A stretch of DNA of 64,000 bases from Rusavskia elegans (lineage: Eukaryota; Ascomycota; Lecanoromycetes; Teloschistales; Teloschistaceae): contig SAUG01000135.1 in assembly GCA_011316305.1 (NCBI GenBank), forward strand, positions 1 through 64,000, written 5' to 3'. The notes under the pieces were generated by a model. The model ran no database searches. It saw only the letters and a program-made list of their open reading frames with translations, and was not told the DNA's origin. Every line of letters begins with the position of its first letter. The stretch's first letter is position 1. A program made the position numbers and the translations under genes. Shown here one piece after another: positions 1 to 64,000 of this stretch.

Positions 1-790
1 TATATATATATATATATTCTATTAATATTATATACGGCAACGATTATAGTATTTACGTATAAAGAAATTTTTACTACTAAAGGTATATTCGTTAGATAAA
101 ATCTATAGCGTAGTTAATTACTTCTATTTAACTATTCGATTACGAATCTTCTACTATCTAGTTTTTCCTTAACGTTATAAATAAATATAAATATCTAATT
201 TTTCTGCTATATCTACCTTCTATAATACGAAGTAATTACGAATAATTATCGCTTCGACTATATTTATTATATAACCCGTATTTAAACGTTCCGTTAAACT
301 ATTAATATACTATTTAATACGCGTAGCTTTAAAAAATTCGCTAGCTATAAGGGAATCGCTAGCTAGTATACTAGCTACTATAGCTAGAAGCTTTATCCGA
401 TCGATTAAAGTAAAAAGATATAGAAAAGTCGGATAGCGCGTTTTAAAGACGATAAAAAAGATATTTTTATCGAAGTTGAAATAGATTGATCTGGCTATAA
501 CGAGATAGTCGACGTCCGGGCTTATATTACTGGTAAAAGAAAAAGAAAATGAAGCGATAATTGCGAGGTCTATTTATCTGTAAAAATTTCTACGTTAGTT
601 AAATAATCGATAGAAGGATACGTTATATTACTAAATAAATTTAAATTAAAATTTTATAAAACCGAAATTTATATTAAATAAACTGGATTATAAATACTAC
701 TATCGTATATTCGATACTGGTATACTAACGCTTGATTTGTTTACTGAACCACTAGTTTATCAAATATTATAATCAAAATAAATTAACTAA
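1..790. repeat. Repeat J, copy 1 (starts before the window)
   Basis: First of three copies of a dispersed or tandem repeat of roughly 0.8-0.9 kb. Copy 2 follows at 866-1,770 and copy 3 is split between 1,771-1,810 and 17,506-18,184. Shared landmarks are a GGCAACGATTAT block near the start, a GAAGCTTTA...CGGTCGATTA block in the middle and CTGAACCACT near the end. This copy lacks the roughly 115-bp segment that copies 2 and 3 carry around their GTACGTA block. It opens with a short (TA)n run. No coding potential is visible and CA/TG depletion is extreme. It might be an LTR, but I cannot prove ends. Confidence 0.6.
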
Positions 791-865
791 ATAAAAAAAA
801 GTATTTAATATATAAAGAAATTTTCCTTTTTAGAAGATTTCTATCTGGGATTATATTGAGTTTTT

Positions 866-1770
866 ATATATATATATTTCATCAACGTTATATAAGGCAA
901 CGATTATTGTATTTTACGTATAGCAAAGAAATTTTCATAGCTAAAACAGTTTATTTGGCAAAATTTACAGCGCAGTCAATTATATTAACTATTTTCTTCT
1001 TTATTCGATTACGAATCTTCTACTATATTTAAATACTATATATTCAGTCGTTCCTCGATATTATAAATAATTAGGAATATCTAATATTTTCGCTATATCT
1101 ATTTACTATACTATAAAGCAATTATCTATACTTGTCGTATCGGCTATATTTATTATATAACCTGTATCTAAATATTCTATTAAGTTATTAAAGTACTTTT
1201 TAGCCTATCTAGTTTTAAAAGGGTTACTAGGTAATACGCTGGCTATTATAGCTAGAAGCTTTACCCGGTCGATTAGACTAAAAGGAGGTAAAAAAGTTAG
1301 ATAGCGCGTTTTAAAGATAGTAAAAAGGAGATTTAGATTAAAGTCGAAATAGATTACTCTGGCTATAATAAAGTAGTCGACGACCGCGCAGGTAGATATA
1401 GTTATTACGGATATACTACCGTCTGGTTTAGCTTATAACTATAGCTATTACGGGAATATATACGTACGTAAAGGCTTTTAGTAAATTATAGTACTTACGA
1501 AGAGCTTATATTACTAGTAAATAAAGAAAAAACGATAACTGCGAGGTATACTTATCTATAAAAATTTCTACGTTAGTTAAATTATCGGTAGAAGGATATA
1601 TTATATTATTAAGTAAATTTAAATTAAAATTCTATAGAAATAACCGTTATTTATATTAACTAAACTACGGTATAATTTCTACTATCGTATCTTTAATACT
1701 AGTATACTAACGCTTGATTTACTTACCGAACCACTGATTCACCGGGTACCAAAACCAAAACAAATAACTA
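866..1770. repeat. Repeat J, copy 2
   Basis: Second copy, in the same orientation as copy 1 and separated from it by about 75 bp of AT-rich spacer. It contains the extra segment around 1,385-1,505 that copy 1 lacks. No ORF is visible. It runs directly into copy 3 near 1,770, so the family is at least partly tandem. Confidence 0.6.
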
Positions 1771-1810
1771 AATAAAGAAATTTTCATAGTTAAAATTCGT
1801 CAGACAAAAT
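1771..1810. repeat. Repeat J, copy 3, left piece
   Basis: The first about 40 bp of a third J copy, ending in AAAAT exactly where the gypsy LTR begins. The same sequence resumes at 17,506 after the gypsy element. In copy 2 the matching region reads through without interruption (GGCAAAATTTACAGCGCAG, about 957-975), which fixes the insertion site. Confidence 0.65.
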
Positions 1811-2053
1811 TGTCAGATAGATATATTTCTAAAGCAATATACGATTACTATAGACCAGACGAAAGATATATTATAGATTTAATTTATACTCTAAAAAGAC
1901 TGGGATATAGCCTAGTAATAAAAGAAAAGGAAAAAATAGAAAAAGATCGAAATCCGACGCGCTAGCGACGCTCTAGCGACTAGGCGGCAAGCCTCGTTTC
2001 TAAATATCTTAATTATATCTCTAGAGCCTATATAACGCGTCTAGCGCTTTATA
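1811..2053 (-). repeat. Gypsy 3' LTR
   Basis: 243-bp LTR matching 17,261-17,500. Plus-strand ends are TGTCAGATAG and GCGCTTTATA (the other copy ends GCGCTTTACA), so the LTR has TG...CA termini. It carries a conserved GC-rich block with GACGCGCTAGCGA and GACTAGGCGGC. Just outside it at about 2,054-2,070 the minus strand is purine-rich (AAAAGAAAAG), as expected of a polypurine tract beside a 3' LTR. Confidence 0.8.
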
Positions 2054-3113
2054 ATTACTTTTCTTTTAGCGATATCGTTTTCGGAATTATATTATATCCA
2101 TCTATATATTTATAGTATTTATTAAATAAATCCGTCAACCTTATAGGTAACTATAAGGATTAAAAAAGATAAAAAAAAGAGTTACTTTTTAGCTATAATT
2201 ATAATTAGCCCCTTTTGAAATATAACTATACTTTAGTTATATAGATATATACTAGAATAAAGCTAAAAAAAAAAGGATACTACTACGAATTAAATATAGG
2301 TTTTCTAATTAACGAAATACAACCGTAATTACGGCTAGAAATATTAACTACTATATTATGGTACCGTTAAATAAAAGCTATAACTTTACTTTAATATATA
2401 TTTTTAAAGAAGTATACTATATTTTTAGAAATATACTATATTTATATTTATAGATATATAGTTTATAAATAATACTAGATAAAAGTTCTAATAAATATAA
2501 TTAAACCCGAATCTAATATAAGTATTCTAGGATTTTAAATAGTAAGTAAACGTTTAGAACGATACGGTTCCGACGCGTTAGCGACAATATATTAATATTT
2601 TATTTAGTAGAAATTTTGATTTTCTATATTTTATTTATTCGAATAGTTTTTCGCCGTTTATATAAATTCTTTATCTTTATATATATAGATATATCATCTC
2701 TACTATATATTAGATATTTATAATATACGACTAGTAATTATAGCGATATAAACCGTTTACGCCCCATCTTCGAACATTTAAAAAACTATTTTACTAATAT
2801 TTACTTTAAATATAAAAAAAATAGAAAAAGTCTATCCGATTATAAAATAGTATAGTTCCTTCTATTATATTAGCTTACGGCTAGCTATAATTGATACTTT
2901 ATTCTTTCGACTCGGCTATAAAGTAAATAAGAAATACTTATCGGTTTACGATTGAAAATAAAAAAAAACTTTCTTTTAATAACTATAAATTTATAAAGAA
3001 GCTCGTTTTAGATATTATAAATATTATTAAACTCATTTCCATTTCTAACGCGATACTATTTAATTTTCTATAGATATCTATAACTTTCAATTATTTCGCA
3101 GTAATATTAAATT
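2054..3113. other. Gypsy 3' internal region, no recognisable gene
   Basis: AT-rich RIP-mutated DNA between the 3' LTR and the first inserted short element. Every frame is broken by stops. I recognise no domain here. Confidence 0.5.
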
Positions 3114-3547
3114 TAGGCTAGCCGTCGGATCGAGTTTCGAATCCGAGTTAGCTAACCCGATCGGATTTTAAATCCGGATTAACTAATCCGATCCGACCCG
3201 CTAAAACTAGATTGTAGCGCTAAACCTTAATATAGAAGTATAATTCTAGTATCAAAATTATATAAATAATTTAAAAAAATTCTAATTAATTAACTACGCT
3301 AGCTAGAAAGATTCTAGTTAGATGAATTATATTATCTAATTATATTACTTTGATATATAGTTAATTAGTAGATTAATGAATATATTATATTATTATATAA
3401 TTTAATAATAAAGTCTAATAGATATCCGGGTTCGACTCGGATTCGATTCGGATCTAATCGTTTAGCGAGTCGAACCGGTTTAACCCGCTAAAATCGGGTC
3501 GGATTTCCGATAATTCGACGGAAACCCGACCCGAAGTAGCCAGTCTA
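3114..3547. mobile_element. Short hAT-type element, family B (434 bp)
   Basis: Non-autonomous element with inverted ends TAGGCTAGCC and GTAGCCAGTCTA, decayed forms of TAGACTGGCC and GGCCAGTCTA. It is flanked by ATTAAATT (3,106-3,113) and ATTAAACT (3,548-3,555), an 8-bp duplication with one C-to-T change. Both ends carry several CCCGACCCG / CGGGTCGGAT subterminal motifs also seen at the ends of the complete hAT-type elements at 24,547-31,595 and 49,005-58,428. There is no coding capacity. The 8-bp duplication is the hAT hallmark. Confidence 0.75.
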
Positions 3548-5500
3548 ATTAAACTCTACTTTTAAACGCCTAGATATATATAAATACGCTAACTAAAGTC
3601 CAGTTTAAAAGAATAAAGCTATATAAGCTGAGCTAGCTATTCTAAAATATTAATTTTATAAATATTAAACGTAGCGGGCCGTTATTATTTCTAATTCTCT
3701 TCTATAAGATTTCGGTTTCCCTTTATATTTACTATTTCTATTTATCTTTTATCGCGAAAGCTCTGCTCTACCGGCGGTATCTAGGTTTCTACCCTTTAGA
3801 ATAGATACTACTAGTACCCCGATAACAGTATAAATATCTACTATAGTATCCAATTCTACTACTATATTATATCCGTCTTTCGGTCTAAAATCTTTAGATA
3901 TAATTTAATAATCTTTTATATAAAATAGCTAATTACTAATATAATATTATAGAACTAAGTAATATCCTACGAATTATAGTATCTTTTATTATAGGAAGAT
4001 ACGAATTTTACCTGTTTCCGGCTAGTACTATTTATTAGATTTCGGATAATAGACTAGATAGATCTATTCCGATTTATACGCCGACTTTAAAATATCCGAT
4101 ACTAATAATCGAATAACCTATATCTACTATTAAGATTTTTTTACGTAAATCGATATTTCTTTTATCTTTCTAGTTATTTCCGAAGCCGATATAACTTTCT
4201 AGTAGACTATATCGTATATTTAATAACTATAATAATAAAGAGCTAGATTAAATTATCTCTTTATATACTATTAAATAAAAGGAGGATATACGTTTATTTC
4301 CGGTAGTTCTATCGTCGTTTCTATTAACTTTCTCGTTTATTACTCTATTAAAGTCTCCGTTAACTTTTCCGCGCGCAGCTTTAAAGGCGCTAGAGATATC
4401 CGGACTCTAATTTCTTGAAATTAAGATTACTAATACTCTGGCCCTTTAAGTAATCTCTTCGCTAAATAGTCTAATATCTTTTAATATCTTCGATTCCGTC
4501 TATAAATCTCCGTATATCCTCTTTTTAGTAATACTAAAATAGATTACTCCTCCGGCGCTATTTCCCCCGCCTATTATAGAATAAAAAGATAGCCGAAAAT
4601 AGAAAAATATAGTAAAACAAGGTCGGTTATTTAAATATAGATATCTAAAGACCAAGATATATAACTCGTATTATAATAAATAAAGTCCCTAGTATTATAG
4701 GCTCTATAGAATAATTTAAAAGAATTGATTAACTATAAATCTTTTTCTGAATATATATATATTATATATATATTCTATAAACGTATAACGCCTATAATTA
4801 TAGTTTACTTTTATTTAATTCTAACTTTATTACGTTTTTTTATTAGAAGGTTATCTTAATTATATATTTCGATAAGCTCCTAAATATTTTTAAAGACTTT
4901 TTATAGCTACTAGAAATTATATTCCTTTAGTTAACCAGTCTATTTAATTAGATATTTAGTTATTCGTTCCTCGCTTTTCTTAGATTTTATAAATCCTTTA
5001 TCTAAAATAGCTTGTATCTCCTATTTTTTTTTATTATTAATAAGATCCGATAATAGGTACTCTAGTAATTTATTATCCTAGCGACGATAGAACTTTTCTA
5101 TTAAAGATATATAAAAGGTATTATAGATTTTTAATCTAATTAGAGAAACTAATTAGTAAATCTAAAAGTCTATATATTTCGAAATCCGATACGGTTCTAT
5201 AAATTGAAAAGTAATCTTTTTTAATTATTTAAACTTTAGATTCTTTATAGAAAATAGTACTAAATTACTAACTTTATATTCTATCGGTTTATATTTTTTA
5301 TTATAGTATTTAACCTAGTTTATTTATACTTTATTCTAATTTATACGTATTAATTCGTATATTTTTCGTAAATTTATAATTTTTTCCTTTATTACTAGTA
5401 CCTTCGTATTTACTATTTCCTTCTCTACAGCGTTATCTTTAACGCCTTCGAACGTTATATCTAGATTATAGCCTATAAACGCTTTGAAAGAAAATATCTT
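3548..5500 (-). other. Gypsy 3' coding remnant downstream of integrase
   Basis: RIP-mutated continuation of the gypsy polyprotein on the minus strand. It probably covers the integrase C-terminal part and beyond. I could not read a chromodomain or any other specific domain through the stops. Confidence 0.4.
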
Positions 5501-6163
5501 TATAATATTATATTCGCTATTATTATAAACGAATTTAGCTAAAAATAAAATTTTAATCTAGTTTTTCTATTTTTTATAAATATACACTTTTAGATAATAT
5601 TCTAGTAATTAATTCTATCGTTAAATCTACCTTTCTATTTAAAAATAGAACGTAGTATTTAATCGACGTTTAATTTTATGATAATAGTAGACCTCCGACT
5701 AGAATTCGCTTATAAATAGTAAACCTCTATTACTAATAATTCTATTAGAAATAAATCTTTTATACTAAAGTTTATTAATAATAAACTCCGTAAAATCCTT
5801 CGAATTAATTATTTTACGATAAAGGATATATTTCGCTATCTTAGTAAATCGATCGACGACTATAAATACTAAATCTACTACGCTTCGAAAATATCGAATA
5901 AATAGTAATCTAGTAATAAAATCTATTACTATTTCTTTCTATAACTATATAGAATATAAAAGACTCTAAAACTTTTTATATAATTTATATCTATAGATTT
6001 AAACTCGTTAATAGATATTATACGTTTCTATATACTCTCTAATATATTTAGACAGTTTCGGCTAGCTATAGCTATATTGAAAAGGCGATAATATTCGCTA
6101 ATACCTAAAATATCCAGCTATAGAATCGTTATAATATTTTACTAGGAGCTCTATATATAGTAC
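5500..6163 (-). pseudogene. Gypsy integrase relic
   Basis: Minus-strand translation shows the zinc-binding region of a retroviral-type integrase at about 6,150-5,990 (conceptually HDSxAGxF...YIETYNIYQR, its Cys read as Tyr), then a catalytic-core start IVIDFITRL near 5,945. FIVVDRFTKIAKY follows and ISNRGLLFISEF lies near 5,720. These correspond to the conserved core segments (MDFITGLP, VDRxTKMA, SDRGxxFTSxFW) of Ty3/gypsy integrases. Many stops arise from CAA/CAG/TGG codons turned into TAA/TAG. The copia element is inserted just upstream of the zinc-binding part, splitting the gene. Confidence 0.8.
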
Positions 6164-6387
6164 TATCAGCCGGTAGAAAGGAATCATATAATAATTTATT
6201 GATAATCGAGTGAAAATCTATGGAAAACTAGTTTATATAAAAAGTAGTAAGTACTAAAGAGGCGCTAAACCTATTTAGGACTACGATAAAATTAATAAAA
6301 TAGATATACGTAACTTTAGAAAGTTTTAGCGAGAAATACTAACTAGCTTTTCTATAACTACTTTATAATCGTTTCTATATATTGATA
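6164..6387 (-). repeat. Copia 3' LTR (224 bp)
   Basis: Starts TATCAGCCGG (from TGTCAGCCGG) and ends ATATTGATA. It aligns end to end with 11,358-11,581, including the shared block AAAATCTATRGAAAACTAG. Confidence 0.75.
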
Positions 6388-6639
6388 TATCCTTTTAGGA
6401 TTAATATATTGTTGATAATAAATATAATTCTGCTATTTCTTTTCTAATATTTTATTTTCCTTTTAAATTTAAAGAACTAGATTAATTTATAGAGATATTT
6501 TAATATTAGAGGCGGCGGTCGATTTAGCGGAATTTAATTATAAATTTGGCTTATAATTCTAGAACCCGATAAGCTCGATAAATTATTTATAATATAATAG
6601 GGCCAGCGCTTTTATAAAGCTATTAGCTAGGATTTCTAC

Positions 6640-7950
6640 GGAAGCGATCTATTTAATATTAACGTTTTGATTCTTGATTTTCTAGCGGAGCTAATAACGA
6701 TATATATCTATATAGCGGAGGTTCGTTATATACTACGAGCTATTACTAGTAAGAATCCGGATAGTCTATATATTATTATACTGAATTTATATAATTTAGC
6801 CGGAATCTAAAAAAATCTCGCTAAAGAATCTATTTTATTATAAAACCTTTTTCGCTGTTATTATAATAGCGAGAAGTTCAAATTCCGTTAAATTTATTAT
6901 TAAAGTCTTTTATTTAGATATCCGCTAGTTAATTATACTATTAAATAATTTAAAACTTTACCCTGAAAGCTATAGCGAATTACCGGGTTATAGGTAAACG
7001 AAATATCCGAAAGGGCGAGAAACACGGTATAAAGATTATATAATATATTATAGACGATAGTATAGTTTTTCGTATAACCAAGATATTATAATACTTGTTC
7101 GGCTACAGCCTAATACTCTACGGTAGAATTAGTTATAAATTCTAAAAGTTTTAATATCGTAAAAGCGATATCCGATCGAATTATAACGGCGGCGAAATTA
7201 ATTAAGCCTATATATTACTAGTAGACGTAGATCTACTAAAGTGTTGTTTATCTAATATTTTTAATTAACGTTTCCGTATTCGATAGAGGCGAACTAAGAT
7301 ATCTAGCCGTAAGTATAACGTTAAATTTAGCGATAAATTTATTAATATAGCTATTTTAATAAACCTAGAGTCGACGATTAAATCTATTACGAGATATTTT
7401 AATTTCTAGAAACTATTCGATTTCTTTTAGATAACGTATTTCGTAGACTTTAAAGAGCTTGGTTTAGAACTTGTCTACTTTATATATATTACGTTACTTA
7501 TTAATAATAGCGATATTATCGACGAAGAAAAATAGTATAATATATTCGGTAATAAACAGGTACTCTATTCCTAGTACCTAAATAAATCCTAGGTTATTCA
7601 ATATATTTAAAAGATAATAAAAATATAGTATAGAGAATTATTTAAATCTATATAATATACGCAGCAGTAAAAATAGTATCTTTAGTTCTTTCTATTTTTA
7701 TAGAGGTCTGACGTATATTACTTTATCTATATTACTGTTCGCGAAGGTATTTACGATATTATACTAATAAATTTTAAGGCCGAATATTATTATTATCGCT
7801 ATAAAAGCTTAAAAGATGAATATCGCTAGTATAACTACATATATACTCTATTCGATTTATTATATATCGCCTCTAGCGTAGAACCCCGCTTTAAATTTAA
7901 AGAGGAATCTTTAATAACCTAGTTTATATTTAAATATCTATATAAAAGAA
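6640..7950 (-). pseudogene. Copia reverse transcriptase / RNase H relic
   Basis: Minus-strand translation gives the copia pattern: ILFFFVDNIAIIN near 7,530, matching the catalytic FYVDDxxI motif with the second Asp replaced by Asn. Next come IRYLKEIEFLEIKISR, YINKFIAKFN and INFAAVIIRSDIAFTILKL near 7,180-7,120, and then a LxYLGYTKNY segment. These match copia-type RT C-terminal and RNase H regions (RHLGEIxxFLGI, TRPDIAFA, YLxGT). Several stops sit at former Gln or Trp codons. The gene is dead. Confidence 0.8.
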
Positions 7951-10900
7951 ATAGAAATCTTCTTTGCCTTCTCTATATATTTATATAGAATCTTGCGCCA
8001 GATCTACTTTTCTTAGAGTTATTTAACTTCTATTTCTGCGATATTTATAAATTCTGCGTAGTAGAGGTATTTAGGTATCTTATTCCAATTCTTTAATTCG
8101 AGGGAAAGCTGGTCGCGATAGATCCTTGTCGATAACGAACTTAAAGCTTCCTTTTTATAGTACGTACGAGCGGCGATAAATATTATAAATACTATATAAA
8201 ATTATTAGATAGCTCTATTTACTATTTTATCTAATTTTGCTATATATAGTACTGTTTTAGGTTTTTACTAGCGTTTTACTATATTAGATAAAATAAAATC
8301 TTTATCGTATTTAAGGCGATGAAATTTGCGAGTTTTTTTTAATAAAAAATCCTTTGGTTCCTCTGGTTCCTGTGGTTTCTTTAGGATATATATATTATTA
8401 ATTATATAATTTCCTACTTTATTATCTGGAGCTTTACCGTTATTATAAAAGTCCTCCCGGATATTATCTATAGGAAAAGAAGTATTTTTACCTTCTAAAA
8501 TTAAAGAATTTAGTAATAGTAGATAGGGTTTTTATATTTCCTCTTCCTTTCCTTTTTTTATTTATTCTGGAGTTGCTAGAATAGGAAGAATAGAAGAACT
8601 TAGATAAATAACTATATAGTTATCTTTATCGCTATCTAATAAAAGGTCTTCGATTATATAAAAGAGTTTTATATAAAAGATCTCGAGTATAGAATATAGA
8701 AATAGTTTCTTTTCTAATTATATAATATTAATTTCGTTAGGTTTATAGAATAAAGCTTTATCGAAGATAATATTACGAATCCGGATAACTTTATATTAGT
8801 TAGATATCTATATACTATAGCTTTTCGTTTCTTCGTAATCTATAAGGAATTCTAGATAAACTCGAGGTACTATCTTTTCTTTATAAGAAATTAATTTATT
8901 AAACGGATATACTTTATATCTAAAAGCTTTTAAATAGCTAAAATTTAACCGATAGGTAGTTACTATCTAGAAAGAAATTTTCTACTAATATTTATTTATT
9001 AGGGTACGATTTATTAGGAAGCCTACCGTTTATATATACTAGAACTAAAGGTAGGCGGATAAATTTACTTCTATTTTTATAGTTCTAGCTTTTATTATTA
9101 GAACTTCGCTTTTACGTTCCGAATAACTATTCTGCGCTAGAGTATCCGAAACTAGCGGCTCCTATATAATATTTTACTCGGTAATAAACTCCTAGAACTT
9201 CTGGCCTAATAAAGTTTCTCTATTTAAACGAATAAATACTACTTTCCTATTAAAGCGTACCTCGATTATTTTAATTACTTTATAAAGAATACCTGGTACT
9301 ATATCTTTATAGCGATAAGTAAAGACTATTTAAAAGTCCGTTTCTATATATAAAATATATAAAACCTATTAGTTTTTATTTAGTATCGCTATTACATAGA
9401 TAAGGTTATATATAGTACGATAGAAGAGCTTATCGGATATTTCTATTTTTAAAAGATAATTTTAATACTATTCGATAGACTTTTAATAATATATATACTT
9501 TGTATTCGTTTATTATAAAAACTTTATTTTTATTAGAAACCTCTATCTTTTTAGCAGCTTCGGCGAGGTACTAGATAGCGTTATTACCGGCGTAAACGAG
9601 GAGCTAGTACTAGTTATATATAGATTCTAACTTAATTAATACTAGAAATATTACTACTAAAACTATTATATTTAAAGTTTTAACTAAATTATCTTCGAGT
9701 AGATAATAACCTCCGATTCTAGTAAACGAGAAGACTACCTTGCCGGAACGTTTCCTTATAGCGCTTAAAGCTATTAATATATAGATCGCCTTTATCTTCA
9801 AAAATACTAGCGGAGACCAAATTAGTAATAAAATTTAGAACGTATATAGTATTTATAATTATAATAAATTCTCTTCTAGTTAGAATTATAATAATAATTT
9901 TGACGCGGCTGTATATAACGATTCGTTTTTATTAGGTTCCTATAAAAAGAGTAGACGTTAATAGCTAATCTATTATCGAAAATCTATAATAAATAGAAGA
10001 CGTAGTCGACAGCGAATACTCTAGAGAAAATAGTAAAGATACTATAATCCTGTATATACTAGAAGGAAGAAGGCTAAAAGTTTTAAAACTTTTTTTCTTT
10101 TTTCTTCGCTTTATTTTTTACTTTCTACTCTTTTACTTTCTTTAAAGTTCGTTCTACGTTTATTTTAATTTATAGATTCTTTATCGCCTGTTTTACTTTC
10201 TTTTTTATAATTAAATCAAGTTTAAAACTCTTATTTAATCCTCTAAATCGATTAGGATAGAGGTAATCGTAGTTATTATACTATTCTAGCTTACTATAAA
10301 TATACTTATTTTTTAGTAGACTATTAGATTTACTTTAAAATAAAGGATTAGGCGGTAGCTGATCGTTCGTTTATTTAGATATACCTATAGGGAATACTAA
10401 ATAAATAGCTATTATACGGGAATTCTTAATATTATAGATACGAATATACTAGCGAAACTTTTCTACTAGATTAAAAAAAAAAAGTTTTATAGTCGGTATT
10501 TATTCTAGTTATTTATCTATATATCTAAGCAAGTACTAGAATATATTTATCAATTACGATAATAAAATTACGAAAATATTTCTATATATCTACTGATTTT
10601 ACTATTTTCTATTCTTTCGCCTAAACGTATATTTATATCAACCTATCGATTTATACTTTAATCTATTATTTTAAGATTAATCCTATTTTAAACTTCGCGT
10701 ATTAATATCCGAATTCAAAGGTTCTAACTTCGTCTAATAGAGCGAGTTTGGCTTTAAAAGTTTATAGAAAGTTCTATAGGTGGACTTCCGTCTTTTAAAT
10801 AAAGATATAGTTTTATACTATAATTATTTTTTAAATAAACTCGATAATACTATTAAATATATCGTATTTCTTTTTCTATTTAACTGTTTTTATTTTATAT

Positions 10901-11357
10901 TATTTTATACAGGCGTTATAAACGAATACGGCGTTTACTATAATAATTATATCCGCGTTATCTAGAATATTTAGTTTAATTTCTACTAGCCTAGCTATAT
11001 ATTATAGTCCGGTTAATATAGTTAGATTTATAAAATTCTAGACTGGAAGGTTAACGGCTTTATTTCTAACTATAGAAATTTAGATATCCTAGTTTTTAAT
11101 TTAATCGAGCTTTAGCTCGCGTTTATTTATTTTATATTCTTAAATATATATATTAAAGAAAAAGAAAAAGGTCCTTCGGTAATATATAATTTCTTTTATA
11201 GTAGATTGAATTAATTAAATAATTATAAATAAATAGTAAATCATTCGTTAAAAGGTCCGCGATAGAGCTTTCTACGGCTTTATTATACTGTAAATAATCA
11301 TTAAAAGAATATTTGAATATTTATAAATATAGGGGTATATACTGCCGAGCTAATAAC
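7951..11357 (-). pseudogene. Copia gag-protease-integrase region, decayed
   Basis: Lies between the RT relic and the 5' LTR, where gag, protease and integrase of a copia element belong. The longest surviving open stretch is 63 codons (9,610-9,801, minus). I could not read a CCHC knuckle or DD35E residues with confidence. The open stretch at 10,780-10,965 on the plus strand is on the wrong strand and is a chance ORF. Confidence 0.55.
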
Positions 11358-11581
11358 TATTAGCCGGCAGAAAGGAATTATAGAATAATTAATTAATAAT
11401 CGAGTAAAAATCTATAGAAAACTAGTTTATATAAAATGTAGTAAATATTAAAGGGATACTAAGCCTCTTTAGGACCACGCTACACCTTATAGGGCAGATA
11501 TACGTAATTTCAGCGAGTTTCAACGAGAAATACTAATTGGCTTTTCTATAAACACTTTATAATCGCTTTTATATACTGACA
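11358..11581 (-). repeat. Copia 5' LTR (224 bp)
   Basis: Starts TATTAGCCGGCAG and ends ATACTGACA. It is less mutated than the left copy in places (it keeps GGACCACGCTACACC). For the minus strand this is the 5' LTR, next to the primer-binding-like site. Confidence 0.75.
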
Positions 11582-12412
11582 AACATCTTATCTTTAGATA
11601 TATATAAGGACTTTTTATAAAAGAAAAGACTAGTTTCTGCTTCTATATTCTATAATTCGGCTTTTTTCTTCGATTTACGCTAGATAGTATATAAATATTT
11701 CTAAATATCGACGTTCCGACCTTAAAGCCAGATAAGTATATCGCGTATATTAGAAATTACTTTACTATAAACTATTCTATTAATAACAGCCTTCTATACC
11801 GTTTAATATAAAACATCTAAACTATAGTATATATTTCTAGTAATAGGATTTATTCTATTATTATATCTTTTATTTGAAATAATCGTCGCTAATCTATCGC
11901 TACCGCGTCGGCGGCCTATTATACCCGAAAGTATTTTTAATATATAAAATATATCGCGTTTTTTATTTAGTAGTAAAAGGCTATTCTATTATCTTTATAG
12001 TTTTTAGATTCTATAAAAGATTTTCTAGATTTTCTAGTTATACGCCCGCGTAAAGTATAATTAATTCGAACCTTTTATATAGTAAACGGTTCGCTACTAG
12101 GTTTATAGCTAGTAAAATCTAGCTTCCGCTAAAATATAGGTAATATTATCTAGATTTAAAGATTGATATCTTTATAATCCGGCTTTTTAAAGAGCGGATT
12201 AATTAGATTAGTCTTGCCTAGATAATAGAAGATATTAAAATCTATAGCAGCCAATTTAATAATCTAGCGATATTATTAAATATTAAATTCCTTAACTTTT
12301 ATAAAACTCTAAAGGTTATTATAATCTATTTAAACCTTTGTCGTATACTTTATATCTTTAAGATAATATCTCTACTACTCGAAGACTTTAATAATAGCAA
12401 GTAATTCGGTAT
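11582..12412 (-). pseudogene. Gypsy RNase H to integrase linker relic
   Basis: Gypsy polyprotein between the copia insertion and the short hAT-type element. Near 12,400-12,150 the minus strand reads as the RNase H end and its connection (pattern YYLKDIKYT, DYNNLSFIKVK), matching the gypsy HYLEGA..TDHNNLKYFM region once TAG/TAA are taken as former Gln/Trp codons. No intact frame remains. Confidence 0.6.
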
Positions 12413-12603
12413 TAGACTGACTACTTCGAGTCGGATTCCCGTAGAACTATCGGGAATCCGATTCGATTTTAGCGGGTTAAACCGGTTCGATTCGCTAAAT
12501 AGTCGGGTCCGGATCGAATTCGGGTTAAATTCGGATATTCGCTAAACCTTTTTATTAAATTATAAATCAATATAATATATTATTTAATTTATTAATTAAT
12601 TTT

Positions 12604-13033
12604 ATATATATATATATACGATCAATCATTCGGATTTTGATTTTAATCTTTTACGAATTCAATACTAGAGGCGCTGATTTGATCAGATTACGTAATTATT
12701 TAGTATTCAAGTATTTTACCGAGAACTCGAATTAAAGATTCCCGAAAGAGCTAGATCTGGACTAAAATCCAGAGGGAAATCGTAATCTATTTAACTTTAA
12801 TTAACTTAATTTCCTTCGATCGATCGGCTAGGCAGAGACGATCTACTATCTAGTCTTTCTATATTTTAAAACTCTATAAAAATCGACTAGGATCGATAGA
12901 AAAAACTTAAATATTAGGTTAGCTTTCGAGAGATTCGAACCCCCGACCCGTCGGATTAACTCCGTTAACTTCGAAGAGAGCTAGATTCGCCGGGTCTCCA
13001 GGTCACGCAGCGTTACTACTACGCCACCCAGAC
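12604..13033 (-). mobile_element. SINE-like element with tRNA-like head and (TA)n tail
   Basis: Read on the minus strand it begins with a tRNA-like head at 13,033-12,921, continues with an unrelated body and ends in a (TA)n run at 12,618-12,604. The body and tail recur in truncated form at about 40,295-40,515 and 56,577-56,645, always with the same 3' end (CGATYAATCATTCGG on plus), as expected of target-primed SINEs. The flanks share an imperfect direct repeat of about 17 bp (TTAATTAATTT... on the left, TTAATTGATT... on the right). It carries more CA/TG than its surroundings, so it is a late arrival. Confidence 0.6.
12921..13033 (-). ncRNA. tRNA-like Pol III promoter region of the SINE-like element
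   Basis: The minus strand shows an A-box-like segment TGGCGTAGTAGTAACGC (about 13,026-13,010), whose GCGT/ACGC can form a D stem. About 80 bases later it has a B-box GGGTTCGAATC (about 12,942-12,932) inside a possible T arm with stem GGGGG/CTCTC. The head is about 113 bases, longer than a tRNA, the acceptor ends pair poorly and I cannot assign an anticodon. I read it as a tRNA-derived promoter, not a working tRNA gene. Confidence 0.45.
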
Positions 13034-13331
13034 TTTAATTGATTATATATAAAAATAATATAATTAGTTAATATAATTAATCTAACTAGAATCCTTTTAG
13101 CTAGCGTAGTTAATTTTTTGAAATTTATTTTAATTATTCGTATAATTTTTATACTAGAATTATACTTTTATACTAGAGTTTAGCGCTAAAATTAAGTTTT
13201 AGCAAGTCGGATTAGATTAGCTAATCCGGGTTCGAAATTCGGTCGGATCGGATTATATTTTAGTCTAACCCGATTCAGGTCGGATCGAATTAGTTAATCT
13301 AGATTCGAAATTCTATCCGACGGCCAGCCTA

Positions 13332-13693
13332 TTCGGTATTATATATTTTATAGTTATATTTAGTAGAAATTATCTTTTTTAACTAGAAGATAACTAGACG
13401 CTAATAACTATTTTTATTAGATTAAAATATAATTCTAGCTTACTCGATTCTAGAAATATTAGTTTCGATATAGATTTCTTTTTTTTAGATAGAATCCCGG
13501 CGGTATCGAAAGTATATTTTAGTTTCTTAAAAGCTTTTTAGATTTTAATAATCTAATAAAGCGGTTCCGATTTCTTTTCGGCTATATTTCCTATAAATAA
13601 ATTTATTAGAGGCGTTATAATCCGAAAATACTAGTAAATAAAACGCCGATAAAAATTAATAAATTCTAAAAAAATCTATATCTCCCGATAAAT
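13332..13693 (-). pseudogene. Gypsy RNase H relic
   Basis: Minus-strand frames carry the segments YNASNKFIYRKYSRKE (thumb/connection) and KEIYIETNISRIEARII, the gypsy RNase H start ETDASxxAxGxxLSQ with Asp and Ala altered. It is cut on one side by the hAT-type element and on the other by the solo LTR at 13,694. Confidence 0.65.
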
Positions 13694-14161
13694 TGTTATA
13701 GAGCTATCTGGAAGTCCTGGTATCTTCAAAGATGGTTAGACTTAGTAGTATATCTGTAAACGGAGGTACAACGGGTAATCACTTCAAGTTAATATAAAAA
13801 TAAATCAGTTAAATTGCTAGAACAATATATAGCGATAACTAATAAATTAAATACGAGCTATAAAGGCGTCGAGTTCGGAATCTATATAGATAATAAAATA
13901 TTCTACTATTTAGGTTATTTATCAACTGAAATAACTAAAACAGCCTTATCTTAGAGTATTTACTTACTGAAACCACTAAAATTTAGGGTACTTATAGTAT
14001 TTACTTACTAAAACTACTAAAATTAGAGTATTTATAGTATTTACTTACTGAAACTACTAAAATTAGGGTGTTTATAGTATTTACTTACTAAAACTACTGA
14101 GATATTCTTTAGTACAAATGCCAAGGCCGTTCTATATATCTCTGCCTGTCGAGACGTAATA
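13694..14161 (-). mobile_element. Solo-LTR-like element K, copy 2
   Basis: 468-bp block, the reverse complement of the solo LTR at 24,954-25,425 over its first about 215 bp (TGTTATAGAGC start, CTTCAAAGATGG, GTCGAGTTCGG). It ends CGACGTAATA-like at 14,161. Its middle holds a different minisatellite. It separates the gypsy RT relic from the RNase H relic. The flanks TAAAT and GAAAA do not form a clear duplication. Confidence 0.6.
13950..14100. repeat. Minisatellite, unit about 45 bp, in LTR K copy 2
   Basis: Four imperfect tandem copies built on AAACTACTAAAATTAG followed by GTATTTATAGTATTTACTTACT. Copies differ by a few changes (TTAGAGTATT, TTAGGGTGTT, TTAGGGTACT). The related LTR at 24,954-25,425 carries an unrelated 40-bp minisatellite in the corresponding part. 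Confidence 0.75.
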
Positions 14162-14840
14162 GAAAATCCTACGCTATATTAAATACTATCGCGTTCCCGA
14201 AAGCACGCCGTCTGTATTTATAATATTAATCTTTATAACTAGCTATTTTTAAATAGTCTTTATTTATTCCGGGTCTATCGATAAATTTTCTATAGATATA
14301 ATAAAGTTTACGAATTCTATACTTTCGATATTAAAAATATATTTCTTATTATTAAAATATAGCTATATATATATAAAGTTTTTAAGTAATCTATCTAATA
14401 TATTTCTAATCTTTTTCTTTCGAGTTAGAAAAGATTAGAATATTATCTAGGTAGACTATATAATAAATATTAACTAATTTTTCTAAAGCCCGATTAATAC
14501 AAATTTAGAAAGTTAGAGATATATTAGTAAAACCGAATGGTATTATAAAATATTCGAAATATCTATATTTTATATAACTCGCGGTTTTTTGTTCGTTATT
14601 TATTCCAATTCTAATTCGATAATAGGTATCTTTAATATTATATTTAGAAAAGTACTTTACTCCAGATAATTAATCTAGAATCTTAAAAATAAAAGGTAAA
14701 AAATGATAGTTTTTAATTATTACTTTATTAAAGCCTCTAAAGTTAATATATATACGAAAACTACCATTTTTTCCGGTATAAAAAAGATTTAAATTTCTAT
14801 AGAAAATATTAAATAACGGATCTTGTTTTTTTTTAAAATA
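14162..14840 (-). pseudogene. Gypsy reverse transcriptase relic
   Basis: The clearest coding relic in the left third. Minus-strand translation gives GSFRIYINFRGFNKV, FSKYNIKDTYYRIRIG and FEYFIIPFGFTNISLTF, then the active site YIVYLDNILIFSNS near 14,450, followed by EKD...YI and a primer-grip-like region. These align one to one with the RT blocks of Ty3/gypsy elements (RLCVDYRGLNKVT, FSKIDLKDAYHRIRI, FGLTNAPATFQ, YLDDILIFS). The second catalytic Asp is Asn, and several His/Cys codons are Tyr. Stops are at former Gln codons. Confidence 0.9.
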
Positions 14841-17260
14841 CTATCTAGATAATTCTATAGCTTATCGAGCTCGGGGTTAGATAAGCTATAAATTAGGCTA
14901 TATAGTAGATTTTTTCTATCTAGTTCGATTATATAATCGGTATCTTTAAATAGTAATAAAGAATCCGCTAGATATATATTATAAGCCTCGATCTTTTTAT
15001 ATATAGACTCCGGAATCGACGGCTCGGGCTGCTATATATTTTTATTATTTTTATTATTATTAGCGCTATTAGCTTCCGTCTATATAGTAGTATCGTTATT
15101 AGATTTTATATCTATAGCGATATCGATATTAAGTTATATATATATAGCGGTAATCGATATTAAATAAATATAATATATATTTCTCCATCTATAATATATA
15201 AATAAAAACTACTGGTAAGTTAATACTAAAGCGGGTTAACTATTTTATCTCTATTTAATTATTTTATATTATTTCGTTATAGATAGAAAATCGCTATTAT
15301 TTTAACTATAGGTCTATAACTATATATTTTTAATTTAAAACTGTTATATCTAAAAAGATACTATATTTATCGCTTATATCTAAAATATAAAATCGTAATA
15401 TATATATTTCCCGACGGCTCTAACAATCTATTATTATCTAGTTTAAGTTATATACCCTATAATAGGCAGCGTACCAACTTCTAATCTATTAAAGATAAAA
15501 TTTTTCGGCTTTTTAGATAGGTTCTAGGTCGTATTAAATAATAAAAGATTAAAAAACGATATTAATCTAAGAACCTAGATCTAGAAATATTTTATTTCTA
15601 CTATACCCTTTTACTAGTAATTTAATAAATACTTTTATTAGAAGACCGTTCCGTACTTTAATTTATTTATTCTAGACTATTATCGAAGCTAGAACTAGCC
15701 CTTTTAGTATTTTAACTAGTTAGTATTACTAGGATTATCTTTCGTTATATTAACGATAGGCTTTTTAAACGACCGATTACTATTACTATAGAAATTATTA
15801 GATTTCCGATTACTTTAGTTTTAGTTTTAGTTATTAGGATAATTCTTAGACTAATAATCTATATTACTATAAATAAAGTAGGTATTAGATTTATTATCCT
15901 ATTTATATTTCCTAAAATTATTATTATAAATATTAGAAATATTTCTTCTACTAATACCATTCCGACTATTCTATAATCGGCCTTTTCGGTTCCGGTTCTC
16001 GAATTTTTAAAAATTTCCTTTACTATATAAAAGTAGATAAAATCTATTAGAAAAAAAGTTCTACTACTAATCTAGTATTACTTTATCTATATTTTTTTAT
16101 CGGATAGTTTAAATTATCTATTTATTATAGCCGAAATCTTTTATTTTTATACTTTAAACGTATATAGTACGCTATAACTCTAGATAGATTTTAAAAAAGA
16201 AAAAGATCAAATATTATTCTTCCGATAAAGAAAATAGCTAGGCTTTTAATAATATAAAGAAATTATAGAACTCTAAAATCTTCTAATCTTTATTTTAGTT
16301 TATATAAAAATACTTCGTCGTAGTATTTAATAAATATAATTTAGCATTAGTAATAAAATTTAAAAAAAATCTATAAATTTATTCTATAGTATATCGTTAA
16401 AAGTATTTTTATCGATAAAAGATTTTTACTTTTCGAGCTAACGATTTAACTTCTAATTTTTAATAAAATTCTAAACCTATCGAATTTAATCTATATAAAT
16501 AGATAAGATATCGGACTTATAGAACTAATTTCTATAGAGTTCGCCCTATTTATAGTACTTTTTAAATATTATTTTATCGTTGTACTTTTTAGGCTTTTTA
16601 ATTTTAAACTTTAATAAAACTTACGGCGCTCGCGAAAGCCTAATAGCTAGTTTAAAAGAAAATTAATTATTATTTAAAGTATAGTTCGGATATATTATAT
16701 AGAAAACTTCTATTCTATAATATACTTTTAAAAAGATCTTTTTTTTTATTACTATTTAAATTTCTAAAATTTAAAGCTTTTTATTATTATTAGGTTCGTT
16801 GCTATTATCTCTATTATTATTCGGGTTATTACTACTATTAGGCAGCTAATCGGGATTAAAACCTCTAGGAGTAAAAATCTTTAAAAAAGTGCTTCTATTA
16901 GACTATAACTAGCTATTAAATAGCTACTATTAATAGATTTAACTATCGGAAATAATATAGTTTCCCGATATACTAGTAATAAAATTATTATAAAGTTTTA
17001 ATTAGATTCTCTAAATAATAGAAAATAATCTAGGATTTTCTTTATTAGGCGACTTCGGTATAGATAGATAATATTTATTAAATTAATCCGTAATATCTAT
17101 AATCTGCGATTTAATAGATTTAGTACTAGTTTAAAATGGTCCTACCTAAAGTATATTACTACGGCTATAACTACAATAAGTACTATACGTAAATATCGAT
17201 ATAGTTATACGATAAATAATATATACTGAACTAAAAACGTTTAAATTAATAAATTAGAAC
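14841..17260 (-). pseudogene. Gypsy gag-protease relic with zinc-knuckle ghost
   Basis: 5' coding part of the gypsy element. Near 15,890-15,830 the minus strand translates to YFIYSNIDY followed by a stop and SKNYPNN. The spacing Y-x2-Y-x4-Y-x4-Y is exactly that of a CCHC zinc knuckle, with every Cys and His codon turned to Tyr (TGT to TAT, CAT to TAT). Asn- and Ser-rich stretches surround it. Upstream frames are too broken to trace the capsid domain. Confidence 0.65.
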
Positions 17261-17500
17261 TATTAAATAGATATATTTCTAAAGTAGTATATTATTATAG
17301 ACTAGACGAAAGATATATTATAGAACTAATTTATATTCTAGAAAGACTAGGGTATAGCCTAATAATAAAGGAATAGAAAAAAACGGGGAAGGATCGAAAT
17401 CCGACGCGCTAGCGATCCTCTAGCGACTAGGCGGCGAGCCTCGTTTCCAAACGTCCTAATTATAACTCCAGGGCCTATATAACGCGTCTGGCGCTTTACA
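17261..17500 (-). repeat. Gypsy 5' LTR
   Basis: 240-bp partner of 1,811-2,053, starting TATTAAATAG (from TGTCAGATAG) and ending GGCGCTTTACA. It is followed directly by AAGAT, the right-hand copy of the target duplication, and then by the rest of repeat J. Confidence 0.8.
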
Positions 17501-17505
17501 AAGAT

Positions 17506-18184
17506 TTACAGCGCTGTCAATTATATTAACTATTTTCTTCTCAATTCGATTACGAATTTTCTAATTTATTTAAGTACTATATATCTAGTCCTTTTTAAAT
17601 ATTATAAATGATTATAAATATCTAATATTAGCTATCTACTGTACTATTAAGTAATTACGAATAGTTATCTTTTCGGCTATATTTATCGTATAATTTATAC
17701 CGAAATATTTTATTAAACTATTAAAATATTCTTTAGCCTATATAGTTTTATAGATATCGCTAGCTATAAATTAGTTACTAGCTAGTTTATAGCTAGAAAC
17801 TTTACCCGGTCGATTAAATTAAAAAAAAGTAGGAAAATCGGATAGCTCGTTTTAAAAACGATAGAAAAACTATTTTTATCGAATTTAAAATAGTTTATTC
17901 TAGCTACTATAAAGTAGTCGACGTCCGTATAGATAGGTATTATTATTACGGATATAAAAAGATACTATCGTCTAAATCAACTGCGATATAGCTGTTACGG
18001 GAATATATACGTACGTAAAAGGTTTTAGATATTATAGGATTTATATTACTAGTAAAAGAAAAAGAAAAAGTAATAGCTACGAGATATATTTATCTATAAG
18101 AACTTATACGTTAAATAATCGATAAAAAATAATATTATATTATTAAATAAATTTAAAATATCTTTCTAAAAAATAGTTATTTAC
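17506..18184. repeat. Repeat J, copy 3, right piece
   Basis: Continues the J sequence cut at 1,810 (TTACAGCGCTGTCAATTATAT onwards). It contains the GTACGTA block present in copy 2 and is cut at its end by the L-family LTR at 18,185. Confidence 0.65.
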
Positions 18185-18314
18185 TGGTACGTCCGTGACT
18201 TTACAAAGGCACGCTGGAAAATTAGCCAGGCAAACGAGCCTAAATATCTATAGTCGCCTATAGCCGCTGTAACCGACTTTTATAATAAAAGCTTTTAGCG
18301 GACGGCTATCTGTC

Positions 18315-18482
18315 TAGACTGGCCTAGACTGGCCACTTCGAACCAAAATGGCGACCCGACTTCGCGATGAACGTGGCTATTACGTCTAAATTACTAATTT
18401 AAATTAATCTCCTTCCTAATACGGTTAGAAACTCGAACCCGGGACACGAATCCGAGTTCGAAATCCGATAAAACGGCCAGTA
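18315..18482. mobile_element. Short hAT-type element, family A, copy 1
   Basis: Inserted in the L LTR. The left end carries TAGACTGGCC twice in tandem and the right end is GGCCAGT. Flanks TATCTGTC (18,307-18,314) and AACCTGTC (18,482-18,489) correspond to TACCTGTC in uninterrupted LTR copies, so the duplication is 8 bp with changes. It still holds CA and TG (CCAAAATGGCG), so it is younger than its host. Confidence 0.8.
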
Positions 18483-19166
18483 ACCTGTCGGTACTATCGG
18501 CTACTTTTATTATATATATTACTTTTTATTTCTATTAGATAACTTTTTTCGTTAGTCGTTAAAATATTATTGAATATATCTTTACAATATTTTTTTTAAT
18601 TACCGCTATAACGATGATACTTTATAATATTATAACTATATTTTCGCGGCTGCGCGGGATTAGTTATAATAATTTATACTAGGATTTTCTTACTATTTAG
18701 TAGTTCGGACTATATTTATAGCTATAGCTAGATTCGAACGTAACGTCTTTTAATATATAGGGATATTATATTCTAATAATTTACTATATCAGTCTTATTA
18801 TCTCGCTTTACAAATCGAAACGATATTACTAAAACGATAATACCTAATATCTATAAAAAAAATAAAGGATTTTTAAAATTTTAGTTTATCTAAATAAATA
18901 TCTATTTTATAATATATATAAACCAGTTTCCGAATAAAGTAATTAAAGTTCTATTTATAATATTATATATAGGAAAGGCAGCCTTTAATTAGATATAACC
19001 TTATATAGAAGATTATCTTAATAACCGGAAGAGTTAAAAGGAAAATAAAATCTTATAAATCTTCTATACCTTCGGCAATCTAATTACGGCTATAAAAAAA
19101 GCCTTTAGAAATAATAATAATAAAAATAGAGTAATAGAAAGGAAATTTATAATTTTAAGATAGTAG

Positions 19167-19326
19167 TAGACTGGCTACTTCGAACCAAAATGTCGTCTCG
19201 ACTTCGCGATAAACGTGGCTAACGCGTCTAAATTACTATTAAAAGTTAGTTTTCTTTCTAATACGGTTAGAAACTCGAACCCGAAATACGAATTCGGGTT
19301 CGAAACCCGACTAAACGGCCAGTCTA
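19167..19326. mobile_element. Short hAT-type element, family A, copy 2 (160 bp)
   Basis: Exactly 160 bp with ends TAGACTGGCT and GGCCAGTCTA, flanked by a perfect GATAGTAG duplication (19,159-19,166 and 19,327-19,334). The uninterrupted sequence is seen in the L copy at about 36,131 (AAATAGTAGAAGTCGG). Confidence 0.85.
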
Positions 19327-20123
19327 GATAGTAGAAATCGGTAGTTACCTATACTACCTAGTTTAAAACGTTAGATTATAAGATAAACTAGGGAGATTTA
19401 GCTCTAAAAGTCTACTTCTATAAGGAACTCTATATAAATATTAAAGAAGTTATAATAGTAATTAAAAAATCGAATTCGCTAATATTATTTATCGAACTAG
19501 TAACTAGAATCGATACTAGGTAATACGAATTATATTTAGATAAACAGACGTTTAGTAAAATAGGACCCGCTAAAAAATAGCATAAAGAAAATCTAATAGA
19601 ATTTAATACTACCGAAATTAAAAGATCGCGGACTAAAGTTTATTATTTATATAGAAAAACCCGATACTTTAAAAGAAATTATCTAGCTAAAAAAGGAATA
19701 GAAGTAACCGAATACTAGTTTAAAGTAATAGAAAAATTACCCGAAGAAATAGCTAGAGAATATATAATTAAAAGTTAGACAGCCTGCTATAATAATTATT
19801 ATCCTTTCTATTTATCGGATAAAAAAGGGATAGAATAGTATTCTATAAAATCTAAAAAAAAAAAGGCTAATAATAGAATTTAAACCGTATAAAACCGAGA
19901 AACCTTTTATAGCAGCGCTTAAAGTTAAAATTAGAAGTTAGAAAATAATAGCTCTTATAAATAGAAAAAAAAGAAATAAGATTACGAAAGGACTATATAA
20001 CTAAATTGAAAAATATATTTAAATATATCTTTTTTGAAATAAAAGAATTATAAATATCGAAATTAAAATAAAAAACGAATTTATCGGAATTTCGATTTTT
20101 ATAATAATTTTAAGCTATAGATA

Positions 20124-20533
20124 TATAACGTCCCTATCTATCAAAAGGCGTTGCGTTCGAGCCTAGCTACAGCCGTGGACGTAGTCCGAGCTACTAAATA
20201 GTAAGGGAGTCCTAGTATAGGTTATTATAACTAATCCTATATAGCCGCAGAGGTACGGTTACGATATTACGAGGTATCTTTATTATAAGGTAATTAAGAA
20301 GAGAACAGTAGAGACGTATTTAATAATTATATTAACGACTAATAAGAGAAACTATCTATAGGAGTAATAAGTAATATATATAGTAAAAATAGCCGTAAGG
20401 GTCGATAAATAGCCGCCTATTAAAAATCCCGTCTAGAAGGACGGCTATATCGGCTATAGGCGGCTATAGATAATTAGACTCGCTTGCCTGACTAATCCTT
20501 CTATAGAACCTCTGTGGAGTCGTAGACGTAACA
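20124..20533 (-). repeat. L-family LTR, reverse orientation (410 bp)
   Basis: Starts TATAACGTCC and ends GTAGACGTAACA, giving TG...CA type ends. It is rather well preserved (GCCTAGCTACAGCCGTGG, ACCTCTGTGGAGTCG). No internal region of the same orientation adjoins it, so it is probably a solo LTR. It truncates the hAT-type relic to its right. Confidence 0.75.
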
Positions 20534-22417
20534 ATATATAGCTATTTAAGCGTATATAGTTTATAATAATAATTTTAAATAATTTTAAAACTATTCGCGA
20601 TAGAATTATATCTGATTTGAAAACTATAGAATATGATTTACATATATTAGATATCTAGTTAAATTTATGGAAAATCGTATATTTAGAACGATTTATATAC
20701 TAGACTAATTTATAGTTTTAATTATAAAAATATTTGTCTAGATTTATATTTCTATCTATAAATTATTCAAGCCGTTTATAATATTAAAAGCTATTAATAT
20801 TTTTAGAGTTTTTTTATTTAAATAGTAGCTTTTAGATAATTTTACCGATAATACTAACTTTAATTCTATTTAAAAAAAAGAGGACCAAGAAGTTTTTAAT
20901 CGATTTAATAGTCGATAGAATCGACTATAAAACTTGCTACTTTATCTAGTTTATAGAATTAATTTAATAATTTTAGATTTTATTAAAACTATTAGATAAT
21001 AAATATTAGATAACAATTTAATCTATTAGCTAGATAATAAATAAATTATAACTATTAGTACCGGCCTATTGAACGTGATAGAAAAGGGAATATATATAGA
21101 TAATATAAATCAAATAGTTTTTATATTATTAGAATTTTTAAATTCACGCTATTATAGTCTTTTCCGATACTTTCTTTTAATATAAATTTCGTTTTAAAGA
21201 AATTTAGGATAGAGCCGACTCTAATTCCCGCGCTAGAAACTTTATTTAAAATAATTATATTTAATAGGATTTTATTTATTTTTTAATACGTGGAATATAT
21301 CTATATCGTTAAACTATAAATAAATTTTTTGAAAAGAATTCGTAAAATATATAAATATAAAAGATGATCTTTAATATAGATAAATAGTAAATTTTTTTCC
21401 CTTATAGGTAGTATACTATAACTATTCTATAAAATTACTTTAATTGTTTCGCGAACTATAGATATTAGATTTTATTTAATATATCGACTTTATAGTATAT
21501 TTTACCATTATTTTATTAAAATATAGGAAATTATAAAAATATTTAATTTTTTTATAAAAGCGATAGTACTAATAGCTTATAAAATAACTTTTACTAAATT
21601 TACTAAATTTTATTTATTTACTAAAAATAAAAGAGAACTAATATATAATTTTACGAATATTTTTAATTTTATAATAAAATTTAACCTTAATCGAAACTAC
21701 GATACTATTAAATAGAAGGAAAATATAGAAATATATTCTAGATATATAGATAAATATCGGGATAAGTTTATAAAATACTTTAATAAATACTATAATATTT
21801 CTATTAATCTATTAAAATATTAAATCCGCTATAGAAAGAAAAAAAAAGTAATATATAATAGTAAAATACTATAAATATATTTAATACTTAATAGCCGACT
21901 ATAATTTTTCTAAATACTTTTTTATAATAGTTTTAATATCTTCGAATATCTATTTCCGAAGCTAATCGATATCTTCGCGTTAGTACTATTAAAAATAATC
22001 TAAATTAAATAGTTTAGAAAAATAATATTTCGAATTTTCTTAAATTAATATAAATAGCTCGCGATATTTTTTTATATCTAATATCTTCGATCGGAATTAA
22101 ATAGATTTTTAGTTTCGTTAGAAAAATTTATTGGTAGAATCGAATCTAAATGACTCGATAGTATATAGAATAGATAATAATAATTAAATATTATAATTAT
22201 ACTATAGATTTAGATTCCCACGATATATTATAAAAGTTATAGAATATATTTAATCGGATAGAAATAGAAGATAGCACTATATTTTTAAAAAGAAATCTAT
22301 TTAAAAAGGATTTTACAAATATATTAAATATATTAATTTTATATACTTTTAGTTTAATATAACTATAGTATTATATATAGATAATATATTTATTTCTAGA
22401 TTATTATTCCTCGATTT
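20534..22417 (+). pseudogene. hAT transposase relic, truncated element copy 1
   Basis: Plus-strand translation follows the hAT order: LDILNLWKIVYLE near 20,650, a region equivalent to the ITDNASSN segment near 20,850, and the C-terminal dimerisation motif as LISSIGIK-stop-IFSFVRK near 22,080-22,115 (hAT consensus SSAxxERxFS). The 5' part is missing, cut by the LTR ending at 20,533. The same gene is seen more completely at 25,430-28,060 and on the minus strand at 55,400-58,240. Confidence 0.75.
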
Positions 22418-22577
22418 TAGACTGGTTACTTCGAATCAAAGTAGCGACCCGACTTCGCGATAAACGTAGCTAACGCGTCTAAATTACTAATTTAAGTTAA
22501 TCTCCTTCCTAATACGGTTAGAAAGTCGAACCCGAGATACGAACCCGGGTTCGAAACCCGATAAAACGGCCAGTCTA
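22418..22577. mobile_element. Short hAT-type element, family A, copy 3 (160 bp)
   Basis: Ends TAGACTGGTT and GGCCAGTCTA. Flanked by a perfect 8-bp duplication CTCGATTT (22,410-22,417 and 22,578-22,585). It lies between the transposase relic and the opposing gene of the truncated hAT-type element. Confidence 0.9.
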
Positions 22578-23780
22578 CTCGATTTATATAACTAGTTAAT
22601 TAATTAATACTTTTTTTTATTTTTTTATTTTTTATTTTTTATTTCTATATTTTTATTATTATTAGTTCTTATTTTCATTTCTATATCTTTATTCTAACTT
22701 TTAAAACTAATATTTCTAGCTAAATCAATATTATCTTTAAATTTAGTATTATTTTATAAAAAAGAATACTTTTCTACTATCTAATCCTTTTCGTTAATTT
22801 TAATAATATTATTACTAATTTTATCTTCTTTTCTATAAAGAATTTTATGAAACTTATTAGTTATACTCCCGCTATAAATAAATTCCTTAATAAATACTAT
22901 CTATTTTTCTAAAGAATCTAGAATTCTAACGGACTAAAGTTCTTAGAAGTCGATATAATAGATTATTTAGTATTAAATAAAATTAATAATCAGAGCTATA
23001 TAATTTAATAGAATTATTTTATTCGGCCTATTAATAATAATATTTAACTAGAAAAAATATTAGAAATAAATATTTCTATACTAGATAGTTCTATTTATAT
23101 TCGATATATTACTTTAATATATTACTTTATTCTATTTCTACTTTATCTATTTAATATCAATCGTTTTTTCTATATTTACTATAAGAGTTTTAATATATTG
23201 ATTATTTTTATAATATAATACTATATATAGATCTTTATTTAGTATAATATATATTACTTTATTATATTATTATAGATTTTTTTTTATTTTTATAGTCTAT
23301 TTTCTAATTTCTAGTATTTTATTCTAATACGGCCTTTATTTCTATATTTATATTTCTCTAAAAATCTAATTCTTTAAATTTTTTAAAGTATTTATAAATT
23401 ATAATATAGTTTATATTCTATTTTTTTTAGAATTTATATTCGATATTGAATTACTTTTTACCGCGCTTATAGTTTATAACTAATTTATAATTAATAAATA
23501 GTAGCTTCAATCTAGATATAATAGATAGTATAGTAAATAATATAAAAAAATAATATAAATAGTAGCTATAAAATTATCTAAAAATTCTATATATTATTAT
23601 ACTAGAATATATCAAAAGCTGATAGAAATATATAGATTCTTTTAAAGTTTTAACTCTCTAATTATAGTATCGCCGACGATTATTTAAATAGCTTTATTTT
23701 ATTTCTAATTTTCTATTTTTTAATAACTAATTATTATAATATATTATTAATATACTATTATTTATATATTTATTGGAATT
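22578..23780 (-). pseudogene. Unrecognised hAT-element gene 2 relic, truncated copy 1
   Basis: Collinear with the unrecognised second gene of the complete elements (28,700-30,560 minus, 54,060-55,270 plus). It begins with the T-rich, on the minus strand Asp/Lys-coding, tail segment at 22,605-22,700. It stops at about 23,780 where the tandem repeat G begins, so the histone-like gene of this copy is missing. Confidence 0.55.
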
Positions 23781-23799
23781 CGAATTATTGATAACTATC

Positions 23800-24546
23800 C
23801 GCTCTATCAGAATTGTAGTAACGTAACCGAATATTAAGTCTGAAATTTTTAGTAGTGATTTTTTCTGTACAGAATAACTTTTACGCTAACGAAGATAATT
23901 AGCTATAGATTGATTCTATTTAAAGAATTTAATAAATTCTATAGATATATCCGAATTATATATTTATTTAACTAATAGGCGCCAAGGAATCAGGCGTATA
24001 AAATACTTTTATTTTTTACGACCGTATAGATACTAGCAGTTCTATCAGCTCTACTAGGCCGGCGCCAAATTTTACCTAAATCCAGTATCTACAACTTTCT
24101 ACTATATATACGCAATACGCAGCTGACGTTATAGACCAAAATTTATACGAATTAAAAGATTTATTTAAAACTTTCGAACGATATAAAAATAATAAAATTT
24201 TGACTAATAAACGTTAAATAATTAGATATTTAAAATGAGATTATTGGTGCTGTTTCTGCCAGCTCTACCAGCCCTACCAGCCCTACTGGGCCGGCGCTAA
24301 ACTTTATCTAAATCTAATACTTCCAATTTTCTACTACATGCACGCAATATATATCTGACGTTATAGATTGAAATTCGTACAAATTAAAAAGTTTATTTAC
24401 ATTTTTCGAACGATATAAAAGTAATCAAATTTTGGCTAATAGATATTAAGGAATTGCGTATGCAAGCAAAGATTATTAGTAGTATTCCTGGCAGTCCTAC
24501 GAGACCGACGCCAAACTTTACCTAAATCCAACGCCTGCAACTTTTT
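23800..24546 (+). repeat. Tandem repeat G, left part (period about 213-232 bp)
   Basis: Three partial copies of a unit anchored at CCGGCGCCAAA (24,059), CCGGCGCTAAA (24,291) and CCGACGCCAAA (24,504), spaced 232 and 213 bp. Each is preceded by a short CAGCTCTACCAGCCCTAC-like array and followed by CTAAATCCA, an ATACGCA block and GACGTTATAGA. The array is cut at CAACTTTTT by the hAT-type element at 24,547 and resumes at 31,596. It keeps many CA/TG dinucleotides. No ORF is seen. Confidence 0.75.
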
Positions 24547-24953
24547 TAAACTGGCCGTCGGGTCGGGTTTCGAATCTAGGTTAGCTAATCTAACCCGATC
24601 CGAGTCGAGTTGAAAAATAGTCCGATCCGACCCGAGTCGGGTCGGATTATTATAAAGTTCGATTCGACTTAGGTCCGGGTTAAACCCGGGTTCCCGAATT
24701 CGACCCGCTAAAACTACTAAAATCTCTTTTTCTATATAGAAAACCTCTTTTTTTACTATATATTTATATTAATACTTTAGATATTATTTAGATAAATATC
24801 GATCCCTTATTACTAAATAGTAAATATTAATTAAATTAAAATTAATATATTTATATTACCATTTTATTTTATTTCATTATCTAAATATAAATCGTATTAA
24901 TTCTAAATTTTTAAAACTAATATAAAATATTTAGTTCTTTTATATCCAGCGAG

Positions 24954-25425
24954 TGTTATGAGCACGCGCGGCGTGATTTCAGGAACGCAGTAGTGCTTAG
25001 TACAGCACTAGAACTCCTTATTATACCTAGACAGGTAGGAAGGACTTGGTATTATTATCTTAGTTATCTTAGTAGGTAAGGTACCTAAGGAAGGTTATCT
25101 CAGTTATTTTAACGAGTAAGGTACCTAAGGAGGGTTATCTCAGTTATCTTAGCGAGTAAGGTACCTAAGGAGGGTTATTTCAGTTATCTCAGCAAGTAAG
25201 GTACCTAAGGAAAGGAGGATCTTATTATCTATATAGATCCCGAACTCGACGCCTTTATAGCTCGTATTTAATTTATTAGTTATCGCTATATACTACTCTA
25301 GTAATTAAACTAACTTATTCCTATATTAATTTAAAGTAATTACTCGTTATACCTCCGTTTACAGATATACTAATAAGTCCAACCAACCCTTGAAGATACC
25401 AAGACCCCCAGGTAGCCCTATAACA
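24954..25425 (+). mobile_element. Solo LTR K, copy 1 (472 bp), little mutated
   Basis: Starts TGTTATGAGC and ends CCCTATAACA. Flanks GCGAG (24,949-24,953) and GCGAA (25,426-25,430) form a 5-bp duplication with one G-to-A change. It keeps CA and TG freely (GAGCACGCG, GTACAGCACTAG), in contrast to its host element. No internal region or second LTR accompanies it here. Confidence 0.8.
25055..25215 (+). repeat. 40-bp minisatellite in solo LTR K
   Basis: About four tandem units of 40 bp built from GGTTATCTCAGTTATCTTAG followed by CGAGTAAGGTACCTAAGGA. Each contains the palindrome GGTACC. Units differ at a few positions consistent with C-to-T changes. Confidence 0.85.
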
Positions 25426-25429
25426 GCGA

Positions 25430-28060
25430 AGTTCTTTCCGATAGGTCTTTTCTAAATAAAATCTATCCTAGCTAGTCTATAAATTAGGCGGTAAACCGAT
25501 TTACGAATATTATACTATTAAAATTTTATTATTTATATAGAAAGTAAAGATAGACTATTAAAAATATAGCTAATAAATTCGAGCCGACTATCTAATACTA
25601 GTCTTATAAAATAATAATAAATATTTTTAATAGAATCTAGATTGCTATAAAGAATTCGAATATTAGTAGTCTAGTATTTCTATAGCTATCGGTTATAAAG
25701 ATAAACTCTATAGAAAATTGGTTAATTCTCTCTAGTTAAAAAAAGCTATAGGATATATATAGTCGAAATAGTAATAAAAACTCCACTAGGTTGTTTTAAT
25801 AATAAATAGTCTATCTAAAATTATATATAAAAACTATTCTAAATTTTTCGACATTTTTATAGCTTCTAGTTCTTCTAATATATTTACTTTAAAAAAATAT
25901 CTTAGTACTATTATTTACTAAAAAATTAAACGATATTATTCGTAGTCTTTTATTAAACTAATATTTATCCGCGTAAATAGCTAATAGTAATATAAAAAGA
26001 TAATATAAAGCTTATTTTAATTATAGAAGAAAAGCTATATTAAAATCGAATCTATTTTTAACTAAACTATATTGAATAAATATCTATATAATACTTTTTT
26101 AGATCTAAATCTACTAGTTCGAACTATCGAAAATAAAAGATTTAAGCTACTACTATAAATACTTCGTCTGAATATAAAGTTCGTCGGCCGTATATAATTT
26201 ATATAAATAGTCTTCGACAGTAATAATACTATCCGCGAGTAATTTAAATCTAATTTAAAAACTTTAAAACGTATTTTCTTTATACTAGATATCTGGTTAA
26301 ATCTATAAAAGGTTATATACTTAGAAGTATTTATATATTAAATTAATATTTATTTTTAGTTTTAGGAACGTCTAATTAGATTTATATTCCTTTTTACTAA
26401 TTACTCTAGCTATTTATAGTACTAGAAGCTATTAAAGCTTTTAGAATTTTTCTAGCTTAGGTCGAAACTTCTAGATATTATTACCGATAATACTAGTTCT
26501 AATAATACGTTAAAAAAAGAATTTAAAAAAGTTTTTATTCGATCCGATAGTTAATAAAATCGAGTCAAAAATTCTCTACTTTATTTAGTTTATATAATTA
26601 ATCTAGTAGCTTTAAACTTAATAAAAATATTAAATTATAAGTAATTAGCGACGATTTTATCTAAAAATTGGATAAAAAATAAGTTAAAGCTATTGGTACT
26701 AGCCTATTAAATATTATAAGAAAGGTAATATACGTAGATAATAAAAATTTAGAAGTTTTAAAACTAATATTTATTTTAGGCTTATACTATTATAGTCTAT
26801 ATCTCCATCTTTTTTTAATATAAACTTCGCTTTAAAAAAATCTAGAAAAGGGTCGATATTGATTTTGAATCTAGAAATATAATTTAAAATATTCGTATAT
26901 AATAGAATTCGACGTATTTTATAATTTATCGAGTATATTATTTACGCTATATTATTAATAAATTTATAGAAAAGATATCGCAAGATCTATAAATATAAAG
27001 GATTACTTTTAATATAGATAAATAGTAATCTACTTTCCTTATAGATAGTATATTATAGCTGTTCTATAAAATTACTTTATTAGGTTGAAAAAATATTAGA
27101 CGTTAGAGTTTATTTGATATTCCGACTTTATAGTACTATTTTCGATTATTTTACTAAAATAGAGGAAATAGTTCGATTATCGAACTACGTTAATAAAGAA
27201 ATAATATTAATAGTTTATAATAAAACTAATATAAAGTTTACGAAATACTATTTTTATATTAAAAGTAAAAGTAGATTAATTTATAATATTATAAATAATT
27301 TAGATCTTATAGTAAGGTTTAGCCTTTATTATAATTAGGATAAAAAAGATAATAATAATAAAATCGAAAATTTTTCGGGATATAAAAATAGGTATCAGAA
27401 TAAATTTAAAAAATATTCTACTAAATACTATAGAAAGCCTAATAATCTATTAAAGTCTAAAACCCGTAATATAATAGAAAATAAAATAATATAAAAGGAT
27501 AATATATTATAACTTTACTAATTAGTCTGAAATCTATTTTATTAATTTTAAATAGTATTTTTTAATAATTTTAGCGTCTTCGAATAGCTGCTTCCGAAGC
27601 TAATCGATATTTTTATATTAATACTATCGAAGAGATTCTAAATTAAATATTCTAGAAAAATAATATTTCGAACTTTCTAAAACTAGTATAGATAGTTTAT
27701 AATATTTTTACTTACCTAATATCTTTAGTAGAAATAGAACGGACTTTTAATTTTATAAAAAAAAGTTTATTAATAGGATCGAGCCTAAATAATTCTAGAA
27801 TATATAGAGTAAATATAGATAATTAATTACTATAATCGTACTATAGGTTTAGAAGTAGAAAAAGCTTTAAAAAAGCTATAGAATATATATAACTAGGTAG
27901 AATAAGAAGATAGAGTTCTATCTGGAAAACGGAATTCTTTTAAAAAGAAATTTAGTAGCATTTTAAATAGATTAATCTAAATATTTCTTAGTTTAGAAAA
28001 TAAATATCTATTCCTAATATTTAGACTATTTCGTCTATTTAAATATTAAATTCTAAATTT
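25430..28060 (+). pseudogene. hAT transposase relic (complete element copy)
   Basis: Conceptual plus-strand translation keeps the landmarks of hAT transposases in order. An N-terminal region at about 25.5-26.2 kb may hold a BED-type finger but is unreadable. LDIWLNPWKG follows near 26,290, then IITDNTSSNNT near 26,480-26,507 (hAT ITTDNAxxN block). A LVYIINL segment lies near 26,590 (LAHVINL block) and ILDVRVYLIFRLYSTI near 27,085-27,130 (DVxTRWNSTYxML block). YLISLVEIERTFNF lies near 27,705-27,750 (C-terminal SSAxxERxFS dimerisation motif). The longest open stretch is 74 codons (27,114-27,338). Stops occupy former Gln and Trp codons. The gene cannot make protein. Confidence 0.8.
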
Positions 28061-28690
28061 TCGACCCTAATAAATAGAAAAATATTAAAAAAATAAAAAA
28101 ATTTAAGGTTTTACTATATTAAATAGAAGTTTTAAATTTTAATAAAGGTTATTATATAGTAGATAATTTAAATACAGTTAAATTCTTTCAAATATTGATC
28201 GAATAGATTAATAAAGTAATAATTTTGAATTTTTTTTATAATAGATTTATATAGAATACTTTTATAAAACTTTATATAGAATCTCGAAATTTAATTTAAT
28301 TATATAGAAATAATTTTTTATATCCTAAATAAGATAAAATCGCCAGAAATGGAAGTAAAAATAGCTATAAAAGAGATAATAAACTTCTAGCTAAATAAAA
28401 AATTAAAAAAGTTTATAATAAAAAGATTTAAAATTAAAATATTTAATATTTAATTTTTTATTCTCGATTATTGAATTTTTATTACTAAATCTACTATATA
28501 GATATTAGATATTTAAATTTACTCTATATTAGAACCTCGGTTTCTTTATATATATTTTAAAATAAAATTAGAATTTATATTAGTTTAATAATTAAAATAT
28601 ACGAATTTAAAGATTTTAAATCTATAATTTTATATTAAAATATATTATTTAAATCAAATACGTCTTTTATTAATAATGTACTAATATATC
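28061..28690. other. AT-rich spacer inside the hAT-type element, no gene recognised
   Basis: About 630 bp between the transposase end and gene 2. The other copies have only a short spacer here, so this is probably an additional inserted fragment. Plus-strand frames have weak polyprotein-like character but I cannot assign a domain. Confidence 0.4.
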
Positions 28691-28699
28691 GAAGTAATA

Positions 28700-30560
28700 T
28701 ATTATTCCAAATCTACTATCTCTAGATATAAATAACTAGTTAAAAAGCTTTATAATCTCCTTTATATTTTTATTTTTATCGTTTTCGGCTTTCGCCTCTG
28801 CTTTTTCTTCTATATTTCCCTCCCTTTTCTATATTTTAATATTTATCTTTATCTTTATTATTATCCTAATTAAAGTTAATACTTCTAGCTAAGCCTTTAT
28901 TATCTTTAAATTTAGTACTATTTTATATAAAAGAGTACCTTTCTACTATCTAATCCTTTTTATTAATTTTAATAATATTATTACTATTCTTGTCCTCCTT
29001 TTTATAGAGAAATTCAATATATTTATTAGCTATATTTCTACTATAACTAAATTTTTTAGTAAACGCTGTCTATTTTTTCAGAGCATTTAGGGCTCTAGCG
29101 GATTAAAGTTTTTAAAGGCCGGTATAATAGATAATTTATTTTTAAATAAAATTAACGATTAGAGTTATATACTTCGTTAAAATTATTCTATTCGAACTAT
29201 TAAAAATAATATTAGATTAGAAAAAATATTAGAAATAAATATTTCTATACTAGATAGCTTTATTTATATTCGATATACTATTCTAATATATTATTTTACT
29301 CTAATTTTATTTTATCTATTTAATAGTTATCGCCTTTTCTATATCTGCTATAAAAGGCTTAGTACGTAGATTATTTTTATAGTAGAATATTATATATAGA
29401 TTAGTATTTAGTATAGTATATATTACTTTATTATATTACTATAGATTCCTTTTTCGATTCTATATTAGCGAATCCTAAAATGGATTTTCAGATTAGACCG
29501 GTTGACAGCTATCTCAATCCAAATAATCCAAAAATCCAAATAATCCAAAAATCCAAAAAGTGAATTTTCGATAGATTAGAGCTCTAATAGTATCTATAGT
29601 AAGAAAATCTGCTTAGTAAATAGCCTAAAATAGAATGTATATATAAGCTAAAAATAGATCTATATAATCTAAATCGAAAATAAGATTTAGCGGTCGCCGC
29701 TAAAAGCGGGAATAACGGAAGTCGAATATCTATTTAATAAACTACGCTAGACCTAATCTAGTTAGATTCTAGTAAGAAAACCTAGTATTTTCGATCTAGA
29801 CGAAGCTAGTCTAGCGTTATATATAGGCGTATATAGGCCTACTAACTACTAATATGGATTTAAACGAGTTTAAAATCGAATCTCTAAATCTTCTCAGCCG
29901 TCTCAGCCGTCTCAGCCGCTTAGCCGTCTTAGCCGTCTTAGCCGCGCAGCCACGCAGCTTCGGGTATACCCGAGACCGGCTAACAAGTCGCTTATAAGCC
30001 GCTTTCAGCCGATACCGGCTAAGAACCGGCTGAGACGGCTGAAACGGCTAAAATCGGCTTCAAACCGGTTTTAGGAAATGCTGATATAAAGTATAAAGTC
30101 TATTTTCTAATCTTTTATATTCTATTCTAATATAGCTCTCGTCTTGACCCTCCTACGTTTTTCTAGAAATCTATTCTTTTAAATTTTTTAAAGTATTTAT
30201 ATATTTTAATATAGTCTGTATTCTATTTTTTATAGAATTTATATTCGATATCGGACTATTTTTTCCTATATTAATAGTTTATAGATAATTTAGATTTTAT
30301 AGATAGTAGTTTTAATTTAGATATAATAGATAGTATACTATGTAATATAATAGAGTAATATAATTAGTAGCTATAGAATTATCTAAAGATTCTATATATT
30401 ATAGTAGCAAAATATACTAGAAGTTTATAGAAATATATAGATTTATTTAAAACCTTAATTCTCTAGCTATAGTATAGTCGATAACTATCTAGATAATTTT
30501 ATTTTATTTCTAATTTATAATTTTTTTAATAATTAACTACTATAATAAGATAGTAATATA
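28700..30560 (-). pseudogene. Unrecognised hAT-element gene 2 relic
   Basis: Runs opposite to the transposase and away from the histone-like gene. It is interrupted by the 622-bp element at 29,464-30,085. The counterpart at 54,060-55,270 shows the protein best: a middle part rich in Lys, Arg and Glu (KSKLVVNYKRGKK, ITIYKYFKKLKGIDF) and a C-terminal tail of alternating Asp/Lys. I recognise no family. Conservation of position in three copies argues that it was a real component of the element. Confidence 0.55.
29464..30085. mobile_element. Element F, copy 1 (622 bp) with GC-rich inverted arrays
   Basis: Also found at 49,548-50,160. Ends are an imperfect inverted repeat, ATTAGCGAATCCT and AGGAAATGCTGAT. 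The last about 190 bp hold a tandem array of CAGCCGTCT-type units (29,898-29,960) facing a second array of GAGACGGCTGA-type units (30,030-30,055). These could fold into a long hairpin. Near the start are tandem ATCCAAATA units. No coding potential is seen. Target duplication is not clear. It interrupts gene 2. Confidence 0.75.
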
Positions 30561-30564
30561 CTAT

Positions 30565-30745
30565 ATACCGTATCGTATTATACTTTATTCTATTATTTGT
30601 TTTTGTTTCTTTTTATTCGTTATAGCGTAATATATAGTACGTACGAATCTAAATAGAAATAATATATTAAAGTAATATAATTAATCGTGTAATAATATTA
30701 AAACTTCTAGATAAAAAATTAATTCTGTCTTATAAAAGTATAGTA
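30565..30745. promoter_or_regulatory. Divergent intergenic region between gene 2 and the histone H3-like gene
   Basis: Conserved spacer between two genes pointing away from each other, also present at 53,930-54,060 and about 32,200-32,350. It contains a GTACGTACGAATCTAAATAG block found in these copies (in the 53.9-kb copy as ATTTAGATTCGAACGTAC). Its position suggests a shared bidirectional promoter. There is no direct evidence of function. Confidence 0.4.
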
Positions 30746-31400
30746 AAGACTCGAAGAAATAGAATCGGGAAAGATAAAAAAAAAAGTAAAAAAAAATCTT
30801 ATAGCGCTATAGTATCGGTAATACTCTAGAGTAATATATTTTAAATAGTCTAGCTAATAATCTTTTAAAAGAAATATAAATAGAAGCCTAGAATTATCGT
30901 TTTTTAAAAAATCTATAGATACTAGTAAGGCTTCGAATTTTTTATTTCTAAAGTACTTTTTACTAGACTATATCGCGAAATCCTTACCGATATCGCTATT
31001 ATAAATATAAATAGAGAAATCGATAGAATATATAATATAGTATTAGTAGTTCTATAGGATATAATAAAAAGATATATAATTATTTTTCTAATAAATAAAT
31101 ATATAACTTTATTATATTACTATATATATCCGACTATACTTGTTATTTATAGATTATTAACTAGCTATAATCTATACTAAGTATATTACTAATTAGTAGA
31201 AAGACGCCTAGTTTATTAAAGGGTTAATATAGAATCTAGAGATATAGTCGGGAATATAATAATAGCTAGTTAATAATAAACTCTAAAGAATTAAAAGCTC
31301 TAGAGAAAGAATATATATCTATAGAATTATTTAAAAAAGGATAATACTATTTTTATAGTACCGGTATATAAACTAGTAATAAATAGAATATATTACTATT
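30745..31400 (+). pseudogene. Histone H3-like gene relic in the hAT-type element
   Basis: Plus-strand frame from a Lys/Arg-rich N-terminal segment (about 30,760-30,820) into KPRIIVF, stop, KIYRY, two stops, GFEFFISK and VLFTRLYREILTDI (30,881-31,000). It continues with a second helix resembling NREIDRI...VLVVL, stop, DII...YIIIFL. Histone H3 has [33 protein letters not shown] then RFQSSAVMALQEA...AYLV. The fit covers alphaN, alpha1 and alpha2 with matching spacing, and stops fall where H3 has Gln or Arg. The third helix is diverged and the frame continues beyond it. The copy at 53,250-53,900 agrees and is better preserved. Whether it was a canonical H3, a CENP-A-like variant or another H3-fold protein cannot be decided. 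Confidence 0.65.
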
Positions 31401-31595
31401 AATATTACCTGTAATTATTTTTATATTCGACTATCTAATATAATTATAAGTCGGGTCGGATCGGATTCCTATCGGATCCTATTTTATAACTCGACCCGAC
31501 TCTCGGTTCTAATACTAGGATTTAACCTGACCCGTTAAAATTTAGATCGGGTACCCGACGGTTCGACGAGAACCCGATCCGAAATGGTCAGATTA

Positions 31596-31885
31596 AACTT
31601 TCTACTGTATGTATACAATACGCAGATGACGTTATAGACCAGATATTATAAATATTGAAGAGTTTATTTAAAACTTCCGAACGATATAGAAATAATCAAA
31701 TTTTGACTAATAGGCGCTAAGTTATTAGATATTTAAAATAGAGTTATTAGTGATATTTCTGACAGCTCTACCAGCTCTACTAGGCCGGCGCCAAGCTTTA
31801 TCTAAATCCAATAGCTCTAATTCTCTACTATATATACGTAATATATATCTGACGTTATAGGCTGAAATTCGTAATATTTAAAAAA
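31596..31885 (+). repeat. Tandem repeat G, right part
   Basis: Resumes the array interrupted at 24,546, starting AACTTTCTACTGTATG. One further CCGGCGCCAAG anchor lies at 31,783. Together with the left part it proves that the hAT-type element inserted into this array. Confidence 0.75.
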
Positions 31886-32509
31886 TTAATATTAGACCTT
31901 TTAAATATTCTAATAGTTAGTTAAATTTATTTTAATAGCTATTAAAAAATTCGATTTCTATAAAAAAAATCTATTTAAAAATTAAATTATTTAATTTTAT
32001 TAATGAAATATATTTAATCTAATTGATCTATAAAATTAAATTCTAGAAATATTCTATTATAAATTGAAAGTTTTACTTTAATAATAAATATAGCTTTGAA
32101 AATCGAATTTTAAAACGAATTCGGAAGCTATTTAGGCCCGATATTAATCTATAAAGCGAGGTACGAGCGATTAGATTATATCGGGTCTAAATAGCGACGG
32201 GCTCGTATACTATACCGTATTATATTCCATTTTATAATTGGTTTTTCGTTCCATTTATTTATTATAGTATAATATATTGTACGTACGAATCTAAATAGTG
32301 ATAATATAATAAAGTAAAATAATTAATTATATAATAATATTAAAACTACTTTAGATAAGAAATTAATTCCGTCCTATAAAAATATAGCGAAGACTTAAAG
32401 AAATAGAATCGGGAAAAGTAAAAAGAAATATAAAAAGAAATTTTACAGCGCTATAGTACTAGTAGTATTCTAAAACAATATACTCTAAATAGTTTAGCTA
32501 ATAATTATT
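31886..32509 (+). pseudogene. Fragment of a fourth hAT-type element copy
   Basis: From about 32,195 it matches the divergent spacer and the basic N-terminal part of the histone H3-like gene (GAATCGGGAAAAGTAAAAAG...). It is then cut by the family A element at 32,510 before the H3 core. The stretch 31,886-32,190 is AT-rich without a recognisable feature. Confidence 0.5.
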
Positions 32510-32669
32510 TAGACTGACCGTTTTATCGGGTTTCGAACTTGGGTTCGTATCTCGGGTTCGACTTTCTAACCGTATTAGAAAGGGAATTAATTTAAACTGG
32601 TAATTTAGACGCGTTAGCTACGTTTATCGCGAAATCGGGTCGCTATTTTAGTTCGAAGTGGCCAGTCTA
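32510..32669. mobile_element. Short hAT-type element, family A, copy 4 (160 bp, reverse)
   Basis: Reverse complement of the other family A copies, with ends TAGACTGACC and GGCCAGTCTA. The flanks (TAATTATT, TTAATATC) do not match, so one side was probably lost or rearranged. L-family sequence begins directly to its right. Confidence 0.8.
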
Positions 32670-35050
32670 TTAATATCCTATAAAATTAAAGATATTAAAA
32701 AAAAACAAAAAAAATAATAGTTAAACTAAAATTATATTAAATAGAATAGTCTTTTATTATACTATTTAAAATTAATATCGAAAATTATTAGATAATAATG
32801 CTAATAAATAGAAAGTAAAATAAGATTAAAAAAGAACAATATAAATAAATAGCTAGTTATATTATAAAATATTCTATAGGAAAAATATAGAATTTCAGAA
32901 ATCGAAATTAAAACAAATAATAGATTTATCGAAATTACGAACTTTATATTAATTATAAATCTAAAATAATATCTTATCTTAGAAAACGAATAGAAAGAAT
33001 CGATTTCGAAAATATTAATATAAAAAAGCTATAAAAGAAAAAAATAAAACTATAACTAATATACTTTTCTATATTTAAAAATCATTTATTTAGAATATTT
33101 AATTTCGTATTAAATATAGACTATAAATGGATCCGCGAACTAAATAAAAAGTTTGGAAAAAAAAGAAAATATAGAAAATAAAAATCTAGAAAGAATAGAA
33201 ATATATACTATAATAACTAGCTAATATATAAAATAAAAGATAAAAAATAATCTAGAAACTATAGATTTACTATGTTAAAAAGTTTTATTAAAGCGAATAC
33301 AATTATATATTAATATAGAAATCTAAAATAAAATAAAAAATCCTAGATTCCAGGCTAAATATATAGCTAAAAGATAATATTATTTGCTAGTTTCGATTCT
33401 TATTATTATAAAATAAAATAGTAGCTAAGTAATAAAATTAGCCGAAATATCGAAAAAGTCGGAAATAATTTATAATATAAATATCTAATTCGAACCAAAA
33501 AAGATATTTAATAAAAGAGTTGTTAATTAAAGATTCTTTCAAATATCTACTATTTCTAACAGCTAAAAAAGTTTAAACTTTTTTCAAAATCTATTAAAAT
33601 CTTTTAAAACGAAATCTAAGATTATTTTAATAGAATTCTTTTCCGCGGATAATATAAAACTATAGATCGAATTAAAAAATATAAAAATAATGAGATTATT
33701 CAATTATAATAATATATATTATTTTCAATAATCGAATTATCCTATTTTTTAAAATCTTTAAAATATTAAATAAAACCAGACTGGCCGGTTCGGGTCGAAT
33801 TCCCGTCGAACTGCCGGGTATCTAATTTAATTTTAGTATTCCGATCCGAACCCGACCCGATTATATTATATATTTAATATATTATTGAAATAATTATTAA
33901 ATGAAGGTAATATATCTAGATAATATATTTAGTTTTACTATAGACTCTCTAGCTAGTATAGTTAATTAATTCGAATTTTTTTGGTAAATTCGTATAAAAA
34001 CTATACTAGCTTTATACTTTTATACTAGAGCTTAGCGCTAAGATCTAGTTCTAGTATATCGAATCGGATTACAATTTAGAATCCGAAATCCGGTCGGGTC
34101 GGATTATATTTTAGTTTAACTCGATTCGGATCGGGTCGAGTTAGCTAATCCGAATTCGAAACCCGACCCGACGGCCAGTCTAAATAAAATAAATCTATTT
34201 TATTAGTAAATAATAAAAGTTAAACTCGCGAATAGATAAATTATTATAAATTTCTTTTAAATGGAAATATAATAATTAAATCTTCTAGTTTTTTTTTTTC
34301 GAGTATTTAGATATTATATCCTCGATTTTAAAATAGAATTTAACTTTTCCAAATTTAAATTATGATTTTATTGAAAACTTAATAGCCTTATATAAATAAT
34401 AATACAAAGAATTATAGATTAATTCGAGAATAAAAATATTATATAACTTTTTAATTTTAATATATTTTCTATATATATCGGTATGAGATAAAATTTTATA
34501 GATTTTAGAAATACTATATAAAAAGCGACTATAATAAAATAGTAATATATTCTTTTAATATTATATATACTAGTAAAATTTTAAATAAAACTAAACTTAT
34601 ATATAATAGAAAATAAAAAGAAAAAAAGTTAATAGAAAAATAAACCGATTTAAAATCCTATAATAGAGTATACTAGATATAAAACGTTATAGAAAAGGCT
34701 ATATTTTAATTATATTTCTATAGTAGTTTTTATAATTATTAGTTTAATAAACGAGTTAATAGTTTAGTTTAATCAAATTCGTTAGAGCCGCAAGGCTATT
34801 CCTTTTTAGTAAATCGGCTCTATCGGATATATCGGGCGTTTTTCTATATATATCGCTTTTTATAGTCTAGTAGATAGCTTTTCTTATTAGTAATTAATAT
34901 AATTATCTAATTCTATTCCCGTTTATTATTTATAATTATTTCTATAACAAGGATTTATTATAATATTATCATTTTACTTTTATAATAATATAGAACTAGT
35001 TAATAAAGCCTACGTTAGCATATCTTTATTATTTAATAGTTCGGACTATA
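32670..35050 (+). mobile_element. Outer L-family element: internal remnant and start of its 3' LTR
   Basis: Plus-oriented, collinear with internal positions of the complete L copy at 35,333-38,682 (shared pattern around TTAGAAAACGAATAGAAAG, then the 3' end). It is interrupted by the 406-bp element at 33,777-34,182. Its 3' LTR starts near 34,705, is cut at 35,050 by another LTR and resumes at 38,817-38,877. This LTR belongs to a diverged subfamily sharing an AATCGGCTCTATCGGATATAT block with those at 39,550, 47,078 and 60,077. Confidence 0.6.
33777..34182. mobile_element. Short hAT-type element, family B (406 bp)
   Basis: Best preserved end of the family: left CAGACTGGCC, right GGCCAGTCTA. Flanks AATAAAAC (33,769-33,776) and AATAAAAT (34,183-34,190) form the 8-bp duplication. 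The unmutated CAG start shows that TAG in other copies is a CA-to-TA change. Subterminal CCCGACCCG motifs are present at both ends. Confidence 0.85.
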
Positions 35051-35332
35051 TATTACGTCCACGATTTTACAGAAGTACTTTAGAAAATTAGTTGGCTAAA
35101 CGAAGCCAATTATCTATAGCCGCCTATAGCCGCTATAGCCGATCTTTTTAATAGAATCTTAGCGAGATAGCTACCTGTCGGTACTATCGGCTATTTTTAC
35201 CATATATATCGTTCCTTTATTCCTATTAGATAGTTTCTCTCGTTAGTTATTAATGTAATTATTAAATATCTATATATATTCTCTTTTTAATTACTTTTAT
35301 AACGAAGATACTTCGTAATATCGCGATCGTAC
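35051..35332 (+). repeat. Middle L LTR, left piece
   Basis: LTR starting TATTACGTCC, inserted in the outer LTR at a site reading GGACTA on the left and CTACG on the right of the rejoined sequence. It is itself cut at GATCGTAC by the complete L element. Its right piece is 38,683-38,816. Confidence 0.75.
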
Positions 35333-35839
35333 TGTTACGTCCACGACTCTACAGAGATTCTATAGAAGGATTAGTCAGGCAAGCGAGCCTAATTATCTAT
35401 AGCCGCCTATAGCCGATATAGCCGCCCTGCTAGATAGGATTTTTAGTAGGCGGCTATTTATCGGCCTTTATAGCTACTTTTACTATATATATCGCTTATT
35501 ATTTATATAGATAGTTTCTCTTATTAGTCGTTAATATAATTATTAAATACGTTTCTACTATTCTTTTCTTAATTATCTTATAACGAAAATACCTTATAAT
35601 ATCGTAACCGTACCTCTACGGCTATATAGAATTAGTTATAATAATCTACGCTAGGATTCCCTTACTATTTAGTAGCTCGGACTATATCTATAGCTATAGC
35701 TAGGCTCGAATATAATACCTTCTAATATATAGGGACGTTATACTTTAATAATTTACTATATTAGTTTTATTATCCCGACTTCTAGATCGAAGCGATATTA
35801 TTAAAGTAGTAATACTAAATATCTATAAAGGAGATAAAG

Positions 35840-37600
35840 GATTCTTAAAACTATAGATTATTTAGATAAATATCTACTTCGTATTATACGTAAACTAGTT
35901 TCTAAATAAAATAGTTAAAGTTCTATTTATAATATTATATCTAGAAAGGACTGTCTTTAATTAGGTATAGCCTTAAATAGAAGATTATCTCGATAACCTA
36001 GAAGGATAGAAAGAAAATAAAATATTCTAGATTTTCTATACCTTCGGTAATCTTATTACGGCTATAAAGGAAATCTTCGGAAATAATAATAAAAAAAAGG
36101 TAATAGATAGAAAACTAATAGTTCTAAAATAGTAGAAGTCGGTAGCTATCTATACTATTTAGTTTAGAACGTTAGTTTATAAAATAGACTAGAAAGACTT
36201 AGTTTTAAAAGTCTACTTCTATAAGAGACTCTAGATAAAAGTTAAAGAAGCTATAGCGGCGATTAAAAAACTAGATTCGCTAGTAGATTTTATTAAATTT
36301 ACGATAAGGATCGATACTAGATAGTATAAAATATATTTAAATAAATAGACGCTTAGTAAAATAGAACCTACTAAGAAAAAGCCTAGAGGAAATCTAATAG
36401 AGCTCGATACTACCGAAACTAAAGGATCGAAAACTAAAGCTTATTACTTATACGGAAAAACTAGATACCTTAAAAGGAATTACCTAGCTAAAGAAGTAAC
36501 TAAAGTAACTAAATACTTTTTAAAAGTAATAGAGAAATTATTTTATAAATATATAGTAAAAAGCTGGTTAGCCTACTATAATAATACTTGCCCTATCTAC
36601 CTATTAGATAAAGAGGGAATAGGATACTATTTTAGAAAACTATAGAAAACGTAGAAAAAAAAGCTAATATTCGATTTTAAATTATATAAAACCGAAAAAC
36701 CTTTTATAATAGCGCTTAAAATTAAAATCGGAGATTAATAAATAATAGCTCTTATAAATAGAGAGGAAGATAATAAAGTTATAAAAGGATTTTATAATAA
36801 GATTATAGGATATCTCTATAGACGAATAATAAAAGATAATAGAATTCTTAATATCGAAATTAAGATAAAAAATAAATTAATTAGAATAATAAATTTTACT
36901 ATAATCGAAAGCCAGAGAAATTATATTATCTTAGAAAATAAATAGAAAAAATCGATCTTAGGAAAACTAATAGAAAAAAGTAATATAGATAAAAAAATAG
37001 AGCCGTAAATAATATATTTCCTAGCCTATAAAAATCTTTTATATAAAGAAATAGATATCGTTTCTATAATAAATTACGACGATATTAAAGAATTAGATAG
37101 AAATTTTTAGAAAGGCGGAGAAGTTTAGAATATAAAGGTCTAGAAAAAGTACTACTACCTCTTCTAATAATTTATTAAAAAATATAATAAAAGTAGAAAA
37201 ATAATTTAGTAGATTTAGATAAACTATATTAGAAAGATATACTAAAGTATAGTAAAAGCTATAGATAAAATCGAATACTATAAACCGAATTAAGTAGACT
37301 AGAATAAAGAAACGCTAAATCTAATACTTAATATATAACCTAGAAATAAAAAATTTAATTAGTACTCGTCTTTATTATTATAGGACGAAATAATTATTAA
37401 AAAATAAGATTTAGTAGAACTATTAGAAGAATTAGAAATAACTTATAATATAGATATATAAATCAGGTATAGAAAATAAAAGGTAAAGGAACTTTTAGCT
37501 AAATCTTTTTTAGAACCCTATATTTTCTATAGGTTAAGAAAAATTAAAACCTTTTAGAATTTAATCTATATTATCCGAACTAAACTTAGGTACTAATTTA
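35840..37600 (+). pseudogene. L-element gag-like gene relic
   Basis: Plus-strand frame begins near 35,840 and includes ITAIKEIFGNNNKKK near 36,060, VYFYKRL and VKEAIAAIKKLDSL near 36,210-36,290, then AYYLYGKTRYLKRNYLAKE at 36,439-36,490. The last is a CCHC knuckle with all four ligands as Tyr. The first part matches the gypsy-type Retrotrans_gag layout. A later IALIN segment near 36,745 could be a remnant of an aspartic-protease active site. The function was capsid formation and RNA packaging. It is inactive through many stops. Confidence 0.7.
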
Positions 37601-38272
37601 ATAAAAGCCTTTTACGCGGCTAGCGTAAAACTAATAGAAAAGTAAAACGCGACTGGATTATTAAGCTTATTAAGCCGGGATAGTACGCGTTATTCCTAAA
37701 CGATAAAATTACTTTTACGTTTATCTAAAACGCGATAATAAGTAATAAAATATTTTTACTTATTAAAAAGCCGGCGGAAATCTAACTTTTAGGCTAAATA
37801 CTTATTACGAATTTCTTTTTCGGAATTAAAAAAAGACTCGATATAATAATAAATTTCGGAATATTTATCTAAAATATCTACAATATTAAAATAAAGTTTA
37901 TTTATTTTATTTTTAAAACGCTTCCCTAGAAGGGTTAGTAAAAAATAAAAAAGTAAAAGAAATAATATATAGGTAGTATTAGATATTAGAAGATTATACG
38001 ATTTCTAAACCCGAGTATATTTACCGTAAGTATTACTATTAATTTTAACTTTATATTCTTTTAAGAGATTATAGATATATAGAGAATAAAGAAAAGGTAT
38101 TATAATTTCTTTTAATTAAATACGATAAAAAGACTTTAGATAATTTCCCTTTTAAAAACGTATAATAAAGATATTAAAGAAAGAAAAAAGGAGAAAAGAG
38201 AAAGAAAAAAAAGCTTTTTTTCTACCCCGCGGACAGTTTTATACTAGATAAAAAACGATATAGAGAGAGCTG

Positions 38273-38682
38273 TATTACGTCTATAATTCTATAGAGGTTC
38301 TATAGAAGAATTAGTTAGATAAGCGAATCTAATTATCTATAGCCGCCTATAGCCGATATAGCCGCCTTTTTAGACGGAACTTTTAGTAGGCGGCTATTTA
38401 TCGGCCTTTATAGCTATACTTACTATATATATTCCTTATTACTCCTATAGATAGTTTCTCTCGTTAGTCGTTAATATAATTATTAAATATATTTCTACTA
38501 TTCTCTTCTTAATTACTTTATAATAAGGATACTTTATAATATTATAACCGTACTTCTACGGCTATATAGGATTAGTTATAATAATCTATACTAGGATTCC
38601 CTTACTATTTAGTAACTCGGACTACGTCTACGGCTATAGCTAGGCTCGAGCGCAACGCCCTCTGATATACAAGGACGTTACA
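38273..38682 (+). repeat. 3' LTR of the complete L element
   Basis: 410 bp, starting TATTACGTCT and ending ACAAGGACGTTACA. It contains the paired blocks CTATAGCCGCCTATAGCCG and AGGCGGCTATTTATCGGCC, which are inverted relative to each other and could fold into a hairpin. Confidence 0.8.
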
Positions 38683-38877
38683 CGTACCTTTACGGCTGTA
38701 CGGGATTAGTCGCGATAATCTAAACTAGGACTCTTTTACTATTTAGTAGTTCGGACTACGCCTACGGCTGTAGCTAGGCTCGAACGTAACGCCCTTTAAT
38801 ATACAGGGACGTTATACTACGTCTATAGCTATAGCTTGACTCGAACGTAACGTTATCTAATATATAAAAGTGTTATA
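38683..38877 (+). repeat. Right pieces of the middle and outer L LTRs
   Basis: 38,683-38,816 completes the middle LTR (CGTACCTTTACGGCTGTACG to ACAGGGACGTTATA). 38,817-38,877 completes the outer LTR (CTACGTCTATAGC to AAAGTGTTATA). The similar sentences GACTACGCCTACGGCTGTAGC and CTACGTCTATAGCTATAGC occur back to back because the same LTR family is nested in itself. Confidence 0.7.
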
Positions 38878-39549
38878 TCAATATCATTATTTAAAGATAT
38901 AGTTAATATATTAATTTACTATATTTAACTATTTATTATTCAATTTATAAATTAATCTAGCTTTTAATTTTTCCGGATCTATAATAATAATTTCGTAATT
39001 TTTCTAAATATAAACTGATAATAGTAGTTTTTTTTTCTAATTTCTTTAATACTTTTTAAAATCTTTAAAAAAGTTATATAATTCTATTTATAGCTTTTAG
39101 TTTATTTTTAATCTATTGTTTTCGGATAAAGATATTATAAATCTTTATTATTCTAGCTAGTTTTTTAGATATTTTAAATAAATAATTTCCTGTTTTTATC
39201 TATATTATTTTCTATTCGATTTTTAAATTCTATTTTATAAATTAGATAGCACTAAAATATATTTCCTTCTACAATTTAATATATTTAAAATAAATTTTTC
39301 TTTATATCTATTATTACGTATCTATAGAAATCTAATTTAAAATTAGACTTTAATAATTTCTATATAATTAATATTTTCTATAAATTATAATTTAATTTTA
39401 TTATTTAAAAAAATATTAAACTTTTCTATATAGTTTTTCGATACAATATTTTCTATAGCTTTTAAATCAACTAATATCTCGGCAGATTATCTAAATATTA
39501 AAAAATAAATAAAAATTCGGTTTTTATCTTTTTTTCGGAATTGTTAAAA
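38878..39549 (-). pseudogene. L-element gag-side internal remnant, reverse orientation
   Basis: T-rich on plus, reading as the 5' internal (gag-like) part of an L element on the minus strand. It leads into its 5' LTR at 39,550. All frames are closed. Confidence 0.5.
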
Positions 39550-39955
39550 TATAATATCTCTATATATTAAAAGTCGTTCTACTCGAATCTAGCTATAACT
39601 ATAGATATAATCCGAGTTACTAAATAGTAAAAAAATCTTAATATAAAGTATAGTAACTAGTTTTATATAACTATAGAAGTAATATGATAATATTATAAAA
39701 TATTATTATTTTATAGATAAATATAAGAAATAAAATAGAGTAGAATTTAATAATTATATTACTTACCAACGGGAAAAGTAATTTACTAGATTATACAAGG
39801 CGATATATATAGAAAAAAAACTAATATATCCGATAGAGCCGACTTTATTAAAAAAAGGCGGTTCTATAGTTCTAGCGACTTTAACTAGACGAAACTATTA
39901 GTCCGATTATCTAATTAATAATCCTAAATACTCTTATAGAGTCGTGGACGTAACA
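39550..39955 (-). repeat. L-family LTR, diverged subfamily, reverse (406 bp)
   Basis: Starts TATAATATCTCTATA and ends GTCGTGGACGTAACA. It contains the GATAGAGCCGACTTTATTAA and GGCGGTTCTATAGTTCTAGC blocks that define the second subfamily. Confidence 0.7.
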
Positions 39956-40167
39956 AATTAATTAATTAGAATTTTTTGAAATTATTCGTTTAATTTTTAT
40001 ACTAGAACTAGATAAATTATTTTTATTTAGCGGATTATTCGAATTTAATCAAATTATAAACCTAAAAGCGAAAATCTATCGATTTAATATCTAAAAAAGT
40101 CGGAATCGATTCGGATCGAATTAGTTTTTCTAATCGGGATTCGAAATTCGACCCGACGGTCAATCTA
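39956..40167. mobile_element. Family B element fragment, right end
   Basis: Ends ACCCGACGGTCAATCTA (from GGCCAGTCTA). It carries the internal TTTTTATACTAGAACTAG segment and subterminal CCCGAC motifs of family B. The left end is missing, replaced by the LTR. Confidence 0.55.
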
Positions 40168-40294
40168 TATAATAGATCGCTTCGGTCTAACTGTTTGAAC
40201 CGAGGTAAATTAAATCAATAAAATTAAATTTATTACGGTTTTCTTTTGGATTTTAGTTTAAATCTAACTTTTTCGAAAATTCTTTTATATATAC

Positions 40295-40515
40295 GATTTA
40301 ATCATTCGGATTTTTGATTTTAATCTTTTACGATTTAATACTAGAAGCGCTAAACCGATCAGATTACGCAATTATTGAAATTTCAAATATTTTATCGAGA
40401 ATTCAATTTAGAATTCCCGAAGGAACTAGATCTAGACTAAAATCCAGAGGGAAACCGTAATCTATTTAATTTCTTTAGATTCAATTTCAATTCGATCGAT
40501 TTATACGAATACGAA
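40295..40515 (-). mobile_element. SINE-like element fragment, 3' part
   Basis: Matches the body and tail of 12,604-13,033 (ATACGATTTAATCATTCGG, CTAGAAGCGCTAAACCGATC, ATCCAGAGGGAAACCGTAAT). The tRNA-like head is absent. Confidence 0.6.
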
Positions 40516-41990
40516 ACGATAATATCGAATTTTGTATAAAATATTTGAATATTAAATAATTATACAATCTAATCGATTTAACGCTTCAAATATTAAATCG
40601 TAAAAAACTAATATTAAAAATAGATAAACTAATCGATTAGAAAATAGATTATATTTTATTTTAAAATAATTTAAAATATTTAATAGATCGTTTTTTATAT
40701 TAACTAATTTCAAATATATATTAAATTATCGTATATTCGTTAGTAAAATACTATTATATAAAATATAACTAAATAAAATCTAAATAAATTAATTTAATAA
40801 AAAAGTTATAGAATAAAAAAAAAAAATAAAAATCCGATTATTTATAAAAGATTATATAGAATAATATTTTAGCAAAAAGACTAATTAATAATACGAAATC
40901 TCTTCGATAAATATATTATCATTTTACTATTTCGAAATAATATAATTTTTTTTTTTAAATTTCCAAATTTTAATTTATTTATTATTATAAATCTATTATT
41001 ATAAAATATCTATTTTGCTATTAAAATATAGATCAGATTTCAATAGATTTCAGTTTTCAATATATATATATATCGCGGAATTAATTAAATAAATTATTAA
41101 TATAATATAATATTTATTTTATATTAAAAGTCAATTCAATCCGTAATAGTTGCAAATGCTGGTAGAATAAAAAAAAGAAAAAGAAACGATTGTAAAATAT
41201 ATATATATATACAAAGATTTTATTACTAATTCAAATAAACTATAGATATTTGAAATACGAAATAGATTCGAATATATTTTATATTGTTTTTTGATTTAAA
41301 TAAATTAAATTAAAGTTTCAAATTTTATATCGTATAACTAACGCTAGCGTATTAATATTGATATATTTACGAAATCGACAATTAATCGGATATTAAAAAA
41401 ATATATAAAATAATATTTTTAAAAGAAATTTTATAAAACAATTAAAATTTAATAGAATTAAAATTGTATAACTTTAGTAAAAATAGAAATAATCGATAAA
41501 ATGAATTATTAGAAATTAAAAATCAAAAATTACTAAATTTTATTATTATAGAAATTTATAATTTGAAATAATCGTTAAATAAATTCGTAAAATAAATAGA
41601 TCGATAAATAAATAAAAAAAAATAAAAAAAATATACGAATAATTATTCCTATATTTCTACTAATATATCGACGTATCGAAATATCGAAATATCGAAATAT
41701 CGAAATATTTAAATATTCCGAATAAAGTAATTAGAATTTCTTGTTTTTAATTAATCGATTAAAAGATTTTAGAAATAAAAAAATAATATTATATTTGTAA
41801 TAAAAAAATGTTAGCGATTTCTATAATATTTTCAAATAGTAGTACTATTTTTTTTAATTACGATCTATAGATTATAAACGTTCGTATCTTTTTTCGTAAG
41901 AAAAAATATATAGTTTTTCCACGTATAAAATTTTATAACAAATTAACAATTCTTTTTAAAACAGGAAAAAGTGTAGTTATAAAAAGATTA
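40516..41990. other. AT-rich flank of the gene island, nothing recognised
   Basis: About 1.5 kb of very AT-rich sequence with short A and T runs and a few small tandem motifs (CGAAATAT repeated at 41,675-41,705). It differs from the repeat nests in having more AAT/TTA words and no blocks shared with other parts of the window. I see no gene. It would contain the 3' flank of the membrane-protein gene. Confidence 0.5.
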
Positions 41991-42067
41991 TACCTGGTAT
42001 ATAATCGAAAGCAGGGGAATACAGTTGGCTATACTTGACAGAGCTGCCTTCTGCCTATTCGTTATAT

Positions 42068-43962
42068 TCAAAGCTCCTCCCCTTCATCCATTCCGTCATC
42101 ACCAACAACAAAAAGGCTGCTAAACATAGCACCACCAATCAATAACACAACCGCGACAAGAATATACAGCGCGACGGTGCACCCAACAATCAACCAAATC
42201 CAAGAGTCTGTCAGCAGTGTTTGTCGAGTTTTCGAGTGAACAAATATACCGAGAGGCAGAAATAGTCCCCGGTAGAAGACAATGAATGTTGCAAGGGCAA
42301 GGATGCCCACCTGCGAGCCCCAAATGGAAAAGATGATGAAGCGAGAAGCGTAGATCTGGGAGTCGTCACGCCATGGTGGGAGATGAGTTGTGCCTCGATT
42401 CCTGTCTTCTTCCGCGATGTCTTGAGTATTGCACGTGGCTCGCCCCAATACCGAAGTCGCGTTGAACGCATTCACTGAGTCGGAGTTGTGTTTCGTGGCC
42501 GTCTGGACCATGGACGATCCTTCGTCCATGTTTCGGCTCCCAGCTTGATGTTCCGATGAATATGGTGGATGTGGTATCCTTTCTTGATTATCCTTGCGAT
42601 CTTTCTCGGCTTTCTGGACTTTTCACATTGTCAAACTGTACTAGACAACGCTGTTAGACCGGGAGTAAACATACCTGTATAGCCTTGAGCGAAAGACAAG
42701 ACTGGTACCAAGAGAAGCATGATAGGTAGAATCTGACCAAAACTCCACGAACTTTCAGCCTCCAATGCCTGCGCTGGAAGCCGTTGTCTCGGCACTAAAA
42801 TCTGGAAAGAGCCCCAGACGAGACCTCCGCCACATATCCACAAGGACACGACGAACGATTGTGCCAACTCGAATATAGCCCATGCTCCCAGGTACAAACA
42901 GAAGACAAGTTTGTAGCGCAAGACGAGCCATCGGTAGTTTTCGTGACGCCGGGTTTGTCTCACGAGCGTTCCGAGATGGTCAAGGGACCTCTGGAGGGGC
43001 TGCAGCACCCTCCGCCGACATGAATCTTTCACAGCTTTGTGACTTCGCTGGAAAAGTAATAGCCCCTTCCAAGTATAGCTGAGTACGAGGATGATAAACG
43101 ACCAAGCTGCGTCTGCCGTACGCCCACCAGTGTAGCGGGGTTGCCAGAAACAGCGAGCTGGTATTCCCGCTGCCAATAGTTCGCTTTCACGGGAACGACC
43201 GACGGCGTCGTTTGTGCCTTGGCTTTGCGTGATGATCAGCAACCAGTTGTAAGCCGTCGTTGGCACCAAAGCTACCAGGAGGAACACGCCAAGAAAAATC
43301 ATCCCTCCCAGACGTAGACGTCGAGCGATAGATTTGCTGCGATTTTCGCGGAATTCTATCTGTAGGAGGGATATCGCTGTGAGGTGAGTATTCGATGACA
43401 TCCACGCAAGGTATATTGCGACTTGGAGGTGATAGACGGATAGCGAGCGTATAGTGCTGCATGCGGCCACGAGAATGCCCAGTCCGGTTGCGATTTGCAA
43501 GTCGGCGTAGGCGAGGATGCTCTGGTCCACCGCATTTTGCCACCATGGTAGGCGTGTTCGCTTCAGCCTTGACCGCTTAAACACGAAGATGTCCACTTGA
43601 CCGAGGAGAGGTTCAGGTAGCAAACCGCATACGTATGCAGCCAGCATCCATACAAAGATGCCATATGCTGTGGACAAGAATGCTATGAGCACCTAGGGAC
43701 CTCGTCGTTAGCCGCTGAGACCTTCGATCGAAGGAAGAGCAGAGCCACTTACTCCAATACCAGCAATGTCTGGGTTCGACACCACTTGAACTGCAAGTTC
43801 GACCGAGAATGTCTGCTGAGGAGTGTTACCTCTATCAGGTTGCAGTCCAGCAATGGAGAGAGCGAGACTGCAGGCTCCCGAAGGCGCGTCGAAAAGGTTT
43901 GTAGTTATCGTCGAGCTTGAAGACGTAGCCCTAGTAGCCTGGGCGACCGCTGGTGTGGCCAT
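42068..43962 (-). CDS. Multi-pass membrane protein of an uncharacterised ascomycete family, three exons
   Basis: Proposed exons 43,753-43,962, 42,675-43,692 and 42,068-42,609, encoding 589 residues. Intron 1 (43,693-43,752, 60 nt) has GTAAGT, a GCTAAC branch site and CCTAG, phase 0. Intron 2 (42,610-42,674, 65 nt) starts GTATGT. Only an AAAG acceptor keeps the frame, so that border is less certain, and CCAG four bases earlier would shift it. The start ATG has a fair context (GGAGGCATGG). Residues 1-60 are Ser/Thr-rich and hydrophilic, then PDIAGIGV leads into helix 1 (about 71-94). Further hydrophobic segments lie at about 135-152, 157-180, 200-226, 266-283, 331-372, 389-406, 500-524 and 546-570, with an acidic C-terminus. 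The segments NPDIAGIG, LQIATGLGILVAAC and YHLQVAIYLAW resemble a large family of fungal integral membrane proteins of unknown function. It lies 504 bp downstream of the carotenoid oxygenase gene on the same strand. No catalytic motif is seen and I do not assign a role. Confidence 0.75.
42610..42674 (-). other. Intron 2 of the membrane-protein gene (acceptor uncertain)
   Basis: GTATGT at 42,674-42,669 is clear, with CTAAC and TTTGAC as possible branch sites. The in-frame acceptor is AAAG at 42,610. Without removing it the frame of exon 2 ends at a stop at 42,631 before the last two membrane segments. Confidence 0.6.
43693..43752 (-). other. Intron 1 of the membrane-protein gene
   Basis: 60 nt, GTAAGT at 43,752-43,747 and CCTAG ending at 43,693, with GGCTAACG as branch site. 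Joining the exons restores a continuous hydrophobic segment (AGIG to VLIAFLSTAYG), which supports it strongly. The exon 2 frame itself lacks an ATG at its start (GTG at 43,692). Confidence 0.85.
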
Positions 43963-44466
43963 GCCTCCAATGAGATCGCGAAAACGACTGTTGGCGGCTC
44001 AAAGAGACCGGGGAAGGCGATCAAACGACTCATATTAATATGTGATTGTCGTGAGGCTGATATTCGTGTCCCCTTGCCGGCGGCTAAAAGACTGTGTGGT
44101 TGTACAGAGGCAGGGATGAAGTCATAGCTGGTTTCATGGGTAGATATATGGGTAAGGTAGATGAGGCAGTAACGATGTGAACAGGTGGGCAGCAGGGTTG
44201 TTGCGTGTGCTCTGATGCCAATCGCTACCACTTGCATCTCCTACTTCTTTGGCCCTGTGAAACAATAAGCCATATTTGCGGGTCGTGTGCTTCGTCTTTT
44301 TTGATTCGTCGCAGCACTTTGCGCGATCTGCGGCCCGATCCCTGCTCGAATCGTACATTGGTTTCCGAGAACGGATTCATGCACACAATATTGCCTAATG
44401 CATGCAACATAGCCTCGAACCTCGAACTATCCCATGGTAGCCTGAAAAATGTGCCGAGGTATGTGT
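43963..44466. other. Intergenic region between the two island genes
   Basis: 504 bp of normal composition. It should hold the 3' end of the oxygenase transcript and the promoter of the membrane-protein gene. I see no convincing TATA box, terminator or other gene. Open frames here are short and overlap each other on both strands. Confidence 0.5.
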
Positions 44467-46392
44467 CTAGAATTTATCACCTGGGTTTGAGAGATGCTCC
44501 GTACAGCCTTGCTCTTCAAGTGACCTGCTTTCTCTTGATATTGAGCCTGGAAGTGAACGCAATATTTCAATCGGCCTCTGTCCTGCGATCTCTTCTTGCG
44601 ACGTCCAAATACCGTGAAAGCCATAAGGCACTCTTTGTGGCAAACGAATCTTAGCTACCACGTTCACCATGCTCTTTGCGTCGATTATCCAGAGCTCACT
44701 GTAAGCGTCCTCCTTTGGCTCGCCGTCCGCTAATAGCTGCGTCGATTCGTCAAAGACATATGAGACCAACCACCCGTCATCTTCGCTCGTACCATCTCTT
44801 CGGGGCACAAAACGCGGTTCTTGCGTGCAATGTCCATCAGGCAGTTTGAAGATCTTGATGGGGTCGTGAGGGTCACTGCTGGCGAGAATGGCATCGATAT
44901 CTCGTTTGTCGACGCAGCCTTTGATTGGAGTTGGAGGCTTGCCCTTGCCTTTTGCGATCAGGGTCTCGACATCGATTTTGACGAGCGCGTTGATTTTCAC
45001 CGCGCCACCAAGAGCAGCGCCGAAGCTCGTGCCGCCAACGGAGCAGCCATAGATATACTTCGCGGCAGACATAGACACATCGTCGCGCACAATCGGAAAT
45101 TCGAACGGGGTTGCCGCTAATGCCCATTGATTCAAGATAGTCCCCATGCTCTTCTTGTTGGAAAGCTCGAACTCGTAGTAGTAAAGGCGGCATTGTTCTT
45201 CTTCCTGGAAGTCAGGGGGAACATCGTACGTAGGCGCTGTGATATTACCAGCGCCGTAGATCAGGACTGCAGATGTCAGCCGACAACAAAGCATGTTGAC
45301 CGACTTAGTCTCCGCCGTCTGCCACGTGTTGGCAGTGTGGAAGATGCAACAGGGATTCGTTTCGAACCATTGAATGTCTTGAGGTCGATAACGAGGGAAG
45401 ACGCCAAAGCGAGAACGTCCCTTGGGATCATAGTCAATCACGTGTCTGTTTTTCAGCAAGTTGAGCGGATCAAGGGACAGCGGGAGATCCATAATAACGG
45501 TGTAAGCTTTGGATACTCCGAAATCGTGCATCATCTTAGCTGATACAAGTCCGGGGACCGATCGATTGAGCATACGTGTTGGGTAGCTTGAATGGTCGCT
45601 CATAGCGGACGTCCGGGTAGATGGGATAATTGAATAATTGACAAAGGGTGGGATGAAAGTGTTGTGATATAGGATGAGTTCCTTTGTATTGGGATCGACC
45701 TTTGGGTGGGCAGTCGCCCATTCCTTGAACCAGCCAACGGGCCCCGAGCCTCCAAAAACAGGACCTTTCTCCGTTGTATGGTGCCCTTCTCCTTCTGCTG
45801 TTCTGCCATTGTACCACCCGGCAGTGGCAAGTTCTGGGAGCTTGATTCGCATAGGCGGCCCACTCTCGCAGGTAGCAAGTGCTCGGCCATCATGAAAGTA
45901 TATGGAAGTGTTGGCAACGCTAATCTTCTTGATAGACTTCTGTGAACCCGGTAGATGCGAGCGAAGGACTAACGCGAGGGTTCGAAAGATGCAAAGGATG
46001 ACAGTGATCAGGCTCTCTTGTGGGTTGACCAATGTCGCAATGCTCGGTAGGATGGGCTTCTTTAGGCCAGAGGAACTCTTTGCAGATAGGTAGACGTCAG
46101 TCAGAATAAAACGGTTGGTAAAATGGGGCTGGATCCTTCCATTCCTCTCCTGACAACGAAACAGGACACCGCTGAGCATACCATCGCCATCGAACCAGTG
46201 GGCGTCACGGCTCAGATCCCCATTGGAGACTGGATTGCCTCCGTTTCGGATGTATTGACCGCCAGCGAAATCTTCTGGAATGGAACCGGTGTAGGAGCAT
46301 GGGGTGAAAGGCAGCTCCCTTTCGATGGGAGCGAAGTTTCCGGAGAGCCAAGGATTGCGACCATTCTTCCCAAGGCCTTTGCGCTGCTGCAT
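44467..46392 (-). CDS. Carotenoid oxygenase (RPE65 / carotenoid cleavage dioxygenase) family protein
   Basis: Iron(II)-dependent enzymes of this family split double bonds of carotenoids or stilbene-like compounds with O2. The frame is open without introns. Starting at the first ATG (46,392) it gives 641 residues. The open frame continues upstream to a GTG at 46,518 and beyond but has no ATG. Counting from 46,518: PWLSGNFAPI (56-65), YIRNGGNP (89-96), WFDGDGML (108-115), and the four iron-binding histidines in AHPKVDP (H271), MHDFG (H331), FHTANTW (H394) and GFHGIW (H635). A hydrophobic stretch at about 165-190 (VILCIFRTLALVLRSHLPG) is typical of the fungal subgroup and of membrane-associated family members. 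The C-terminal about 45 residues after the last His form an extra tail. Fungal relatives include retinal-forming CarX-type and torulene-cleaving enzymes. No carotenoid synthesis gene or opsin lies in this window, so the substrate is unknown. Base composition is normal and no stop interrupts it. Confidence 0.9.
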   Translation of the reverse strand: MQQRKGLGKNGRNPWLSGNFAPIERELPFTPCSYTGSIPEDFAGGQYIRNGGNPVSNGDLSRDAHWFDGDGMLSGVLFRCQERNGRIQPHFTNRFILTDVYLSAKSSSGLKKPILPSIATLVNPQESLITVILCIFRTLALVLRSHLPGSQKSIKKISVANTSIYFHDGRALATCESGPPMRIKLPELATAGWYNGRTAEGEGHHTTEKGPVFGGSGPVGWFKEWATAHPKVDPNTKELILYHNTFIPPFVNYSIIPSTRTSAMSDHSSYPTRMLNRSVPGLVSAKMMHDFGVSKAYTVIMDLPLSLDPLNLLKNRHVIDYDPKGRSRFGVFPRYRPQDIQWFETNPCCIFHTANTWQTAETKSVNMLCCRLTSAVLIYGAGNITAPTYDVPPDFQEEEQCRLYYYEFELSNKKSMGTILNQWALAATPFEFPIVRDDVSMSAAKYIYGCSVGGTSFGAALGGAVKINALVKIDVETLIAKGKGKPPTPIKGCVDKRDIDAILASSDPHDPIKIFKLPDGHCTQEPRFVPRRDGTSEDDGWLVSYVFDESTQLLADGEPKEDAYSELWIIDAKSMVNVVAKIRLPQRVPYGFHGIWTSQEEIAGQRPIEILRSLPGSISRESRSLEEQGCTEHLSNPGDKF

Positions 46393-46545
46393 GTTCTCTC
46401 CGCATCTGTCCAGCAATCGTGTCGCGATGTTATCAGGGTTTGCTGATGAAGACTCTCCTTTACCTCCAGAACCCAAGCCGGAGTGGGCACGGACCACCTG
46501 CAGCCCCTCTCTTGCCACGCCGGGAACGGGCTTAGAGATGGGAAG
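46393..46545 (-). promoter_or_regulatory. 5' flank of the oxygenase gene at the island border
   Basis: Open in frame with the oxygenase (42 codons before the first ATG) and of normal composition. It then changes abruptly to AT-rich DNA at about 46,545. It may be 5' UTR, or coding if the true start is in a lost or mutated exon. Any promoter must lie here or in the RIP-mutated DNA to the right. Confidence 0.5.
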
Positions 46546-47004
46546 ATATAATATAGTAGGTCCTATATCTATTTTCGAACTTAAATGAATAAATTGAATT
46601 TACAGTAATTAGATTATATGGTAATTTCAATTTTAATAATCAATTAAAACGAATATTTTTCGATTATTATTATAAAGTTGAAATAAGGAGATTTTAATAT
46701 AATATCGATTTTAATTTCAAATTATATTTTTATCTATATTTTTACTTTGATTGTAATTTTATTTTTATTTTTATTTCAATTTTAACTTTGATTTTGATTT
46801 TGATTTTGATTTTTATTTAATACGGATTTCAATAACTGATATTTATTTTTATATCTATTACGACAATTTCTTTTTTTTTCGTTCGATTATATAATCAATT
46901 TTTAAATTTATTATCCGTATATTTTTTTTTTCGGCCGGTCGAATTTTTTTTAATTTTTTTTCCGTCGGATTATTTTTATTTTTATCTTTTATTTATCGTA
47001 TTAT
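46546..47004. other. AT-rich right flank of the gene island, nothing recognised
   Basis: Low-complexity AT-rich sequence with runs such as TTTTGATTTTGATTTTGAT (46,788-46,816) and T-rich stretches. Unlike the transposon relics it still has some TG and CA. No gene or repeat family member is recognised. Confidence 0.5.
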
Positions 47005-47077
47005 TAGTATAACTATTTCGAATCGAATTTCTATTAATATTTTAGAAATCCGATCCGAATTTTAGCGAGTCGATTTA
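47005..47077. mobile_element. Family B element fragment, left end
   Basis: Resembles the left end of family B (TAACTATTTCGAATCG, AATCCGATCCGAATTTTAGCG) and is cut by the LTR at 47,078. A short TCGATTCGA remnant lies at 60,485-60,494 on the other side of the L element. Confidence 0.45.
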
Positions 47078-47481
47078 TATAACGTCTCTGTATATTAGAA
47101 AACGTTACGTTCGAATCTAATTATAGCCGTAGATATAATCCGAACTATTAAATAGTAAAAGAAATCTAGTAAAAATTATTATAACTAATCCCGTAAAGCT
47201 ATAAAGGTACGGTTATAATATTAGAAAATATTTTCGTTACGTAGATAATTAAAAAAAAAAATAGCTAAAAGTAATTAATAATTATATTAATAATTAACAA
47301 AAATAGCTATCTAATAAAAATAAAAAACGATATATATAATAAAAGAACCGATATATCTAATAGAATCGACCTATTAAATAGAGATAGTTTTATAGTTCTA
47401 GCGGCTTGAACTAGATTATATTAATAATTCGTTTATCTAATTAATAAAAATAAATACTTCTATAAAATTATAGATATATTA
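47078..47481 (-). repeat. 3' LTR of the split L element
   Basis: About 404 bp, TATAACGTCTCTG start, with the subfamily-2 blocks ATATCTAATAGAATCGACC and TTTTATAGTTCTAGCGGC. It is more mutated than its partner at 60,077. Confidence 0.65.
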
Positions 47482-48380
47482 TAATTTTTTTTATAATAGT
47501 TTCTATCAAATATATATTATTTATAAAATATAAATCTCTCTGTTTTATTTCTATTTTTTTTATTTTTTTTTTTTAACTTTTATTATATATAGTCGTATCC
47601 TTTATCTTCGGTTATATTAATATATCTAATATCGAAAGGAAATTATATCTTTTTTTTATAGTTATTATTTTTAAAATATATCTAAAATTTATAAAATTCC
47701 TCCGGATACTAATATTTATAGAAAATATATTAAATTAAAAAGATTTTATAATATTTTTATATCTAAATAAATCTATATAATTTAAACTCTTTATTATTTT
47801 ATCTATTACTAATTTATTATAAAAAAATATCTCGAAATTAGAAAAACTAAATTCTATTCTAAAATTAAATATATTATATTTAAATATTCTATTAAAAATA
47901 TAAAAATTTAATTTTTATATCTTTATTAAAATAGGATTTGTAATAATTTATCTATTTATAAATTAAATTTTTATTATTGATTTATAAAATAAATCCGCTT
48001 TATATAATATTTTAAATCTTTAGTAAAAAGATTCTATTATTTAAAAATAGCGAGTTTTATTAAAGTATAATAATATTAATAATTTTAAATTTTTTAATTC
48101 CATCGGGATATTTATACTAGCCGAATAAACAATATTTAATAAATTTTTTTCTAATTTCGATTCGAATAATTTTAACCGGTTTTTAAAAAAATTTAATTTT
48201 TTTTAACTTTTAGAAACGTTTTTATAAAAGAATATCTAATAAAAGATTTCTTTATATAATTTCTTTTTTATTTAGCGATATATTAATATTATAGATTTTT
48301 TCGGATTTTTTAATATTTTCGCTAATTTTTATTTTTCAACTACTATTTTATTTTATTATAATAAAGTCGGTAACTATTTA

Positions 48381-48540
48381 TAAACTGGCTACTTCGAACC
48401 AAAATGGCGACCCGACTTCGCGATAAACGTGGCTAACGCGTCTAAATTACCAGTATAAATTAGTTTTCTTCCTAATACGGTTAGAAAGTCAAACTCGGGA
48501 TACGAACTCGGGTTCGAAACCCGATAAAACGGCCAGTCTA
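48381..48540. mobile_element. Short hAT-type element, family A, copy 5 (160 bp)
   Basis: Ends TAAACTGGCT and GGCCAGTCTA, with a perfect ACTATTTA duplication on both sides (48,373-48,380 and 48,541-48,548). Related uninterrupted sequence lies at about 62,099 (GTAATTATCTATCTTTTAG). Confidence 0.9.
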
Positions 48541-49106
48541 ACTATTTATCTTTTAGTTATATATTCTATATAAAGTTTAGTATTCTATCTAGTTCCGATA
48601 TAAAATTATATTCGGTTTCTTCTATTTTTTTAATAATATTTTAGTAGAGTTTTTTAGTATTATCTATCTATAATTTTTAGATTGTTTATTAGTTTTTATA
48701 ATATTTTAAAGCTAACTATATTAGTCAATCGTAATATTCTTTCTAGATTTTTTCTTTCTATATTTCGTCTTTTTTTTTAAAAAAAAGTATCGATTTCCTT
48801 AATTTATTTATAGTCTATATTTCATACGATATCTATTTCTTTATATAAAAGATTTTTATATACGAAAAAGTATATTATTTATAGTTTTATCCTTTTTCTA
48901 ACTATATTTTCTTATACTAGTATTCTAGAAATTATTTTTATCAATTTATTTTCTAATATAATATATTATCTAAAGCTTTCGATTATTATAAAATCTAATA
49001 TTTCTAGACTGGCCGATTCGGGTCGGGTTCTTGTCGAACCGTCGGGTATCCGACCCGGTTTTAGTAACTCGACCCGGGTTCGATCTACTAAACGGCCGGG
49101 TCGGAT

Positions 49107-52100
49107 TTGTTACGTCCACGACTCCATAGAGGTTCCCTAGAAAAATTAGTTAAGCAAGTAAATCTAATTATCTATAACCGCCTATAGCCGTTATAGCTGT
49201 TCCTTCTAATAGAACTTTTAGTAGATAGCTACCTATCGACCTTTACGGCTACTTTTACTATATATATCGTTTATTACTTCTATAAATAGTTTTTTTTATT
49301 AGTTATTAATATTATTATTAAATATATTTCCACTATTTTCTTTTTAATTACCTTATAATAAAGATACCTTATAATATTATAACTATACCTCTACGGGTAT
49401 ATAGATTTAATTATAAAAATCTATACTAGGACTCCTTTACTATTTAATAGCTCGGACTACGTCTGTAGCTATAGTTAGATTTAAGCGTAACGCCTTCTAA
49501 TATATAAAGACGTTATATTTTAATAATTTACTATATTAATCTCGTTTATCAGCGAATCCTGAAATGGATTTTTAGATTAGACCGGCTGACAGCCAAATAA
49601 TCCAAATAATCTAAATAATCTAAATAATCTAAAAATCTAAAAAGTAAATTTTCGATAGATTAAAGTTCTAATAGTATCTATAGTACAAGTATCTATTTAG
49701 TAAACAGCCTAAAATATAATCTATATATAAGCTAAAAATAAATCTATATAATTTAACTCGAAAATAAAGTTTAACGGCCGCCGCTAAAAGCGGGAATAAC
49801 GGAAGTCGAATATCTATTTAATAAACTACGCTAGACCTAATCTAATTAGATTCTAGTAAAGAAATCTAATATTGTTATTCTAGATAAATCTAGCCTAGCG
49901 TTATATATAGACGTATATAGGCCTACTAACTACTAATAAAGACTTAAACGAGTTTAAAATCGAATCTCTAAATCTTTTTAGCCGTTTTAGCTATTTAGCC
50001 GTTTTAGCCGTCTTAGCCACGCAGCTACGTAGCTTCGGGTATACCTAAAATCGGCTAATAAGCCGCTTATAAGCCGCTCTTAGCCGTACCGGCTAAGAAC
50101 TGGCTAAGACGGCTAAGACGGCTGAGACCGGCTTTAAGCCGGTTTTAGAAAATGCTGATGTTATCCCGATCTATAGATCGAAGTAATACTATTAAAATAG
50201 TAATACTAAACGTCTATAAAAGAGATAAAGGATCTTTAAAGCTATAGATTATTTAAATAAATATCTACTTCGTATTATATATAAACTAGTTTCTAAATAA
50301 AGTAGTTAAAATATTATTTATAATATTATATCTAGAGGAAGCTGCTTTTAATTAGATATAGCCCCGAATAGAAAATTACCTCGATAACCCGAAAAAATAG
50401 AGAGAAGACGAAATAATATAAATTTTCTATACTTTTAGTAATTTTATTCTAGCTATAAAAGAAGCCTTCGGAAATAATAATAAAGATAGAATAAAAGATA
50501 GGAAACTAATAGTTCTAAAATAATAGAAATCGGTAGCTATTTATAATACTTAATTTAGAATATTAGCTTATAAAATAGACTAGAAAGATTTAGTTTTAAA
50601 AGTCTATTTCTATAAAGGACTCTAGATAAAAATTAAAGAAACTATAGTAGTAATTAAAAAACTAGATTCGTTAGTAGATTTTATCGATTTTATAATAAAG
50701 ATTAATACTAGATAATAAAATATATATTTAGATAAATAGGCGTTTAGTAAAATAGGACCCGTTAAAAAAAAGTCTAGAAGAGATTTAATAGAATTTAATA
50801 CTATTAAAATTAAAGGATTATAAAATAAAGTTTATTATTTATATAAAAAAATAGGATATTTTAAAATAAATTACTTAATTAAAAAAGTAACCGAAGTAAT
50901 TAAATATTTTTTTAAAATAATAGAAAAATTATCTAATAAATACGTAGCGAATAGCTAATTAGCTTACTATAGAAATATTTACTCTATCTATCTATTAGAT
51001 AAATAGAGGACAGGATAGTACTCTAAAAAACTAAGAAAAATATAGAAAATTAAACTAATATTCGATTTTAAACTATATAAAACCGAAAAACCCTTATAGT
51101 AGCGCTTAAAGTTAAAATCGGAGGTTAATAAATAATAGCTCTTATAAATAGAAAGGAAGATAATATAGCTATAAAGAGATTCTATAATAAAATTAAAAGA
51201 TATCTCTATAGACGAATAATAAAAAATAATAGAATCCTTAATATCGAAGTTAAAATAAAGTATAAATAAATTAAAATAAAAAACTTTATTATAATCGATA
51301 GTTAGTAAAATTATATTATTTTAGAAAATAAATAGAAAGAATTAATTTTAGTAAAATTAATAGAAAGAAGTACTATCGGTAAAAAAATAGAACTATAAAC
51401 TATATATCTTCTAGCCTATAAAAACCTTTTATATAAAAAAATAGACGTCGTTTTAATAATAAATTATAAGGAGATTAAAGACTTAGATAAAAAGTTTAAA
51501 AAAGACGGAAAGATTTAGAAAATAAAAATTTAAAAAAAATACTATTATCTCCTTTAGTAATTTACTAAAAAATATAATAAAAATAGAATAAAATTATTAA
51601 ATAACTTTAGATAAATTATAATAGAATAATATATTAAAGTATAGTTAAAACTATAGATAAAATCGAATATTATAAACTAAACCAGGTAGATTAGAATAAA
51701 GAAACGCCGTATTTAATACTAAATATTTTATTTAAAAATAATAAATTCGACTAGTATCTATTTTTATTATTTTAGAATAAAATAGTAGCTAAAGAATTAG
51801 ATTTAGCTAGACTATTAGAGGAATCTAAAGTAGTTTATAATATAAATATATAATTTAGATAATAAAGATAGTAAAGAAAAAGCCTTTTACTAAACCTTTA
51901 TTATAAACCTGTAGTTTCTAGGAGTTAAAAAAAAATTAACCTTTTTTAAAAACTAATCTAGATTATCTAAATTTAATATAGATATTAATTTAATAGACGC
52001 CTTTTATATAGCTAGTATAAAACTAATAGAAAAGTAGAATATAACCGGATTATTAAATTTATTAAAATAAAAGAGTACGCGTTACTTTTAAATAATAAAA

Positions 52101-53064
52101 TTACTTTTACGCTTATTTAAAGCGCGATAATAAATAATAAAACGCTTTTATTTACTAAAAAATCGGCAGAAATCTAATTTCTAGGCTAGGTATTTATTAC
52201 GAATTTCCTTTTCGAAATTAAAAAAAGATTTAATATAGTAGTAAACTTTAGAATATTTATTAAAAATACCCGTAATATTAGAACGAAGTTTATTTTTTTA
52301 TTTTTAAGATTCTTTCCTATATAGGTTAGTAAAAATAGAGAAATAGAAAGAATATAATATATAGATAGTATTAAATATTAAAAGATTATAGGATTTCTAA
52401 GCCCGAGTAAATTTACTATAAATATTACTACTAACTTCGATCTTATATTTTTTTAAAGGATTACGGGTATATAAGAAATAAAAAAAAGGTATTATAACCC
52501 CTTTTAATTAGATACGGCGAAAGGATTTTAGTCGATTTCTCTTTCGAAAATATATAGCAGAGATATTAACGAAAGAAAAAAAAAAGAAAAAAGATCTTTT
52601 TTATATCCCGTAGACGGATTTTATATTAGATAAGAAGTAATATAAAGAGGGCCGTATTATATCTATAATTCTATAGAGGTTTTCTAGAAAAATTAGTTAA
52701 ATAAACGAGTCTAATTATCTATAGCCCTCTATAGCCGCTATAGCCGCCTTTTTTAATAGAATTTTTAGTAGACGGCTACCTATCGGTTTTTACGGCTACT
52801 TTTATAATATATATTATTTATTACTCCTATAGATAGTTTCTTTTATTAGTTATTAATATAATTATTAAATATATCTCTACTATTTTCTTTTTAATTATTT
52901 TATAATAAAGATATCTTATAGTATCGTAAATATATTTCTACGGGTATATAGGATTAGTTATAATAATCTATACTAGGATTATTTTACTATTTAGTAGCTC
53001 GGACTACGTCCACGACTATAGCTAGACTCGAACGTAACGCCTTTTAATATATAGGAACGTTATA
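49107..53064 (+). mobile_element. L-family element inserted in the hAT-type element
   Basis: LTRs 49,107-49,517 (TGTTACGTCC) and 52,655-53,064 (ends AACGTTATA), 411 and 410 bp. The internal region is of the L type with an inserted element F. The gag-like frame is again closed by many stops, and the zinc-knuckle region near 50,835-50,885 reads YYLYKKIGYFKINY. The hAT-type subterminal motifs continue on each side (GGGTCGGATT before, TTTCGGGTCGGATT after). Confidence 0.75.
49548..50160. mobile_element. Element F, copy 2 (613 bp)
   Basis: ATCAGCGAATCCTGAAATGG to AAAATGCTGAT. Inserted 31 bp after the L 5' LTR. It keeps the facing arrays TTTAGCCGTTTTAGC and AAGACGGCTAAGACGGCTGA, so the hairpin potential is conserved between copies while point changes accumulate. 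Confidence 0.75.
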
Positions 53065-53249
53065 TGGTTATAGATTCTAATCCGACTTTCGGGTCGGATT
53101 ATAGATTTTAATCCGAAAATCCGACTCGAAAATCCGATCCGACCCGATTTATAATCGTATTCGATAGTTAAATATAGAAGTAATTACAGGTATAATAAAA
53201 TAGTAGTGTATTCTATTTAATATTAATTTATATAATAGTTATCTATAAA

Positions 53250-53900
53250 TATTAGCTTATATATCTATATTATATAAATAGTATTACTTTCTTTTAAATA
53301 ATTTTATAGATATATATTTTTTCTTTAGAGCTTTTAATCTTTTAGAATTTATTATTAACTAGCTATTATTACGTTTCCGGCTATATTTCTAGATTCTATA
53401 TTAATCTTTTATTAAACTAGATATCTTTCTACTAAATAGTAACGTTTTTAATATAGATTACGGCTAGTTAATAATCTATAGAAAATAAGTATAGTCGGAT
53501 ATATATAATAATATAGTAAAGTAATATATTTATTTATTAGAAAAGTAATTATATATATCTCTATTATAATTTATAGAACTGCTAATACTATACTTTATAT
53601 TCTATCGATTCTCCTATTTATATATATAGTAGCGACGTCGGTAAAGATTTCGCGATATAGTCTAGTAAAAGGTACTTTAGAAATAAGAGGTTCGAAGCCT
53701 TTCTAGTATCTACGGATACTTTAAAATACGATAGTTTTAGATTTCTAATTATATTTCTTTTAATAGATTATTAGCTAAACTATTTAGAATATATTATTCT
53801 AGAGTATTACTAGTATTATAACGCTATAAAATTTCCTTTTATCTTTTCTTTTACTTTTCCCGATTCTATTTTCTTAAATCTTCGCTATACTTTTACTGGT
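53250..53900 (-). pseudogene. Histone H3-like gene relic, second copy
   Basis: The clearest copy. Minus-strand frame from 53,745: KSKTIVF, stop, SIRRY, stop, KGFEPLISK, VPFTRLYREIFTDVA, then NRRIDRI, stop, SIVLAVL, stop, IIIEIYIITFL down to about 53,525. Against histone H3 ([29 protein letters not shown], then FQSSAVMALQEAAEAYLVSLF) the helix alphaN-alpha1 part matches at more than half the positions with no gaps, and alpha2 fits when TAA/TAG are read as Gln and ATA as former Thr or Met. A Lys/Arg-rich segment precedes it (53,900-53,820). The extension after alpha2 (53,520-53,250) does not look like H3. No Met start could be fixed. Confidence 0.68.
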
Positions 53901-53904
53901 CGGA

Positions 53905-54060
53905 ATTAATTTCTTATCTAGAATAGTTTTAATATTAATATACGATTAATTATATTCTTTTAATATATTATCTCTATTTAGATTCGAACGTACTATATAT
54001 TATACTACGACGAACGAAAAAAACGAAAAACTAATAAGAGAGTTAAATATAATATAGTAC
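53905..54060. promoter_or_regulatory. Divergent spacer between histone H3-like gene and gene 2
   Basis: Counterpart of 30,565-30,745, with ATTTAGATTCGAACGTACTATATATT shared in reverse in part. It is placed between two genes read outward and may have been a bidirectional promoter. Confidence 0.4.
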
Positions 54061-55270
54061 GATATATAGTATATTAATATTTTATTATAGTAGTTAATTA
54101 TTAAAGAATAGAAAATTAGAAATAAGATAAAAGTAATCGTCGACTATATTACGGCTAGAAGGTTAGAATTTTAAATAAACCTATATACTTCTATAAATTT
54201 CTAGCGTATTTTACTACTATAATATATAGAGTCTTTAGATAATTCTATAGCTACTGATTATATTACCCTACTATATTATTTAGTATACTATCTACTATAA
54301 TATCTGAATTAAAATTACTATTTACGAAATCTAAATTAGTTGTAAACTATAAACGCGGTAAAAAGTAGTCCGATATCGAATATAAAATCTATAAAAAACA
54401 GAGTATAGACCGTATTACGATATATAAATACTTTAAGAAACTTAAAGGAATAGATTTCTAGAAAAGCGTAGATATAGAGACAAGGACCCTATTAGAATAG
54501 AATATTAGAGATTAGAGAATAGACTATAGAGTCGAAAAAGAACTCTATAATAATATAATAAAATAATATATACTATACTAAGTACTAATCTATATATAAT
54601 ATTATACTATAAAATCGATTTACGTACTAAAGCTTTTATAGAAACTATAAAAGAGGCGATAACTATTAAAGAAATAAAATAGGATTAGAACGAGATAATA
54701 TATTAGATTAATATATCGAGTATAAATAGAGGTATCTAATATAGGAATATTTATTTCTAATATTTTTTCTAGTTTAATATAGCTATTAATAGTCTAGATA
54801 GAATAATTTTAATTAAGTATATAGCTCTAATTATTAACTTTATCTAGTAATAAGTTATCTATTATACCGGTCTCTAAAAAATTTAGTCCGCTAGAGTTCT
54901 AGACCTCTTAGAAAAATAGATAGCGTTTATTAAGGAATTTAGTTATAACGGAAATATAGCTAATAAATATATTAAACTTTCCTATAAAAAGAAAGATAAA
55001 AGTAGCGATAATAATATTAAAGTTAACGAAAAGGATTAGATAGTAGAAGAATACTCTTCTACGCGGGATAATATTAAATTTAAAAATAATAAAAATTTAA
55101 TTAGAAGTATTAATTTTAATAGTTAAGATAAAAATATAAAAGAAGATAAAGATAAGAATAAAGATATAGATAAAGATAAAGATAAAAATAAAAATAAAAA
55201 TAAAGATAAAGATATAGAAGAAAGTATTAAACTATCTAAATAGTTATACAAATCGAGAAGTAATAGTATA
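54060..55270 (+). pseudogene. Unrecognised hAT-element gene 2 relic, second copy
   Basis: Plus-strand frame around 54,310-54,480 reads LLFTKSKLVVNYKRGKK, then SDIEYKIYKKQSIDRI and TIYKYFKKLKGIDF, with stops at likely Gln/Arg codons. A highly charged Asp/Lys tail is encoded at 55,125-55,215 by GATAAA-like hexamers. I recognise no domain. Copies exist at 28,700-30,560 and 22,578-23,780. It could be an accessory protein of transposition or a captured host gene. Confidence 0.55.
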
Positions 55271-55399
55271 AAAATAATTTATTATCTATATATATTACTA
55301 TACTAATATTAAATAAAAAGTATATTAGACTAATCTATTTAATATATTTTTAAAATCTTTTTTAAATAGATTCCTTTCTAAAAGTATAGTACTATTTTC

Positions 55400-58240
55400 T
55401 ATTTCTATCTAATTTAATATATTTTTTAGTTTTTCTAATATTTCGTCGGAATCTAAATCTATAATATAATTATAATATTTAATTATTATTATCTGCTCTA
55501 TATACTATAGAATTATTTAGACTCGATTTTACCGATAATCTCTTCTAGCGAGACTAAAAGTCCGCTTAATTCCGACCGAGAATATTAGATAAGAAAGAAT
55601 ATTATAAGGTACCTATGTTAATTTTAGGAAGTTTCAAGCGTTATTTTTTTAAAATATCCAGTTTAGATTATCTTCGGTAGTATTAACGTAGAAATATTAA
55701 TTAGCTTCGGAAGCAGATATTCGAAGATACTAAAACTATCGAAAAAGACTATTTAAAATAGTTATAGCAGGCTATTAACTAGTTAGTATATTTATAATAT
55801 ATTACTATTATATATTACTTTATTTTCTTTTTTATAGCGGGCTTTATAATTTAGTAGATTAAGAGGAACCCTATAGTATTTATTAAAGTACTCTTTAAAC
55901 TTTTCCCGATATTTATCTATATACCCCGAATATTTTTCTATATTTTCTTCCTATTTTTCGGTATTCTAGTCTCGATAAAAGCTAAGTTTTATTATAAAAT
56001 AAAAAATATTCGTAAAATTATATATTAGTCCTCCTTTATTTTTAGTACGAAAATAATATTTAGTAAATTTAGTAAAAGCCTTTTTATAAACTATTAGTAC
56101 TATCGCCTTTTAGAAATAATTCGAAGTTTTTATAATTTCCTATACTTTAGTAAAATAATTATAAACTATACTATAAAGTCGGTATATTAGATAGACTCTA
56201 ATATCTATAGTTTACGAAACTATTAAAGTAATTTTATAGAATAGCTGCAGTATACTACCTATAAGAAAAAGAGATTACTATTTATTTATATTAAAGATAA
56301 TCCTTTATATTTATAGATCTTACGAATTCTTTTTAAGAAATTTATTAATAGTTTAGTAAAGTAGATATATCCTACGAATTATAGGATAAATCGACTTCTA
56401 TCGAATATAAATATCTTAAATAAGGTTTCTAGTATAGAAATTAGGATCGGCCCTATCCTAAAATTCTTTAAAGCGAAGTTTATATTAAAGGGAAGTACCG
56501 GAATAGACGGTAATAGCGCGAGCCTAAAATTACTATTAGTATAAAAGTTATTTAATTTATATTATCTATATATATATATGCGATTAATCATTCGGATTTT
56601 AATTTTAGTCTTTTACGATTCTAACGCTAGAGGCGCTAAACCGATATTATCTATATATATTACCTTTTTTATAATATTTAATAGATCGATACTAATAGCT
56701 ATAATTTACTTATTATCTAGTTAATAGATAAAGCTATTATCTAATATTTATAATCTATTAGCTTTAATAAAATTAAAGACTACTAGATTAACTAGATAAA
56801 CTAGGTAAGATAGCGAGTTTTATAGTCGATCCTATCGACTATTAAATCGACTAAAAGCCTTTTTAAACTCTTTTTTTAATATTAAATTAAAGCTAGTATT
56901 ATCGGTAATAATACCTAAATGCTATTATTTAAACTAGAAAAATTCTAAAAGTATTAATAGCTATTAGTATTATAAACGGCCGGAGTAATTTATAGATAGA
57001 AATATAAATCTAAATAGACGTTCCTAAAATTAAAACTATACATTAACCTAGTATACGAATACTTCTAAATACGCGACCTTCTATAAATTTAACTAAATAT
57101 CTAATATAAATAAAATATATTCTATAGTTTTAAATTCTGATTTAATTCTATTACGAATAGTTTTAAATTTATTAAAGATTATTATTAAAAGTTATATACG
57201 CTTAAATAGCTATATATTTAGACGAAATATTTATAGTAATTTTCTAAAATTCGTATTTTTAATAATCCGGACTAGTAGATTTAAATCGAAGAAAATCTTA
57301 TATAGATATTTATTTTAGGTATTTTAATCGAAAGTAGAATCCAGCTTAATATAATTCTTCTTCTATTATTAAATAAATAAACTTTATATTATTTTTTTAT
57401 ATTACTATTTACTATTTATACGGATAAATATTACTTTAATAATAGATTTAAAGTTATATCTTTTAGATCTATAGTAACTATTAGTCGAAAGATACTTTTT
57501 TATAGTAGATATATTTAAAGAACTAGAAGCTATAAAATAGTTAAAAATCTTAAAATAGTATTTATATATAACTTTAGGTAGGCTATCCATTATTAAAGCT
57601 ATCTAGTTGAATTTATTCTATTAAAATAACTATTTTTATATTAAAGCCTTCTTCGCCTATAGGAGATCGGCTATTTTCTTCTAAATTCTATTTTTAATAT
57701 CTATAGCGATAGGAATACTAGACTATTGTTATTAGAAATCTTAATAGTAATCTATATCCTATTAAATAAATTTATTATTATCTCGAAATACTAGTTCTAC
57801 ATAGTTAGTTCGAATTTTATCTATTATATCTTTGATAATCTATTATTACTTTCTATATAAATAATTAAATTTAGCCGGGGTTCCGGTTATAAATCGGTTT
57901 AGAAGCTAGTTTATAGATTAACTAAAATAGATATTATTTAACGGGAACCTAATAGAAAGGCCTTTACTATCCGTATCGGTCTAGAAAATAAAAAGACGAA
58001 GATCGATATTTATATTAGATATTTTATATTACGTTTCTATAATAGTAATATAGAAGGGTAATATAGATATATAGATACTAAATAATAATATAAATAGTAT
58101 TAACTATTTAATAGATAATAATAAATAGTATATATTAATATTAGAAATATCTAAAGTCTTCAATATATTATTAGAAAAAAATAGGATTTATAGATATTAT
58201 AATATAGAAAAAGAATTATATTTTTAATACTAGAGTTATA
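55400..58240 (-). pseudogene. hAT transposase relic, second complete element
   Basis: Minus-strand counterpart of 25,430-28,060. The C-terminal motif near 55,570-55,520 reads LIFSVGIKRTFSLARR (hAT SSAxxERxFS). An N-terminal open stretch of 61 codons survives at 57,405-57,590 (DSLPKVIYKYYFKIFNYFI...). A SINE-like fragment is inserted at 56,577-56,645. All other frames are broken by RIP stops. Confidence 0.75.
56577..56645 (-). mobile_element. SINE-like element, 5'-truncated copy with target duplication
   Basis: About 69 bp of the 3' part of the SINE-like family (GCGATTAATCATTCGG to GAGGCGCTAAACCG). It sits between two copies of ATATTATCTATATATAT, one on each side, a duplication of about 17 bp. 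5' truncation with a long duplication is the pattern of target-primed reverse transcription. Confidence 0.6.
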
Positions 58241-58436
58241 TTTTTATTCGCGATTTTAGTATTTTAGTAAGTCGAATCTAAGTATCCGACCTCGATCCGA
58301 GTTTCAATCGGGTTAAACTATAGAAAAACCCGATCCAATTCGAGTCGGGTTAGATTTAACTATAACCCGATTCGGATCGGGTCGGGTTAGCTAATCTAGG
58401 TTCGAAATCCGACCCGACGGCCAGTCTAATTATTCC

Positions 58437-60076
58437 GATAAATCCGTATTTTATTTTAATTTCGATTTCTATAATTCAATTATTTTACGAGGAATATTTT
58501 TAAATATATTTTTTAATCTAATTCTATAACTTTCTTATAATTTTATCTTTTTTTTATTTACGAAAGCTACGATTTTATAATTTTAAAATTTAATTTCTAA
58601 TATTATTATAAAGGATTTTTACGTTTTATATAGTTTAAATTCTAATATTAGCTTTTTTTCGCTCTTTTTAATTCTATAATATATTATACTAATTTTTTTT
58701 ATCCGTTAAATATATAAAGTAATTATTATTATCAGCAAATATACAGTCCGCTTATAGCATTTTAAAATAAAAAAAGCGTTCAGAGTTGATTAAGCCGGTT
58801 TAAACCGGTTTAAACAAGATTATCTTGTTTAGTAAACAGAAAATTTTAGATATATTCTAAAAACGACTATTTTATTTATATTTAGAATTTTAAAATTAAA
58901 TTTTTTAAAGTTTAGTGCTCGTTAGTTCTCGTTTAATAACGGGAAAATTCTAGTTTAGAAATTAGCAACGCTAGCGTTCTATAAATAAAATTATTAAAAT
59001 CTACGCTAAAAGTTTACTAGTATAGATATTTTATAGAATACTAGTAGCTCTACTAGATAGAAGGACTTAGAGTTTTTAAAAGATTTTTTTTAAAAATTTC
59101 AAAACTCGTTCAAAGCGCTCTAAACGCTTTTATAACGTGCTAGACAGGATATAAAATCAGATCCGCTCACCAATTCAAATCTACTCAATTAACTCTGAAC
59201 AAGGTCGACACTTTTGGTAATGATTATAGTAAACTATTTAACTTTTAATTATAAATTCTCTTACTTTTTTTTTTAAATAATTTCTCTATTATTTTAAATT
59301 AGTATTCGGTTATTTCTATTACTTATTTAGTTAAGTAATTTCTTTTATAGTATCCCGTCTTTCTATATAAATAATAAACTTTAATCTATAATCTTTTATT
59401 TTTAGTAATATCGAGTTTTATTAGATTTCTTTTAAATTATCTTTTAGCGGATTCTATTTTATAAAACGCCTATTTATCTAAATATATAATATATTATCTA
59501 GTATCGATTATAATTATTAACTCGATTATAAACGCTAGTTAATCAAATTTTTTAATTACTACTATAGCTTTTTTAACTTTTATAAAAAGTTTTTTATAAA
59601 ATTAGACTTTTAAAATTAAATCTTTCTAGTTTTATTTTATAAACTAACAATTTAAACTAAATAGTATAGATAGCTACCGATTTCTACTATTTTAGAACTA
59701 TTAGTCTTTTTTCTATTATTCTATTTTTATTATTATTTCCGAAAGCCTCTTTTATAATCGTAATTAGATTACTTATAATATTGAAACTCTATAAAATTTT
59801 ATCTTTCTTTTAATTCTTCGAGTTATTAAAATAGTTTTCTATATAAAACTATATTTAATTAAATCCTATTTTTTCTAAATATTATATTATACCTAGAACG
59901 TTAACTATTATATTAGAAAACTAGTTTATAAATAATATAAAATAGATATTTATCTAAATAAACTGTTGTTTTAAAAATCCTTTATTTTTTTTATAGATAT
60001 TAGACGTTATCGTTTTAATAATATCGCTTCGATCTATAGAATAAGATAAAAAAACTAATATAGTAAACTGTTAAGA
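58437..60076 (-). pseudogene. L-element gag side, right of the hAT insertion
   Basis: Continues the L element on the minus strand to its 5' LTR at 60,077. It carries the gag-like region in reverse (59,230-60,070), including the equivalent of the zinc-knuckle segment near 59,370. It is interrupted at 58,729-59,225. Confidence 0.6.
58729..59225. mobile_element. Element M, about 500 bp with inverted repeats, little mutated
   Basis: Contains GTTCAGAGTTGATTAA (58,778-58,793) and its near-perfect inverse TCAATTAACTCTGAAC (59,185-59,200), plus the palindromes CCGGTTTAAACCGG and AACAAGATTATCTTGTT. CA and TG are common, in contrast to the L sequence on both sides, so it is a recent insertion. Exact ends and target duplication are unclear (ATTATTA and ATGATTA are candidates). 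No ORF is seen. Confidence 0.55.
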
Positions 60077-60480
60077 TATAACGTTTCTATATATTAGAAG
60101 ACGTTATATTCGAATCTAGCTATAGCTATAAATATAATTCGAACTATTAAATAGTAAAAGAATTCTAGTTAAAATTATTATCACTAATTCTGTATAGCTA
60201 TAAAGGTAAGATTATAATAATATTGAATATTTTTATTATATAGATAATTAAATAAAGAATAATTTAAAGATATTTAATAATTATATTAACGGCTAACGAA
60301 AAAAGATATCTATTAGAAATAAAAAACGATATATATAGTAATAGGGTCAATATATCTAATAGAGCCGATCTGTTAAATAAAGGCGGCTCCACAGCTCTAG
60401 CGGCTCTAACTGGACTGCGCTATTAATCCGTTTATCTAATTAATAAACGTAAATACTCCTCTGAAATCATAGACGTAATA
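60077..60480 (-). repeat. 5' LTR of the split L element
   Basis: 404 bp, TATAACGTTTCTA to ATAGACGTAATA, with well preserved subfamily-2 blocks (GGCGGCTCCACAGCTCTAGC, GGCTCTAACTGGACTGCGC). Confidence 0.7.
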
Positions 60481-60494
60481 TTAATTCGATTCGA

Positions 60495-60783
60495 TATAAC
60501 GTCCCTGTATATCAGAAAACGTTACGTACGAGTCTAACTATAGCCGTAGATATAGTACGAATTACTAAATAGTATGAAAATCCTAGTATAGATTATTATA
60601 ATAAATCTCGTACAGCCGTAAGAGTATAGTTATAGTATTATAGGGTATCTTCGTTATAAAAGTAATTAAAAAAGAGATAAATAAAGGTATTTAATAATTA
60701 TATTAATAACTAACGAAAGAAGCTATTAAATAAGAGTAAAGAATAATATATATAGTATAAATAGTCGATAGTATCGATAGATA
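60495..60783 (-). repeat. L-family LTR, truncated
   Basis: Starts TATAACGTCCCTG and is cut after GTATCGATAGATA at 60,783 by the next LTR. Same orientation as its neighbours. Confidence 0.65.
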
Positions 60784-61194
60784 TATAACGTTTCTATATA
60801 TTAGAAGGCGTTACGTTCGAGCCTAGCTACAGCCGTGGACGTAGTCCGAGCTACTAAATAGTAAAAGAGTCCTAGCGTAGATTATCGCGACTAATTCTAT
60901 ACCGCCGTAAAGGTACGATCGTAATATTACGAGGTATTTTTATTATAGAAATAATTAAAAAGAAAATGACTAAAGATATTTAATAATTATTATAACGACT
61001 AATAGGAGAAGCTATCTAATAGAAGTAATAAACGATATATATAATATAAATAGCCGATAATACCTATAGATAACTATCCGTTAAAAAACTTAATTATAAA
61101 AATCGGCTATAGCGGCTATAGATAGTTATAGATAATTAGTTTTATTTAATTAGCTAATTTTCTAAAACGTTTTTATAGAACTATAGATAGAATA
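60784..61194 (-). repeat. L-family 3' LTR (411 bp)
   Basis: TATAACGTTTCTA to GATAGAATA. The sequence to its right reads, on the minus strand, as the purine-rich 3' end of an L internal region (GATAAAAAACGATATAG), so it is a 3' LTR. Confidence 0.65.
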
Positions 61195-62315
61195 CGGCTT
61201 TTTCTATATCGTTTTTTATCTAGCCTATTTATATACGGGATTTATGAAATTTGACTATTCCTTTTTTTTTCTTATTTTTTTTAATATTTTTATTATATAT
61301 TTTCGAAAAGGAAATCGATTAAATTCTTTCTATTATATCTAATTAAAAAGGATTATTATATTTCTTCTATATAGTCTTTATATTTATAATCCTTTAAAAA
61401 AGTATAAAATAGAAGTTAATAGTAATATTTATTGCGAATATACTCGTATTTAGAAATTATATAATTTTTTATATCTAACGCTATTTATTATAGTATATTT
61501 CCTTTTTCTAGATTTTTATTCTAATTATTTTATAGGAAAGTATTTTAAAAATAAAAAAAATAAATTTTATTCCGATATTAAAAATATTTTTAAAAAGTAT
61601 TCCGAAACGTATTACTATATCGAATATTTTCTAGATTTTAAAAAGGAAATCGTAATTATTATTTTATTTAAAAGTCTAATCTCTGCCGATTCTTTAAAAA
61701 ATAAAAATATTTTATTCTTTATTATCGCGTTGTATATAAATATAAAAGTAATTTTATTATTTAAAAGTAATATATTTTATCTTATTTTACTAAATTTAAT
61801 AATCTAGTTATAGTCTATCTTTCTATTAGATTTATACTAGCCGCGTAAAAAGTATCTATTAAATCTATTTCCATTATTAATTTAGTTAACTTTAATCGGT
61901 TTCTAAAAAAATTTAATTTCTTTTAGTTTTTAGAGGCGACGAATATATAAAAGAATATTTAATAAAAGATTTCTTTATTTCGTATTACTATATTTATTCC
62001 GAATTATATATTAATATTATAGATTATATTCGGATCTTCTAATATTTCTATTAATTTTTATTTTTGAACTACTATTTCGTTCTATAGTAATAGAGCTAGT
62101 AATTATCTATCTTTTAGTTATATATTTAGAGTAGAATCTAGTCTTCTTTTATCGGATTATATCTCTAGTTCTAGTATAGAATTATATCTAATTCTTTCTA
62201 TTTTTCTAATAACGCTTTTATAGATTTTTTTAATATCGTTTATCTAAAGTTCCTAAATTTTTTTTTATATTTTATTATATCTTAGAGCTATTTATTATAA
62301 TGGATAGTAGTACTT
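61195..62315 (-). pseudogene. L-element internal 3' remnant
   Basis: Reverse-oriented 3' half of an L internal region (compare 37,300-38,270). It is cut on the right by the LTR at 62,316. No open frame remains. Confidence 0.55.
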
Positions 62316-62725
62316 TATAACGTCTCTGTATATTAAAAGGCGTTACGTTCGAGCCTAGCTATAGCCGTAGACGTAGTCCGAGCTACTAAATAGTAAGGGA
62401 ATTTTAGTATAGATTATTATAACTAATTCTATAGAGTCGCAGAGGTACGGTTACGATATTATAAAATATCTTCGTTATAAAGTAATTAAGAAAAGAATAG
62501 TAGAAACGTATTTAATAATTATATTAACGACTAATAAGAGAAACTATAAATAGTAATAATAAACGATATATATAGTAAAAGTAGCTATCAGAACCGATAG
62601 ATAGCTATCTACTAAAAGTCCTATTTAAAGGAGCGGCTATAGCGGCTATAGGCGGCTATAGATAATTATATTCGTTTATCTATCTAATTTTTCTAGAAAA
62701 CCTCTATAGAATCGTAGATATAATA
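62316..62725 (-). repeat. L-family 3' LTR (410 bp)
   Basis: TATAACGTCTCTG to GTAGATATAATA, with the inverted blocks GGCTATAGCGGCTATAGGCGG. It starts an L element that extends beyond the window. Confidence 0.7.
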
Positions 62726-64000
62726 TAATCCCCCCTATATCGCTTTTTACCTAGTATAAAAACCGTTTATAGAATATAAAAAAGGTTTTATCTTTTTTTT
62801 TTTCCTTTCCTTTTATTAATATCTTTATTATACGTTTTTAAAAGAAAAATCGACTAAAATCTTTTTATCGTATTTAGTTAAAAAAAGTTATAATATTTTT
62901 CCTTTATTTTTTATATATCCGTAATCTTTTAAAAGAGTATAAAATCGAAGTTAGTAGTAATATTTATAGTAAATATACTCGGGCTTAAAAGTCGTATAAC
63001 CTTTTAATATCTAATACTATCTATATATTATTTTTTTTATTTTTTTATTTTTACTAACCTTCGTAAGAAAGTATTTTAAAGATAAAAAAAATAAATTCTA
63101 TTCTAATATCGCGGGTATTTTTAATAAGTTTTTCGAGGCTCGCTATTATATTAAATCCTTTTTTAATTTCGAAAAGAAAATTTATAATAAATATTTAGTC
63201 TAGGAATTAGATTTCTATCGATTCTTTAATAAATAAAAGCGTCTTATTACTTATTATCGCGCTTTAAATAAATATAAAAGTAGTTTTATTATTTAGAAAT
63301 AATATATACTATCTTATTTTAATAAATTTAATAATTTAGTTACGTTCTATTCTTCTATTAGTTTTATACTAGCCGCGTAAAAGATATCCGTTAAATTAAT
63401 TTCGGGGTTTAGTTTAGAAAATTTAGACTAAATTTTAAGAGATTTTAATTTCTTTTAGTTTATAAAAAATATAGGATTTTAAAAAAAGTCTAGTAAAAGA
63501 TCTTTTTACTATTACTTTTATATATTCCGATTTATATATTTATATTATAAATTATTTCCGGTTTTTTTAATAGTTCTACTAAGTTCTATTCTTTAGTAAC
63601 TATTTTATCCTATAATAATAAAAACGGGTACTAATCGAAATCTTTATTTTTTAGTTAAATATTAAATATTAGATCCGGTATTCCTTTATTCTAATCTATT
63701 TAATTTAGTTTATAGTATTCGATTTTATCTATAGCTTTAACTATACTTTAATATATCTTTTTAATATAGTTTATTTAAAGCTATTAAATTATTTTTCTAC
63801 TTTTATTATATTTTTTAGTAAGTTATTATAGAAGGTAATAATATTTCTTCTAAATTTTTATTTCCTAAACTTTTCCGCTTTCCTTAAATTTTTTATCTAA
63901 GTTTTAAATATCCTTATAGTTAGTTATTAAAATATTATCTATTTCTTTATATAAGAGGTTTTTATAGGCTAGGAAATATATTATTTATAGTTTTATTTTC
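62726..64000 (-). pseudogene. L-element internal region running off the window
   Basis: Collinear with 61,195-62,315 (same order of blocks, for example ACTAGCCGCGTAAAA at both 61,838 and 63,369). RIP-mutated, no open frame. The 5' half lies outside the window. Confidence 0.6.

What the first reader, a model, noticed from the sequence alone, without database searches (positions are those of the whole stretch)
24547..58428. A hAT-type DNA transposon carrying a histone H3-like gene
Two complete copies (24,547-31,595 and 49,005-58,428) and at least two fragments share ends, subterminal repeats and a three-gene order: hAT transposase, an unrecognised opposing gene, and a divergent gene whose translation follows histone H3 from alphaN through alpha2 (xIRRYQxGFExLISKVPFTRLxREI when stops are read as Gln). 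Both copies have the H3-like gene next to the same terminal region, and target duplications (AACTTTYT; AATATTTC/ATTATTCC) enclose the whole unit. The gene is therefore part of the mobile element rather than a chance neighbour. An H3-fold protein encoded by a cut-and-paste transposon could act on chromatin at the insertion site, at centromeres or in silencing. I know of no described case. The H3 assignment comes from relics, and function is inference.
Basis: partly seen in the sequence, partly recalled or inferred. Interest (0 to 1): 0.88.

Follow-up and report, generated by a model that had tools for sequence, protein, structure and literature searches.

The report
Jumping gene carrying a histone gene
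A dead family of fungal cut-and-paste jumping genes really does carry its own histone H3-like gene, a kind of element already described in other fungi, and the histone gene looks like a long-kept part of the element rather than a recent stowaway.

Summary
Both window copies are complete hAT elements whose ends and 8-bp target duplications enclose a transposase, an opposing ORF and a histone H3-type gene. The H3 call is firm: a profile of nine decayed copies matches H3 chains in the PDB (E 1.6e-9), and three decayed genomic copies exceed the Pfam Histone cut-off. The genome holds at least 226 such H3-like loci; every listed row has stop codons. Of 62 near-full transposase copies, 42 have an H3-like gene within 12 kb downstream on the same strand (controls 6 and 8).

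The claim of no described case is wrong. Manning 2013 describes a 5.6-kb hAT with the same three genes, and Dhillon 2019 RIP-killed hAT/H3 families.

Added here: two H3-like lineages share one origin relative to this host's H3 genes, were shuffled between transposase backbones, and diverged under coding constraint about equal to the transposase's (transversion omega 0.44-0.58 versus 0.60; P values mostly weak). This suggests, without proving, that the histone gene served the element. Its chromatin function is untested.

The parts
24539..24546 (.). target-site duplication, left, copy 1 (AACTTTTT)
   Evidence: read; 7 of 8 match the right copy, the difference being a T/C transition
24547..31595 (+). 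hAT element copy 1, 7.05 kb including a 0.62-kb nested repeat
   Evidence: best full-range genomic matches at 82-86%
25521..28045 (+). transposase region copy 1 (decayed)
   Evidence: aligns to the L044 transposase region, whose C-terminal piece matches PF05699 at 30.5 bits
28667..29464 (-). opposing central ORF, copy 1 (decayed, function unknown)
   Evidence: aligns to the L044 central ORF; no Pfam match for the L044 copy
29464..30093 (.). nested 0.62-kb repeat inside copy 1
   Evidence: query gap 4918-5546 in the long matches; a related copy at 49,547-50,159
30740..31177 (+). H3-like gene copy 1 (decayed; N-terminus unresolved)
   Evidence: E 2.4e-47 to the C179 copy; lineage A; no Pfam hit on its own
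31596..31603 (.). target-site duplication, right, copy 1 (AACTTTCT)
   Evidence: read
48997..49004 (.). target-site duplication, left, copy 2 (AATATTTC)
49005..58428 (-). hAT element copy 2, 9.42 kb with a nested LTR-like insert
49110..53065 (.). nested LTR-retrotransposon-like insert in copy 2, repeats of about 0.42 kb at 49,110-49,529 and 52,654-53,065
53451..53888 (-). H3-like gene copy 2 (decayed)
   Evidence: PF00125 E 0.033, below cut-off; E 2.0e-52 to the C179 copy
54505..55321 (+). opposing central ORF, copy 2 (decayed; limits approximate)
   Evidence: alignment to L044
55321..58302 (-). transposase region copy 2 (decayed; limits approximate); in-frame N-terminal piece 56,643-57,950
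58429..58436 (.). target-site duplication, right, copy 2 (ATTATTCC)
   Evidence: 6 of 8 identical, 7 of 8 as purine/pyrimidine
20537..23758 (+). third, truncated copy: transposase, central ORF and the first part of the H3-like module
32206..32511 (+). continuation of the third copy after an insertion; its match begins at the same query base (6018) where the first part ends

Best explanation
An ancestral fungal hAT transposon acquired, once, an intronless histone H3 coding sequence. From then on transposase, opposing ORF and H3-like gene (H3L) moved as one cut-and-paste unit of about 5-6 kb between short inverted ends, leaving 8-bp duplications. The family spread to hundreds of copies. Its H3L split into at least two deep lineages, which were exchanged by recombination between different transposase backbones. 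While the lineages diverged, the H3L reading frame was kept about as well as the transposase frame, so the gene probably helped the element. All copies listed here were then disabled by RIP-like mutation. SHOWN: anatomy, mobility as a unit, H3 homology, one origin of both lineages relative to this host's H3 and its presumed CenH3, module mismatch best explained by shuffling, inactivation. SUPPORTED BUT WEAK: coding constraint. INFERRED: that H3L protein entered nucleosomes or histone-chaperone pathways to the element's advantage, for example by making its own chromatin less open to silencing.
For: Ends and 8-bp TSDs enclose the three modules. One search scanned the window and 21 held loci (L009-L023, L044-L049); 10 of the 21 gave an end pair with matching flanks. 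L009, L014, L017, L045, L047, L049 have 8 of 8 identical; L012, L044 and the inner L019 element 7 of 8 with a transition; L046 6 of 8 with transitions; an outer L019 element, 8 of 8, keeps H3L only. hAT dimerisation domain PF05699 at 30.5 bits (cut-off 21.4) and Histone PF00125 at 30.0 bits (cut-off 26.4) in the C179 copy; nine-copy profile to PDB H3, E 1.6e-9. Linkage 42 of 62 against 6 and 8 in controls. One origin: 24 purine/pyrimidine sites in the safely aligned core group lineages A+B against host H3 + presumed CenH3, 2 sites for the other groupings together, ultrafast-bootstrap support 100. Shuffling: transposases of L009 and L017 differ by 0.027 transversions per site, their H3L by 0.151; L009 and L044 the reverse, 0.076 and 0.009. 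Constraint: transversion omega between majority letters 0.44 (P 0.008) for A/B1, 0.58 (P 0.08) for A/B2, wrong frames 0.77-1.03; transposase, fixed differences, 0.60 (P 0.055), wrong frames 0.92 and 1.82. H3L reads across the place where the host H3 gene has an intron.
Against: The constraint P values are modest, and there is no correction for the choice of groups and thresholds; the H3L and transposase omegas were counted by slightly different rules. Plain codon-position counts over the whole gene are not significant (P 0.08 and 0.43). The central ORF shows no constraint by omega (0.99 and 0.81), although one comparison has a third-position excess (6, 8, 18). The stem between host H3 and H3L shows no third-position excess (12, 4, 8 sites). 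The 38 copies in the H3L codon set were chosen for an in-frame match. No stop-free copy was listed, and the N-terminus is unresolved. Folding the window copies gave a poor model (pLDDT 52). In 11 of the 21 loci scanned no pair of ends with a good TSD was found.
Confidence: 0.7

Rival explanations
1. Passive transduplication: the element picked up an H3 coding sequence, which rode along without use and decayed; the published reading for the Mycosphaerellaceae (Dhillon 2019).
For: All rows listed carry stops; central ORF without constraint by omega; no third-position excess on the stem; whole-gene position counts not significant; PMC6710886 (parts 1-4 of 7 read) reads its families so.
Against: Reading frame kept between lineages that differ by 0.10-0.15 transversions per site, in copies chosen for an in-frame match; omega well below 1 only in the true frame; third-position excess in the conserved core, 10 of 51 against 6 of 103, P 0.012; found with the transposase in 42 of 62.
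Confidence: 0.25
2. Independent captures: lineages A and B each took H3 from the host at different times.
For: H3L of L009 and L017 differ far more (0.151) than their transposases (0.027).
Against: A and B share 24 purine/pyrimidine sites in the safely aligned core against 2 conflicting (50 against 3 over the whole core) and a longer loop 1. Shuffling between backbones explains the mismatch.
Confidence: 0.04
3. The third gene derives from the centromeric H3 (CenH3) and acted at centromeres.
For: Loop 1 is longer than in H3, as in the host locus that I presume to be CenH3 (that label rests on its loop 1 and tail, so the point is partly circular).
Against: Distance to host H3 (0.26-0.27) is slightly smaller than to the presumed CenH3 (0.29-0.31); the PDB profile hits shown are H3 chains; Manning 2013 reports that the Pyrenophora H3L fits neither group (passage read).
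Confidence: 0.06
4. Chance neighbour or annotation artefact: decayed AT-rich DNA that resembles H3.
For: The window copies alone give no Pfam hit over the cut-off.
Against: Profile E 1.6e-9, copies over the Pfam cut-off, TSDs round the whole unit, linkage.
Confidence: 0.01

Closest known systems
Pyrenophora tritici-repentis hAT with H3L (Manning et al. 2013, PMC3538342; passages read)
   Same: [quoted passage not shown] about 5.6 kb against 4.9-6.0 kb here; an H3-like protein that is neither ordinary H3 nor plainly CenH3. A shorter derivative that keeps H3L exists there (2.3 kb); here an outer element in L019 keeps ends and H3L without the transposase.
   Different: There the copies are nearly identical, mostly open, and H3L is transcribed (ESTs); here every listed copy is broken by stops and there are hundreds in at least two deep lineages. 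Tail insertions reported there cannot be compared, because the H3L start is unresolved here. Sequence kinship of the two families could not be tested: no Pyrenophora sequence turned up in the searches made.
Pseudocercospora/Cercospora/Sphaerulina hAT with H3-like sequences (Dhillon et al. 2019, PMC6710886; parts 1-4 of 7 and passages read)
   Same: Many to hundreds of H3-like copies in hAT repeats, in P. fijiensis all in AT-rich blocks; all extra copies with stops; 8-bp TSDs, TIRs of 18-20 bp; intronless H3.
   Different: Pseudocercospora fijiensis elements are about 9.5 kb with one or two H3-like stretches; only DUF659, not the dimerisation domain, was found in them, and the parts read report no central ORF. 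Whether the unnamed host here is one of those six species is unknown.
DNA-virus histones (review PMC9145170; search listing and start of abstract only)
   Same: A parasitic genome that encodes a histone.
   Different: Those are viruses; this is a cut-and-paste transposon with a single H3-like gene.

Membership tests
hAT superfamily DNA transposon | 8-bp target-site duplication | tested here: met
   seven end pairs with 8 of 8 (L009, L014, L017, outer L019, L045, L047, L049), copy 2 of the window 6 of 8, no good pair in 11 of 21 loci; copy 1 read, 7 of 8
hAT superfamily DNA transposon | short terminal inverted repeats | tested here: met
   TAGACTGGCC...GGCCAGTCTA, with RIP-type changes
hAT superfamily DNA transposon | hAT C-terminal dimerisation domain PF05699 | tested here: met
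   30.5 bits, cut-off 21.4, in the C179 copy; not run on the window copies
hAT superfamily DNA transposon | catalytic DDE residues | tested here: inconclusive
   ILDTW- and ITDNTSSN-like stretches resemble hAT motifs recalled from memory; no Pfam hit for the N-terminal piece
Histone H3 | match to PF00125 over the curated cut-off | tested here: met
   three decayed H3L loci at 34.5, 32.4 and 26.9 bits; 30.0 bits for the C179 translation; of six copies none over the cut-off, three with a weak match
Histone H3 | closer to H3 than to H4, H2A or H2B | tested here: met
   of 175 PDB matches the 60 shown are named H3, one of them an H3/CENP-A chimera and one labelled only as a histone domain protein
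Histone H3 | histone fold | tested here: inconclusive
   model of the window copies has pLDDT 52
Histone H3 | open reading frame | tested here: not met
   all rows listed (150 each, capped) have stops
CenH3 / CENP-A | groups with CenH3 rather than H3 | tested here: not met
   distances 0.26-0.27 to H3, 0.29-0.31 to the presumed CenH3; one host only
CenH3 / CENP-A | longer loop 1 (recalled hallmark) | tested here: met
   6-7 residues longer than host H3; not sufficient alone
H3L-bearing hAT (Manning 2013 type) | transposase + central ORF + H3L inside the TIRs, 5-6 kb | tested here: met
H3L-bearing hAT (Manning 2013 type) | homologous in sequence to the Pyrenophora element | not testable with these tools
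   protein searches for the transposase and central ORF gave no hit (7,997 and 7,992 candidates scored)

The most novel reading that the evidence does not exclude
H3L is a true transposon-encoded histone H3 variant: one H3 capture in an old fungal hAT that became a selected accessory gene, was swapped among transposase lineages as a module, and acted on the element's own chromatin, for example as a replacement H3 that weakens silencing or RIP-linked heterochromatin at new insertions. The published cases read as separate transduplications would then be branches of one old H3L-hAT clan.
Probability: 0.25. Interest if true: 0.8.

Novelty: new member of a known kind. Interest (0 to 1): 0.38.

Why it matters
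Published accounts treat the H3 gene in these hAT elements as a captured housekeeping gene that was amplified and then killed or drifted. If H3L is an old, selected gene of the element, then DNA transposons as well as viruses have used histones against, or within, host chromatin. Fungi with open copies would be a place to test that directly.

Tried and rejected
Tried without result: protein-database search with the H3L profile returned 5 proteins with a PF00125 domain that read as ordinary or tail-extended H3, and none for transposase or central ORF (in each search only the roughly 8,000 candidates sharing most words were scored); structure prediction of the two window H3L copies, low confidence, not used further; resolving the H3L start codon, unresolved because at the candidate place all 11 lineage A copies shown read ATA and all 6 B copies TTA or CTA, and similarity runs on upstream; asking whether the extra H3-like host locus at C214 is a relative of H3L, inconclusive.

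Considered and rejected: transposase-only relatives as a separate family without H3L. In the first search many copies seemed to lack H3L, but several have it 2.6-4.8 kb downstream. No H3L was listed for 20 of the 62 within 12 kb on that strand; at least two of those (C30:181451, C15:2931) lie close to a contig end, both H3L searches were capped at 150 rows, and 'near-full' was my own cut (about 360 or more of 437 query residues).

Paper searches behind 'not in print' remarks: (open-licence PubMed Central only). PMC4994206 was opened for passages and held nothing on this.
Full report
WHAT IS THERE. The window belongs to a 44.2-Mb genome in 217 contigs, AT-rich except for a roughly 50% GC island at 42-46.5 kb. 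The window copies carry a strong RIP-type signature (TA/AT 1.28 and 1.33; (CA+TG)/(AC+GT) 0.23 and 0.10; the GC island 0.63 and 1.27). Copy 2 is enlarged by an LTR-like insert and copy 1 by a 0.62-kb repeat; a third copy is split around copy 1. A relative at C179 (L044) is clean: 5,298 bp, TIRs TAGACTGGCC/GGCCAGTCTA, TSD TTTAGAAC/TTTAGGAC. One search scanned the window and 21 loci: 10 of the 21 hold an end pair with a good TSD, 4.9-7.0 kb apart; in the other 11 no good pair was found, and pairs with only 2-4 of 8 identical bases also appear and are taken as chance. One of the good pairs, the outer element in L019, keeps the ends and H3L but not the transposase, and has a complete element of another lineage nested in it.

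THE THREE GENES. The transposase's C-terminal piece in L044 matches the hAT dimerisation domain at 30.5 bits; its N-terminal piece and the opposing central ORF have no Pfam match. The third gene is H3-like. Of six copies tested alone, three gave a match, none over the cut-off: window copy 1 nothing, window copy 2 E 0.033, the best (L009) 1.8e-4. Copies at C202, C179 and C158 pass the PF00125 cut-off in a genome-wide search (34.5, 32.4, 26.9 bits), and the C179 translation gives 30.0 bits. A profile of nine decayed copies (A1) against the PDB gives H3 chains from E 1.6e-9. The match covers the alpha-N region through alpha-2; the last helix is aligned only weakly.

PART OF THE ELEMENT. Two genome searches, each capped at 150 rows, give 226 distinct H3L loci on 79 contigs (merged in 57); every listed row has stops. 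Of 62 near-full transposase hits (about 360 or more of 437 residues), 42 have an H3L on the same strand within 12 kb downstream (29 within 4 kb, many at 2.6-2.8 kb); the opposite strand gives 6 and the upstream side 8. No downstream H3L was listed for the other 20; at least two of these lie near a contig end, and the caps make 42 a lower bound.

HISTORY. RIP makes only transitions, so I compared purine/pyrimidine states. H3L falls into lineage A (14 copies used) and lineages B1 and B2 (12 each) (of the 39 copies, one A copy covering only the core, L013, was left out). In the safely aligned core, 24 sites unite A and B against the host's H3 and presumed CenH3, and 2 sites support the other groupings; support for the split is 100. 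Over the whole core the counts are 50 and 3, with a less sure alignment. A and B differ by 0.10 transversions per site in the safe core, and by 0.26-0.31 from H3 or the presumed CenH3. The modules do not share one history: the L009 and L017 transposases differ by 0.027 but their H3L by 0.151, while L009 and L044 differ by 0.076 and 0.009. So H3L and backbone have most likely been shuffled. H3L reads straight across the place where the host H3 gene has an intron.

CONSTRAINT. Counting only transversion differences between the majority letters of the lineages, nonsynonymous over synonymous rates are 0.44 (A/B1, P 0.008) and 0.58 (A/B2, P 0.08), against 0.77-1.03 in the two wrong frames. The transposase between its own two types, counting differences fixed at 75% or more, gives 0.60 (P 0.055; wrong frames 0.92 and 1.82) and the central ORF 0.99 and 0.81 (wrong frames 1.02-1.56), although one of its comparisons has a third-position excess of 6, 8, 18. 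In the safe H3L core the A/B differences are 3, 3 and 10 by codon position (P 0.012). Simple position counts over the whole gene were not significant (P 0.08 and 0.43), and the stem leading from host H3 shows no third-position excess (12, 4, 8). I read this as moderate evidence that H3L was coding and kept while the element lineages diverged. It is not proof of function.

HOW IT MOST LIKELY WORKED. Shown: cut-and-paste units with H3L inside. Inferred: H3L protein, made when the element was active, joined the host's histone pathways to the element's benefit. Which benefit is open: weaker silencing of new copies, help with integration into chromatin, or more histone supply. The N-terminus, and so the state of K4, K9 and K27, cannot be read, so I make no claim on tail marks. 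A model from the two window copies failed (pLDDT 52).

WHAT IS KNOWN. Manning 2013 (PMC3538342; passages read) describes a 5.6-kb hAT with transposase, central ORF and H3L in Pyrenophora tritici-repentis, with open copies, ESTs for H3L, and an H3L close to neither H3 nor CenH3. Dhillon 2019 (PMC6710886; parts 1-4 of 7, and passages) describes RIP-inactivated hAT/H3 families in Pseudocercospora, Cercospora and Sphaerulina, reads them as an old transduplication and the Pyrenophora case as a recent, independent one. The finding is therefore a member of a known kind. The single origin of two deep H3L lineages within one genome, their shuffling and their coding constraint are additions that I did not see in those passages or in six searches of open-licence papers. 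Whether this family is the sequence relative of either published one could not be tested.

Noticed in passing
window 44,467-46,518 (-): The GC-rich island inside the AT-rich block holds an open gene of the RPE65 / carotenoid oxygenase family (PF03055, 385 bits).
   Followed up: partly
window 42,631-43,692 (-): An open 353-aa hydrophobic frame without a Pfam match lies near the oxygenase gene.
   Followed up: no
L032 (C214:42,716-42,916, minus): An additional divergent but stop-free H3-like exon in DNA of 47.5% GC, distinct from host H3 and from the presumed CenH3; its kinship to H3L was inconclusive.
   Followed up: partly
L019 (C172) 304-7,307 and 979-6,413: A TSD-flanked element keeping ends and a lineage A H3L but no transposase, with a complete lineage B element nested in it: a possible non-autonomous derivative.
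   Followed up: partly
window 49,110-49,529, 52,654-53,065, 62,316-62,725, 38,272-38,680, 35,335-35,754, 60,783-61,164 and others: Repeats of about 0.42 kb, probably LTRs of one retrotransposon family, occur many times in the window.
   Followed up: no
window 24,400-24,520 and 31,660-31,800: The DNA flanking copy 1 on both sides is similar to itself in direct orientation, so copy 1 seems to have landed in an older repeat (read).
   Followed up: no
window 29,464-30,093 and 49,547-50,159: A 0.62-kb repeat with imperfect inverted ends (CAGCGAATCCTGAAA / CAGCATTTCCTAAAA) is nested in copy 1 and, in copy 2, within the LTR-like insert.
   Followed up: no
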